Assembly (NCBI GenBank): GCA_015179025.1
Contig: WHUX01000022.1
Location: 248,001-312,000, forward strand
Direction: 5' to 3'
DNA: 64,000 bases
Origin: Terfezia claveryi
Lineage: Eukaryota > Ascomycota > Pezizomycetes > Pezizales > Pezizaceae
Shown here: positions 1 to 64,000 of the stretch, piece by piece
How positions within the stretch are numbered: the first letter of the stretch is position 1
Layout: each line of letters opens with the position of its first letter
The notes under the pieces: model-generated
Database searches by the model: none
Told to the model about the DNA's origin: nothing
Seen by the model: the letters and a program-made list of their open reading frames with translations, nothing else
Program-made: the position numbers and the translations under genes

Positions 1-1200
1 CAACAGCTGCATCTTCGTCATCGGTATGTATCGAATATCGTTTAATGACTGCACTGCTCCGCTTCAGGCCAAGATCTCCTGTTGGTGTTCTAGGCAAGCG
101 AGTATTACGTGGTGGTGCGTTAAGCGAATCGTTACGGCTATGCGTGGGAGCTTGAGGAGGTGCCGCAGAAGTGTGGGTAAGGTTTCGCGATTGTCTGGGA
201 GAAATAGACTTCGGGGAAGGCTCTTCAATCGTAGGGCTAATTAACCCTTCTTCGGACGGGCGCCCAGCCCATCGTTCTGCTCCACCCATTGCATCCGTAC
301 TGTACATCTTTTTAGATTTCGAATACGTGTTGAATGTCTGCACCTTTTCTTTCACCATCCCCGCTACTTTTGGTGCCACTGCGGCAGGGTTATACGACTT
401 TGGGGGTGGGAGTGGTCCTTTGACTTCAGCGCGTGCCGGTTTTCTCATTAGTGAAATAGGTGAAACTGGGGATGTGGGCTGATTATATCCACTAACGGTG
501 CTTTCAGAGTTCGACGCAGGCAGTAGAGAGGTCGCAAGCTTTGGGGCTGTCGGAGACAGCTCCTCAATGCCTGCTGGCTTGTTGACGTCGAATCCCGAGA
601 ACATGTCTTCGAAGGAGGTAGAGTCAAGCGTAGTCTCTAGCCTAGGTGCCTCTGAAGAGCCCAAGGTCATCCTTCGGGGGGAGCTCGAAGCGAACTGACC
701 GCCTACAGAACGACCACCAAGGGATGCAGGGGTCTTTGGTTTCGCTTCCATGTGGGAGCTGTACGTGCTATGACCGCCTCCTGCACTTCGCCGCTGCCCA
801 AAATAGTCGTCTGTAGAGGCTGGTGTTTGGGGAAGATCAGTAGATGGCAGAGTCGAGCTTGAGCTTAAGCGATTGGATGACCCTGAACCATAATACCCTC
901 CCCCCGAGTATCCCGAACCACTTCCGCTTCCGCTACCTCGCCATGTCATCAGCATCAATCCAGAGGGGCCCCCTTTTTGCACCTCCAGGGGGTCTGCGGA
1001 ATTGAAACCTACCGGTTATTATTATTATTATGTTGTTGGCCGCCGTATCCACCATACGGGTTTACTCCAGGACCAGTGTTATGACCGTAGTCCTCAAAGC
1101 CAGGTCTCAAAGGGCTTCCTGTATTGGCAGGCTCGTATGCTGCATCTAACGAGGTTCCAGCTGATTTCCGGCGAGAGAATTTAGGGAATTTAATCGGCAT
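1..1200 (-). CDS. Uncharacterised Ser/Pro-rich protein, 5' part
   Basis: Gene entering the window at its left edge, read right to left. The start is the ATG at 1200, which opens MPIKFPKFSRRKS. Exon 1 is 1200-1013. An 80-nt intron (1012-933, donor GTAGGT, branch-like GCTGAT, acceptor GTAG) leads to exon 2, open from 932 to base 1. About 373 residues are visible, rich in Ser, Pro, Gly and Asn, with a Gly/Tyr-rich patch, a poly-Asn run at the exon junction and many basic S/T-P sites. No catalytic domain or membrane segment is seen. A short basic N-terminus followed by a disordered region is common in fungal scaffold or signalling proteins, but I do not recognise the family. The C-terminus lies outside the window. 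Coding status is well supported by the open frame and intron; function is unknown. Confidence 0.7.
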
Positions 1201-3390
1201 ATGAGACTTAGTTAGAAATATCTGCTTGCAAAGCGGGTCGGTGCCTTGATAAGAGGCTGGGAAGGGGGGAGTGTTGCAAGTGGTAATCTCAAGGAGCAAG
1301 CGCCTCGCTCCTGCCTAGTGCAAGATCCGTGTGTTTTTCCTGTTTTTTTTTTTGGTTTGGAAGGGTGCCAGGTCCAAGCTGAGGAGTCTTCCGCCGAGGA
1401 AGGGGGGGAGGGATAATCCTGCCGAATCTGAGAGCTATTGGAACGAGAGGCGTCGGCTGAAGCTGACGATGCTATAGTTCTGCAGTCGAACCTGGGGGGG
1501 GGCGGGAGAATGTTGCCGGTGAAGGGGGCCAGGAGAGTTGGCCGGAGCACAGCGAGCAAATGAAAGCGGGAGATGCTGTGGGACGTACTTTGGGAGTGTA
1601 GCGGTAACGAGAGACGATATTAAAAGTCACAGCCTTCGGGTGCAGCAAGAGAGACGTGATTGACCATTAAAACAAGGGAGGGCGGGATAAAAATGGGTCT
1701 GGATGCCCAGGAGACCAGGCAGGTATAGGGAAGGGAGGGCACCGGTATAGGAGCAGCACGTTGACAGTGGACCAGCGAGTGGTCGTTGATGCAACTGCAG
1801 GCAGGCCCAGCGGGGGGATCCCGGACGGACAGGAACAGAAAACCAGCCAATAATTGCAATCTCCAGGCCTTGGCGGAGAGGGTTCTGCGGCAGTTCAGGC
1901 AGTTCAGCGGCTGCTCTATCAGGGCCAGATACCTAGGTAATCTAAATATCTAGCAGGAACACACGATGAGCAGCTGCTCTCGCCGAGGGCGAGGGCGTGT
2001 ACATCTTCCAGGTAGGTAGGGCGGTGGTAGGGTGGAAGGGTGGTATTGTGGGCATAGGTATCCCCTTCCCCCGAGCACCTCTCGATCTGCACGCAGCCAA
2101 ACGAATCAGACACACGGAACACGACGGATCAAGCGAAGAACCGAACAGCTGGAAGTACGGGTACGCAAAAAAACACAAAAGAAAAAGCAAGCAAAGGGAT
2201 AAATATAAGTACGCACGTGGAGGCAGAAAACTTCCGAGTCCCATCCTCGGTAGCTAGGAATGGGGCTACTGTAGAGTACTGTACAGCTAACTACCAGGCC
2301 TTGGTATAAATGGCCTGGCATTTCGACTTCATTTGTGATACCTATTTTCAATCCGACTCAGAATCGGCATTAGCTCCCCTAAATCTAATGTGCTGTTGAC
2401 GCATGTTACGATCATTCGGCAGGGTCAGAGCAAATCTCGACAGGGGGAGAATCACCGTACAAACTGTTATTAGTCCTTCGCCACCGGAAAGTTGTTGGGC
2501 GAAGGTATTTTTGCGATGCTGATTCTTGAACTTTCCTGCAGCTGACCTACGAAGGGTCCATTTACAAACTGTTGTGTGCCCTGCCCTGTAGGTAGGTTGT
2601 AAGCAGGTATGCGCCGACGATGAATGATGTAGGGCACTACCCCTGAAAGTTTGGTAGTTCATGTTGGCACCCGCTCCTAGCCTTCAATCGAAGTGCGCAG
2701 AGAATGAGACTTCCAGGTGCGAGACTAGTAGCTGCACTCCTATGCAAACAAATATGTACGCTGTCTGCGCATTTCCGTTTGGGCTGACTGCAGTGTTGAG
2801 AACTATTTCATATATCCTTATACACTATATCTTTCCAGGGAATCTATATCATGTCTTCCCTTCAAAAGATCACAAGACTAGGTCACGAAAGATGTCACCT
2901 TCCTATCCTCTGGTCATATGTTCGATATGGTGCTAGATGATGAAAGCGCCCTGGGCATTTTCATAACAGCCGCCGTTGTTCGAGTTAAGAATTAGCTCCA
3001 GTTCAATATAACATACATGGCCACAGCACAGGCTCTCAGTTACTTACATTCGAATCTAACCCCTCCAACACGGCCAGCATAATCAAGGGAACCCAGACCT
3101 AAGTCATGATATATCACCAGGATACCCACCATTCCATGAAATCACATACAGTAACGTACGATAAAATCCTTGAGTCAATTTCTTTCTGTAGAGGAGGGAT
3201 ATATCTTACGCACCAAGTGTTGGGGTCGAGAGAAGGATGCAAGACAGCAAATGGAACAACTAGCAAGTTGCAAGGTGGCAGAGTAGACGAGCAATAGTGG
3301 CAGAAATGGAAGAGAAGTCCAATTAAGTTTGTGCCTACTTGGGATCAAGATCTCTGGATCATCGGCTCCCAACCAGAATAGGTAGAGACT

Positions 3391-3413
3391 TGCAACCAGA
3401 CTAGTACCGTACA
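3391..3413 (-). repeat. Micro-insertion (23 bp) with 8-bp flanking duplication
   Basis: The insert contains the minus-strand motif CTAGTCTGGTTGCA. It is flanked by the direct repeat TAGAGACT at 3383-3390 and 3414-3421, as expected of a target-site duplication. Confidence 0.7.
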
Positions 3414-3488
3414 TAGAGACTGTCGGATCAGTAGAGAAGCTAGTGGGAGACGTGCTAACTTCAATTTCTATCTTTCAGATCATCAGAT

Positions 3489-3529
3489 AGTGTTGCCAAC
3501 CAGACTAAGATAGTGTGCCAACCAGACTA
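3489..3529 (-). repeat. Compound micro-insertion with two motif copies
   Basis: Two tandem copies of the motif (minus orientation) lie between perfect 10-bp direct repeats ATCATCAGAT at 3479-3488 and 3530-3539. Within this, the first copy is itself flanked by AGATAGTGT at 3485-3493 and 3508-3516. This suggests a second insertion beside or into the first. Confidence 0.7.
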
Positions 3530-4198
3530 ATCATCAGATCTCGCCCACACTCCCGGACCAGACTAGCTCCCAGTCCACATCCCAAAATGGGATAGCAGGC
3601 AGAACTCTTTGGCGGTACCTAGCTCAACATCGTTATGAATACACAACTTGTCTTCACAAGGAAAAAACTTTTGATATCCGCCCTCAGTACCGTCTTGCAA
3701 TTGGTTGCTTAGTACCAGTACTCTCTCTCCTTAGAGTACCTAGGCTTGAGCACACAAAAGACTAAAGATCCAGCCTAATGGAACGATTCTCAGAGCTTCC
3801 TTTCGGGCTTCAAATACCCTGTACAATCTCCCAGGCCCAATTACTCCCAAGGCAGTCTTAGCAGACATTAATGCCTGCTTAGGTGGAGCGTTCTACGTGG
3901 TATGGCATTGCTGTATTTGCAGCTTGAAGAACAGAATTCATTGGTCGACAATTAGCTGGCTGTAAGCTGCTACCGCAGTGGGCATCTTCATGAAATTAAC
4001 GGCATTTCGAGTACAAATTGAATCACAGGTACTTACTCAGATAAGAGATTTTCTTACAGCTAGATGGACATGTTAAAGTACGCTATGTTTGGGCTGTGGT
4101 CCTAAAGCTGATTTGGCTCACTTAGCAAAAAAAAAAGGACTGTTTACCCTGAAATGATATAAAGAGATCTGGTTGGGTGTGACCTAAAGTGCTGCGGC

Positions 4199-4221
4199 GT
4201 GCCAACCAGACTACCTATGTA
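4199..4221 (-). repeat. Micro-insertion (23 bp) with 9-bp flanking duplication
   Basis: GTGCCAACCAGACTA plus 8 bp, flanked by perfect 9-bp direct repeats TGCTGCGGC at 4190-4198 and 4222-4230. Confidence 0.75.
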
Positions 4222-4470
4222 TGCTGCGGCGATAAAGTCATTATCCGATTTAGACATTACGTCACCGACGATCTGCGTAGCAGCTCTAGAACCATTTCTT
4301 GCTCATGCAATCGCTATGTTTAGGGCCAGAACCCTAGAGTTATGCTGGAGATATAACACATGGGCTTCCATGCATGATTTTGTTGTGCATCAAAGAGATG
4401 AAAAGCCGGTGTGGCGTACTCTTTAACTTTGCATTGGCCGTGGCTTGTTTGTTAATGTTATGTACAGAGT

Positions 4471-4495
4471 CGAGAGGCTTGTGCCAACCAGACAA
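4471..4495 (-). repeat. Motif copy without clear duplication
   Basis: A 25-bp copy in minus orientation (CGAGAGGCTTGTGCCAACC, then AGACAA). It shares the CGAGAGG outer part with the copies near 39020 and 59125. The flanks share only GTACAG, so the target-site duplication is absent or eroded. Confidence 0.5.
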
Positions 4496-5100
4496 TACGG
4501 TAGTACAGTAGTTCAAGAAGTCCTTGTCGTGACGCCAAGTGTGGCGGTACCACAACTCAGAGCAATAGGAAAAAGCCCCGGAACTTGTTACTTCACAGAG
4601 AATTAAGGAATCATGTACTGTAGTGCAGTATATAGATGGGGTCTGTTACTTCTCTTGCTTCAGAAGCAAATCCACATGTGTAGGTGAACGTCGCTCAAGC
4701 CTAACCAACCTACTTCCAAATGGTGCCAATAATAAAATTACTGAAACTATTGAGAGAAAGCTGAACTGGTAGGAAAATAGTGGCATTTTACAACGCGGGC
4801 CGGTTTGGGTTGGCAATGATGCTTTCATCCCAAATGACCCCTGCGTGCTGTGGCGGTAAGTACCGTACTTGCCATTCGCATCTTGCTGGTGTTTGATACA
4901 TGTCGCATGCCTTGGAATTTAGGTTTATAAACAGGACAAGTCCTTATAAACCGAAAACCACCAGCCTTGCCTTGCATCATTCTCGCTCTCTAGAGCTGTA
5001 GGTTGAGGCGATAAAATCACAGCACGCCTAATAGACATCAGTACCAGTACGTTTGGGACCGGGGGCTCTCCACAACTTCCCCCCCATGCAAGTCGATTGA

Positions 5101-8100
5101 ATGAGCACACACTCTCCAGTCAGCGCGCGAGAAGCGGCTGGTAGCCGGCTTTCGACACATCCTCAAAGCCCGGTGGGGTTCCTGGATCCGAATTCCTACA
5201 CGGCACATAGATTGGTGAGCAAAGATTACCTATAAAGGAGCCGTCCTAGTGGAGCTTCAAACTAACCGTGAACCTGATTATAAGCATCATGCAAAACCAG
5301 CCCATTTACATTTGACTTCGCGGAGAATGTAATTGAGATCTCAGCCACCCGTGCAAGATTCAGTCGTGCTGACATGCAGCGAGCAGATTCATCGGCCCGG
5401 TTCCGAAGGGGTGGCTCAAGAATCATCGTGGGGAATGGTACAAGCAACATTTGCATGTAAACTACTCCCGGAGGAACCCTACGTTCAGTGCAGATGAGAA
5501 TGTCGTTGGTCAAAGGAAATTGACGAATCTGGGGCTTCCTGAGGGGCATCCGCCACATGTGAGGAATAATGGGGACTTGATAGACATGACGGAAGCAATC
5601 CCAGATGATGGCGAACCTGGACCTACGACAAGATCAATACCGGAGACCGATGAGGAAGACAGAGGCAGAGAGGGACAGGGTATGGGTGGGGAATCATATC
5701 AGTCAATAGGAACCACCACACATCCACCCATGGACATTGCTCAGTCATCAAAAGGTCGACCAGCATATTCAGCATCACCAACACCAGGATTTGAGCGGGG
5801 GGAATCCTGGCAAACAGCCTCCGAGTCGTTTGAAGACCGAAGCCCTCCAGAAAGTGGCCCGTCCAATTGGCGGAACAAAGAGCCATTGACTGCACTACCT
5901 CCAGAGCCGGAAAACAGCCAATTCCATTTTGATGATGCTGGCGTGGGTCCAGCAGAACGTTCGCCGTTCCAGTACCCAACCTATTTTGATATGATTACGG
6001 AGGAGCCTGCACCGGTAGTGAGTGGGAGCGAATTTGGAGGTAGTTCTGCGGCACCACATTCCTTCGAGGCCACCAATTCTCTCGCATCCCTACTAATTCA
6101 TGATGATGAAGTCCGGAGAAAGAAGGCTAAAAGCCCACCGCCCAAAACTCGGTCCTCTCGTACGCTGCTCAGAACACCATCATTCCTGTCACCGGCCAAG
6201 CATAGATCAAGGGCTCAATCGCAGACACCAGATACTGATAAAGGACCCAAAGTATCTAGCAATAATGACCGGGTACACGGAGGAATGGTCCGCTTCAACA
6301 CAGCCGTTGATATGCATGAGCGGGATAAGCACCTACAGCTGAAATTAGCTGAGCTAAGCCGTAGAAGGACATTACGCCAACTTGGCCGCCATTTTCGACA
6401 CGGGCGAAGGGACGGTGAAATCATAAAAATGGAAAATATGCTAATTCGTGTAGAGTGTGTCAAGTCCACACTGCCAGTTGACTATGATGAACATGAAAGC
6501 ATCAAATTCAATACCAAAACCTTGGAGAGATGGCGAGAGTTTATTGTTGTCTGTCGAGAAGGCTCCGGCGATGATCCCATGTATATCCAGCTTTATAAGA
6601 GTCGAACCGTGCCAGCCATTGATCGCAAACATGTGTCTAGTCACTCAACTCTCAATATTCCACTTACTCCCCGCTCGACTCATGTGAACCTCTACTCTTC
6701 TCTTGACAAGTCTCTGGTTGTTTGGCATCCGAGAAAACAATATACCTTGATATACATACTTAGACCACGTTGCCCGTCGTCGTCGGTGGAGTGGTATACC
6801 TTCCTTCGCAAGGCACTGGGATGGACAAGACCGGAGGCATTGCATATTGTGGTCCCGGCTATAGACGTTACCCTGACAATTGAGAATGCGTTTGATAAGA
6901 TCGAGCGGAGGATTGCAGAATCAGATGGCAATGAACAAGATGGCGCATTAATCAAGGAAGAAAAAGCTATAGCGGGGGATCTCATCAACAAGTCTATGGA
7001 TATGTTGAGGAAATGTCACCTGTGGGATGATTTGTTGGATAAATGGCTTCGTGAAGAGCGTATTGGTCTTGCCTGGAGGAAATACGACCGATTGGAATGG
7101 ATACATGGAGTACGTGGAGATAAATTCCTCATTGTCCCTGTTTTATTGTTTACGCTTTTACAGATAAACGAGCAAAGGATGTATGGTACAATTGGGATGC
7201 AAAGGGTGAGAATGACACCTGATAAGTGTATATTATAGAAACTAATCTTATCACAGACTCATGTCCTCGAGCTTCGCCCCAAGATCCACTACCCAACCGA
7301 GATTGTGATACCAAGTGGGGGAAAGATGGTTGAACCGGCGCCAGGTGCGTGAGCCACGTTGCAGAGACGTCGGCTACAGGGACTAATAAATTGATAGTGG
7401 AAGGGTTCTTGGTTCGTTTAAGTCGTGGCGCAGGCCAGCACCGGCAATACAAGAACCTCTACTTTGCCAAGAGATATTATTGGAGCGTCCACGATAACCT
7501 CCTCTGCTTCTGTAGACCTGCAAGGGCTTTACCACCGCCTCCCCCCAAGCTACCCGTCCACGAGGGAGTCGTGCCACCGACAAGCCAAATTATTGACAAA
7601 ATTCCCGTTATATATGCTGTTGCGCCGTACCAGCTGGACGACAAGTCCAATATCGAGTGGCTCAACAGCGGGAATACTGAATTTCTAGAGAGGCATGATT
7701 TGAATGCATATCATGAGGCGGAACGAAAAGTCAACACTCTTCTCAGGGCTGAGGGGTTCATCGACCTTACAAAGGTTCAGCGGGTTGAGCTCATCCGGAA
7801 AGACACAGCTGATGAGGAAATTTCAATAAACCCAGTTGCAGAAGCCACCGGAGACTCCCCCGTCACAAGCCCAGACCCAACCTGGCAAGATACAGCTCCC
7901 ACCACCGACGACTCCATCTTCCATGAAAAAGTCTTCCGCCTCATCCTCGCCAACGGGCTTGACGTCAAGTTCCAAACTCACGACAAGCAAACCCGTGACG
8001 AATGGGTCACCCGTCTCCGAGACCTCGTAGTGTACTGGAAATCCCGGGACTCCTCAGACATGACCCTCGTGCGTCGCACGCGCAACGAAAACCTCAAAGA

Positions 8101-8764
8101 TTTGCACATTGACGAAGAGATGGAAGCCCTCATCGGGCAGCACGCGCGAAAATGGGAAGTCTCCCAAGCCAACGTCTGCCCCGAACTCTACCACACCTGT
8201 GGCCTCTCCTCGTGCCGCGCAATAACCATGTTCGGCACGCTTTACCGCAAGCCCCGGAAACACTCTACTTTCACTCGATTCCACGTCGTTCTTTGCCATG
8301 GTGAACTTCTCCTCTTTGATTCCACCCCGCGGTCGAAATCTGGAAAACCCATTCCTCATATCCACCATGAACGGCACTCGAGTGTCAGTTTGCAGGATTG
8401 CTTTATCTACTCGGGGGTGATTACAGCAGGGGATCTAATTTATGAAAAGCAAAAGTATGATCTGAATGGGCCGGTGAGACATGCTCTGCCGAGGATTTAT
8501 GTGGATGGATTGACGAGCCAGGATGAGGATAAGATGTTATGTTTTGTGCTGTGGCAAGGGAGGAGGAGGGGGTTGAGGGCGGGGAAGGATGGAGAGGGGA
8601 ATGAGGGCTGGACGGTTAAGGAGAGACTTGGGGTGGGGGGGGGTAAGGCACTGGTGTTTAAGGCCCCGACGAGGGTGCATAGGGATGTGTGGGTTATGAA
8701 TATTAGTTTGGAGATTGAGAGGTTGCATACGAAGGCGTTTGATGATATTGAGGTTAAGTCATGA
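5101..8764 (+). CDS. Spo71-like PH-domain protein
   Basis: Six exons: 5101-5214, about 5326-5437, 5494-7109, 7164-7205, 7257-7344, 7398-8764. The sum is 3339 nt, 1112 residues, close to yeast Spo71 (about 1245). The second exon could instead start at 5338. After a disordered acidic/Ser-rich N-terminal third comes the motif GRRDGEIIKMENMLIRVE (about residue 378), typical of the Spo7_2_N region of the family, leading into a PH-like domain. Two more PH-like segments follow at about residues 658-870 (VEGFLVRLSRG) and 930-1100 (GTLYRKPRKHSTFTRFHVVL). Spo71 recruits lipid-transfer and membrane-growth factors at the prospore membrane in yeast. In filamentous fungi the role is less clear, so a phospholipid-binding cortical or meiotic function is inferred. 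Donors and acceptors are canonical, and an intron of 53 nt (7345-7397) has branch CTAAT. Confidence 0.85.
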
Positions 8765-10700
8765 GGTGGGTGGTGGGGAGGGGTGGTGGTAATGTATGCA
8801 ACAATTATCTCCTAAGCATATATCTGTTATTTTCTTTCTTTCTTACTCGGGGTTCATGGTGTTTCCTCTGGGTCCAGCGTCTTTTGATTTTCCTTTTTTT
8901 GTCTTTCGTTTCGGTTCAATGGCTGTTTACCTACTATCTATTCATTACCAGCCTAGTATTTTTAATATTACATTTCATGGGGCAGCGGCTTATCCCGACC
9001 AGTTTTTCGGTTTAGATGTAGTTTATCTGTTGAATAAGTAAGGTAGATGTGTATAGTATCTTGGATCAGAGGATATGTGCGAGTGGTGGTGGGTTATTTG
9101 GGGTTCACATAATTGATGGCGGTAATGAGCATATTTTTCCCGAAGGGTGGTGAGAGAATTGTGATTGTGGGTGATTGAGCAGGTGCGTGAGTGAGTGAGC
9201 AACTACCTAATTATTAAATAGTACCAGGGTAACAAGTTGAGGGTAATCCTAGTGCTCAGGAAAATACAGCAGTCTGTTCGTTTGTGAGAAAAAGGCTAAT
9301 ATGTCGCACAAACCTTCAAGCCAAAAGGACAGCACAGCACGGCATGTGAAGTACAATCAAGTCATGTATATATACTACTGTAATTTAGCGGGTTAAGCAA
9401 TCAAGCGGACAAGGCAAAAACGGACACTTCAGATCGCCCATCACACTCAAGGGCTATGCACAGATGATTTTATACTGTACTCTACCTGACGGTTCACCTA
9501 ACCAGATACTTCCCGGGCCTGTTGTGGAGCGTCATTATTTCAACCCTGAGGTTGGTTTGAGGAACGTGAGAAACAACCTCAACGTCAGTCGCAGTACCAG
9601 GATCTGAGTATTATGGACGCCCCCTTTTCCCAAGAAATAGGAAAACAAACCAAACTTCAGGACTGCCATAATAATACAAAATACCAGCTGAGGGAATGCC
9701 TTACAAACATACTCTTGAGGTTGATAGAGAGTCGAGGATAGGAAGGAAGATCTGTATATAGAATGACAAGGGGTACAAAGGGCACAATTTGGAATAAGCC
9801 GGATGAAGGAAAACGGAGTATAGGCAGACTTGTGCCTCTCATTGATGATCCGGTCCCATCGACCCCTAAAGCATACATATAACGGTTGAATAAATAAGTT
9901 TTTTTCTGGATCGAAAATATCAAATATATATATATATTTTTCCCATCTCATACTCTTGTATTTCTTAGGATTAGCGATTTGTAAATAAATTGACAAAAGA
10001 ATACTCTAGAAAAGAGAGACAGCAGTATGTACTGTACTGCATAGGATAGTTGTATATAATGGGAAAAATTTATCCAAGATAAGTACCTTTGTTTATATTT
10101 CTGTTATAGAGATCAAGAGGTTTAAGTTAAGGTTCTGGTTTGGGTTATTTATATAAATATATTTAGAAATTTTCTTGAATTATATATATCACCTTATTAC
10201 CTAATACTATTACTTTGCAATCCCATGTAACCCGCCGCTATGAGGCTCTATTATCTATAAAGACTCTGATTTCCTAGTTCATTCCCGGCTTATTATCCAT
10301 TGCTATTGCAGAGCTGACGGCAAAAATTCCATTGATTGTTTTTGAGACTTTCCTTGTCGCCATACATGATGGCGCTAGGTAGGGAGTGCCTCCGTTATCC
10401 TATACAAATTGGTTACCCTCCACTAACTACCAAAAAGTAAACCTCAGATGAACGAAATTTCCCTCAGGTCATGTCCTCTAAAAGGTGCTGGCCATTTTTG
10501 CCAATAAAAGGAGATCTACACGCGCGCTAATGCTACCAAAATTGGTCTCCTACACGCCATCGCTTGCCATATATCCGGTCAATTCCGGAAAAATGGCCTG
10601 AATTCCGCAACGGCCGAGAACATATCCACCTTCCCCAACAAGGCCTTTCTTCGTATCATTCTGCCACATTCCCTCCCAGTGATATCCATGAAATAAACGA
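8765..10700. other. Intergenic, partly AT-rich
   Basis: Holds the 3' flank of the PH-domain gene and an AT-rich block (about 9890-10220, with TA runs and few G/C). The open frame at 9535-9996 (-) has no recognisable domain or intron pattern, so I do not call it. The lectin 3' end may extend into 10580-10700. Confidence 0.5.
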
Positions 10701-11702
10701 AATAATTATCTGGTCGGGATTTTGGCCCGATAAATAACCCATCGTCAGGGTTCCAGCCGAATTCCTGGATCTCATTGGAAACGGCGTTGGTAGTAGTAGC
10801 GAATCTGGATATCCCCCCAGCAGCAGAGAGACAAGCACGTGTTGGGGAGAGTGCTAGTGATAGTTATTGGGGCATGCCGGTTCCATCCGTCTCTGGGTTG
10901 GTAGTCCTGCTGAATGATGCCACCATTGCCATTGGGCTGCTCGTAGCAGACCCTGATCTGATCATAGCTCCAGGCGATAGCACCAATGGCGGTCCCGCCG
11001 TTTCCCAATGTGTGACCTATGACCCAAGCAGTGACTTGACTTAGCTCATATAGGCGACAGCCAAGGGATTTTCTTGGGGGTGCTATATTATATACCTGCG
11101 AGCCATGAACCATCCCAGCAATGCTCATGAATCGTATTATCTCGGGTTCGGTAGAAAATTCTCACCATCTTCTGGAATTGAATAGCAGCCAAGCTAGAAC
11201 CAAGCTGAGCATTTGGAAGAGTGGTACCCTTTTTCCATCCGTTTCCATCCCAGAAAACTTCGTTAATGGCTAAATTGCCGGGCAATTGGCAGTATAACTG
11301 ACACAAGTGATGGCGCTCCAGGTGCAGGCAGCAAGCTTCGACCGGTAGTCCACCCTGATGTTGCTGCGACCCAAGGCACCAGTGTACCAACTACTGCCAT
11401 CCCAGCTGTGCTCTTGGAGGATATTTTTGTTGTCCACATAGTAGATTCGGATCTAGTCTCAGGCTAGAGAGTGCAAAGAAAATGGTTTACCCGGCCAAGT
11501 CACTTACACGTGGCTCGCTTCCCCAACTGATTGCTGCAAGGGTGTTTGGCTTTGCATGGAATAATCTGTTATTGATAGTGCCACCGGTCCAGCTTCCGTG
11601 AGACTCTCTGATGTAGTCTTCGCTGTCCTGAAAGTACACCCGACGTTGAACGTCTCCGATGGCAAGGCAGGCAATGGCTGTGTTGATGGTCAATGAGCTC
11701 AT
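10701..11702 (-). pseudogene. Fucose-specific lectin (AAL type) with reading-frame breaks
   Basis: Matches the fungal fucose-lectin family (Aleuria aurantia lectin, six-bladed beta-propeller). Blade motifs include RRVYFQDSEDYIRES, RIYYVDNKNILQEHSWDG, NLAINEVFWDGNGW, VRIFYRTRDNTIHEHCWDG, IRVCYEQPNG and NEIQEFGWNPDDG. The start is the ATG at 11702 (MSSLTINTAIACLAIGD). A normal intron at 11507-11453 joins EPR to IRIYY, and another lies between SWLAG and HTLGNGG (about 11095-11015). Two problems remain. Near 11300-11315 the frame changes between TWSAI and CQLYCQL, and near 10786-10800 between IRYYYQ and NAVSNEIQEF. The first could be bypassed by a 56-nt GT-AG segment, but that would delete a blade strand (RSKLAACTW) matching the family. 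Either the gene is decaying, or the assembly has two small indels. Such lectins bind fucosylated glycans and are often secreted or cytosolic defence or adhesion proteins. The exact 3' end is not resolved. Confidence 0.7.
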
Positions 11703-12193
11703 TGCAGGTGAGTTTGTCTGGATTGCTAAAATGCTGGGATTATTGGAAGTGTAAGTAGGTTTCCATGTGCTCGTTTGTTCTGTTCTCTTTGGATTTTCCA
11801 CGCGTGGCATATACGAAGATAGGTATTACACCCAAAAGCCAAAAGAATCCCCTTTGGCTAATGGGACATTCACATAAACCGAGATCTCAGACCTGTTGAT
11901 TTTGATTGGTACAGTATATATGCGGGAGGTGCATAATAACTTTGCCGTGAAAAGTGGGACTACTGGCATTACCCTGAACCTCTTGGCTTTAGTAACGTTC
12001 CAAAACTAGCGACAGAGCAATTCAAATTCTTTAACCGCAATCCTCAATCACCAGCACCTATTCCGCGTCTCAGAGTGCCTCACTTACTATCCCTCCCCTA
12101 CCGGTAGTCTACTACCATCTCCCTCCCAATTCAGTTGAACCCATCAATCTCCCCCCTCGGCCCCACCACCCCACTATCCCACCATAGCAGACA
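11703..12193. other. Divergent intergenic region lectin/IMP2
   Basis: About 490 bp between two divergent starts. It contains a TTACCCTGAAC motif at about 11969 and an ACGCGT hexamer at 11800. No gene seen. Confidence 0.5.
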
Positions 12194-12960
12194 ATGACCC
12201 ACCTCCCCGGTGGACCCCAAAACCTACCACAACCACCCCCTCCGCCCCGGTGGACCCGTATTCCCTCGTCCCTCCGCCTCCCCCTGCGCCTCCTCCTCTG
12301 GACTCCCGCCCTAATCTTCGTAACCGACCACGTCCTCTCTCTCGCTTGGGTCCGGGGGCGCTCCATGTCGCCCACCCTCTCACCGCAGCACACCCACCCC
12401 ACAACCAACCGCGACTGCGTGCTAACCTGGAAATGGCGTGTCCGAGAACACAATCCCCCGCTCTGCAGAGGGGAGGTTATTGTCTTCCGGCTTCCAAGTG
12501 ATCCGGAGAAGGGTGTGGTGAAAAGGGTAGTGGGGGTAGAGGGGGACTTGGTGAGGTTGAGGAGGAATGCGAGGGTATTGGATGGATTGGAGAGGGATGG
12601 GATGGGAGGAGGTGGATTTGCGAGGGCGGTAGAGGGGGTGGTTGAGGTGCCAAAGGGGCATTTGTGGGTGGAGGGGGATGAGGGTTTTCATAGTAGGGAT
12701 AGTAATGATTATGGGCCGGTTAGATCAATCCTCTCCTCACTTCTCCGGACGGTGAGGGCTAATTCGTGAGTGTTTTTTTTGGGGGGTGGTAGATACCTAA
12801 AGGCCTTGTCACGGCAAGAGTCAAGTATATTGTGTGGCCACCGAGTCGGGTTGGGAGGGTGGATGATACTCCGATCGAGGCGCGAGGGGGAAGGAGGGCG
12901 GTTGTGGTGAAGGCGGAAGAGAGGGGGTGGTATGGTTGGGGGGACTTGGTTGTTTTTTGA
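12194..12960 (+). CDS. IMP2: Mitochondrial inner membrane protease subunit 2
   Basis: Signal-peptidase family S26. Two exons, 12194-12718 and 12793-12960, 230 residues. The intron (74 nt) has an unusual donor GTTAGA, but splicing restores the family sequence DSNDYGP-IPKGLVTARV. A hydrophobic segment (LPLRLLLWTPALIFV, about residues 29-43) anchors the protein in the inner membrane. The catalytic Ser lies in GRSMSPT and the catalytic Lys in VKRVVGVEGD. The box near the C-terminus, IVWPPSRVGR, is typical of Imp2. The enzyme removes inner-membrane sorting signals from intermembrane-space proteins, working with Imp1 and Som1. The region after the catalytic Lys carries a Gly-rich insert. The gene is divergent from the lectin. 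Confidence 0.9.
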
Positions 12961-13840
12961 AATTATATTGGGCCTGGAGTTGTATTTGTACTTTGTAACC
13001 TGATTTGGGAAATGGAGTTTGTGGAGCTGCTTTAACAGTTTTTGCTTATTTTGTGGGTAACATTATCAGGAGACATGGAGTTAGAAAATGGGAGGTGCGA
13101 TTGCATACACATTGGCGTTGAGAAATATCTTCAGACGGATACATTTACATTCCCGACATTTTCTCTTTGCGGGCTGCCCAAGTACTATTAACTTCTAACA
13201 TAGTTTCCGAGCGATGAGATAGCCAGGCCACTATATACCATGTGTCTTATCAGATCCTTCCATCTATCAAACGTCTTGGCAGCAGACTGTTTGAGGAGAA
13301 AAGGGGGGGGGGCGGGGTGGAGGGGGTAGTTAAACAAAACTAGACCTAGCCCTAACAAAAAAACCTTTACAAATCCAAGCTACAACTCAAAGCTCTTCCC
13401 TAGGCTCCGGTTTTTTAGTACCTACCCTGAAACCATCATACCTATTATTTTATCCTGTTGGCTTCGGCGCAAGCCAGACTAACAGACACACCACAATTTC
13501 TCTTCCCTGACCCCACCCTCAGGCTTATGCATAGTGTATTTGTAGGTAGCTTTTTATATTACACATTTCCCCTCGCCTTTCCTACATTCAAAGTGGGGGA
13601 GTAGAGTTACCCTGAACAAACTCCAGGATACCAACCGGAAAAAAAAAATAAAATAAAATAAAAACTCCTGAACTTAATTCTATCAAACTCAGTAATCTGA
13701 TTCTTCCATCAACTTACTAGCTCTTTTGATAGTTGCGATAAACTATAAACCCCGCCCCCCCACTAGGGTTATCTATCAAGCCCTAATCTATTAGCCCTAC
13801 TTAGCCTCAATGACCAATTTCCAACAAAGGAAGGTATAAG
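12961..13840. other. Intergenic, low complexity
   Basis: No gene seen. Contains G- and A-rich runs (about 13310, 13640), two TACCCTGAA motifs (about 13427 and 13608) and a degenerate AGCCAGACTAA motif near 13485. Confidence 0.5.
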
Positions 13841-14466
13841 TAGCAGAAATTCACCCCAGCTCCCGAGGTATACGAGTACTGAGTGTATATATATATATAT
13901 ACGGAGGCTCACACCAAAAGTCTTTTCCCCTTTCCTTTTTGGGAATCTTGCATATGCAAGCCTATGCACTGTATGCAACTTGGCATTAAAATGGGTTCTA
14001 ATGACAAGCCATGTAACGATTCATTTTACCTTTACTTGTTCCTCGCCTCTAGAGCCGGCTCGCCTTAGAGCTTCTTTGGGTGCAGAACGTCTTAATTGTC
14101 CTATATTGCCGTATGCAGCGTATGCCAAGGCTGCTTCATTGATGCCAAGCCTGAGCGGATGTGCTTGGCGTATGCATCACCAATGCAGCAGCCTTGGTAC
14201 ACTCCGCCAGCGCATTATGGACGTCATAAGCCATTTAGGTACTGTATATTCAAGGTAGTCTGGCTATATTCAGGGCAGGGCACAGGCAACAGCAGATTAA
14301 GGCAATAGTAAAGGTAAAACTCATCACTAATTGCCATTGCCACCCGTTTTGGAGCTGAATAATGCCAAGTTGCATGTCGTGCATAGTCTTGCATATGCAG
14401 GATTCCCAAAAAGGAAAGGGGAAAAGACTTTTGGTTGTGAGCCTCCGTAAAATAGCAGAAATTCAC
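13841..14466. mobile_element. Foldback/MITE-like element with ~90-bp terminal inverted repeats
   Basis: Inverted repeats at 13901-13988 and 14360-14449 share ACGGAGGCTCACA, CCAAAAGTCTTTTCCCC, TTTCCTTTTTGGGAATC and ATGCAACTTGGCATTA with few mismatches. The interior carries a further hairpin (CCAAGGCTGCTTCATTG at about 14127 against its complement near 14190). A 14-bp direct repeat TAGCAGAAATTCAC brackets the element at 13841-13854 and 14453-14466. On the left, about 46 bp including a TA microsatellite lies between that repeat and the inverted repeat. There is no transposase frame, so this is a non-autonomous element. Confidence 0.75.
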
Positions 14467-14736
14467 AGTAGCCCTAAACTATGACCGCTTCTACAAATAT
14501 ATGATGAGCAAAATACCAAAACTGACAACTTGAATTATTATACTACATACGTTGCTTAGCAATAAAACTATTGCTCCCCACCTGTTATGAACTGTATTCA
14601 AACTGCAAAGCTATCTACGGCTGCCAGATATAAAACCCCCTTACACTGAATGTTTATGCCCCACCACAATGCATGCATAAACATCCCGCACTCAAATAAA
14701 CACAACCCAACAACAGCTAAAACTGGTAATACCCAA
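14467..14736. other. 3' flank of the CAP gene
   Basis: AT-rich sequence downstream of the cyclase-associated protein stop codon; likely its 3' untranslated region and termin­ation zone. No gene seen. Confidence 0.4.
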
Positions 14737-16438
14737 TCACCCCGCATGCTCTACAATCTCACTAACCAACTGCCCATTCTTGATTGTATGCTTCAACTGC
14801 TCCGGCACCGGTCTCTCCGCGTAATCCCCCTCCTCCCCTGCCTCCGCCACAAACACATTCAAGCCCGACGTCTTGCTTGTAAAAATCTCTACATCCAAGC
14901 TCTCCTTGCTAATATACGCAACCCCTCCATCACATCCATCCACCAAGATAGTCGGAATCTTATGTATGACCTGTACCGCAAAACCCGTCGACTTGATAAC
15001 ATCAATACTCGACACAAGACTCTCCGCGACGAGCGAAGTTTTCGCACACTCGCTAATCGTAATCGCATTACATTTCCCCTTGACCTGGATCACCACATTC
15101 TTACAGTGGTAGATGATAATTGAATGGTGAATTTCCACATCGGGGATGATGATGTTGTGGTCGTTTTCGTAGTTTGCCACGAGCCATTTATTCCCATCGA
15201 GTTCCATCTTTGGGGGTTTCTTGGACTTCATGTGCGCGGGTTTACGGACTGGAGGGGGGGCGGGAGATTTACCTCGGACGGCGACCTTGTCCGGGACCAG
15301 GGACGAGGCGCGGAGTTCAGGGTTTTTGTGCGTCATTTGGCTTTTGTCGACTTTCTTAAGGCGGGAGGTGACAGAGGAGCCTTGGTTAATTTCGGCAAAA
15401 ACGGCATCGGCGCCGGATGCGGGTGCAGTGCTGCCACCGTCGAGTTGTGGTGGCGGCCCTGGTGGCGGCGGTGGAGGAGGCGGCGGTGGAGGAGGGATAA
15501 CGGCTCCAGCGGCGGGAGCAGCGGGTAAGGAGGCCAATGCGTCTTTAGCGTCAACGCCGTCCTTCTCGTTCCAGGTCACTCCATGAAGATGGTGCTTCTT
15601 GACGTACGCCTGGAGAGTTTTGAGAATGCCAAAGAAGGATTGTATCCATTCTACGTGCTTCTTGTCCCTTTATAGCGATGTAGTCAGTACAAACTCACTG
15701 ATGACGGGAGGGGGAGTGAGAATACTTGTTCTTGTATTCGCTCATAACTCGGTTCCCCCAGTACTGGGCAGATTCGAGCATACCCTTAACATGCTCTGTT
15801 GGTTCCGGGGAACCTACCCATACGAGAGCAAGAATACCTTCGCTCACGGCAGAGAGGTGGTCATAGTATGGAGAGCCCTTCACCTGGTTTTCCCTCATCT
15901 CGGAGACGGCAGTCACCTCCTTCTGCATTCCGGTGTTGAGCTCGAGGAGGAGGTTGGACGAGGCGGTGGGCTTCTTGGCCTTGGTGGTGATCAGGAGAAA
16001 CTTTCGCTGCTCTGTGAAGCATCTCTCGACGATTTTGCTCTGAAAAAGAGGTAAGCCCCTGGATAGCTATAACTTGGGGAGGTAAGAAGAGTCTACCTGC
16101 TCTTCGACTATGCCACCAATCTCATTGCTCAATTCGTTGTACTTCTTGACCTCGTTGTTGATCAAGGCGTCAAAGTCCTGCAAAACCGGGGGGTCTTGAA
16201 CCACTACAGGTGCAGCCTGGAAGGAGGTCGTGCTTCCTGCTGTGGCTAACGCTGGTATAGACGCAGCAATGGATGGGCCAGTTCCACTAGGAATCGAGGC
16301 GAGGTCCTCCAGACGGGATGTCGCTGCCTCCAGCCTAGAACGGTCGTTAGTACTGGCCGTTCGCAACGTTGGCCTCAGAGCTGCCACTTACCGTTTGATC
16401 AGCGTTGTTAGATTATACATCTGTGGGTTGGCCGCCAT
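14737..16438 (-). CDS. srv2: Adenylyl cyclase-associated protein (CAP/Srv2)
   Basis: Four exons (16438-16392, 16334-16097, 16039-15726, 15667-14737), 509 residues. The N-terminus MAANPQMYNLTTLIKRLEAA begins the heptad region (LEAATSRLEDLAS) used for cyclase binding and oligomerisation. The helical CAP-N domain follows to about residue 215 (for example SPYYDHLSAVSEGILALVWV, EYKNKDKKHVEW). Residues about 257-272 are a poly-proline run that binds profilin and SH3 proteins. A WH2-like basic stretch precedes the C-terminal beta-helix CARP domain (about 352-509: GNKWLVANYEN, HHSIIIYHCKNVVIQVKGK). CAP recycles actin monomers from cofilin and links actin to Ras/cAMP signalling. It is divergent from MCM3 across 365 bp. 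The three introns are 57-58 nt, and their phases join cleanly. Confidence 0.95.
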
Positions 16439-16803
16439 GATGATAGCTGCTTATCCTTGGAAGATATAAGGGGAGGAGGGAGGGAAAGCGGGGGAGAGTC
16501 GAAGTATCAAGGGGGAAACGTCTCACTCCCCACCAGAGCTGTAGTAATTAGTTAGAGATGGGCCCTGTCGCTTAAGCACGCTCAGCCTTGGCACCGGCAC
16601 TGCGTTTGCTTGGAATCTGAAACGAAATAAAATACGCTTGGCGGGCAGGTTCAATTAAGGGCCCAATTGGGCACGCGTTTTCCCTCTCGATTTCCAGTAC
16701 CCCCCTGCTCTGTTCCCCCACGCACGCAGCAGCTCCTCAGTGACCAATTCCCATACATTACTTATTTACTTCTGTTTGATTCTCAGTTAATTGCCATCCC
16801 ACC
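16439..16803. promoter_or_regulatory. Shared CAP/MCM3 divergent promoter with MluI box
   Basis: A 365-bp region between two start codons. ACGCGT, the MBF-bound MluI cell-cycle box, lies at 16673-16678, about 126 bp upstream of the MCM3 ATG. One hexamer alone could be chance; its position before a G1/S gene makes it plausible. Confidence 0.5.
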
Positions 16804-19546
<2,743 letters not shown>

Positions 19547-19724
19547 GCTGGGAGAGTGGATGTGTGATGTATGTGGGATGGAGGCCTGAGTAAATTACTA
19601 GTTGTTTTCATGAGAATTGAAATGGAAATAATGAGTTAGATTAGATACCTTGTTATATTAGTTTTTTTTTTTTTTTTTTGTGCAAGATACGGAGTAAAGT
19701 AAGATCGGACTACATTAGTTTGCC

Positions 19725-19755
19725 TAGTCTGGTTGGCACAAGCCCCTCGAAAGAG
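19725..19755 (+). repeat. Micro-insertion (~31 bp) with 8-bp duplication
   Basis: TAGTCTGGTTGGCACAAGCC followed by CCTCGAAAGAG. It is flanked by AGTTTGCC at 19717-19724 and 19756-19763. Confidence 0.7.
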
Positions 19756-20506
19756 AGTTTGCCCAGACTCCAGAGGGAAAGGTAGGGGAATTACCCTGAA
19801 CTTCAAGTTGCAGAAATGTAAATTTCTTTTAGAAGGGATGGGGGATGAAATGAAGGTGGGAAGTATAGTCTGGTTGTCAGCCTGGAAGGGGAAAGTGATA
19901 GTATACTGGTATAAGCAGAGATTCCCAATGGGGAAAGTGATGCTTCAGTATTCAGCGTGATTCATTCAGAAGTATTGGTAAGATTGTAAAGGATACAGCG
20001 ATTTATAACGTTACTAATCGAAAACTTTCGAATTCCTTATATCTTGACAGTTTTGACATAGCTTTAAAATAATTTACCAGAGCTTTGTACACTGAAAAAT
20101 TGAAGTTATGAATGGTTAAGATACTGCTCTCACCAAGCACTTATAGTCCTCTATATACGGGCGTAGTACGGCCCCAGCTTGAATGTAAGCAGCGCGGTTA
20201 GGTAGCGTAAATCAAGGAAATTTAGTTAATTCTCAAATTTGCTCATTTAAGCAGTGAGTGGCTCCATTTGATTTGATAGCATACCGTTATGCTGTATTGT
20301 AGGGTGCTTCTCCAGAAGCTGTTTTAGCATGAATATTGATGCTCGATTAAAAGGCCTCGTCGTGCCCGCGTTGATATTCGCCCTATAAGGGGTTTTAAGA
20401 GGGGTATTGGGTACTGGGTGGTTTGGCGTAATCATCACGAAATATGGTTGGAGACGCTACTACGGGGATATTATAGGTGGAGGCTAAAGTACGCTACTGG
20501 GTTGTT

Positions 20507-20521
20507 TAGTCTGGTTGGCAC
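20507..20521 (+). repeat. Micro-insertion (15 bp), short duplication
   Basis: Exact TAGTCTGGTTGGCAC. Taking its first T as shared, GTTGTTT flanks both sides (20501-20507 and 20522-20528). Confidence 0.6.
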
Positions 20522-22656
20522 GTTGTTTGAGGGTAAACCGTCCCAACGTAGCTAGGCAAAATCTTCACTTGACATAAGTCTCATGTCCTTACTCATAAGT
20601 TGGGGGTCACAAAATTCAAAAAAGTAGATCAAGGAAATGAGAGCTCTTACTTTTTTGCTTCCTCTATTGAGGAGCAGGGCCGTATTTTCACGATATTATA
20701 TATCTTAGCTGGTAACACTTTACAGTATAGTGCTTCTATTCCTGGAAATTGCTCTGAGGGAGATAGTGAGGGCTGATACTTTGCTTGTGTTTTTGTAGAG
20801 GGGTTTTAGGTTTCTCAGCTCATAGCTGAATAAACTTAACTCGGCTAATTGATAAGCAACCCACGATCACTGTCCTCCGTAACCACCAACATGGTCGAAC
20901 GGTAAGATCAGTTGCATGTGAAGCCTCCCACACCGAAAGGTTGCGAGACGAAGTCTTTTGTCTGGTGCTCGACTTTTTTTTTTCCCCATCCCCATACAGA
21001 CAGACAGGCAGGCAGTAGTAGCAACCAATTATCACCATCATGCTCTTCTTGGAGGCATGCGGCAGCATCTCACGGGGGAATGCCTATCAAACTAGCTGAA
21101 GGCGGTGCTTCATACTTGGGTCTTTCATACATTAAGTATCAAAGTGCCTGTCTACTGCCACTAGGCCCTACATATATGTTGCTGGATCCCTTATACCTCC
21201 TTAGCTCCGGCTACAGAGACCTCTGCCGCGAATGGCACCGGTTAGAATTAGTTTTAGCCTCATGTGACTATGCAATGTGGAATAATTACTAGCTGGCTGA
21301 TTTCCTAGTTTCTAATCATCAATTCTACCGTATTTCCAAATGTACTGAAATAACTATTTCTCCTAGGAAGTTATAGTGCCCGTGATGAATCCTCTACAGC
21401 GGGATTACGGTGCCGTAGCAAGGACATATTAAACCTGCTAATACTGGGCTGGAGCTGGAGAATATTCATTTTGCAAAGCCAGAAGTTAGATAGGTAATTT
21501 CGAGAATGGGATATACTGTAATGTATTCCCCGTTACCCTGAATCCTATTCTACGAACTCTCCGTTTTCTATGGTACAACTGTAATTGGAGACCCTGATAG
21601 TCTTTTGTACTTTTAAACTTTAACCCCACTATACCTTGATTAAGGGTTGTATTTGTTCTCTACGGCTTTGGTCGAGCTGCTAGCTGACCTATCTAACTAT
21701 CATCCCAATGTATATTCTGTTGATTTCTTTCGTTGGATGCGAGTTTGTATGACTACATCTATAAATATTTGGCAATGATTTGAGCGCAGGGCTTCAATCC
21801 ATACTTCTATACTATGTATCTCTATTCTTCCTATCAAGTGTTGGTCCCGGAACCAGCTTACTATAATGTGTCGCCAGTTCTTCATCGAAGGCGTTGGGCT
21901 CCACTGTTTGAGTTCGGCTTGTCTGCTCTATTGTATGCCCTTTTGCCACCTAGTGGTATATACGTTGTTGGGCCGTTGCGTTATTCAGGGCCATTTTGGA
22001 ATGGCCTCGGCAGGTCCGGAATTGCCAGGCATGCAACGCTGTCCACTGAGCTTGAAGGTTTGTGCCCGTTCATATCAAGTTTCTCCACAAGCGTTGAGTC
22101 CGTTGTTAACTCTGTTCGTATTATTTTCAGCAGAAGGTATTATAACTATCAACCAAATGCTCTCAGTCTCGGAGTTACCCTGAACTCTTCAACCTCCAGT
22201 TTTTAAGAAACTATAATAGATCACGGTCAGTCAACCTCTAGATCCTGTGTAGAGAAAAGTGCGGGAAGGGAATCGGTCTTGAAAACCTTTGTCAACCAGT
22301 ACAGTACAGTTACATGTCAGCAAACAGCATAATGTTATAAGAAAGAACGAGGGTAGACGTAAAGTTGCCTATACATAGTTTTTTTTCCCTACCTTATTTG
22401 CGCAAGAAAAACCGAAAGAGAAAGTAATTAAGAAAATAAAGAAAAAAAAAATGCAACGCAATATTGTCCTAGAGCATGTTTCAATGTAAAATTCTAATTC
22501 CCTGGCCCAAATCAGTTCATAGTTCAGTCTGTGAGACACTTCGAGGCTGTATCAGCCAAATAGTCAATAGAAACAAAAATGAATTGCGGTAGGGGAATTG
22601 AAGTATACCTTTCTCAGGGGGTAACACCCATTCCGGCCTTGTTAATACAATATTGG

Positions 22657-22671
22657 TAGTCTGGTTGGCAC
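22657..22671 (+). repeat. Micro-insertion (exactly 15 bp) with perfect 9-bp duplication
   Basis: TAGTCTGGTTGGCAC sits between perfect copies of CAATATTGG at 22648-22656 and 22672-22680. This is the cleanest example of the family. Confidence 0.85.
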
Positions 22672-24480
22672 CAATATTGGGATGTTTGAGATTGAGCTTA
22701 ACATCTCCTGGCTTGAAATCAACCCCTTCACCTGTCCCAAGTTGGTGTTATATACCTATAGTGGCATTGACACCGAAGATTGGGTAAATCCCCCAGAGGG
22801 AGTTGGCCGTGGGGAGCCACCTGAAGATAATGGGAAGCTGGCTCCCGATCGAGGCTTATGATTTCGACAGAGGAAGAAAGAGGGTAGATTTGCACAGTGA
22901 CCGGTAATGGTTTTCATTGTGATGGCTTATCATGTCTCTCTTACCTTGTTTGGAATTTCGCATTGGTTCGAGTTGTGTGAGTTGATAGTTCCGTGGGCGT
23001 ACCGAGTCTATTAAGATGAGGGAAGGGGGCCGTCTCAAAGCCAAAGGCTCCATAGACTTCAAAAGAAAAAAAAAGAACAAAGATCTCCATCGTGAGGTGC
23101 TGGATTGTCCTCGTGCTTTCTTCCTTCATCGCTTAGAGCATCATTGCTTCCCAATTCTCTCGATGTGAGGTCGGGGTTGAACCGTGGTTGTCCCCATCTT
23201 CCGAGCTAGCCGGGGATCGTTACACTTCTTTGCTTTCTCGGTGGCACGGTGCGGAAAAGCATAACCCTTCCTTCCCTTGGTCCCTTCTTGAGATTTGACT
23301 AAGTATCCCGTGCATTGGCAGCAAGCTCCCCCACTCTCCACCTCGTCCGTGAACTACAGTGAGGGTTTAACTACAGCGAGGGTTAATCCTCCTTCATCCA
23401 TCTTTTTCCCCTAATAGCCGCTTCATGCACGCCTTCTCCCGACTCATCCTATTCCATAATGCCTTGAGGGAGAAGTACCCTTTGTCAACCAGGGCATACA
23501 ACTATTAGCCTAATGTGACTGAGTATACTGGCCAGAGTACAGAAATTAGCTTCGTATCTGTCCCAAGCCTTCTACAGTCGGCTGCCCTCCTGCCTCCCGT
23601 CTCTTATTCACTTGGCTAATACCAGTTCAGAGCATATATAACGTCATTATTCAGCTGATAATACTGGCCAATCTACTGCATGCCACCCTTGCCCGAATCA
23701 TTGTCGATCCGCTCTCTTGCAGGACATCGTATCAGTTCTAGGTTGTTGATGGGAAGCATGCGGCCTAGCTCAACATGCAGCTGAATAAACCGTGGACACT
23801 GATAATCAGATCGTATTGCAAAAGTAAGTCAAGAATGCAGTCAGATACCTCTGAGTATGTATAGACAGAAAAAACGTGTTTGGAAGTAGGGAATGTGGCC
23901 CAATCTAAGACGTATTGCACAGATTGAAGTTATACTTCTCTACAAACGATATCAATATCCGGCAGGAAGTTTGGGCTCGCTTCAGAGCACTTATTAGTGC
24001 ATTCAATTCCCCATGATGTGGTAGGGACGGTGCTCTGCAATGATCACTTTAGCCATTGTGAGCCCGGAAAAGTATCTCTTTCACGAAGGACAGATACTTC
24101 AATATACGATTTCAATCAGAAATGGAGTATACAACTGTATACAACTGCCATAGCTTTTTCTATCTCTCGCATTTTTCGATGGCTCTATTAGAGAGAGAGC
24201 AGGCATCATCAATGATGTACGAGTTAACGCACCTTGAGATGATACACTTCTGAAGACTGAACACCATGCATACAAGTATGAGGATATTTGGAGATTAAAT
24301 AACACAAGAGCTTTAAACAATGCCCAATCCTACGTTTTTTTTATGCTAAGATCTGTACCTTGCATCAGCAACTTACGACTACAGCATCTTACATGTGGGT
24401 GGTGGATGTTGGACATTTTAGAATATTTTGGTTTATTCGGTAGGTAATTTGGTTTCTTTCTGGTGTTTGATACACACCAA

Positions 24481-24928
24481 CTCAGCTCATCCTCGGCATA
24501 GCTGAACTTTACGGCCTCTACCGCAACCGACACCCAGCCGCACCAACAGTCCTGAGCCTATATCAGACATACCACCAAGCCTCCTGGCTCTGATTCCAAC
24601 CCTACTCCGCCCTCACGCACATAATACCATCGATATTCCGCTAGATGGTCTAGCACAATTAATCATTAACCCCAGTCAGAAACTGAGAGCAGACCGGGTG
24701 AAGGAGAGGGCTGTGAGGATGGTAGAGCAGGAGTGGCAGAAGGTGTGGGAGGGGGTGGTGAGGGAAAGGGAACTGAAGCAGAGGGAAGAACAGATGAATG
24801 AGAGGGTAGGGAGAGTGGCTACGAGAAGGAAAAGGAAAGCGCAGGAGGAGGAGGAGGAGGAGGAGGAGGAGGAGGAGGAGGAGGAGGAGGAGGAGGAGGA
24901 GGAGGTGAGTGTGAAAAGGGTAGTCTAG
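24481..24928 (+). pseudogene. Decayed or partial gene ending in a (GAG)n poly-Glu tract
   Basis: From about 24490 one frame reads LGIAELYGLYRNRHPAAPTV and onward to HQASWL, then stops. The next frame continues from LIPTLLRPHAHNTIDIPLDG through a basic, charged helix (RVKERAVRMVEQEWQKVW, RRKRKAQ) into about 20 Glu encoded by GAG repeats (24845-24903), ending at 24928. The amino-acid pattern is protein-like across the frame change, so this is probably a broken gene. The first half faintly recalls CENP-I/Mis6-type kinetochore proteins, but I would not rely on that. No start codon or upstream exon could be assigned. Confidence 0.4.
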
Positions 24929-26410
24929 ACTTAAGGTACGGTATTTTGAGGGAGGATTAGTTTAGAAATAACATCGTCATCTATTTAGGAGTGCGGAAGA
25001 CTAACGATGAGTCGGACAGTGATTTTAGGAAAGGTACACTGCTTGTATCATCTTTAGCTATTACCAGTAAATGAGTTTACAATACCATTTATGTTAGCCA
25101 TTGCTACTAGTTGTAGGTTTCTCCGGGTGTCTGTGACTCCAGCTGTGGGTGGGGCTACGTCAGGATTGCTTGACTTGTGAAATAAGGAATAATGGTACTT
25201 TTTTTGTACCAACAATAGAACCCTTCTGGGACTTTGTCAGCGGTGATTGGGTGCGTCTCGTACATTTTTAAGTGGATGTGACCGACTGAACTGCTCTCAG
25301 GTACGCGAAAAATAGGCTCATATGCAATAGCCATGTTAACTAGCACTGAGTGGTTTTAGGATAATTATATTTGTTGCGTATATGCAATTGAGTTTCTTGT
25401 TGTCAGTACCGAGTTTTTCGGCATGGTATGCACTGTTGTCACCACTAAAAAACTGCATTAGTTCTTCCCTACGCATTGTTCCGGTCAGAACCTATGATGT
25501 TAAAGGTAGATGAACAGTAGCATCAGGGTAACGCCGCGTCAGTCCCGCGACCCCTCTTACCTAAAGAGTTCATCCTCAACCTACAGAACTTCTCAACAAA
25601 AAAAAAAAAATGATAATCGCAAAAGCATTTCACCACCCTCAATGGGATTATGACAAGAAAGATCAGCTGCTAGCACGACAGCCCATTACTAGATATGTAT
25701 CCGTCTGGGATGAGAGAATGGAATATGGCGCCAACCCGCTCAGAAAGGGGCGATTTTGATTCCGCTTTTCCCATGAGTTAAGTAGCCTATGGTAGTTGCT
25801 GCGTTGTTTTGTAAGAAGTCAACTTTGATTTGAGAATCAGAAATTGGATTTATAACAAACACGCCATGCAACTACCCTCAACCTACCCACATATAGCGTA
25901 AACGAAAGGCTTCAAACTCGAGCTCACCATGGCCATATCAGAATAAAGGTAGACAAATAATCAACGTAAACCAAACCCATTACAATCTTCCCCTCATGCC
26001 ACCTCCAACGAGTAAGGTATGATGTACTACTAAGACATATACTGCATGCAGACACAAACATCAAAATACAATCCCTAGATACTAGAAGCAGCAACCGCCA
26101 TGCGAATTTCCCTCCCTATAAGCAAGAAAAAACAAGTTACAAAGAATAAAGTAAAGGTAAAAGTGAAGCCACAAAAGTAGAAAAGAAGATGTAACAACTC
26201 CCCAACATCCCAACACCACCGGCTTGTCCCCTACTTACTCACCCTCACACGCCATCCTCGCTATGTCCCCTCTCTCCCTCCCCAAGTAAATCACTACATA
26301 AGGATATAAGCAGGCCATCCCAATTCCGAAAAAAAAAAATCTCCCACAAAAAGTCAAAGCCAAGTCAAAGCTCTTAAGAAGCCCATCCTTCACTTCCCCA
26401 CCGTCTCACA
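24929..26410. other. Intergenic region downstream of stu1
   Basis: No gene recognised. Contains A-rich runs (about 25598 and 26328) and the 3' flank of stu1. Confidence 0.5.
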
Positions 26411-29400
26411 TCAGTCCTTCCTATGCTTCACAAAATAATACGTCAACAGATTCTGAATCCCCGATTCCAACCCCACAAGCACCTCTTCAAACAACCTTGC
26501 CTCATCCCCAACCTTCTTATTCAGCGCCACACACAAATCCACACAATTCCTCCTAACCTCCGAATCCTGCGCCCCCATCCCCTTAACCGCCACTTTTCCC
26601 AACCTGCCCATCTCTTGCTCCAACTTCTCAAGCTTACTCGCCTTGACCAACTTCCCCAGAAGAGCCAGCCCCATACACCACCCCTGGATAGGGGGAGTGT
26701 AGCTCGCCGGCTTATCCGCTGGCTGGATAGTGTTCAGGACAGCGTCGATGCTGATTGTAGTGTCGACCGAAGCCAGAAACTCGTCCGAGATATCCTCAAT
26801 GCCGGTAGTGACGTGAGATTGCGTTGGGTATTTCCCGCGGAGATCAATAAGGGTAGTAAGGATAGCAGCTTCATGGGCCGACAAGTAGGGACCACAACGG
26901 GTAAGCTGCTTGAGGACCAACAATCCTTGGACCCTCAGGTCTGCAGACTTCTCAGGGTCCAACTACAAAAAATTAGCGCATCTCTCTTTCACACAGAACC
27001 AATGGTGATTCTACTCACATCATCATCCCTCAAAAACTCCAACAGGATCTCCATCAACTCATCAAACATCCTCCCCCCTTCCCAAATATCTGCCGTCGCC
27101 TCCTCCCCATTATTCTCCCTCAATACCCTCACAGGATGTTCCCTCGCAATGTTAATCAACTTCCTGAAACTCTGTGTATCCATATCCCTCGCCCTCACTT
27201 TTTCAATCAACGTCTGTAAAAGCCTTGCCGTATGTTCCGGCGCCTTTGGCAGATTCGAGTTACTAATTTGCTTCTTTACCCTTGCCCTATACCATTCCGT
27301 ATTCCGTTGCTGCTCACCCCCACTCGAGTCATGTACAACCGAAGCCTCCGCAAACGTAAGCTTCGTTGCAGCCCCATTCCTCGTCTGTAACTGCTCCAGA
27401 GACTTCTCCGGAGTTCTCTGCGCCTCCTTATTCTCCTTATCTTCCGACTCAGACTTTGGCCTAACCCTTGGGGGTGTTTGTGGTGGCGCAGGCATAGCTC
27501 CCGATGCAGATCGACTAACATCTCTCTTAATTTCAGTCGGTGAGAACTCCCTCTTCCGCGACCTTGGAGACATTGGCACTGGGCTGATATGCCTAAATCT
27601 CTGTAGCGAGGAAGGTGATATCACAGGGACCTCACCCAGCACCTCCTGGACATGCGCAACCTTCTCTTCCATTGGGCGAAACTCCTCCTCTTCAAGCGGC
27701 TGACCCCAGGTCCTCTTCAGCTCCGATACTATCGCCCTCTCAAACGTACCCAGAATCTTATCAAAGTTCGGCTGATCAATCTTCCTCAAACTTTTTAATA
27801 ACAACGCCAGTGGCTGATAGTTCGGTGCCTTCGTCTGGCTCAACATGGCCAAGAGCCGACTAACATAGGTCTTGTAGTTCCCCACATCCTGTATAAACTC
27901 ATTCTCATTTCCATCAACCACCAAATCAACCAATTCCTTGAGCCAAATCAGACTTCCATGGATCACCTTCTTTTTCTGACTATTAGTGTAAGGTGTAGTT
28001 GGAATTAACTTCCTAGGCACAGTCCCAAACGCTCCCATGCTGGTCAGGATCCTAAACAGAAGATCCGTTGCTTCTGAAAGCGTCAGAAGGCTCTTGAGCA
28101 CTGGCATGGTGGACTGCATCGCCGACTGCGCATGGCCTTCATCATCACCCTCCGCAAGCAGCAGAACCTTAGGCACAACCATATCCATCGGGACAAGCTT
28201 ATACAGCCCCTCAAGCACCTCTGGGGCCAAGATATGCTCAACAACCTCCGACTGGGGATCATTGACCAGTTTTTGTAGAATTGGGGCAAGCTCTGACGCA
28301 GGTGGCAAAGTAGGAACCTTCGATCCATCGTAATTTGGCGGGGTTCTTTTCGCAATTAAACAAGCAACAGTGACAACACCCTCAGCTCTCACCCTCCAAT
28401 CCGGATGGTTCAGTTGATCCACAAGCGACATTTTCTTGGTGCTCAGTTGCGAGCCTTGCTGCTTGAGTGGTGTCTTCGCCATCCTGAGTGACTGTGGCGG
28501 AGAACCTGGCGGCTGCGGTGAACGCCGCGAGAAGTGCACCGAGGTCTCTTTGGTCGAGGAGTGTGTTGAGACGGGACTAACAGCACGGTTGGCAGCCGCT
28601 CGCTCACCACTTCCGATGTTAGCAGGTGTGGATCTGACCGCCGCTCCCTCAGGCGCAGCCCTAATCTTCGGCCGAGTTGGACGTACCGGAGCGGACGATA
28701 ATCCCGCTGGATGAGTCGACGCCGGAGCTGGTGGGGCTTCAATTTGCGCAGAAAGCATATCTGGTCGTTGGAGCTTAGCCATCTGAGCCTGTTGCCTCTT
28801 CTGTGCAAGGATAGCCTCCTTAATGGAAGGTCGCGTAACTGGGGCTGTAGTGGTGCGAGTAAGGGTAGGAGCTCGCGAGTTACTCCCTTTCACCGAAGCA
28901 TTGGGATTCTCCTTCTCGAGCAATTTCTTCATGGTGTTATCAAGTCCATCCATAATCACATCGGCTCTATCTGGCCAGACCACTGCAAACTTCCAAAAAG
29001 TGCCTCGCATCCCCTCTCTTACACCGGGATTTGCATCGGCCAATCCCCTCTTGATACACTTCTCGATGACGTCTAGGCCACCTGTGTGCTCGAGATAACC
29101 CTTGTGGTCTGCATGCGCCTCAATCAGTAGCCTCAACCATCCTGTTGCAAAAGATCGCGGCTGCACATTCTTGTCCTGAACCGCACCCCATACGTGATTG
29201 AGAATTTTCGGCTGATATGAGATATTCGCAAGCAAAATTGCCGTAGTAACTTGCCCCATCTGAGCTGTAATCTTCTTTGTGTTTGCACACAACTTAATCA
29301 GATTCATCAACAGCAGTTCCGCCATAGGGTCCATTCCTGGTCCACAAATAATCGCCAGATCCTTGACAAGCTGACAGCCATTAGTAGACAGTGTTGTTCT

Positions 29401-30609
29401 TAAAGAGTTGACAGACTTCAGAATTCCATCCGAGTGAGTTTTAAGACCAGCCAGAAAGGTCTGCTGATAATCCTTGTATGCATTTCCTCGAGCCAATCGT
29501 CGGATCCTTGTACAGCTCTTTTCTCTAGCAAGCCAATTCTGCTCCGACTCCCTGCCATCAAAGCACGCAACCATACCTGCAAAGATCTCCTCCAATTCCC
29601 GATTCGTATTGACGTATTCCGGATCCAGCACCTCAAGCTCAGTGCCTGGAAGGGTCTCAAGAAACCTCGATGCCGGGTTCCCGCCTGCTACACTCTTCGC
29701 CTTATTTGGCCCTGTATTCCCTGATGGTCCTTCCCCCTCCCCAGCTGCGCCACTAGCCATTGCCTCCGCCTCTGCAGCCCCACCGGGTATACCAAGCTGG
29801 CTGACTATATATGTAGCGATTGCCTTCCTCACCCCATTCCTCGCCAATTCCTTCTTCAAATCCGCCTTTGCGTGATCCGGTGCATTCTTAAACAGCTCCA
29901 CCACTGCTTCCTTCGCATTATCCCTAACCGCGGCATCCGCATCCTCAAGCATTTTCATCAACAGCGGAGTATAACTCCTGAACGAAAATCCTGGAACTTG
30001 ACTATATACCCGCATCAACCAATTCACACTGTGCTCTCGCGTCCTCGGACTCTTGCTTTGCATTCCATGCTCCTTGACCGCTTTCTCCGTTTCCGCTGGT
30101 AAGTGTTTGTACATGTCGAGAACACAACTCAGGGCCTGCGCATTTATTCGAACTTTCGAGTCGCCTAGTTTGTCTACAAATACGGGCAGGAGGGAGGCGA
30201 ATTGTGCGCGGACATACTTCGGGTCTTGGAGGCCTAATCGTTTGATGAGGTGGCCGATACAGGAGAAGGTATGTTGGAAGAGGAGGACATTTGTCGATGC
30301 GAGGCCAATTCGGAGAGCTTCACATAGGGGAGCTATTCCTTCGTTCTGTGTTGATTGCAAAGAAGTTAAAAAGGATCATTCATTTCCCCTTCCTCACGGA
30401 AAACCTACCTGCACAAGACTTTGTTTTATCAGACCCTTAATTTTCTGTATCTCTGTGGTCTTGACATCAGGGTCCTCTATATCCATTCGTTCCAAACAAT
30501 CAGCTTCTGGACTCGATCACACGTTCAGACTCGGGAAGGGTAGGCACGCACTATTGCTGTGCATCAGGTTCAGTAAATCCTGTGCCTGTTCAAGCGTCAC
30601 CATCGACAT
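26411..30609 (-). CDS. stu1: Microtubule plus-end CLASP family protein Stu1
   Basis: Four exons: 30609-30552, 30506-30409, 30345-27019 and 26962-26411, 1344 residues. The start is MSMVTLEQAQDLLNLM. The N-terminal TOG-type HEAT array (IAPLCEALRIGLAST, PVFVDKLGDSKVRINAQAL, MKMLEDADAAVRDNAKEA) and a second one (AEEIFAGMVACFDGRESEQNW region) are followed by a Ser/Pro/Arg-rich basic linker that binds the microtubule lattice. A third helical repeat region (MSLVDQLNHPDWRVRAEGVV) and a C-terminal helical domain complete it. CLASPs stabilise plus ends and attach kinetochores; in yeasts Stu1 is essential for the spindle. The first intron is only 45 nt. The long open frame on the opposite strand (26423-27703) is a shadow. 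Confidence 0.92.
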
Positions 30610-32815
30610 CTTGTTAACGTCTTCTGCTTCTTCTTCTTCTTCTTTTCTTCTCTTCTCGTCCTACCGTGTATATCTGTCGTCCCCGAGCTCGCCGTGTGCA
30701 AAATCGTGTGTCGTTTGTGCTGCGTATGTATATTCTAGACCCGACAAACCACTTCGTTTTGTTTCGTGTCACCACACCTTTTAACCCTTTCTCACTATCA
30801 ATCGATCAGTATTTGCGTAACTATCCGTCTGTCTGTCTTCTCGTTCTGGGATCTTCTTTCCAAAGCCCGCCGTCCGTAGCTATCCTTATCGTTCGCCTCC
30901 TTGTGATTAAAACCAATGGCGGGGTGGAGGGGAGCCTAAGAAGTCGACTCGCAGCCCAGACGTGCTTATTACGTCCGTCCCTGCAGCTGCGTTTTGTTTT
31001 TGTTTATGTGCTTCAGGAGGTATGGTTGGCTGGGAGAAGGTTGGCTCGGTTTGTGCGTGTGAGTGGCCAGGATGTGGGGGGCGTGGAAAGAAAGAACGGC
31101 GGGACTTAAAAATGCACAGGGTTGTAGGTATGTAGGCTTAATGCAGCACTATCCACGCAAGGGACTCTGACTTCAACTGGGAGCTTTTCTCCGAGAAATT
31201 CGGATGCAGGAGATTAATCTGTGAGCAGTACGGAGTACAGTGGACAGTGTACCTATATCCAATGTATGTACGGAGTACGGATAGGTATGTAGGTACGGAG
31301 TAGGTATAACCCCACAATTTCAAACTACCACCGTGCGTACATCACAATAGGGGTACATGTAGGTACCTATCCCGTCCTCTCCTCGCCTGCTTCCAATCCA
31401 ATCCTCCTATCGGAGAAATATACTCCGTACACCTCTCCTGATTATCCCATTCGGCCCATGCTGTTGGAGAGTGTAAACCACCCAACAATATTAATCACCC
31501 CAGTGGTCGCCCTGGAAACCACCACCTTCCCTCACATTCTGTTTATTTTGTCCCCTAGAGGGTGGGTGGTAGATGAGTTACACCAGTGTACTCCGTACTG
31601 TACATTATGGAACGAGGTACACAAGTACATATGTACATACGGTATAGTAGGGGTACTCAAAATTTAAATTTACGCACAAACGCATGCATATAAAACTAAA
31701 AACTCTGGCGCCTTGGCTGCATGGGACTAAATTTTCAGCCAATGAGCTTCAATGCCAAGCTTACGCATTAGACATACGTGATGGATCCAATCACGCTAGT
31801 TTTGTATCTATGTTTTCGCTGACAAAGCCATAAATCCACAGCCAACCTGCGATTCCATCAACAATGAGCAACTCAAAATCAGAGGAAAAGCCCTAAAAAG
31901 GATCGTTCTGGATAATCATGAATTAAAGACTCTAAATCTGGAGCATCATGACGTCCAGCATGCCCACGGGGGGCTAGATACCGAGGGATAGCCACCAGCG
32001 TAATGATATCGCATAAGTCAACAAGCCAATCCCATACCCAATCATCATAGAGATCAATTTGAAGTATCGCTTCCAAATCCTCGATGACCCTCCAGACGTC
32101 TTCCAGTACCTGTGACTTGTACCCGACTCGAGGCATGCTTTGTTGTGCAATGTGTGTGCGAATATGTGTGTGTGTATGCGTATCTGTGTAAGTTGCTTGG
32201 GTACTCAGTTAAAAAATCTGCGTTTTGGCCGAAAAGAGCTAGACTTGCATATTGTGGCGTCCACGCTATATATATATATATATGGTAAAAGTGCGTGATT
32301 TTTTAATTTTGAGTACCCTTAGTATGTCCTGAGTACACCGTGCGATGCCTGTATTCAACGATTTGATCACTTGAACCAGACTAGAGAAAAGCAGCGACAA
32401 GATGTAGCGTACAGGGGCGCATTAAAGATGGCGCAGCTATTCTGCATGTGGCTGGCTATATTACAGTTTCTAATCTGCTAATCTGAATGGGACTTGTGTA
32501 CATACAGAGTAGAACGTACTAAGAAAAATATCAGTTAAAAGGTATGGTATTTAAACAAACTAAACAAACACAATAAAGGATGCTGGTCGGGCTGGGCCCT
32601 ACAGTATGGATGATCATGTTTCCCATCAGAAAAGATTACTGTACTGCATTACTTAGATATCATAAAACCCCCCAAAAAAAATGCTCCTCCCAAAAGGACA
32701 CATGAACCAATTTCTAATTTCAACTGAAAGAACAAAACAAATCAGCCTCCCAAAATAGCTGTCATGAGTATCATATCAACAACCAGCACGATACCGACAC
32801 CAATTACGCCTCCAT
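30610..32815. other. Intergenic region with TACGGAGTA cluster
   Basis: No convincing gene. Around 31228-31310 and 31420-31605 the palindrome-like TACGGAGTA or its complement TACTCCGTA recurs at least five times. A CT-rich stretch (30625-30660) precedes stu1 and may be its leader. A TA microsatellite lies at 32271-32283, and a degenerate GAACCAGACTAG motif near 32373. Confidence 0.5.
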
Positions 32816-35304
32816 TCACATCTCAAAAACATCATGCAAATAGCCCCCCGCCAACCCCTTCGCCATCACGACTGCAAACACCCCGACAACCATCGCCATC
32901 AACGCCAACACCTTCACATTCATCAAATCAAGCTCTATCGACCTCCACCACTGTTTTCCCCTCTGCCACCTGTCTCTGATCCCCAAACCAAATCCCAGCG
33001 GTCTCTCCCTGCTAACCTCCCTCCCTCTCTCCGGGATGCCCAAATCCGTCAAGTAACCCACCATAACCTCCTCCTCTTCTTCTTCCTCCGCCTCCCAAGC
33101 CTCCCCATCCAATCCCATCCTCACAATCTCCACTTTCTCCATGTGCTTCCCCCTACCCATTCCCCCCCTCTCCACCAACCTCTCCCGAAAAATTGCCCCC
33201 TTCTTCTTCCCCACCGTCCTATCCTCCTCCTGATAATTCAGCAGCACCCAGACTCCCCCCATCCACCCATCATACGGGCTTCTGGAATACCAATCTCGCC
33301 TCTCCACTTTCCGCCCGTTACTCCAAACTCCCCGCACCCGCTTCTTGACCATATCCCACACCCAAAGCTGGTCACTTGTAGTGGCACCTAGATAGCGCCC
33401 ACAGGTGCTGAGGGTTATGGAAGAGTACTGCCTCCCAACAAACATCCCTTGCATTGCATCACCCGGCACTGACCCGGCAAGGTCAGGATTGTGTTTATAG
33501 AAAGGCGAGTTGGGAGTCCATGGAACAGGAAGGGAGTACAACGGTTTATTCCCGTCGTCTAGGGGACTACCTCCGGGGCTCAATGCACCAGAAGGTGTGG
33601 AAGGAGAGTTGTGGTGGTGGGTATAGTTATAAACATGCAGACCACCCCCTGGGCCTCCGCAAACAAGATAATTGTCTGTTATCAGAAAGTCATGATTGAG
33701 TGCTGTAGTAAAGGCAGCGGGGGTTGTGAGAGTCGGTGCAGGATTTGGCTGGAGAACGTAGTTCGGGCCAGCAGTTGCAGCTGTAACTGGTGGTGCCGCT
33801 GGGGTTGGTATTATCGTTCCTGCTGCGCCTGCGGAACTACTTGTCGGGGTAGGTATCCGTTTCCGGAGCTTAATCTTGTTGACCAGTTTCCCAGTCTGTA
33901 TATCAAGTACGTGGAAGAAGGTCCCAGTTAGTTTCTGTGTTAACGCCGTTGGATGGCGTGTGACGAGTGCAACGACGTGATGTCTACCCAGGCCCAAAAA
34001 TATCCCAGATCAGCATTCTTAGCTAGATATAAACAGAATCCACCACGAGCTTTAGGGATATTGGAGCAGGGGACATACTTTGTAATATGCCAATTTTTCA
34101 AATGTGCGAACGCGGTATAGGATGATTCCTCGGCCCATTCTGTCGAGGTATCCACTTGCCATCTCACCCTACTTCGCCATGTCTCGCCTTTTCCTAACCA
34201 TCCAGCGGATTTGTCCTTAAATCTCTCCACACAAACTAAATTTGAAGGCATCCTCTGCACCACTTCGCCGTCGAGTCCAGCTTCGTCTAGATCATCAAAG
34301 CACAAAGTCACAATCACATCGCCGTCGCCCACGAACCTATCTGGTTTCTGTCCCCCAAGATCCCATATCCTATCTTCTACCAACGCTCCATTCAGTGGAT
34401 CAACCTCTTTAATAACCCACCCAGGCACCGGCTTCCCAGCTGCATCTTTCCGCTCTCTCTCCACAGCCACAAACCCACCGAACCCCGGATAAGGCGTCAT
34501 CGTAAGTTTCAATCCTCGCTGTACCTCCTCGTATACAATCTTACTTGTACCCCTCCTCCTGATCCTCGATCCCACCCTCGCACCTCCTTTGCCTAGTAAA
34601 TCAACCACAGCAGTTACCGTCCTCGTTTTCACCTGACCCGCCGGCCCCACTCCCACCGGCTGCCAAATTGGGCCCTCCCTCCTCTTAACCTGAAAAGTAA
34701 TCCTCCCCTCATCACCATCTCCAACTGGCATCTTCGTCTCAAACTTCTGGGTCCTTCCATCCCCATCCCCGGGACACACCATCTCCACTGCCCACCCGTT
34801 ATCCCTCTCACTTCCACGTGGGGCCGGCAAGGGCCGAAAGCTTCTCAGTGCCTTCTTCACTTTCCACTCCCCCTCTGGACCTACCGTGCCGTCGTCTTGC
34901 TGTTTAGAACTGAATGGCCGCTCCCATGCAATGCCCAATTTGACGACATCCCGCCATCGCTTCTGGCCCCCACGGAGTTTCTGCCTCTTTGCACTCAGTC
35001 CAGGGTAAATGACCTGGTCAAGTGGCAAACCTGGATGCGTCCCGAGCCTAGTGATAGCTATATGCCGCCATATTGCCTCGTCACTCTCGCGACAGAATAT
35101 CGTGTAACAAAGAGCTTTGCATGTCCGCGATAGGCTAATGAGTGTTTGGAGGCCCGTCGGTTTACCATCATGTGATTCTGGCGGTGGAGAGGATGTCGCG
35201 AACTGTATTATGAGGAGTAGGAGCTCAGTGGGGAGGTTGAGTAAGTGACGTCGGGGTAGCTGTAGCGCTGGGTGGTGCGATGAAGGAGATACGGTTTGTG
35301 ACAT
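32816..35304 (-). CDS. F-box protein with a C-terminal membrane segment
   Basis: Two exons, 35304-34079 and 33983-32816, 797 residues; intron 95 nt (donor GTATGT). An F-box lies at about residues 16-85 (LLNLPTELLLLIIQFA, LSRTCKALCYTIFCRESDEAIWRHI), which would bind Skp1 in an SCF ubiquitin ligase. The following 500 residues contain strand-rich blocks (WHITKHHVVALVTRHP, FFHVLDIQTGKLVNKIKL, DNYLVCGGPGGGLHVYNY, YSSITLSTCGRYLGATTSDQ) that resemble irregular beta-propeller blades. Near the C-terminus, after an acidic run, is a hydrophobic segment (VLALMAMVVGVFAVVMA) preceding GGYLHDVFEM. That is consistent with a tail-anchored protein recruiting substrates at a membrane. The substrate is unknown. 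Confidence 0.75.
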
Positions 35305-36073
35305 CCTTTAATGTAGGCCTCACTGGTGAGTAGAACTTCAAATTGAATCAAAATTGGATATTCTAGCATCAACAGGAAACTATAGCTAACACCGTAAGCG
35401 ACTGGATGGAAGCAAAGCTTGATAGAATCTAGAAGGTAGTAAGAGATATAACAGTATCGGTAGTTCTGATGTGTGCATAGACGTGCTCAAACTGGGAAGC
35501 TCATCCAAAGTAGGGGATGGCGAGAAAGCAATTGGTAAGTATGACGGGGAGCAAATTGAGTGAAGAAGACAAAGATGCGTCAACGAAGGTGAATATGTAC
35601 ACAATGGGCAAGGGAATCAGAAGGGAGGATCGTGATGGCGATACCTATTAATATTAGCTACTGACCTGCATACAAGCAAGCTTCTGGGGGTAACACTAAC
35701 ACTTGTCTCAACTAACCCAGCCAGCCCTGCGCAATTGCATCCTTATCTTGGCCACGTTTTGATTCCACTCACTTCATGTTTATCACTTCATGTTTATCAC
35801 TTCACCATTTGACACAGATTCATTTAATACTAACCAGAAGAATAGCGGTATGACTCGACCAAAGCCCTATAGAAACATGACAGTGAGGTCTTGGGATGGC
35901 TGTGAATCATCATTCGGCGCTCATTCCTAATTCCCAGTGGGTTCACCTTTCACCAATTGGAGAACAAAGTAGGTGTTGTTAAACATCGCACGCGTAGTCA
36001 CCAAGCAATGAAAAGACTCCCAACGCCACAAAACACTACACGCAAAGTCTCAAACAGTGTCCCCCTCTCTAAA
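35305..36073. other. Intergenic, no gene seen
   Basis: About 770 bp between the F-box gene start and the stop of the chimeric gene. A tandem CACTTCATGTTTAT duplication lies at about 35770-35800. An ACGCGT hexamer is at 35990. Confidence 0.45.
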
Positions 36074-38392
36074 TCATAAGTCAAGCAGAGCCCCACCATC
36101 CAGTTTTTTGCTCCTTCTGCTCATTCCCTTGAAGGCATTGATAAATGCTGCCTTAAGCTCTTCATAAGGCATTGAATCATCTACATCCAGCTCCTCGTAC
36201 CAGACATTAACTGCCTGCCCAGTGAAACTCGTAGTCTGCCAAAATGTATACAGGTTAGCCTCAAGTAAAATCATCTCCGGTATTGGGCTTTTCTATACCA
36301 GAAGCATTCGTTTATCATCATCGCTCATATCTGGCTGCACCCTATCCACCAGCTTCTCAAACTCCTTGATAAACCTAGCCCCATCAACATCACCAGCAAA
36401 CTTCAAGCTTGCAAGCTTCTTTCTTGCAATCATTGAGATCGAGTCAATTCCCGGACTGTGCCAAGTGGAAGCCCCAGAGGATGATGATGCAGATGATGTA
36501 TCAATCTCATGCATCTCATTCACTATCGGTCTCCGTCCCATGTCGTGCCCAATGGGTATCCCTCTCGGTGTAGAATGTGATAACCCAGTGTCCGAAGTTT
36601 GGGACCCTGTTTCCACCATCGAAGATGCGCATGATATTACTGTCGAATCGTGGGTCGTAGATAGGTAGCTTTGCTCATATTCAGTATGACCTTCGTCATC
36701 TGATTCCGAGATGTCACTTGCACCGTCATATCCTGACACTGACACAGGATACACATGCACAAGTGCTTTATTGTCCTGTTGTTCCATTTCTGCCAGAAGA
36801 GGTGGTAGACCTGCTTGGCTACGAATTTCATGTGCCTCTCTTTGGATTTCCACAGGCATATTTCTTAGCCATTCCTCGTCAGCACCCAGCAAGACTGCAC
36901 TGCGAAGAGTCCGGTTCAGGCCTGATAGAATATCATCTGGCGTTGGAATATCGATTTGAATTGGTGAGCCAATTTGGTCTTCTGTAGGTTCTTTTGGCAA
37001 TGCAACGCTCCATTTTTCTACAAGGGTGCGAGCGCGGGCCTTGAAGTTGTATTGTGTTTCGACAACCTCTGGATCTTCAAGCCGACTAATGAACCTTAAC
37101 ACCTTGGGCAGTTTTGACTTTAGCAGGATGGAGGAAGGCACATCCTCCATAGATTCAAGGAAGGTAAAATATGTATCTGCGACAGAAAATTCCTAAATAT
37201 TTTCATTAGAAACTAATCTAACGGATGGCGTTCATGGAGACCCTACATTGACATTTGGTTTCTCATCGTTTGGTGGAAGGAATGTCCGCTGCAATCGGTG
37301 TCTCAGAAAAAGGGCCTCCTTCTCCTCTGGCAGCCAGTCATCAGACCCTTCCTGGTCCAAACCAAGCCCATTATCATTGACTCCATTAATATTTAGTATA
37401 TCTTCGGTTGCTTCCTCCCTTCTGACAACATCTACACTCCCATCGTCACTACTCTCGCCTTTGGCCACAGTATGATCAACTCCTCCTTCGTCACCTGAAT
37501 CCTCCGAGTCATCGGAGCCACCATGCGTTTCAATATCAAATTGCCTCCTATACTCCTTCCATAACTCTTGAACGCTTGTTCCAGAAAGCTCTGTCCATAT
37601 ATCTGGCGAATACTTGCTATCTTTCATGCGGCCGTTCAGACGTTTTACGAACCCTACACCGCACTTTTGCTCGCACCACTCGAGGAAATAAGCCGTGACT
37701 TGGTAGCTGATTTTTTATGTTAGTGGATTCGCGGATTCAGGACTAGGAGGGCGACGTACCCATCATCCCAGTGCTTTCCATCCCTATTCCAATGAGGAGG
37801 AGCAAGACCATCCTTCAACCTTATATAATCCGCTATACCCTCTATCAAGCCTCCTGGACAAGCCCCCAACCCATTATATTGCCAACAGTGCACCTATTGA
37901 AAGCTTTGTCAGTTCTCCATGCAACCCAAAGGCATAGTAGCTAATATTACCATCTCATGTCTCACAATTCCCAATATCTCATGCTTAACTTTTTCAGCAG
38001 GAAGGGCCCCAATATAGTCCGTTGAAAAATGTATTTCCTTGTGATCATCATCAAGCTCTGAGCCAGTCGTGTAGGCAATACCTCCCATCGACCGCAAAAC
38101 CAGGGTAACCGATCGCACGCTAATATCAGATCAGCTCTCGGCTTCCCACTCAACACATTACTACCGCCACAAATTCAACGGACCTCGATGGAACAGTCTC
38201 GGGTGTATATAACCCAGCCAATACGCCCACTACGGCCTCCCTCAGCAAGGTTGTGGCATTTATATGTTCAAAGAACGCTGCTGAACCCTCTGAAGAGACA
38301 TCGTTGACTCGTAGCCTTAATAGAGGTATCCGCCATTCCGGCTTCGGCTCTTTCTTTTCGACCTCTGGCGCTGATTCTATCGCTAGTGACAT
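36074..38392 (-). CDS. Chimeric protein: BSP metallopeptidase + TFIIS-N/IBD-like + Gag-like domain
   Basis: Six exons (38392-38184, 38119-37951, 37893-37760, 37706-37247, 37192-36299, 36235-36074), 675 residues. Residues about 25-225 match the basic secretory protein family (SVRSVTLVLRSMGGIAYTTG, LDDDHKEIHFS). The zinc motif HEMVH (about 123-127) is followed by ACPGGLIEGIADYIRLK. No signal peptide is evident. An acidic Ser/Asp linker (about 234-300) leads to a helical module at about 303-395 (LFLRHRLQRTFLPP, SSILLKSKLPKVLRFI, FKARARTLVEKWSVAL), like the TFIIS-N/LEDGF-IBD fold of fungal PWWP proteins. After a Ser-rich linker, residues about 575-660 (KFAGDVDGARFIKEFEKLV, LLTTSFTGQAVNVWYEELD, PYEELKAAFINAF) resemble Ty3/gypsy Gag. 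The BSP-to-helical join lies inside exon 4 and the helical-to-Gag stretch inside exon 5, so mis-joined neighbours are unlikely. Donor 1 (GTCCGT) is weak. No protease or reverse transcriptase follows. Confidence 0.75.
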
Positions 38393-38830
38393 ATTATTGT
38401 GAGTGTCGGTCGAAAGTGAGAGGCTCTCTTGTCATCTAAACACAGGCCTCAAGTGAGGAATGTGACATGGAAGGGAAGGAGATTGGCAGCTGACTGTGGG
38501 GTTCCTAGGGAGTACTTATGTGCTGAATATCAACTGCTCATTGGAGACATGCAAGCACAAGCACAATCCAGTCACGCTACGCTGAAGGTCATGCCGAGTT
38601 CGTGAGAGTACTCTGTAATTTTCAAATTCCCATAAACATAAACACACTCAACCAGACTAACGAGACTCCACATGTAAATCCAATCCCTTTACTGTACATG
38701 TATATGACTATTTAGAGTAGTCCGGCTCGGACGAAGGTATTATTGTTTCTTGCTTAATTTTGGATACAGGATGATATGCATGTATATGCTTCTGAACTCC
38801 GTATTAAAGTTGTATTATTACGCTACGGTA

Positions 38831-38902
38831 CAGTCTGGTTGGCACAACACCTAGTGGACAACCTGGTATGGTAATAGTCTGGTTCTGGTTGGCACAACAC
38901 CC
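38831..38902 (+). repeat. Two adjacent motif copies
   Basis: CAGTCTGGTTGGCACAACACC (split here at position 38831) and, about 45 bp on, TAGTCTGGTTCTGGTTGGCA with CAACACC. In the second, CTGGTT is duplicated. The shared GGCACAACACC shows a common source. No flanking duplication is obvious. Confidence 0.5.
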
Positions 38903-39003
38903 GGGCTGCGAGGGGTAGACTATGTGTCTAACTAGATTGGAGCTATGAACTTCCAGGATAAAAGATAACCAGGATAAAGATTGAGGATAAAGATCTACCT
39001 AAC

Positions 39004-39030
39004 TAGTCTTGGTTGCACAACCTCTCGTAG
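39004..39030 (+). repeat. Micro-insertion (27 bp) with perfect 9-bp duplication
   Basis: TAGTCTTGGTTGCACAACCT then CTCGTAG, flanked by perfect CTACCTAAC at 38995-39003 and 39031-39039. It is the same length and ends as the copy at 59121-59147 on the other strand. Confidence 0.8.
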
Positions 39031-39370
39031 CTACCTAACCAATTTCATATGGTTACTTACTGTCATATTTACAAATACATCACCTCCACATCAAACGGCG
39101 TTATCAGATGTTAAGTACCACAAGTCCCCTTGCATAAGCCCAGCTATTTGGTTTCTAAAGCAGCAACCATCAGGTACTAGCATCTAGATAACCACATCAT
39201 AGTCAGGCTCCGCCGATAAGAACCAATACGCGAGGTAGCAATTGAAGCCCCTTCCTTTGAACTAGGTGAAATGCAAGAGACTACAAACAACCAAATACTT
39301 AAGCACAGCATGTACCACCAGCTAGATACCTCGAATTCAAAAAGGCATTCAGCAGCAAACGTAGCTTAAG

Positions 39371-40304
39371 CTATAGGCCATTCGGCTGCGAGTGGGTATA
39401 GGTGTCGTTGCCGTCGTCGTCAGCATCACTGTCAAAAGGTGGTTCTTCCTCTTCCTCTTCCTCTGGTCCTGCCCGATCACTCTCCGTTGGTGGGAAATAT
39501 TTTCTATGATTTCCATATTAGCGCCAGCGACAGAGCACGGTAAATTCGACTCTACATACGGTATAGCATCCTTATAGGCATGCCAATCCTTTGACTCAAA
39601 CATCACAAAAGCAACCATTTCAATATCTTTCCCGGCTTCTGACTCAAGGAACTCCCGCACCGTCGAAGCAGCAACATCAGCAGCCTCAGATGGGGGGTAT
39701 CCGTAAATGCCAGTGGAAATACACGGAAAGGCAATGGTCTTCAGCTGGCGCTCAACCAACAGCTCCAATGACCGCTTATAACAGCAGGAAAGCAGAGCAC
39801 TACGTTGTTCAGCGGAAAGTCTATAAGCTATGGGACCAACCTGGAACGGTACTCAATACGGAGTCAGCCATTGTGCTGGATGGTTGCTTGAAGAGTAGAG
39901 GAGGTATACAGCGTGTATTATGATCTTGCACGGCAGCCTGTATGCATTTGTGACTTTTGCTTCACCAGTCTCGCATCCTTGAAGAGTTTCACACTCATCA
40001 AGAAGCTCTGGCCCAGCTGCGCGATGTATGACACCATCAACACCCCCTCCACCCAGTAAAGACGAGTTTGCGGCCTATTGTCATGTCAATTGGTTTCCAT
40101 GTGAGTAATTAAAGGAGGGGATTGACCTACATTTACTATGGCATCCAATTTGAGGTGTGTTATGTTGGCTTTGATAAGACCAACTTTGGCGTTCAATGCT
40201 TGAGACGGTTTGGTCACGGTATCATCTTCCTTGGGTGAGGTTAGAACCCTATCCTGGTATAATTCACTGACGGTGATGACATCTTCGACACCGTAAGTTG
40301 GCAT
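39371..40304 (-). CDS. Macrodomain (ADP-ribose-binding) protein
   Basis: Four exons (40304-40131, 40074-39910, 39840-39560, 39503-39371), 250 residues. The macrodomain core spans about 40-215. It has [19 protein letters not shown] with the loop [16 protein letters not shown] (MacroD-type catalytic/ADP-ribose loop), [12 protein letters not shown], and the second phosphate loop [12 protein letters not shown]. These match the MacroD/TARG-like class that removes mono-ADP-ribose or O-acetyl-ADP-ribose. The last intron (donor GTATGT, 56 nt) switches to a frame giving KYFPPTES and an acidic tail rich in Glu/Asp. The unspliced frame gives a basic, less protein-like end. The start at 40304 is the first ATG in frame; an upstream exon cannot be excluded. 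The gene is divergent from PMS1. Confidence 0.88.
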
Positions 40305-41292
40305 AGCTGAAGATTTCTTGCACCGATGGAGCAGCGTGGGCAAAGTTGTACGCTTTGGAAATGTACTCGCAAGTCGGCGCCCCTCACGCTTATAGATGTG
40401 CAGGTGTGCAGAGGCGTATGACTGACGCCGAATTCTGTAGTTAACGGTGGACTAGGTGGGTATATGGAATATACTGGCGGACCCAAGCGCATCTACTTTT
40501 CTTCGCAGGCCTGGGTAGTGGTGGAGCTATCAGGGCTATTGAGATAGTGAACATGATTTTCTGATTGGAGTCGCTAACGGTGGCTTTTCCAAAAGCAAGT
40601 TTTGCTATACGTACCTTTGTATAGCGGGTTTCACTTTGGATGTATGAACTTAAAGTCTGATAACCGGGCCTGGCTATCTCAGCTCGGACAGTTGCTTTTT
40701 TGCAAGCAAAAGGGAGTTGAACAGTATGACTAGAGGATAGTAGGACGTTGGCTGGCGGTTGACTGGAGGTTGTGGTGGTGGGGGTGAAGATGGAGGCACG
40801 AAAAGTCACCTACGATAGATTGAGCAGTTCGAACCAGAGAATAGAGGAATAGTGCAGAATGCTCCTCATGCCAGATCCGAAGCTAGCAGATCGAATTTGA
40901 AATGAGATACGGTAGAGGGAAGTGCATGGGCGGGCTCACTCACTGGTTGCGCAGGGATCAGTTGCTATCGCCAGTCGGATGTGACCCCTGCACCTTAATT
41001 ATCGGCGGTAGAAAGAACAGTGCAGGAGAAATGCAGAGTAGGAACACCGGGCAGCAGCAGTTGCCCCCACCAGTCAGCGTTTCGTTTATCTACGCGTACG
41101 CGTAAAGTGTAAATCACTAGGGTCTCTTGCACGCTAGTGAGAGAGAAGGAACATATAACGGACTTCACAACTGGTCTACAGTAACTACTGGGTTTGCTTG
41201 CTGCTGTTTCGGCCTGACGACACCATTAAATACCCGTTAGGACGGCAGGAGCCCTTCCTAGAGACGGCATATCTGGCGGAAACTGGTACATC
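40305..41292. promoter_or_regulatory. Divergent macrodomain/PMS1 intergenic region with tandem MluI boxes
   Basis: About 990 bp. Two abutting ACGCGT hexamers (ACGCGTACGCGT, 41092-41103) lie about 190 bp upstream of the PMS1 ATG. This is the arrangement bound by MBF-type factors at G1/S genes. The open frame at 40441-40809 (-) begins with GTG and shows no domain. Confidence 0.55.
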
Positions 41293-44200
41293 ATGGCCAC
41301 CATCAAGCCCATTGAAGGGCGTTCAGTACGTTCATGGTGCTCTACTCATTCCTGTGAGCTGTTTTCTGACCGGCACTTCATATACTTTAGGTTCATCAGA
41401 TACAGTCGGGCCAGGTCATTGGTGACGGATTAAGCTCAGCCGTCAAGGAGTTGGTTGAGAATAGCCTCGACGCACATGCAACGTCCATTGGTATGGTGTG
41501 GTTGCATTTAATACAGAAATTGCCAAAACTAAGCTAGCTACTAGAGGTGCGGTTCAAGAACTATGGGCTGGATGCAATTGAGGTGGTGGATAATGGGGAT
41601 GGAATAAGCCGTGACAACTATGAGAGCATTGGTACCTCCTTCCAGGTGTTTGTCTGCATCTCACATTCTGATGCTGATTGGTGTCACCAGCTCTAAAACA
41701 CTATACATCAAAGCTTACCACGTATGAGGACCTTGAGAATGTGCAAACTTTTGGCTTCAGGGGCGAGGCTCTTAGCTCGTTGTGTGCACTCTCAATCCTC
41801 ACAGTTATAACAGCTACCAAAGAGGATGCCCCAAAGGGCTCAAAGCTCGAATTCGAGGTCTCGGGGAAGCTCAAAGGCACATCTATAGTGGCTGCACAGA
41901 AGGGCACGACTGTCATCTCAGAAAACCTATTCAGGACCCTGCCAGTCCGACGTAAGGAACTGGAGAGAAATATTAAACGGGAATATACGAAGGTTCTCGG
42001 GCTGCTACAGGCTTATGCCTCCATAAAAACGGGAGTCAAATTTTCTATTTACAACCAACCTCCGAAAGGGTGAATATATTCGATCCATTTGCGTAAATGG
42101 AAACTGAATTGGAGAAATGAAAGGAAGAAAACCCTGATTTTTGCCACCAAAGCCAATCCTACAACCAGGGAGAATATTTCCAATATATTTGGAGCCAAAT
42201 CTCTAGCTGCTCTCGTCAATCTTGAGTTGGAATTTGAGATGCAATCGAAATCACGTCCACATATCAGTGGCTGGGCTAACAGAGGGGGGAGTATGTTTCA
42301 TCTTCCTTTTCTTGCTAAATCTATGCTTATGGGGTACATAGGTCTAAAAAAGTCAAGATCTCGGGACACATTTCGAAGCCCATCGTAGGAGAAGGCCGGC
42401 TGGCACCTGACAGGCAAATGTTTTTCGTCAACCAGAGGCCTTGCAATCTACCGCAGGTATGTTGTCCGTATACCTAGGTATATAGCCTGGTGGTGGTGCC
42501 TTTGCTGAGGGGTGGTAGGTTTCCCGCGCATTCAACGAAGTGTACAAGCAGTTCAATGTGACCCAGTCACCTTTTGTATTTGCGAATTTACAGATGGACA
42601 CAAGTATGCAACCATTTCCTAAGGAAGTAAGATTATTGACGGTACGTAGATGCCTACGATGTGAATGTGTCACCCGACAAGAGGACTATCTTGTTACATG
42701 ACCAGAATGAGCTGCTTGAATCATTTAAGGTAACACTCAATGTACATTCGCCACACTCTTCAGGATAACATTGTTCTAGGTATCTCTCACGGAACTTTTC
42801 AACAACCACGAACAATATGTTCCCCACACCCAATTAGGCACACAACAGAAGCTCTCTGCCTTCAAACCACCCACACTACAAAATGTGCGAACCGGCTCCT
42901 CCCCCCCCCATCACCTTCTTTTGTCTCAGAGGTAAATGCACCCCTCGATGTAAAGGAACAGGAGTGGGGGGCGCAGGACAATCTTCCACAAACTATCAAA
43001 CCTCTCATTGATAGATTCGCAGAACGAAATGCAAATGATAGAGGTTTTTTAAAATCTGTAATTGCAAAAGCGAATTCTATACACCCCAACATTCAGACGA
43101 GAGCAAAAGCACCTACCAACGGTGAGAGTAGTCCCGTGCGTTCTCCACCTTCTCTCCGTTCTGATTCAGAGGTGGGAGCTGAGGATGAGGTCGCGCCGTC
43201 ACCGCCTCCGGCCGCAAGAATATCACCATATCGACCCTCTAAGCGGGCACCGCCTGAGCCAGCGACTATAACCATTGGAAGTACAACAATCACTTCAACG
43301 GGCGAATCACCACCCTGGAAGAAGCAGAGGCTTGACCCTTCAGTACGCACCAGGAATATAGCGAAAAGCCCTACAACATCTAGGCTTCTCAATATGGTTC
43401 GAAATCTGACTGCACCTGGTACCCAGGACAATCTTCCAGTCGCTGAGGAAACGGAAGACGAAGGCAACTTGAGTGAGAATGAGGGAGGTAGTGGTGACGA
43501 GGACAGTATTCTCGATGGGGATGATGGGGAATTAGATCTACCAAGAACTCCAAAACGAAGGAAAGTAGGTGCAGGTATTGTGGACCATGAAGACGATACC
43601 GCTGTTGCTACCAAATCAGTTGAAAATGATGAAGAAACCGCACTTTTCTTGCCATGCACAGGTGGACAGAGAGATATTATACATAAGGCCAATGAAGTAC
43701 AGGAACAGAAAGGCTTGCCACGAGGACAGGGTGACGAAGAAGACACGGGGGGAGGAGACGTCGAATATGTCGATGAAGAAGAGCTTCGCGTGAGGGAGAA
43801 ACGGAAGGTTGAGCAGTTAATCGAAGAAGCTGAAGCGCATGCAGCAACTCCGTCTGTAGAGAGTAAGGCACGTGCAGAAAGGGTATTAAAGGGACGGTCC
43901 CAGAGCTCCATCAAAGGAAGGACACAGACTCTGTCTGTAAGCCTTGATAGTGTCAGTCAACATCTAGCGAGTATACGAAGATGTGCTTCTGAGTATGATT
44001 ATATTCATAATAAATCGCAAGATGCCACGGAGGAGCCTCTGGATACATCACCTGAAGAACGCCTCACGTTGACAATTTCCAAATCCGACTTCTCCAGGAT
44101 GCGGATCATTGGTCAGTTCAATCGCGGCTTTATTATCGCTACTCGATCCACTCCTCCAAACCCAATTTCTACTGCCTCATCGAATAACTCGGGCTCGAAC

Positions 44201-44881
44201 GATCTATTCATCATTGACCAGCATGCCTCGGATGAGAAATACAACTTCGAACAGCTCCAGGCTACTACGATCATGCATTCACAGCCTCTTGTGCGGCCCA
44301 AGCAGTTAGACCTTATGGCTATGGACGAGGAGATTGTCATAGATAATATCGACACATTGAAAGCTAATGGTTTCTCGGTCGAGGTTGATAAGGATGCTCC
44401 GTCTGGACAGAAGTGCAAATTACTTACACTGCCGATGAGCGAGAACACAGTCTTTGACCTGAGAGATCTGGAGGAGTTGATCCATCTGTTGAGTCTTGAT
44501 GGACCGGGAGGTAGTAACTCCGACGCCGGCTTTGTAAAAGGCAAGGGTAAGGGCAAGGCCACAATCCCCCGCCCTTCAAAAGTGCGCAAGACCTTTGCGA
44601 TGCGGGCATGTAGAAGTAGTATTATGGTTGGCAAGGCGCTGACCATGGAGCAAATGAAGAAGGTTATAAGACATATGGGGGAGTTGGATAAGCCTTGGAA
44701 TTGTCCCCATGGAAGACCCACCATGAGACATTTGTGCGATATAGGGCAGATGCAGAGTTGGAATGAGGACCTCCAGGGGTGTCAGTGGAGTGGGGAGAGG
44801 TGGAAGGAGTATATCGCGGAGTTTCGAGAGGAAGCTGGTGACGACGAAGAGGGAGTGGAGGTTAATGAGGAGACAAGCTGA
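41293..44881 (+). CDS. pms1: DNA mismatch repair endonuclease PMS1 (MutL homologue)
   Basis: Ten exons: 41293-41325, 41391-41490, 41545-41631, 41691-42069, 42124-42290, 42353-42456, 42519-42603, 42650-42729, 42780-42884, 42932-44881; 1029 residues. The GHKL ATPase has ELVENSLDAHATSI, VVDNGDGIS, TFGFRGEALSSLCALS and the transducer FFVNQRPCNLPQ. A long charged linker follows. The C-terminal endonuclease carries DQHASDEKYNFE (about residue 809), ACRSSIMVG and CPHGRPT (about 971), the metal-binding set of catalytically competent Pms1/PMS2. It pairs with Mlh1 as MutL-alpha. Intron 9 (42885-42931, 47 nt) holds a C9 run and a pyrimidine-rich 3' end; without it the frame breaks. Intron 5 (42291-42352) uses acceptor AAAAAAG, the least certain junction. 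Confidence 0.95.
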
Positions 44882-45256
44882 ATACCTAGGATAAACCGTG
44901 ATATTGGCCTCTGATTTTGGGGATAATCTGGGTATCAAGTTTGGGAGTCAGAGGCCAGTTATTTTGTGACTTGGAAGGCCTTATTTAGCGTAATTAAGGC
45001 ATACAAATCTACTTTACAACTGGGAGTTTATCATAGTTTTCTGTATATGAGGAAAGTTAAAACGTTCATAAATTTGAGGTCCTGACGTATTTGACTGGAT
45101 AAAGACTTATGAATACCCTAATACTGGCAAATTGAAATCATCTACATACCATACCTTCCAACTAACGCTAAAACGCCAAATTCGTTCAAGGAAATCTGTC
45201 ACTTGAGGTCCTCCACTCCCACCTCTCAGTCCTATCCCTCCCTCCTCCGCCTCGCC
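44882..45256. other. Convergent 3' region pms1/spc24
   Basis: About 375 bp between two stop codons of convergent genes. No gene seen. Confidence 0.5.
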
Positions 45257-45907
45257 CTATAACACGTTCCAGAAATAATTCGCATAAAAGAACTTGCTGA
45301 ATCTCGACTCAATCTTCACCACATGTACATCTCCCTTCGCCGGATTCCTGACAATCGCCTTCGTAAACACCCCAGGCACCTCCTCGTCCTGCTCGACCTC
45401 AATCCCTAGACTCCGATACACCTTCAACTTAAGCAACACATCATCTTCTGCGACGACCTTTGGGTCGGACAGAACATCGTCCGCCTCCACACTCTCAAGC
45501 TCTCCTTTGGCTTGCTGCACTTTTCCTTCGAGGGCGTGGTTCGAGGATTCAAGTTCGTTTATGGACTTTGCGAGTTGGAATTTCTCACGGTCAAGAGCGA
45601 GCATGGTCGAGCTGTGGTCTTTTGCCGTATGACTGTTCAAGAGAGAGTTGGTGTTGGTTTTGGCGAGTTCGAGTTTGCGGGAGAGGGCTGGGGGGTGGGG
45701 GAGAGGGTTAGTTAAGCGGGGAAATTTTGGGGGAGGGATGGTACCGAGGAGGTTATTTCGCGACTCTTCAACGGCGGAGGTGCGCGCTTTTTGGATGGCT
45801 TGGAGGTGCTCGGCTATGCGCTCGAAGGAATGGATATCGGATTTGATGTTGAAGTTTGTCACGGTGGAGCTGATTAGAAAGGCGAGGTCTTCGTCAAGAA
45901 GAACCAT
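45257..45907 (-). CDS. spc24: Kinetochore Ndc80-complex subunit Spc24
   Basis: Two exons, 45907-45745 and 45687-45257, 197 residues; the 57-nt intron joins NNLL to ALSRKLELAK. An N-terminal coiled coil (HLQAIQKARTSAVEES; DREKFQLAKSINELESSN; GKVQQAKGELESVEADD) is followed by the compact C-terminal RWD globular domain: LLKLKVYRSLGIEVEQDEE, NPAKGDVHVVKIESRFSKF, FYANYFWNVL. These are hallmark fungal Spc24 sequences. Spc24 pairs with Spc25 and ties the Ndc80 complex to the inner kinetochore (Mis12 complex, CENP-T). It is divergent from FIS1 (342 bp) and convergent with PMS1. Confidence 0.95.
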   Translation of the reverse strand: MVLLDEDLAFLISSTVTNFNIKSDIHSFERIAEHLQAIQKARTSAVEESRNNLLGTIPPPKFPRLTNPLPHPPALSRKLELAKTNTNSLLNSHTAKDHSSTMLALDREKFQLAKSINELESSNHALEGKVQQAKGELESVEADDVLSDPKVVAEDDVLLKLKVYRSLGIEVEQDEEVPGVFTKAIVRNPAKGDVHVVKIESRFSKFFYANYFWNVL

Positions 45908-46249
45908 AGTGTACTTCCCTCAGGATCGTATATGCCGTGTGGATTGTAGGCCGTAGCTCCTCAGCATTTCAGTTGCCCAGTGGCGCCATAAGCACAGCCA
46001 CACGAAGAACTTCCGACGTGCGGCTCTACACTCATCATGACGCTAGACGCTGAACGCCACCGACGCAGTTACTTACCTTGAGGATCCCAACCTATTAGAG
46101 CTTCCCATACCCGTGCAACGAAACGAGCCGCGAAGTTACCAGCATCACAAGATACAGCCTGTCCTGTCTGCTGCATATCGTATTTGTGCAAGTAGGAAGA
46201 AAGATAGACAGTTGTGGGATAAGACATCTATTCGGACTGAGGAAGAGAG

Positions 46250-47067
46250 ATGGCATCGTCTGCGGATAGGCTACCATGTACGCTTTTGATTTGCCCTGGG
46301 GGAGATTTGATATGGCTTAGAACTGAAGATGGACGTTTTTGCTAATATATTGAATCCGGAGGAGTAGATGCTGCTGATGCTGAAAGGTTGGAGATACCTT
46401 TGCCCTGAGACATATCCGGAAGCTGACTCGGCGCCACAACAGTCCGTTAAAAGAAGCAGAACTCGCCGTCCTCCGAAAACAATACGAAGGCGAGGGACAA
46501 TTCGTCGGAGTACAGACAAAGTTCAACTACGCCTGGGGATTAATTAAGAGCGATAAACGAGCGGAACAGCAGTTGGGAGTGAGGTTATTGACCGGTATAG
46601 GATCTCTATCTCTCTAAAATACGATTTACTTATCATTTTGGATAGATATATTCAAAGATTACCCGGAGCGGCGCCGCGAATGTGTTTATTACCTTGCCTT
46701 GGGACATTACCGGCTAGGGAACTATGCGGAAGCAAGGCAGTATAATGAGATTTTGCTGGGAAAGGAGCCGGGAAATTTGCAGGCGCAGAGTTTGAGGGGG
46801 TTGATTGATGATAAGGTTGCCAGAGGTACGTGAATGCAGGTTATCTTGCAATTCTAGGTAGGATGGGATTAATGCACGATAACTGGTGCATGTGCGTGTA
46901 CATGTGCTGCGTGCATATGGGCGTTACAATGCGATGGGATGAGATATGTTAACGTGTGTTGTGGTTTTCTAGAAGGATTACTAGGAGTAGCGATCATTGG
47001 AGGAGTAGCAATGGTGGCTACGATTGTAGGGAGCGCGATATGGAAAGGTGTGGCCAAGAAACGATAA
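46250..47067 (+). CDS. fis1: Mitochondrial/peroxisomal fission protein Fis1
   Basis: Four exons: 46250-46277, 46394-46594, 46646-46825, 46973-47067; 167 residues. The family is clear from [71 protein letters not shown] and the tail anchor [20 protein letters not shown] with a basic end (KGVAKKR) that directs insertion into the mitochondrial outer or peroxisomal membrane. The helical TPR bundle recruits adaptors for dynamin-related Dnm1. The first intron (116 nt) is the least certain: the chosen acceptor gives an N-terminus about 15 residues longer and more basic ([12 protein letters not shown]) than usual. An unseen extra intron may remove this. Confidence 0.93.
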
Positions 47068-48557
47068 TCCTTTCTCGAAGGCCCCTCGTCTCTAGTTACT
47101 ACCTACCTCATTACACGAACATACCTGCATGCTAGTGGCGAAGGGGTTGGCTATTTGGCCTTTTGAACTATGCGATAGAGGGGTCCGGGAATGGTGGCAA
47201 TTCGTTATATTTATTTGTTGGGCGCATGGACTGATGAGGAGCTCGGGTGGTAGTTTGATGGCCTCAATTCGATACCTTGATTGAATTCTATTCCACTTGT
47301 TGGAATAATATCTACATAATGAGGTTGTGGGAAATGAAGTGAGTCTTTGAAGGTAGCTAGTTGGCGAACTCGGAGTGGAATGTTTAAGAGCAAGCGGTAA
47401 GGAAGGAGAGGGTTCACAAATAGTAGTTGCGTGCGGATGGAATACATACCTAATATTGTCAATTCCCGCCACTTTCGTTCTCGTTGTATTCGCTTTATTC
47501 TCTAAGCCCCTCCCTCATACTATATGTGTGCTGTTGTTGAATGGATGGTAGTGTATATTTACCTCATATTGTTAGAGAGCATGCCACGCCCTTGAATTTG
47601 ATCAAAATGGTGTGATATTCATGTGAGAATTTATGCTTCCTAGAACAATCCTTAAGAGAATCGGAAGGATAGACTAGTGGGATATTATTATTGCAGGGTA
47701 CCTTGGCACCCTACCAGGCATAAGTACCTTGGTGGCAAGGACTCGAAGGAACTTTTCGTCATCAGGCTTGGCCCGACTGAATAATCTGCCTCCGGTTTCC
47801 TGCCTCCTTTGGTGGTCCGCCACAGAAACTCATCGAATGTGGGGACAACTCTTCGAAATATCCTTTCGTTGCAGCGACTCATCCGTCGAACCTAACACGC
47901 GCCTGTGTTCGGGTTCCTTTATTTTTCTACTTCCCAGTGCTCGTACGATCCTGCTTTGAATTGACAGCAACGCAGAAGCAAGCAGCATTGTGAGAGTTCC
48001 TCCGGTACAGTCCGTCTGCTACGTGTTAGCACTATTTAGTTAGGGCTATAACAGATTGCCAACTACTACTACCTAAGATCGTTATAGACTTAACTCATCA
48101 TCATCTTGTCGTCTTTCTCCGTTTCGCCGACACGATACATACTCGAGAGAAGTCCCTGTCCGAATCTTGTGCATAACTCCATTGGTTCCTTCCTTCCAAG
48201 TCGTCGGCACGCTAAGGCACGCAGGGTCTGTTGGCCCACCTCCGCAATTGCCCTGCCCCACAGTCTTATTGGCAGCTGAACTGCATCTTTCCATCCCACA
48301 CGTCAACCTCAATTTCTTGATCAAGGTGACGAGAGATCATAAGGGACCAAAGCGCGTGAGGCAGTTTCATTCTATTCATTAGATGCCTTGGACCAGTTTT
48401 CGATACCAGAGGAATCCTTAAGAATAGTTGATAGTCCTGGCCTGTTGTTATCTGGATCAGTCTACAATCTTTCCGTAACGTGGCTTTCCGTTGTTTCATA
48501 CAATTCCTTAAATCCACCCACGAAAGATCACCTAATCTTGCATACCACCTATCTCAA
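47068..48557. other. Intergenic region between fis1 and the RING gene
   Basis: About 1.5 kb. The last 500 bp may be a 5' leader of the RING gene. The minus-strand frames (47092-47472, 48082-48517) have no recognisable domain. Confidence 0.45.
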
Positions 48558-50220
48558 ATGTCAACACCAACAGCAAACGGAGGAGGAAGGGGCAATGCTC
48601 CGCGGCAGAGGGAGCTTGTATACTGTCATAGATGCCAGGACGAGTGGTTCCGTGATGAGAATGGGCTAGTTTGCCCTTCATGCGGGAGTGATTTTGTCGA
48701 GATTGTTTGTTCCCCTCTCTTATCCTCTCTCTTATCCTTCTTCCCCTCGAGAACGATTATACCTATCCGCTGTTTCCAGCTCTCTTGTTTATTATCCTCG
48801 CTGTCGCTCCTGTTGCTGTCTTATTCGCAATCGAGAAATATTGAGATTTGCTAATCATGCTTGTGCAATTATCAGATGGAAAGCAATTCAGCAGATCCAA
48901 CAAGAAGACCACCAAGGATACCGGGGGCGTTTGAGGACGAATATGACTCATCTGACGGGGAAAATGGTGAACATAACAGCGGAAGATTCTCATCATCTTT
49001 CTTATTTCAGGCACCAGGAATTATGATTTCGAGGACTTCTGGAAATCCAATGGCAACCGTAACTAGTACAACCCACCCAGGTGGGACAGAGGGAGAAGCG
49101 GGACAGCCCGGAGGAATAACAGGGCCGAATATGGTAGAGATGCTTCAAACAATTTTCTCATCGATAATGGGGGATCAAGGGATAGAAAGAGTCAGACAGC
49201 AAGTACAAGGGGAACCCGGAGCTGGAGCTGGTGAAGCTGCACCTGGAGCTACTGGAGGGGACCACGCACCACAAGATCCAATGACACGAGGGAATGCACC
49301 GCCTATGCCGCCTGGCCTAGCAGGGCTATTTGGTGGTGGGCAACCCCCAGTAGGATCAAGGTTCGTTTATGAACGGCATACTATTCCTCCCCGTGGCACT
49401 GTTCCGGTTGATGATTTGCATTCGTGCGTAGCCCTTTTTCTTTGGATTTGATTTGGTTTGGTTGTAATATAAACACTAACATGAATGTGACAAATAGTTT
49501 CTTGCAGCAGCTCTTTGGAGGCGCTATTCCTCTTGATAATCCTGGAGCTGGCATGGTTCACCATATTTTGGGCATGCCAGGTGCTGGTCCTGGTGGAGAT
49601 TACGTGTGGAGCGAAGGGCAACTGGATAGAGTAATTTCAGAGCTTATGGAGCAACATCAGGGAAATGCACCGCCACCAGCGCCACCTGAGGTTCTGAATA
49701 ATCTACCAAAAATAAAGGTCGATGCAAAGCGGGTAATGGAAGGTGAAGATTGCGCTGTGTGTAAGGAGGACTTAATACTGGAAGAAGAAGTGGCACAGTT
49801 GCCGTGTAGACATGTGTAAGTGCTTACGGACTTTTCGTGCGCATGCTTGAGCAATTGCTGATTCTGGGGTGGGGCTATAGGTACCATGAAAATTGTATCA
49901 AGAGGTGGTTAGAATCTCGGGATACGTGCCCAATATGTCGGGCTTCCACGGCAGCGGCTATGAGGGGCCATCAAAGCCAATCACAGCAGGCCTCACAACA
50001 ACAGCAGCAGCAGCAGCAAACACCATCAACACAGACACGGCGAAGTTGGACAGGCATATTTGGTGGACCGAGTAGGCACACGCACACAACTACTACAAAT
50101 ACCAACACAAATGTCAACAATAACGGCGGTAACCCGAGTAGCAACAATCCATCTAGCTCTGGCGTTAATTGGAGCTGGAGTAGTAGTAGCGGGGGAAATA
50201 ATACCGGGAATCCACGGTAG
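48558..50220 (+). CDS. RING-H2 E3 ubiquitin ligase (RNF115/126-like)
   Basis: Four exons: 48558-48704, 48876-49423, 49498-49815, 49881-50220; 450 residues. An N-terminal zinc ribbon (YCHRCQDEWFR, GLVCPSCGSDFVE, about 22-49) is typical of the RNF115/RNF126 (BCA2) group, where it binds ubiquitin. A Gly/Pro/Ala-rich middle contains conserved FLQQLFGG and helical segments before the RING (WSEGQLDRVISELMEQHQG). The C3H2C3 RING at about 316-358 reads CAVCKEDL, CRHVYHENCIKRWL, DTCPIC, with its last part in exon 4. The tail is poly-Gln, Asn/Thr and Ser/Trp-rich. It acts in cytosolic protein quality control or trafficking by family analogy; the substrate is unknown. The 171-nt first intron separates the zinc ribbon from the rest. 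Confidence 0.93.
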
Positions 50221-51244
50221 GGTCGTGCGGTAGAGTAGGAGTGTGGGAGCGCTAGAATGTGTGGGCTGTTTAGCTGGAAAGGCATGAGAGAGGGTGCCCC
50301 GCAAGTTCATATTGTTGCTTGCTTTGCTTGCCTGCTTGTTGTATTTTTCGCCCTGGTTTTCTTTTGTTTGGGTTCGTTGCTTGATTGGGTTATCATTATC
50401 TTCTATTTGCTGCACGGTGCTCCTTTTTTGTTTTTACTTTTGTTTCCTGGGTTACGATCGATCGGGCTTGTTGTAATTTTTGAATTGGATTTTGTGAGAT
50501 CTTTTTGTTACATTTTATTACTTGCCTTGGTGGTTCATGTCTTTTTGTGATGGGTGATGAGGTGGTTTTCGTTAGACAAACTACTATTCCCAAGGATACC
50601 TAAGGAAATGGTGTTTCCTGGATTGTGGAGAGTGAGAACCACCCACGTATGACATTGGCAGAAACTTGGAGATCTTATAGCTCTTCGCACGCACTCTCTT
50701 GTAGTACCCTACTGTACATAATGAATTTGTTATTGCCCTTGATATGGCGACTGGTGAGGGCTTTTATTTTTCTGAGGGAACGGAAGAGGAGCCAGTTAGG
50801 TTGCTAGGTAATGGCACGCGATAGTGGTGAAGATTAATGTGTGGTTTATAGATTTTACAGTTGATAGAGAGGTTGGGGTTCATTTCTTGAAGTCGGATAG
50901 GATAGTTACTCCAGAGGCAATAATTTATATGGCCAGGGGAATGTATGGACAACGATAGCTGTCGTAGAGCTGTAAAAATCAGAGTCAAAAATAAGACACA
51001 CAAAATTATCCACCATCAATTCTAAAATCCCAATACTCCTCAATAATATAATGTAACTTTTGCCCATCTATCGCTTCTACAGATCCGCCTTCGCCGGACC
51101 GAGCTGGGCCAGCGCTGGCACCTGACATCAAGCTTAGCCACGGACATAAAACAAGGCCCCTTCCCACTGCACCTCACATAGATTTCCTATCCCACTCGAC
51201 CCTACCTCCAACAATCGCACTTCTGCCAGACTCTTCTACGTTCC
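50221..51244. other. Intergenic, no gene seen
   Basis: About 1 kb of T-rich 3' flank of the RING gene followed by the upstream region of the carnitine acetyltransferase gene. Confidence 0.5.
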
Positions 51245-53591
51245 ATGTTCAATCGGATTAGCCGATGCAACAGAGCCTTAGCTCTCAAGTCGTTTACCTC
51301 GGTATCAGCACGACGCCCTACTACCCTAGTAAGTTGGTGATTCCTTTATGTGCGCATGTGACACGGCTGGGGTGGGATTTGGGGAGCCGAGGTTGGGTTG
51401 GGGGTTAGGCCGGTAGGCCGGCCCGGGGTGGGATACTTATGTTGTTGAAGTTCAAATTTTTTGGAGGGCTGGCTCTATTTTCTTGATCTTTGTTTTAGAT
51501 TGATGTGGGAGCCATGTTTCAGTTCTGTTGGGTTGCTAATTGATACTTTGGTACAGACAAAGGCTGTAGTTATGGCTCCTATGAGAAGGACTTTGACATT
51601 ACCCGCAGGTAAGAACTCTCGCTCAGAAGCGCTGATGAAACAGCTAACCAACCTCCCTGCAGGGTACCGAGAAGACCCCACAAAACCCCCAATGCTCCGG
51701 TTCCAAGAGTCCCTCCCCAAGCTCCCTGTTCCCACCCTCGAGGAGACCGCCTCCCGCTACCTCAAGTCCCTCCAACCCCTCCTCACTCCTGAAGAACTCA
51801 AGAACTCCACTGCCGCAGTTCAGGAATTTACCAAACCCGGCGGGATAGGACAAGAGCTTCAGAAGAAGCTCCAGGCGAAAGCCGCTGATCCCAATGTCAA
51901 AAACTGGATGATCGATTGGTGGAATTTCAGTGCATACCTTGGATACCGCGATCCTGTCGTTCCCTACGTATCGTACTTCTACTCATACAAGGATGATAAG
52001 AAGAGGAGAGATCAAGCTACTCGAGCTGCAGCGATTACTACGGGTGTTTTGAACTTTAAGGATATGGTGGATAAGGGAACGCTAGAACCGGAGTATATGA
52101 AGAAAGCACCTATTTGCATGGACTCGTATCAGTATATGTTCAACTGCTGCAGGATTCCGGAGAAGCCGGCGGATTTTCCAAGGAAGTTTGCGCCGGAAGA
52201 GAATAAGCATGTGGTGGTGATGAGGAAGGGGCAGTTCTATAAGGTTATGCATGAGGTGGATGCGAAGCAACTTAGCACGAGAGAGTTGGAGGATCAATTC
52301 AGGAGGGTATTGGAGTTGGCGAAGGGAAAGAGTGTGCCGCCGGTGGGGGCGTTGACTAGCGAGAATAGGGATATTTGGACAGATGTAAGTCCTCTCCTCT
52401 ACACTCTTAATAGGAGGGCAGTTGGGTTAATTTTGATCAGGCTCGAGCAAAACTTGTTGCAGCTTCCGCGAGAAACGAAGAAGCCCTCAAGATCATCGAG
52501 TCCGCCTCCTTCCTAATCTGCCTCGACGACACCTCCCCTGTCACCCTAGAAGAGCGCGCCCATCAGTACTGGCACGGAGACGGCAAGAACCGCTGGTACG
52601 ACAAACCCCTCCAGTTCATCATCAATGAGAACGGCAGCGCTGGTTTCATGGGAGAGCACTCCATGATGGACGGCACCCCGACTCACCGCCTGAGCGACTA
52701 CGTCAACGAAGTTATTTTCCGCGAAAAAATTACTTTTGATACTACAAGTCTACGCTCAAACCTCCCTGAACCAGCGGAAGTTAAGTTCGTCTTGAATAAG
52801 GATGTGGAGGCGGAGATTTTCCGCGCGGAGAAGGACTTCACGGAGTTGATTGAGAAGCATGAGTTGAAGGTGCAGATGTATCTCGGCTATGGAAAGGGCT
52901 TGATTAAGAAATTTAAGTGTAGCCCGGATGCATATGTACAGATGATTATCCAATTGGCGTATTATAAGATGTATGGCAAGAATAGGCCGACCTATGAGTC
53001 TGCTGCTACGAGGAAGTACCAGTTGGGTAGAACTGAGACTTGTATGGCCCCCCCGCATCCTCGCTTCACACCAATTCAAATTGGGATGCTTATATGAATG
53101 TAACCAACCCAGGCCGTTCTGTCTCTACCGACTCTGTCGCCTTTTGCAAAGCCATGGAAGACCCCACCGTCCCTCCCTCTATCTGCGCTCAGCTCCTCCG
53201 CAAAGCCATCGACTCGCATGTGTCCTACATTACCGACGCCTCCTCTGGGCACGGTGTCGACCGGCACCTTTTCGGACTCAAACAACTTCTTCCATCAGAC
53301 AAGCCCAAACCGAGTATCTTCACCGACCCCGCTTATGCGTACTCAAGTACTTGGTATCTGAGCACTAGCCAGCTGAGCTCGGAGTGGTTTAATGGGTATG
53401 GGTGGAGTCAGGTTGTTGATGAGGGATTTGGAGTAGCCTATATGATTAATGAGGGCTGGTTGAGCTTTAATGTTGTTTCGAAGGGGCTGGGAAGTGAAAG
53501 GTTGGGGTACTTTTTAGGACAGGCGGCGGAGGATATGAGAGAGGTAATGGAGGCTGAGGCCAGCGTGCAGCCTGTGAAAGCTAATCTATAG
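51245..53591 (+). CDS. cat2: Carnitine O-acetyltransferase, mitochondrial and peroxisomal
   Basis: Five exons: 51245-51328, 51557-51608, 51663-52384, 52441-53041, 53113-53591; 645 residues. Family sequences include LPKLPVPTLEETASRYL, NWMIDWWNFSAYLGYRDPVV, catalytic-His motif EHSMMDGTP (about 356), YGKGLIKKFKCSPDAYVQM and the carnitine-site GRTET joined by the last intron to CRSVSTDS. It transfers acetyl groups between CoA and carnitine, moving acetyl units out of peroxisomes and into mitochondria during growth on acetate or fatty acids. Exon 1 encodes a basic amphipathic presequence (MFNRISRCNRALALKSFTSV) and the protein ends in KANL, the peroxisomal signal type of catalase. A second ATG at the start of the mature region (MAPMRRTLTL, exon 2, after a 228-nt intron) could give the peroxisomal form. 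Confidence 0.94.
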
Positions 53592-53899
53592 GCAAGTGGG
53601 GGAACGTGATTCACTACCACACTGTTGGATGTATTTGAATTACTCTGCTGCATGGAGTCTTTGTTCCTGTTTGCTTTTGGGGGTGTTTACATTGAATTGA
53701 GATCATTTTGATGCTTATTTTTGGATTTTGGATGAAGATGCCATACCATGTAACTGGGAACTATGTACGGAGGCGCAGAATCTTATTCCCCTTTTTCCTA
53801 TCCGGGAGCTGTATATGCAGGGCAATTCATGCATAATAGTTGGCATATTCATGGGCATTGACGCATATTCAACGGATATGGTCTCCTCAACCACTTCGC
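53592..53899. other. Intergenic 3' flank
   Basis: 3' flank of the acetyltransferase gene; no gene seen. Confidence 0.4.
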
Positions 53900-54365
53900 C
53901 AGTTGTCTTACTTTCTCTGTCCCACTCAACTTCTCAATTTACTTTGAGGCTCACCTGATCTCAATATGATTGAGATTTTCTGGGCATGTCTCAAACGCAT
54001 AATCACGAAAAAGGTAAATACACCCCTTTCCAGCACCCCAATCCCCCGAACACCCCAATTCTCAGGCAAACATATTGCTAATAACCGAGATTGGGACCTT
54101 CACTTCCCGCACGGCTGCTGAGCAAGCATGGAAGAATGCATGGTGTGACCTTGAGCAATGGAGGCCTCCATTCAGCATTGCATTGAACATATCCAAGAGG
54201 TCATCAGAGAATCGAGGGTGGTTATGAATATTCTGAAGGGACATCCTATGAAAAGATATAAAAGAGCACGAGCGGCAGTTCCGCATTTCAGGAGACTTAA
54301 CAAGATCCACAAGAATGCAAGGGGAATTGACGTTTGTTCTGCACCTCCGTTGCTACATATATAAT
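53900..54365 (+). pseudogene. Tc1/mariner-type transposase remnant
   Basis: A short frame from about 53940 reads SPDLNMIEIFWACLKRIITK, the terminal DDE signature region (SPDLNPIE...W..LK) of Tc1/mariner transposases. Within 150 bp, and in shifted frames, come AAEQAWKNAWCDLEQ and IQHCIEHIQEVI, as in the C-terminal end of such transposases. Several frame shifts and no upstream catalytic part are seen, so it is a dead fragment. Confidence 0.6.
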
Positions 54366-55482
54366 ATTTTTCTTATCGCCTTTCTATTGGTGTAGATAGC
54401 TATAGTTTAAGCTTACTTAAGATAGATACTGCTAAGATACATATATAGTAGATTTTACTTATTTCATCTCCAGTCTTACCTTTTTTATGCTTGGTTTTAC
54501 TGCGAGCTCAGTAGTCGGTGCTAGAAATTCGTCCACTCAGGGTAATGCTATAATGCCGTTGAAAACTCTTCATGGACCGGATTCCGCAACAGTAATATAT
54601 TTTAATATTATCGCACATATGATATTCATGGTGATATAACTTATTTTTACTCGCATGCAGGAAAGAGAAACTGTGGAAACAGGAATGTATCTTTTCATGC
54701 AACGGGAAAGATGTTCATTCGATGTACTTAACATGAAGAAGAGAGAGCTACTTCTCTCATAAAGACCGAGATCGCCAAGACAATACTAACGTCTAGTGCC
54801 ATCCTCCACAGAAACAAGAAACCTATAGTTTAGTTTAGTTAGTTAACCCTATTATATAATATGAGAAGGTTAAACCATTGCAGTGAAAAGTATGAAGGTT
54901 TGAAATTTGAATTGAACAAGTAGAGACGGAAGGTGTTTGAGGAGCTTTTGTTAATGTATAAAATAATGGACTTGGTTTTTTTCACTCAATCTTGCCTTCA
55001 TGGGTGCACATATTCCAGAACGGCCCTGAACAATTCCGCAACGGGACCATATCCATATAACTAACCAAGTATTTTATTCTACCAAAACCACCCATCTAGA
55101 CCTCCAGGGTTGTACTGTCCATGTTACCTGTACCTTCAAACAAACTACCTCTATCCCTATATACACCCACATAATGCCAAATACCTTTTTTTTTTTTTTT
55201 TCTATTACCGCTTCAGCAGTGCTTTAGGGTTCGAATTTATATAGCATATTTCTTGGTTTATTATGTATATCATATAATGCCTTTAGATATTCCGATAAAA
55301 GCATACAATAGGTACTGTACACACACAAAATTATCCAACCTCTTAACAACACTAACCATTTGGCCATTCGGGCCAAATCAAATTTATAAACAAGTTATCA
55401 CCACGCACACCAAAACGCGATCTCTTCAAGATAAAATAACTTGACTAAAAAAAAGAAAAGGTAGGCCAAAAATTTTTTTATT
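54366..55482. other. AT-rich intergenic region
   Basis: No gene seen. It includes a tandem TTAGTTTAGTTAGTTAA tract (about 54830), a T17-type run near 55190 and the tRNA 5'-end fragment at 55355-55373. Confidence 0.5.
55355..55373 (-). repeat. 19-nt copy of the tRNA-Thr 5' end
   Basis: GCCCGAATGGCCAAATGGT on the minus strand is identical to the first 19 nt of the tRNA gene 110 bp to the right, then diverges (TA for AA). Confidence 0.7.
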
Positions 55483-55563
55483 TGCCCAAACTCGGAATCG
55501 AACCAAGAATCTTTTCATATCAGATTGTACGAGTGAAACGCCTTACCATTTGGCCATTCGGGC
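55483..55563 (-). tRNA. trnT-CGT: tRNA-Thr (anticodon CGT) with a 9-nt intron
   Basis: On the minus strand the acceptor arm GCCCGAA pairs with TTTGGGC, with discriminator A at 55483. The D arm is GCC-AAATGGTAA-GGC, the anticodon stem TTTCA/TGAAA, the loop C-T-CGT-A followed by a 9-nt insertion (CAATCTGAT) right after position 37, where nuclear tRNA introns sit, and the T arm CTTGG-TTCGATT-CCGAG. Anticodon CGT reads ACG (Thr). The intron-containing form agrees with a nuclear gene, removed by the tRNA endonuclease. Confidence 0.9.
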
Positions 55564-56206
55564 TGTTTGGTTGATGCCAGTGCAAAGGAATATTTGTGCC
55601 ATATGTGCATTTCTGACACCATCATAACCACGCTACTACTCCCGCAACATTGCTCTGTATGCGATGCTGTTGTTCATCATATATCACTACCCTATCACGA
55701 TCATTCTAGTTGTTCCTTTTTTCCCCTGGCAGTTCATACGGGAAAATCCCAGAACTAATATTAATATATCATTAACCAACATCTTTTGATCTGCAAGTAG
55801 GAGTACAATACAGAAAGCCATGGTGTACTTCGGCCGCTGTCCCTCAGACCCACTGGCAGAGTTTTTGCCCCTTCCATATTAAACCTCTCCACCACCAAAC
55901 TCCCTCAAAAAGCAAGTGTAGATGCTAACGGTTATGTGCAAATGACGCTGCATGTGTATATATGTGGAGAGATATTAAGCACAAGGATATTAACTTATCG
56001 ACTATACACAATGATACGTGTTCAACTAATTACTCTATTCGAGCCATATATCCCAGTATTAATGGAGCACCAGGAGAGATAGCCAAACACGCACGATAGA
56101 GTATGGAAAAAAGCAATGTAAATATTAACCTGAAATTGACCTTTTGGCCTTTCGCCAGCCTTTTGTCAGCCAAGGAGAGAGAGAAAACAGTGTATTTCTA
56201 TTCAAT
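55564..56206. other. Intergenic region between the tRNA and erg5
   Basis: No further gene seen. Confidence 0.45.
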
Positions 56207-58129
56207 TTAGTCTAGTATAGGGAGCCGCTCTTTGAAAGTGAGGAAGCAGTCGTCCTAAGGAAAAATTTTAGTTAGTTCATTTTGTGTGGATAGTTGGCGA
56301 GCACTTACCATAGGGAAAATCGTCGCAAACACCTTAATCTTTTCGGATGTGGGTGTAACGTGATGTTCCCATTCCAGCATTAACGACGCCAAAGAAATCA
56401 TGGCCATGAAGTTGTAAGTCGCATACTAAAAGCAGACAGCCCCACGGATCAGCAACCACAATGTGAGCGATGTACGTAAGCACAAACACGGAGCGGTAAA
56501 ATGCATGAATCTCTTACCGTTTGTCCCAAACAGTAGTGTGGTCCTGTTCCAAATACCAACCAGTTCTTAACCGCTGCCTCTGCCTCCCCGCCTTCGAGCC
56601 ATCGGTCAGGGTTGAAAGTTTCTGGGTCGACATACACTTCTGGGTCATGGAGAGCTGGGTAAAGAGTGGGCACAATCATGGAACCTATTAAGAGTGTGTT
56701 AGAAGCTCATCTAGCAGAAGCAAGTCTCCTTGGCCCACCTTTTGGAACAATATATCCCTCTGCGACCGGAAAACTTTTCTTGACCTCATATGGAACCATA
56801 GTGACGGGTGGGCGGTATCTCAAACATTCCTTCACTACCGCACGGGTATAAACCATTGAATCCAACATGTCGATATCGGCCGGTTTGTATGGGTCCCCAC
56901 CCCTCACACGAAGAGCTTCCTCTCGAACTTTCTCAAGGCAATCGGGCCTGTCGGCCATGATCTGGAAAAGCCAAGTGGTGGCACTAGAAGAAGCATCCTG
57001 GGAGGCAAACAAGAAGGTGAATATAGTTTGCGCTATCTCCCAGTTAGTGAACATACGGATGCTGGCTGGAGCCTTTTCGCCTGGAGCCAGGGTTTCTCCT
57101 CGAGCAAGCCTCTCCTCATGTGCCTTGTACTCAAACATGGACTTGACCCAGTAGTCTAGCAAACAGTGAGGAACCCCACCAGCGGTAATATGGTCCTTGG
57201 ACTTCTGGGCGCATTCAGAGAACTCTTCAAGGACCATATCCGCACATTTCTTTCCATACCAAGTCCTGGTGTATGGGATGATAATGGGGAAGTTGACTAA
57301 GTCCAAGGCAGCGGTAACTTTATAATAGTCATCGGAAATCTTCTTGACCTTCTCATCCGAGCTGTAATTTCCAACAAATGTCCTGCATGAAACAGCACAG
57401 TTGATCTCACGGAACTCTGGCATAAATTTGACGTTGGGCGTCTTCTTTGAAATCTGAATCCATCTCTTGAAGTACCTCTTGTGCATGTCCTCCTGACCGG
57501 GTAGGTACTCAGAGAGGGCCTTACGAGTGAAAAGTCCGTTCAACCCCTTTCGGTAGTCAACATGTGCCTTTCCATCCAAGAAAACCCAGTTTGTAGGCCG
57601 CAGAATCTTTTTCGCAATGTCGACGACGCATGGCTTAACGTACATAGGCGAGTTGAGCACTTTTCGTGCAAGATCTCGGGTAGAGGCAATGACAACAAAT
57701 CTATGAATCGGGAAAGCTGTCAGTTGCAATAATTTGAAACTAAAAAATACAGCCCATTTACTGACTTGTGGAAAACAGATACGCAACTCAATGGACCACT
57801 CGCCCATTTGGCTGCATATTCTTCGAATTTAGGATCGATTGACTCGAGGAAAGGGCCCATGAAAGGCAATTTGAATGCAGGCCCAACAATGTTCCCCCAT
57901 TTGTTCCATTGGTACTTTGCTTCAAGAACCCATATAAGTCAGCGCATAAAATTATGATAGCTTACTAGAGCATCATCTCACCTTGATCATACGTGACGCA
58001 AAGAATAAACAGGGTAACCGCAAGGCTCCAGTACGACACACCTCCGAACAGCTGTTTAACCATATTCCCACCCAACATCTCGGGGGAGCTATCCCCAGGC
58101 ACCGCGGGTGGGGAGGATTGAGATGCCAT
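56207..58129 (-). CDS. erg5: C-22 sterol desaturase, cytochrome P450 61
   Basis: Six exons: 58129-57982, 57919-57766, 57700-56739, 56684-56518, 56425-56309, 56254-56207; 531 residues. The N-terminal membrane anchor is [15 protein letters not shown] (about 35-49). CYP61 signatures include [54 protein letters not shown] and [15 protein letters not shown]. The oxygen-binding I-helix [15 protein letters not shown] (about 331), the ExxR helix [11 protein letters not shown] (about 391), the PERF-like region FNPDRW and the haem loop [11 protein letters not shown] (Cys about 472) are all present. It introduces the C22-C23 double bond in ergosterol synthesis in the endoplasmic reticulum. The introns are 54-92 nt. 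No azole-type change can be judged here. Confidence 0.96.
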
Positions 58130-59075
58130 CCGTCTCTCAGATAATCGTCTCGTGCTCTTTCAGTTTCTTCGATCCACCAGCTGGGGAATCAACCCGAAGA
58201 GAATTGTCGGAGCGCTGAAGTATTTGAGCGAAAAATAGGGAAAACTAAGTTTTATCGAGCTGTCAGATCAACATTGCCGAGGAAAACAGGGACACAATAT
58301 TTATCCTCCCCTGAGCGCCAGGGAATCCAAATAAAAAGAGTTGGAGTTAGTCTGACAAATAGGCGTGATAAAATCAAGCTTGAAGGAGCTTAAGTCTGCA
58401 GCTGGTACAACTTGGATCTAGGTTGAACGATAAAAGCGACTTATATATATATGATATGCCGTATATAAGTGCTGTTCTGTTCTGTCGCCCAGGGCTGCGG
58501 CTGCGGGAAATAACGGATGGGGGCCATTTTCATTACCTACATAAGGCAGCGATCACCTCTGCATGGCAACATACAACATTACTGTACTGTTACGTTCATG
58601 CCCAACTGCTCAACAACCTGCCCTTCGGACCTCCGCACTGCCGAAGCTATTCCGAAAAAAGGGGTGCCACAGGGCCAGCAAGGGTTACTTAGGCCAAACG
58701 ATTATCGATACATATATATGATATCTACAGATCGACCCCGACTCATTACCCCCAGGTCAAAAAAAAAACGACAAGGAATCTGACACCGGCCTAGGTATAC
58801 TCAGCCTACCTACATTTCAGTTGTTGAGCTCAGATGTTTGTTGACTTTTGAACCAGTACATGTACCTACCAGCCCACCTACTTAGGTACCGATAGGTAGC
58901 TCCTTTCAAGATTTCCTGTAGAAAAAAGATTTTGAATATCTAGAACTTGAGGAATGCAGTAAGTACGTAGCTTAAAACAGCAAGAGAAAAGCTAAACCTA
59001 GAACGTTAAGCCTAACCGGGCACTAGTCCGGTTGGGTGAAGTGCAAGACTAGTCATATCGTAACCTCCAATACAT
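58130..59075. other. Intergenic region upstream of erg5
   Basis: Promoter side of erg5. No gene seen. It contains GTACCTACCTA-like tracts (58795-58900) and a degenerate TAGTCCGGTTGGGTG near 59022. Confidence 0.5.
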
Positions 59076-59089
59076 TAGTCTGGTTGCAA
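59076..59089 (+). repeat. Micro-insertion (14 bp) with perfect 9-bp duplication
   Basis: TAGTCTGGTTGCAA flanked by perfect CCAATACAT at 59067-59075 and 59090-59098. Confidence 0.85.
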
Positions 59090-59120
59090 CCAATACATTC
59101 TAGTAAGAAATGTGGATACC

Positions 59121-59147
59121 CTACGAGAGGCTGTGCCAACCAGACTA
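59121..59147 (-). repeat. Motif copy, 27 bp
   Basis: Minus-strand TAGTCTGGTTGGCACAGCCT then CTCGTAG; same ends as the 39004 insertion. No clear flanking duplication. Confidence 0.6.
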
Positions 59148-59195
59148 GGTACAATCTGTCGCCGCCTGTGTCCTATTAGGCAAGCTCCCCTGAAT

Positions 59196-59205
59196 TAGTC
59201 TGGTT
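59196..59205 (+). repeat. Micro-insertion (10 bp) with 8-bp duplication
   Basis: TAGTCTGGTT between perfect CCCTGAAT copies at 59188-59195 and 59206-59213. It is the shortest example. Confidence 0.75.
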
Positions 59206-59213
59206 CCCTGAAT

Positions 59214-59481
59214 GGTTCGTGCAAGAAACAATCGGACTGCCAAGAACAGCGCCGCGAGTCGGTACTGGTACACATACGAATGATTTGTTTAAAAGATATA
59301 ACAAATCACAAGCGTGATACGGCAAGGTTGTTGATCAGACAACCAACAGGTGTTGTTACTATCACAAACTGGGTAGTTAATGATCAATTAGGTACCCTAC
59401 CTTGATATAGGTTACCCTTACTACACCCGAGTACGGATACATACTATCAAGGAATAACCATGCCTAGTTATAGCTTAATAT
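59214..59481. other. Short intergenic stretch between repeats
   Basis: No gene seen. Confidence 0.4.
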
Positions 59482-60093
59482 TACAGTCGCTGAATCTAAT
59501 TATTTGCATCGGCAGCCCGATCAGAGTTTGCTATAATTCTTACAGCCTCAGCAGTGCCTACAACCCCCCACTCTACTGTAAATCCCTCCTATCTCAACTA
59601 TTTTCCCCCCGTATATGGCTGTTAATAGCATGAACAGACGTTTCCTAGGTGCTCTCCTTAACCTGAATGATGTTGAAGCAACAATTTAGCCTTTATGCAT
59701 GTAGTGTATGTGCTATAAAATATATAAGGAAATATTTAACTTCCCGCTTCAATATTGTAAGAACTCTAACCAAGCAATCCTCGTGCAATAACGTTTTTGA
59801 GGCTCTTCTCATATTTTCTGAAGCTTGAACAGGCTTAAGCAATTGTAGTTTGCTAGTCTTTATGGGATATCCTTACTCCCTTCCCTTAAAACCATGCTAA
59901 ATACCTCATGCAAGCTAAGAAGAGCACTTAGGAAGCGTCTAACAGCCATATATGGGGGAAGGTTAGTTGAGATAGGAGGAATTTACAGTAGAGAGGGGAT
60001 TGGAGGCGCTGCTGAGGCTGTAAGTACTATAGCAAGTTCAGAGCAACTCTGATCGGGCTGTCGGTGCAATAATCAAATTGAGCGACTGTAATT
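59482..60093. mobile_element. MITE-like element with ~200-bp terminal inverted repeats
   Basis: The left arm (59482 to about 59680) matches the complement of the right arm (about 59900-60093). Shared words include ATTACAGTCGCT, CAGCCCGATCAGAGTT, TTACAGCCTCAGCAG, CTCCTATCTCAACTA and ATATGGCTGTTA, with scattered mismatches and small indels. The middle is about 220 bp of AT-rich DNA without a reading frame. It is a non-autonomous foldback element, older than the one at 60178 judging by its divergence. Confidence 0.75.
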
Positions 60094-60177
60094 AATAGGC
60101 TTGATCTCGTTGCATGCTGAATGTAGCCCGGTGTAGTAAGGGTCACACATCATAGTACATACCTAGTCATTACACTA

Positions 60178-60741
60178 GTGGTGGTCACTTCTTATTTGCA
60201 ATAGCGACAATTGCAATAACGAAGCGCCTTGGCGCCTTGGCGCCCACTATGATTGGCCAGACTCGTTATTGCAATTGTTATTACAACTCAAACTCGTAAA
60301 TGCACTCTCGAGTGCATTAACGAGAAATATTTGAATTGCAATAGCAATAACGAGCCTTAGTCATCAGGCAAACCAACTTCATCAAGCACCGCAAAATTCA
60401 GAGATCTATCCGAACACCTCGATCCCCAACGTCCTCGAAAGCGACAAATTTCTCCAACCCTCACAAGCGATGTCCTCAACCCCGCAAAGCCAAACAGCGA
60501 TGTCTTCAACCGGTACGGAGAGCCAGGATGTGAAGGGGCGCACGTGGAATAAAGAGGACGTTGAAAGACTTGTTGCATGGATGGAAGATCATCAGGACAA
60601 GTGTAATTAGAATCATGATAGAATACGCATAGAGGTGGTCACTTGTTAATTACAAATTTTTACAGTTTAGGCTTAGTTTAGAACTGCCAAGGCGCTTCGT
60701 TATTGCAATTGTCGTTATTGCAAATAAGAAGTGACCACCAC
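60178..60741. mobile_element. TA-flanked MITE with 56-bp terminal inverted repeats
   Basis: Both ends begin GTGGTGGTCACTTCTTATTT and stay identical for about 56 bp apart from one mismatch (AATAGC versus AATAAC), ending in GAAGCGCCTTGGC. The element is bracketed by TA at 60176-60177 and 60742-60743, the duplication expected of Tc1/mariner-class insertion. It carries a small reading frame of its own (60470-60610) and an internal partial end copy (GGTGGTCACTTGTTAATT, about 60633). The near-identity of the ends suggests recent insertion. Confidence 0.85.
60470..60610 (+). CDS. Truncated SANT/Myb-like reading frame inside the MITE
   Basis: A 46-residue frame with a Ser/Thr/Gln-rich start and then TWNKEDVERLVAWMEDHQDK, which looks like the first helix of a Myb/SANT-type DNA-binding domain. 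It stops at 60608-60610. Probably what is left of the DNA-binding protein of the parent transposon; whether it is expressed is unknown. Confidence 0.4.
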   Translation: MSSTPQSQTAMSSTGTESQDVKGRTWNKEDVERLVAWMEDHQDKCN

Positions 60742-61196
60742 TACTTACATTACAACCATTACAATCTCATTTCGAATTGTAGTCTCGCTTCCAGGCTACG
60801 CAACAAAACATCAGATAACATTCACGATATGTACGAGGTAGACTAAAGTACAACAGAGGCTAGTCAATGTGTCTGGACCGGATATTAAAATTAGCATTCT
60901 CCCCGTCTGACTTTATCAAAATATGCTTAACCAAAAACTCATTATGACACTAAAGTAGTATTTCAAGGCCCTGGCCTTGATGCATCATTTTGCACTTCTT
61001 CACGTACTCTATACATTAGATGCTCGGCTCTGGAGAGAGATTAAAGAGGACCTTCACACCATGATGGCTGAATTCCGTGATATAATAGGTATATCGAACT
61101 GGTAAGTTAAGAAGCCAAAAAAAAAAAAAAAACAATGACACCCCTGCTAAGTGAATCGTAGAAGTAAGGTTCGAACAAGTAACAGCCTCGGCGTTA
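60742..61196. other. 3' flank of exo70
   Basis: No gene seen; an A17-type run lies near 61120. Confidence 0.4.
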
Positions 61197-63355
61197 TCAT
61201 AGACTGGCGAGCGTAGAATCCAAGGTCTGCCTGTCATATTTGATGTATTTATCCCTCATAATATCCTTATACTTGTCGTGAAATCTCCCGTATAGGGGTC
61301 CGATGAAACTGATTTCCTTGGTCAACATCATCCTGACATCTCTCTCCGGAAAGTTGTATTGCTTATGGCGATGCACAAGCTCATCGAAATTTGTATTGAA
61401 ATTCTAGAAGTACGTAAGCACAAGTATTAATCAATACAATAAAAGGGTAACTCCCACCTTGAACTTTTCTTTAACCGCCTCTTTATCTTTCGTGCTCAAG
61501 CTCATTTTGCTTCCCGCCTTAATGTACGTCACATCCATCAAGTATGCTGCACACTCCTTCCACCCTTCCAGGTACATTTCGACAAACCTCTTCCTGAGAA
61601 ATTCAATCTTCTTTGCCCCATTGGTAGTGTTCCCGGCCGAGTTCATAACACCCCAGAGTTCGCTCTTTCGGACAACGTTTTCTATATATGCAATGTTGTT
61701 GATCATGAACACAGCTACAGTGGCATTTTTCTTGATCAACACCCTCGCCCGCCCTTCTAGTTGCGATATAAGTGTCTCTATGACATCAGTCAAGTAATTT
61801 GAGAGAAGCTGATTTCCATCGGCTGAGACATCAAACAACATTGGCGCTAAATTGGAAGGCAACGACGCCGAATCAGGACGATTCCAATTTTTGTCACCCA
61901 GGGCAATAAGTAAACTTGTCACAGTGATTTTGTAGTCAGTGAGTCGGCGCATGCGTCCCATTACCTATCACCAATGCTCGTTAGTGAAGTCAGAAATTAT
62001 ATTCATGGAAGTTGTCCTACATTTATAGTAAACTCAAGCACAGCATTATCAACCGGCAGGGTTTGGATAGCTGCGCCCTTGCGTTTCACGTCTTCGATGA
62101 TTTCTTGAAAGCTCCCTGTTGCAGTGTACTTTATTGGTTTCAAGGCTTCTAGAAACCCATCTTTCTCTCCAGTTTTGGTGGCTAATCTCCCCATAGTTGG
62201 ATTGACACTCTCCAGAACGTCGAATGCAAGAAAACAGTCTGTGATAGTATTGGCTCGTACGTGGGTATTAATCTCATTCACCGTATGGGCAAATTGGGTC
62301 ATTGCAGGCTTGATGACATCTGTGTATGTCTTACTCCACATAGATGTTGGAAATAGATGGCATATGTTCTCCCACTCCGATACAAAGATAGCCTCGAGCG
62401 ACTTAGTGTAGATAACAATACCATTGGAGCCCTTGTCATAGGGGGTTGCAGCACGCCGCTGGGCTGTATTTATCGAGGCCTGAGACAACGACGACAAAGT
62501 CTGGGCCAAGTATGTACCACGAAGATCAGCATAGATGGAAGTCGCATTTGACTGCAGGCCGCAGGCGGATGCAAGAGTTGATGAAAGAAAGTCATTCAGG
62601 ACGGCAAGAATGTTGAGGGTTTTCGAAGAGAAGGTGGGAAACGGAAGCTCTTTTAATCATCTCAGCATACTCCCCTTGAATATAGTTGACAAGCTCACCT
62701 TTTGTGATATAATGTAATGGCTCGACAGCATTTGATTCCTCCGCGAGTGTTTGTCGGAATAAATTCTCGAGCTCCAGGCTCCCGGTTTTCAGTAAAGTGG
62801 TCTAAACTCATGTTAACTACTATTTCAACAGCGCAGCTCCTATATTGTAAGAAACCAACAATTTGAGTAACAGCCGTCTGCTGGCTACGGAGATTCGTTG
62901 CTTTTATATGTAGCAGCCCTTCATTTGTCCTCTTCAGTGAAGCCAGGTACTCCGTCAGACCAATCTTCTGGGGTCTATTTTCAGTTATATTAGCTTGATT
63001 ACCATCGGTGCCTTGAAAATGAAAGAGAATACCCTGCTCGTATGGTTGGCTCTTCAACGGTAATGACATCCAGGGGCTTCCGTATCTTATCAATTGCGCT
63101 TATGGTGGCATCAATATCTGTCCCTCAAAGTTAACATAAGCCTGGATCAGAGCGCCAGAGGTGCCAGGCCTACCACATACTGGCAGATAGTGTTGTCAAG
63201 TTCTGGGTCTTTGCATAGATTGGTTCGACTGCCTGTTCAACGTTCGTTGCGCTCGCAGTGAGCCTTTGCAGTGACAGTGAGATTTTGTTCGTGAGGTCCG
63301 CCGTTTTTGCCAGCTTCGCTTGGAGGACCTCGACCTCAGCGGCTTCCTCGTCCAT
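61197..63355 (-). CDS. exo70: Exocyst complex subunit Exo70
   Basis: Seven exons: 63355-63181, 63117-63033, 62974-62860, 62801-62699, 62649-62021, 61964-61458, 61403-61197; 606 residues, near the usual 620. The N-terminal coiled coil (AEVEVLQAKLAKTADLTNK) leads to the helical rod: GPQKIGLTEYLASLKRTN, AVEPLHYITKELPFP, SNGIVIYTKSLEAIFVSEW, NYLTDVIETLISQLEGRARV and VFMINNIAYIENVV. The C-terminal domain (GPLYGRFHDKYKDIM, KYIKYDRQTLDS) is where Exo70 binds PI(4,5)P2 and Rho GTPases. It tethers secretory vesicles at the plasma membrane, for example at hyphal tips. Six introns are 49-63 nt, and all phases join cleanly. The start is MDEEAAEVEV; longer readings upstream lack support. Confidence 0.95.
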
Positions 63356-63516
63356 ATTTGCGATGACCAGAGTTGTGAGATTGTAGACGGATGCAGACAG
63401 CAGTTTACCAGGAGCAGGTAGCTTTCTTAGTAAGATTTGATCAGATAAGATTAGATCGCAAATAAGCTCCATGGCCAATTTGCAGTGACGTAAGTCTCAC
63501 CGATGCGGGCTTCTAT

Positions 63517-64000
63517 ATGCTATTCAACCTTTTAACCTCCGCGGCGCAATGTTTTTCACGAATTCGCCCTGAACCTGCCTGGTGCAATGATATCGGGAAC
63601 CAACTGCGCGAGCCATTTTCAAATGCTCCGAGCGTGGCATGTGTACCATACTCGTCTGCTGCAACGCCAGCTCCGCTATCAATACATAGTACACCGACAC
63701 ACATGCACCCAAGCTAAGTCAACTAAGAATGCTACAGGTAGTTGGATTAGGAAGGTTCTTTTGGCTGGAACGGCAATCGTCGTTGGAGGGCATATTACCT
63801 TTACACTCGGGAACAGAGCGTTGCGCTGTGATAGCGGGGGACACGACACTATGGAGGAGGAAGCTCACGGGAGCCAAATCAGAAAGGCTTCTGAGGAGGT
63901 TGAAATGATCACAGTGGCACAAGACTTCATGACGGATGCAGATGGGGAGCAAGCTGAGGAGAGAAATACAGCAGTCAATGACACTGTATCAGCTGCATGG
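63517..64000 (+). CDS. 5' part of an unknown, possibly mitochondrial membrane protein
   Basis: Runs off the right edge. The start ATG at 63517 opens MLFNLLTSAAQCFSRIR, a possible mitochondrial presequence. A 49-nt intron (63641-63689) would join SVA to LHRHTCTQAKSTKN and an open frame to base 64000. A hydrophobic segment (VLLAGTAIVVGGHITFTLG) suggests one membrane span; the rest is acidic. The splice is my inference, and no family is recognised. It is divergent from exo70, with 161 bp between the starts. Confidence 0.4.

Follow-up and report, generated by a model that had tools for sequence, protein, structure and literature searches.

Mobile micro-insertions with 9-bp target duplications in the genome of Terfezia claveryi

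Results

Short copies between direct repeats in the window

The window analyzed here, a stretch of 64,000 nucleotides from Terfezia claveryi, contains copies of a 15-mer starting with TAGTCT, several of which lie between short direct repeats (Table 1). Eight sites had been described in a first-pass annotation as small intergenic inserts, and all eight were found with the reported repeats and with spacers of 15, 14, 27, 23, 10, 23, 31 and 41 bp, far below ordinary MITE size. Two details had to be amended: in the copies at 4199 and 3391, TAGTC is separated from one repeat by 8 and 10 extra bases, respectively, and the insert at 3489, flanked by repeats as reported, is not a single insert but consists of two nested insertions. 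The earlier statement that no insertion lies within a gene agrees with the open reading frames (ORFs) of at least 200 aa in the window, the level at which this was checked. A look by eye for insertions within long ORFs that could serve as empty sites at the protein level showed no clear coding exon spanning one.

Table 1. Copies of the 15-mer and related inserts in the window, with their flanking repeats.
Position	Strand	Insert or copy	Flanking direct repeat
3383..3421	-	23-bp spacer: TGCAACCAGACTA plus 10 further bases	8 bp, TAGAGACT
3479..3539	-	41 bp holding two copies; inner copy with its own 9-bp repeat (nested insertion)	10 bp, ATCATCAGAT
4190..4230	-	23-bp spacer: exact 15-mer plus 8 further bases	9 bp, TGCTGCGGC
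4481..4495	-	15-mer with 1 mismatch, then AAGCCTCTCG	clear repeat absent
19717..19763	+	31-bp one-armed insert TAGTCTGGTTGGCACAAGCCCCTCGAAAGAG	8 bp, AGTTTGCC
20507..20521	+	exact 15-mer	short only: GTTGTT, 6 bp, by eye
22648..22680	+	15-bp insert	two CAATATTGG
38831..38895	+	two degenerate copies	clear 9-bp repeat absent
38995..39039	+	27-bp one-armed insert	two CTACCTAAC
59067..59098	+	14-bp insert TAGTCTGGTTGCAA	two CCAATACAT
59133..59147	-	exact 15-mer, then AGCCTCTCGTAG	clear repeat absent
59188..59213	+	10-bp insert TAGTCTGGTT	two CCCTGAAT

Copy number, controls and empty sites

Across the T. claveryi genome, the exact 15-mer is present in 2885 copies (reversed control: 0) and its first 11 bases in 5960 (control: 57). 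Within the window, we counted 18 occurrences with up to 3 mismatches against 1.81 expected, a number reached in 0/100 shuffles. Flanking sequences were analyzed in a 264-kb sample comprising the window and 20 stretches of 10 kb picked around listed exact copies, so that copy density in this sample is biased; two pairs of loci have the same flanks (L053 and L054, L086 and L087), and two prepared sets of sites were used in part (25/36 and 19/43).

The tabulation against controls that the first-pass annotation had proposed showed that 48/93 copies (≤ 2 mismatches, 264 kb) are flanked by an exact repeat of 7 bp or more, compared to 23/2000 random positions and 0–1/93 for shuffled flanks. An exact 9-mer adjoining TAG was present at 37/93 copies (0.85 in shuffles), and 38/93 lacked full as well as edge-trimmed repeats. 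The length of the repeats has its maximum at 9 bp (27 sites), while 10 sites were longer, about one quarter being expected from chance extension. When insert starts between direct repeats of 9–14 bp were tabulated without presupposing the 15-mer, TAGTC ranked first (45), followed by a runner-up with 11. Repeats of 8 bp or more accompanied 73/544 occurrences of TAGTC, compared to an average of 0.67% and a best value of 3.4% among 150 random 5-mers. No clear target preference emerged among the 48 sites.

Empty paralogous sites with a single copy of the target were found for four inserts (31-bp, 10-bp, 15-bp and nested 12+15-bp), while an earlier self-comparison based on hits of at least 60 bp had recognized none spanning a junction. 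Short direct repeats are frequent in this DNA (in 264 kb, 286 pairs of 9–14 bp with gaps ≤ 60, including 75 that have TAGTC or GACTA), and those around a common motif might have arisen by chance; this explanation is ruled out by the shuffled flanks, the random positions, the four empty sites and the genome-wide excess, leaving it a negligible probability. Because of the excess over controls, the 9-bp length peak and the empty sites with one target copy, the copies are true mobile micro-insertions in the T. claveryi genome, and the flanking repeats are duplicated target, as had been proposed. Where checked, the thousands of copies in the genome are mostly inserts of about 10–50 bases with a 9-base duplication of host sequence, far below the size of ordinary transposons.

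One exact and one variable end

Most inserts are one-armed, with one end exact and the other cut at 7–16 or 27–36 bp, rarely between. The 73 inserts whose repeat is 8 bp or longer measure 7–16 bp (35), 17–26 bp (5), 27–36 bp (28) or more (5). Among partial repeats, target bases were lost beside the variable end in 16 cases and beside TAG in 2 (shuffled: 1.1 and 1.85), and this near confinement of the loss to the variable end fits exact joining of the TAG end only.

Sister families have TAGTCT in common and differ in the length of their short class, which is 14–16 bp in the main family and mostly 10–12 bp in the second, where 18 sites were taken, picked for absence from the listed long form; the lengths in this family are few in number and include 16, 17 and 26. 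The tip starts at position 15 in the second family and at 19–21 in the main one, and a short class whose length differs with the start of the tip is not expected from a fixed cutting distance. In folding, the tips do not surpass shuffled sequence (z −0.6 to −1.0), a tip hairpin was absent in 1/5 tried, and no hairpin matches the 10-bp class.

LINE target duplications vary in length, and 5'-truncated LINE/SINE insertions have one fixed end, one truncated end and a target duplication. A LINE-like mechanism, in which a small RNA ending in GUGCCAACCAGACUA-3' is copied by target-primed reverse transcription with truncation at the 5' end, would account for the fixed end, for truncation near a hairpin-like tip, for the duplicated target and for base loss on the truncated side. 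We nevertheless consider it quite improbable: unlike in LINE and SINE insertions, the duplication has a sharp maximum at a fixed 9 bp, an A-rich tail is absent, the inserts are shorter than 60 bp, and complete palindromes exist with both ends exact and 9-bp repeats.

Two-armed palindromes and composites

The claim that the inserts have no second terminal repeat does not hold for a minority: these are palindromic, reach about 51 bp in length, carry TAGTCT at each end and have a 9-bp duplication. Two exact 15-mers 0–30 bp apart occur at 46 places in the genome, a count that excludes degenerate second arms, and TAGTC is found at both ends in 8/73 rows of the inserts whose repeat is 8 bp or longer, corresponding to four elements that appear once per strand. 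Of the places read, 10/20 hold complete palindromes with exact 9-bp duplications (one locus counted twice; L072 being composite), while at 8/20 the repeats were absent, displaced or imperfect. Among the 42 distinct two-armed sequences from the 46 places, the longer arm most often measures 27–28 (12/42). Arms may belong to different subfamilies: this is the case in L069, where two arms of 27 bases each lie between exact 9-bp repeats, and L066, where no repeat is present, is the clearest two-subfamily chimera by sequence. Exact 15-mer pairs 31–61 bp apart occur at a further 18 places, several of which contain additional copies and look composite by eye.

These palindromes fold as one 24-bp hairpin, and they would be the intact form if whole 50-bp palindromic nano-MITEs were inserted by a transposase and one arm was then lost via hairpin cleavage at replication. 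Such an origin appears improbable to us, since a secondary deletion would not as a rule stop right at the target copy or no more than 3 bases from it, avoidance of 17–26 bp is not expected from it, and the 46 places with paired 15-mers stand against 2885 15-mers.

Search for a parent element

Neither a long element with TAGTCT-type ends, as the first-pass annotation had suggested looking for, nor a transposase-coding element with such ends was found in 264 kb. Long elements paired by exact 7–10-bp duplications up to 9 kb apart in the 264-kb loci included none with these ends, and neither did exact 9-bp pairs up to 8 kb apart. The genome has 21 places with a MULE domain. The TAGTCTGGTTGGCAC end is absent from the 3.2-kb MULE loci L029–L049, most other MULE ends lying outside these stretches. 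In the two Mutator-like loci with readable ends (L029 and L030), the elements have 9-bp duplications, partly by design, as the search took exact 9-mers only, and begin with CGGACTGACTC instead of TAGTCT. The suggested link to Mutator-like elements is supported by duplication length, but not by the ends that were read. Four hits to TAGTCTGGTTGG (3 mismatches) in the Mutator loci L034 and L045 were read as chance; they are copies of one sequence located inside long terminal repeats, whose arms measure 333 and 210 bp in the fetched stretch, and are not terminal.

Merlin (IS1595-type transposase) was rejected with 0 genome matches to PF12762. The duplication peak at 9 bp also differs from the 8 bp that is usual for hAT elements (PMC12730594). 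Published titles and abstracts yielded no description of such insertions, and the part available of a report on the Terfezia MAT locus mentions no transposable elements in either idiomorph (PMC13152902).

A strong, if rather unlikely, rival is that the inserts are excision footprints. A cut-and-paste transposon with TAGTCT terminal repeats and 9-bp duplications would have left its sites, with staggered cutting inside the ends or interrupted gap repair keeping 10–36 bases from one end or from both. This would account for the two copies of the target, the precise outer end, the base loss opposite and two-armed remnants such as 15+15 (L015:6186), and footprints could outnumber elements, as each move could leave one. 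The model is the P element, whose excision leaves two target copies around remnants of the terminal repeats and whose transposase cleaves 17 bp inside the element end with a corresponding stagger (PMC7776569). However, the duplication here is 9 bp instead of 8 bp, thousands of copies are present, the short-class length varies between families, two-armed forms are in the minority, one-armed remnants do not enter unique internal sequence past about 36 bp, and no parent element was found in the sample.

Discussion

Between footprints, single-end insertions and a nano-element, the three options raised at the outset, the choice has been narrowed but not settled. Our preferred reading, with a probability of roughly 0.38, is that a recombinase with a 9-bp stagger joins very short, hairpin-tipped end fragments to target DNA. 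The enzyme, to judge by duplication length most probably a Mutator-type DDE transposase, would cut the target strands 9 bp apart and join to the break a very short end fragment, which would start with TAGTCT and continue with a variable arm and a small hairpin-like tip (e.g. CCTCGTAGAGG); the donor would be short DNA with 3' CCAGACTA ends. The target 3' end would then be extended across the 9 bases and along the fragment. Copying that often halts a few bases short of the tip would give the short class, and copying past the tip to the fragment end the 27–36 bp class, while the opposite side would be sealed by end joining, often with loss of 1–3 target bases. A fragment on both sides would produce a two-armed palindrome. 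To our knowledge, short free end fragments have not been described from T. claveryi.

One-ended transposition inserts long DNA with an exact transposon end on one side and a variable end on the other, and in tagmentation, an in vitro reaction, short and bare ends are attached by a transposase at a 9-bp stagger. The inserts may resemble the products of both in these features but are short and reside in a genome. MULE transposons and MITEs are similar in their 9-bp (8–10) target duplication and, for the two-armed minority only, in terminal inverted repeats at both ends; the inserts differ in being 10–51 bp long, mostly single-ended, and in ends unlike those of the MULEs read. Tentatively, the inserts may represent a new class of nuclear mobile DNA, in which a transposase with a 9-bp stagger adds bare end fragments of 10–50 bases, each tipped with a hairpin, to the genome in a kind of natural tagmentation. 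The mobile unit would be the terminal repeat, usually single, thousands of which would have spread without a transposon body.

If inserts of 10–31 bp spread by the thousands with a transposase-type 9-bp duplication, this would mean either mobility without a body or second terminal repeat, or a single transposon whose footprints are exceptionally large. Repeat annotation easily overlooks such short insertions. They may give rise to small indels, sized as the insert plus 9 bp (e.g. 19, 24 or 40 bp), and to putative dispersed binding sites.

Yeast mitochondrial GC clusters are similar in being palindromic, dispersed and tens of bases long; they show putative target duplications and are subject to shuffling and merging (PMC4478555). 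In contrast to those mitochondrial elements, whose direct repeats are given there as AG or ACT, the inserts in T. claveryi lie beside nuclear genes, have 9-bp repeats and are mostly one-armed.

Abundance and target-site duplications

The first-pass annotation had described eight insertions of one short sequence between direct repeats, and all eight were found in the window with these repeats. A genome-wide search for the 15-mer starting TAGTC(T), which it had proposed, covered 72.56 Mb of T. claveryi sequence in 794 contigs and returned 2885 exact copies compared to 0 for the reversed control; TAGTCTGGTTG gave 5960 matches (control: 57). A second family, TAGTCTCGATCAGACCCTC, is represented 272 times genome-wide (control: 0) and its start, TAGTCTCGATC, 741 times (control: 41). 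The CLASP-family protein encoded in the window (see table) matches one assigned to T. claveryi, a desert truffle, at 100% identity across 98% of its length, whereas the second-best match reaches 93%.

Flanking repeats were analyzed in the window and 20 stretches of 10 kb; as these stretches were picked around listed copies of the 15-mer, copy densities in this 264-kb sample are biased. Among 93 copies with at most two mismatches, 48 were flanked by exact repeats of 7 bp or more, compared to 0 or 1 with shuffled flanks, a control already suggested in the first-pass annotation, and 23 of 2000 random positions. An exact 9-mer adjoining TAG, the exact end of the sequence, was present at 37/93 copies (0.85 in shuffles). 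Match lengths peaked at 9 bp (27 sites), and the ten longer matches, including one of 50 bp owing to a tandem duplication, are near the one quarter expected through chance extension, which makes 9 bp the most likely target stagger. Where the repeat lacked edge bases, the loss was next to the variable end in 16 cases (shuffled: 1.1) and next to TAG in two (shuffled: 1.85). Neither a full nor an edge-trimmed repeat was detected at 38/93 copies, some of which have repeats interrupted by a mismatch or carrying additional bases.

Empty sites

The 31-bp insert in L017 has an insert-free counterpart in L027 (see table). The same stretch of the joined L017 query has matches at 35 further genome places, their spans differing from that of the query by a few bases at most; query positions carry an uncertainty of no more than 12. 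For the inserts in L020, L023 and L012, diverged paralogues (L063, L064 and L065, respectively) carry a single target copy, the empty site in L064 being the weakest of the set, as it lies in a low-complexity stretch. Other sites in a second joined-query search mainly matched their own places, and for the short class these matches were 19–31 bp longer than the query, as expected. We put the probability that the micro-insertions are true insertions with target duplication at about 0.97.

Coordinates of features in the window and in further stretches of the same genome (L-numbers, local positions)
Stretch	Positions	Feature
Window	3489-3529	Insertion inside insertion
Window	26989-30375	CLASP-family protein
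L012	8454-8483	Insertion inside insertion (nested 12+15-bp pair)
L017	8571	31-bp insert flanked by two AAGGTATTC
L020	7262	10-bp insert TAGTCTGGTT
L020	7640-7690	TAGTCT-ended palindrome, different arm (TAGTCTGGTTCGAGCTTCCC...), seen by eye
L023	5916	15-bp insert
L025	5125-5290	Tandem duplication, 58-bp period, micro-insertion within
L026	3867-3911	Insertion inside insertion
L027	5628-5716	Related repeat copy, single AAGGTATTC; dispersed repeat, about 88 bp, at least 36 matching genome places
L029	103-2738	Complete Mutator-like element, about 2.6 kb
L030	541-3158	Complete Mutator-like element, about 2.6 kb
L034	357-689, 2947-3279	Terminal repeats of a Mutator-like locus
L072	12-77	9-bp target CTCTATCAC three times, around two micro-insertions

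Palindromes, insert lengths and the putative hairpin tip

In their complete form, the micro-insertions are palindromes some 50 bp long, e.g. TAGTCTGGTTGGCACAACACCCTACGTAGGGTGTTGTGCCAACCAGACTA flanked by two GTAAGTTCC (L050). Facing exact 15-mers 0–30 bp apart occur at 46 places genome-wide. Of 20 places read, ten have adjoining exact 9-bp repeats (including L053 and L054, one locus on duplicate contigs, and the composite L072), two have 8-bp repeats, and at eight repeats are missing, displaced or imperfect. The shorter arm comprises 15–25 bases in 42 distinct two-armed sequences, the longer most often 27–28 (12/42). Such complete palindromes, together with the sharp 9-bp maximum of duplication length, speak against reverse transcription of a small RNA, which we regard as quite improbable; decay of whole palindromes is likewise an improbable origin. 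The palindrome in L020 points to more subfamilies than those counted. L053 (contig C408) and L054 (C3) share an identical palindrome and identical flanks, so the assembly may contain some parts in duplicate.

Within the 264-kb sample, 73 of 544 TAGTC start an insert flanked by repeats of 8 bp or longer, whereas about 4 are expected from a background of 0.67%. TAGTC lies at both ends in 8/73 rows (four elements, each counted on both strands); the rest are one-armed. Lengths fall at 7–16 bp (35), 17–26 bp (5), 27–36 bp (28) and above (5); the five at 17–26 bp include a composite and a palindrome that was counted twice, once per strand. The thinly populated 17–26-bp range matches the arm leading up to the tip loop; the tip reads AAGCCYCTCGTAGAGR or a variant with a different stem and loop, and its stem starts at position 15 in the second family versus 19–21 in the main family (partly by eye). 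Among 18 second-family sites, picked as lacking a listed long form, seven are flanked by repeats of 7 bp or longer, with insert lengths of 10, 11, 12, 12, 16, 17 and 26 bp, the two 12-bp inserts having common flanks; two more from the 264-kb sample measure 11 and 12 bp. Although numbers are small, short-class length thus seems to move with tip position, which suggests that copying halts before the tip. The tip hairpin appeared in the best fold of four of five one-armed sequences tried, none of which clearly outperformed shuffled DNA in folding (z −0.6 to −1.0), unlike the 51-bp palindrome (z −14). In our tentatively preferred explanation, a 9-bp staggered break would receive a short hairpin-tipped end fragment, copying would proceed along the joined fragment, and end joining would follow.

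Candidate transposases and known relatives

The fixed stagger suggests that a DDE transposase is involved. Mutator-like domains were found at 21 genome places; the terminal repeats of the elements in L029 and L030 have an identical start, CGGACTGACTC, and a search limited to exact 9-mers gave the duplications TTGTTGAGG and TGCTACCTA. At the Mutator-like locus in L034, the open frame measures 575 aa, and the terminal repeats, 333 bp or longer, are 99% identical. Dimerisation domains of hAT type are common in the genome, with 182 candidates of which 150 were scored; hAT duplications, however, are usually 8 bp (PMC12730594). Merlin domains had no match in the genome. The fetched loci showed no long TAGTCT-ended element, and the sampled copies have no long stretch in common downstream of TAGTCT, Mutator loci themselves apart; an autonomous partner may lie outside the sampled loci. 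Footprints left by an unseen transposon are a somewhat less likely source, given that no parent was seen, two-armed forms are a minority and length depends on family. We rank fragment joining ahead of footprints, palindrome decay and small-RNA reverse transcription.

The nearest described tiny mobile palindromes are yeast mitochondrial GC clusters, with direct repeats AG or ACT (PMC4478555), and the P transposase cleaves 17 bp inside its end (PMC7776569). A full-text literature search with few subscription journals found no title or abstract describing such insertions.

Nested and chimeric events

Besides the nested insertions listed in the table, L072 carries inserts of 15 bp in one orientation and 24 bp in the other; with the target present three times around them, a single 9-bp target is used twice. 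In L069, two 27-base arms of different subfamilies are joined between exact 9-bp repeats, and L066 holds another two-subfamily chimera, without a repeat.
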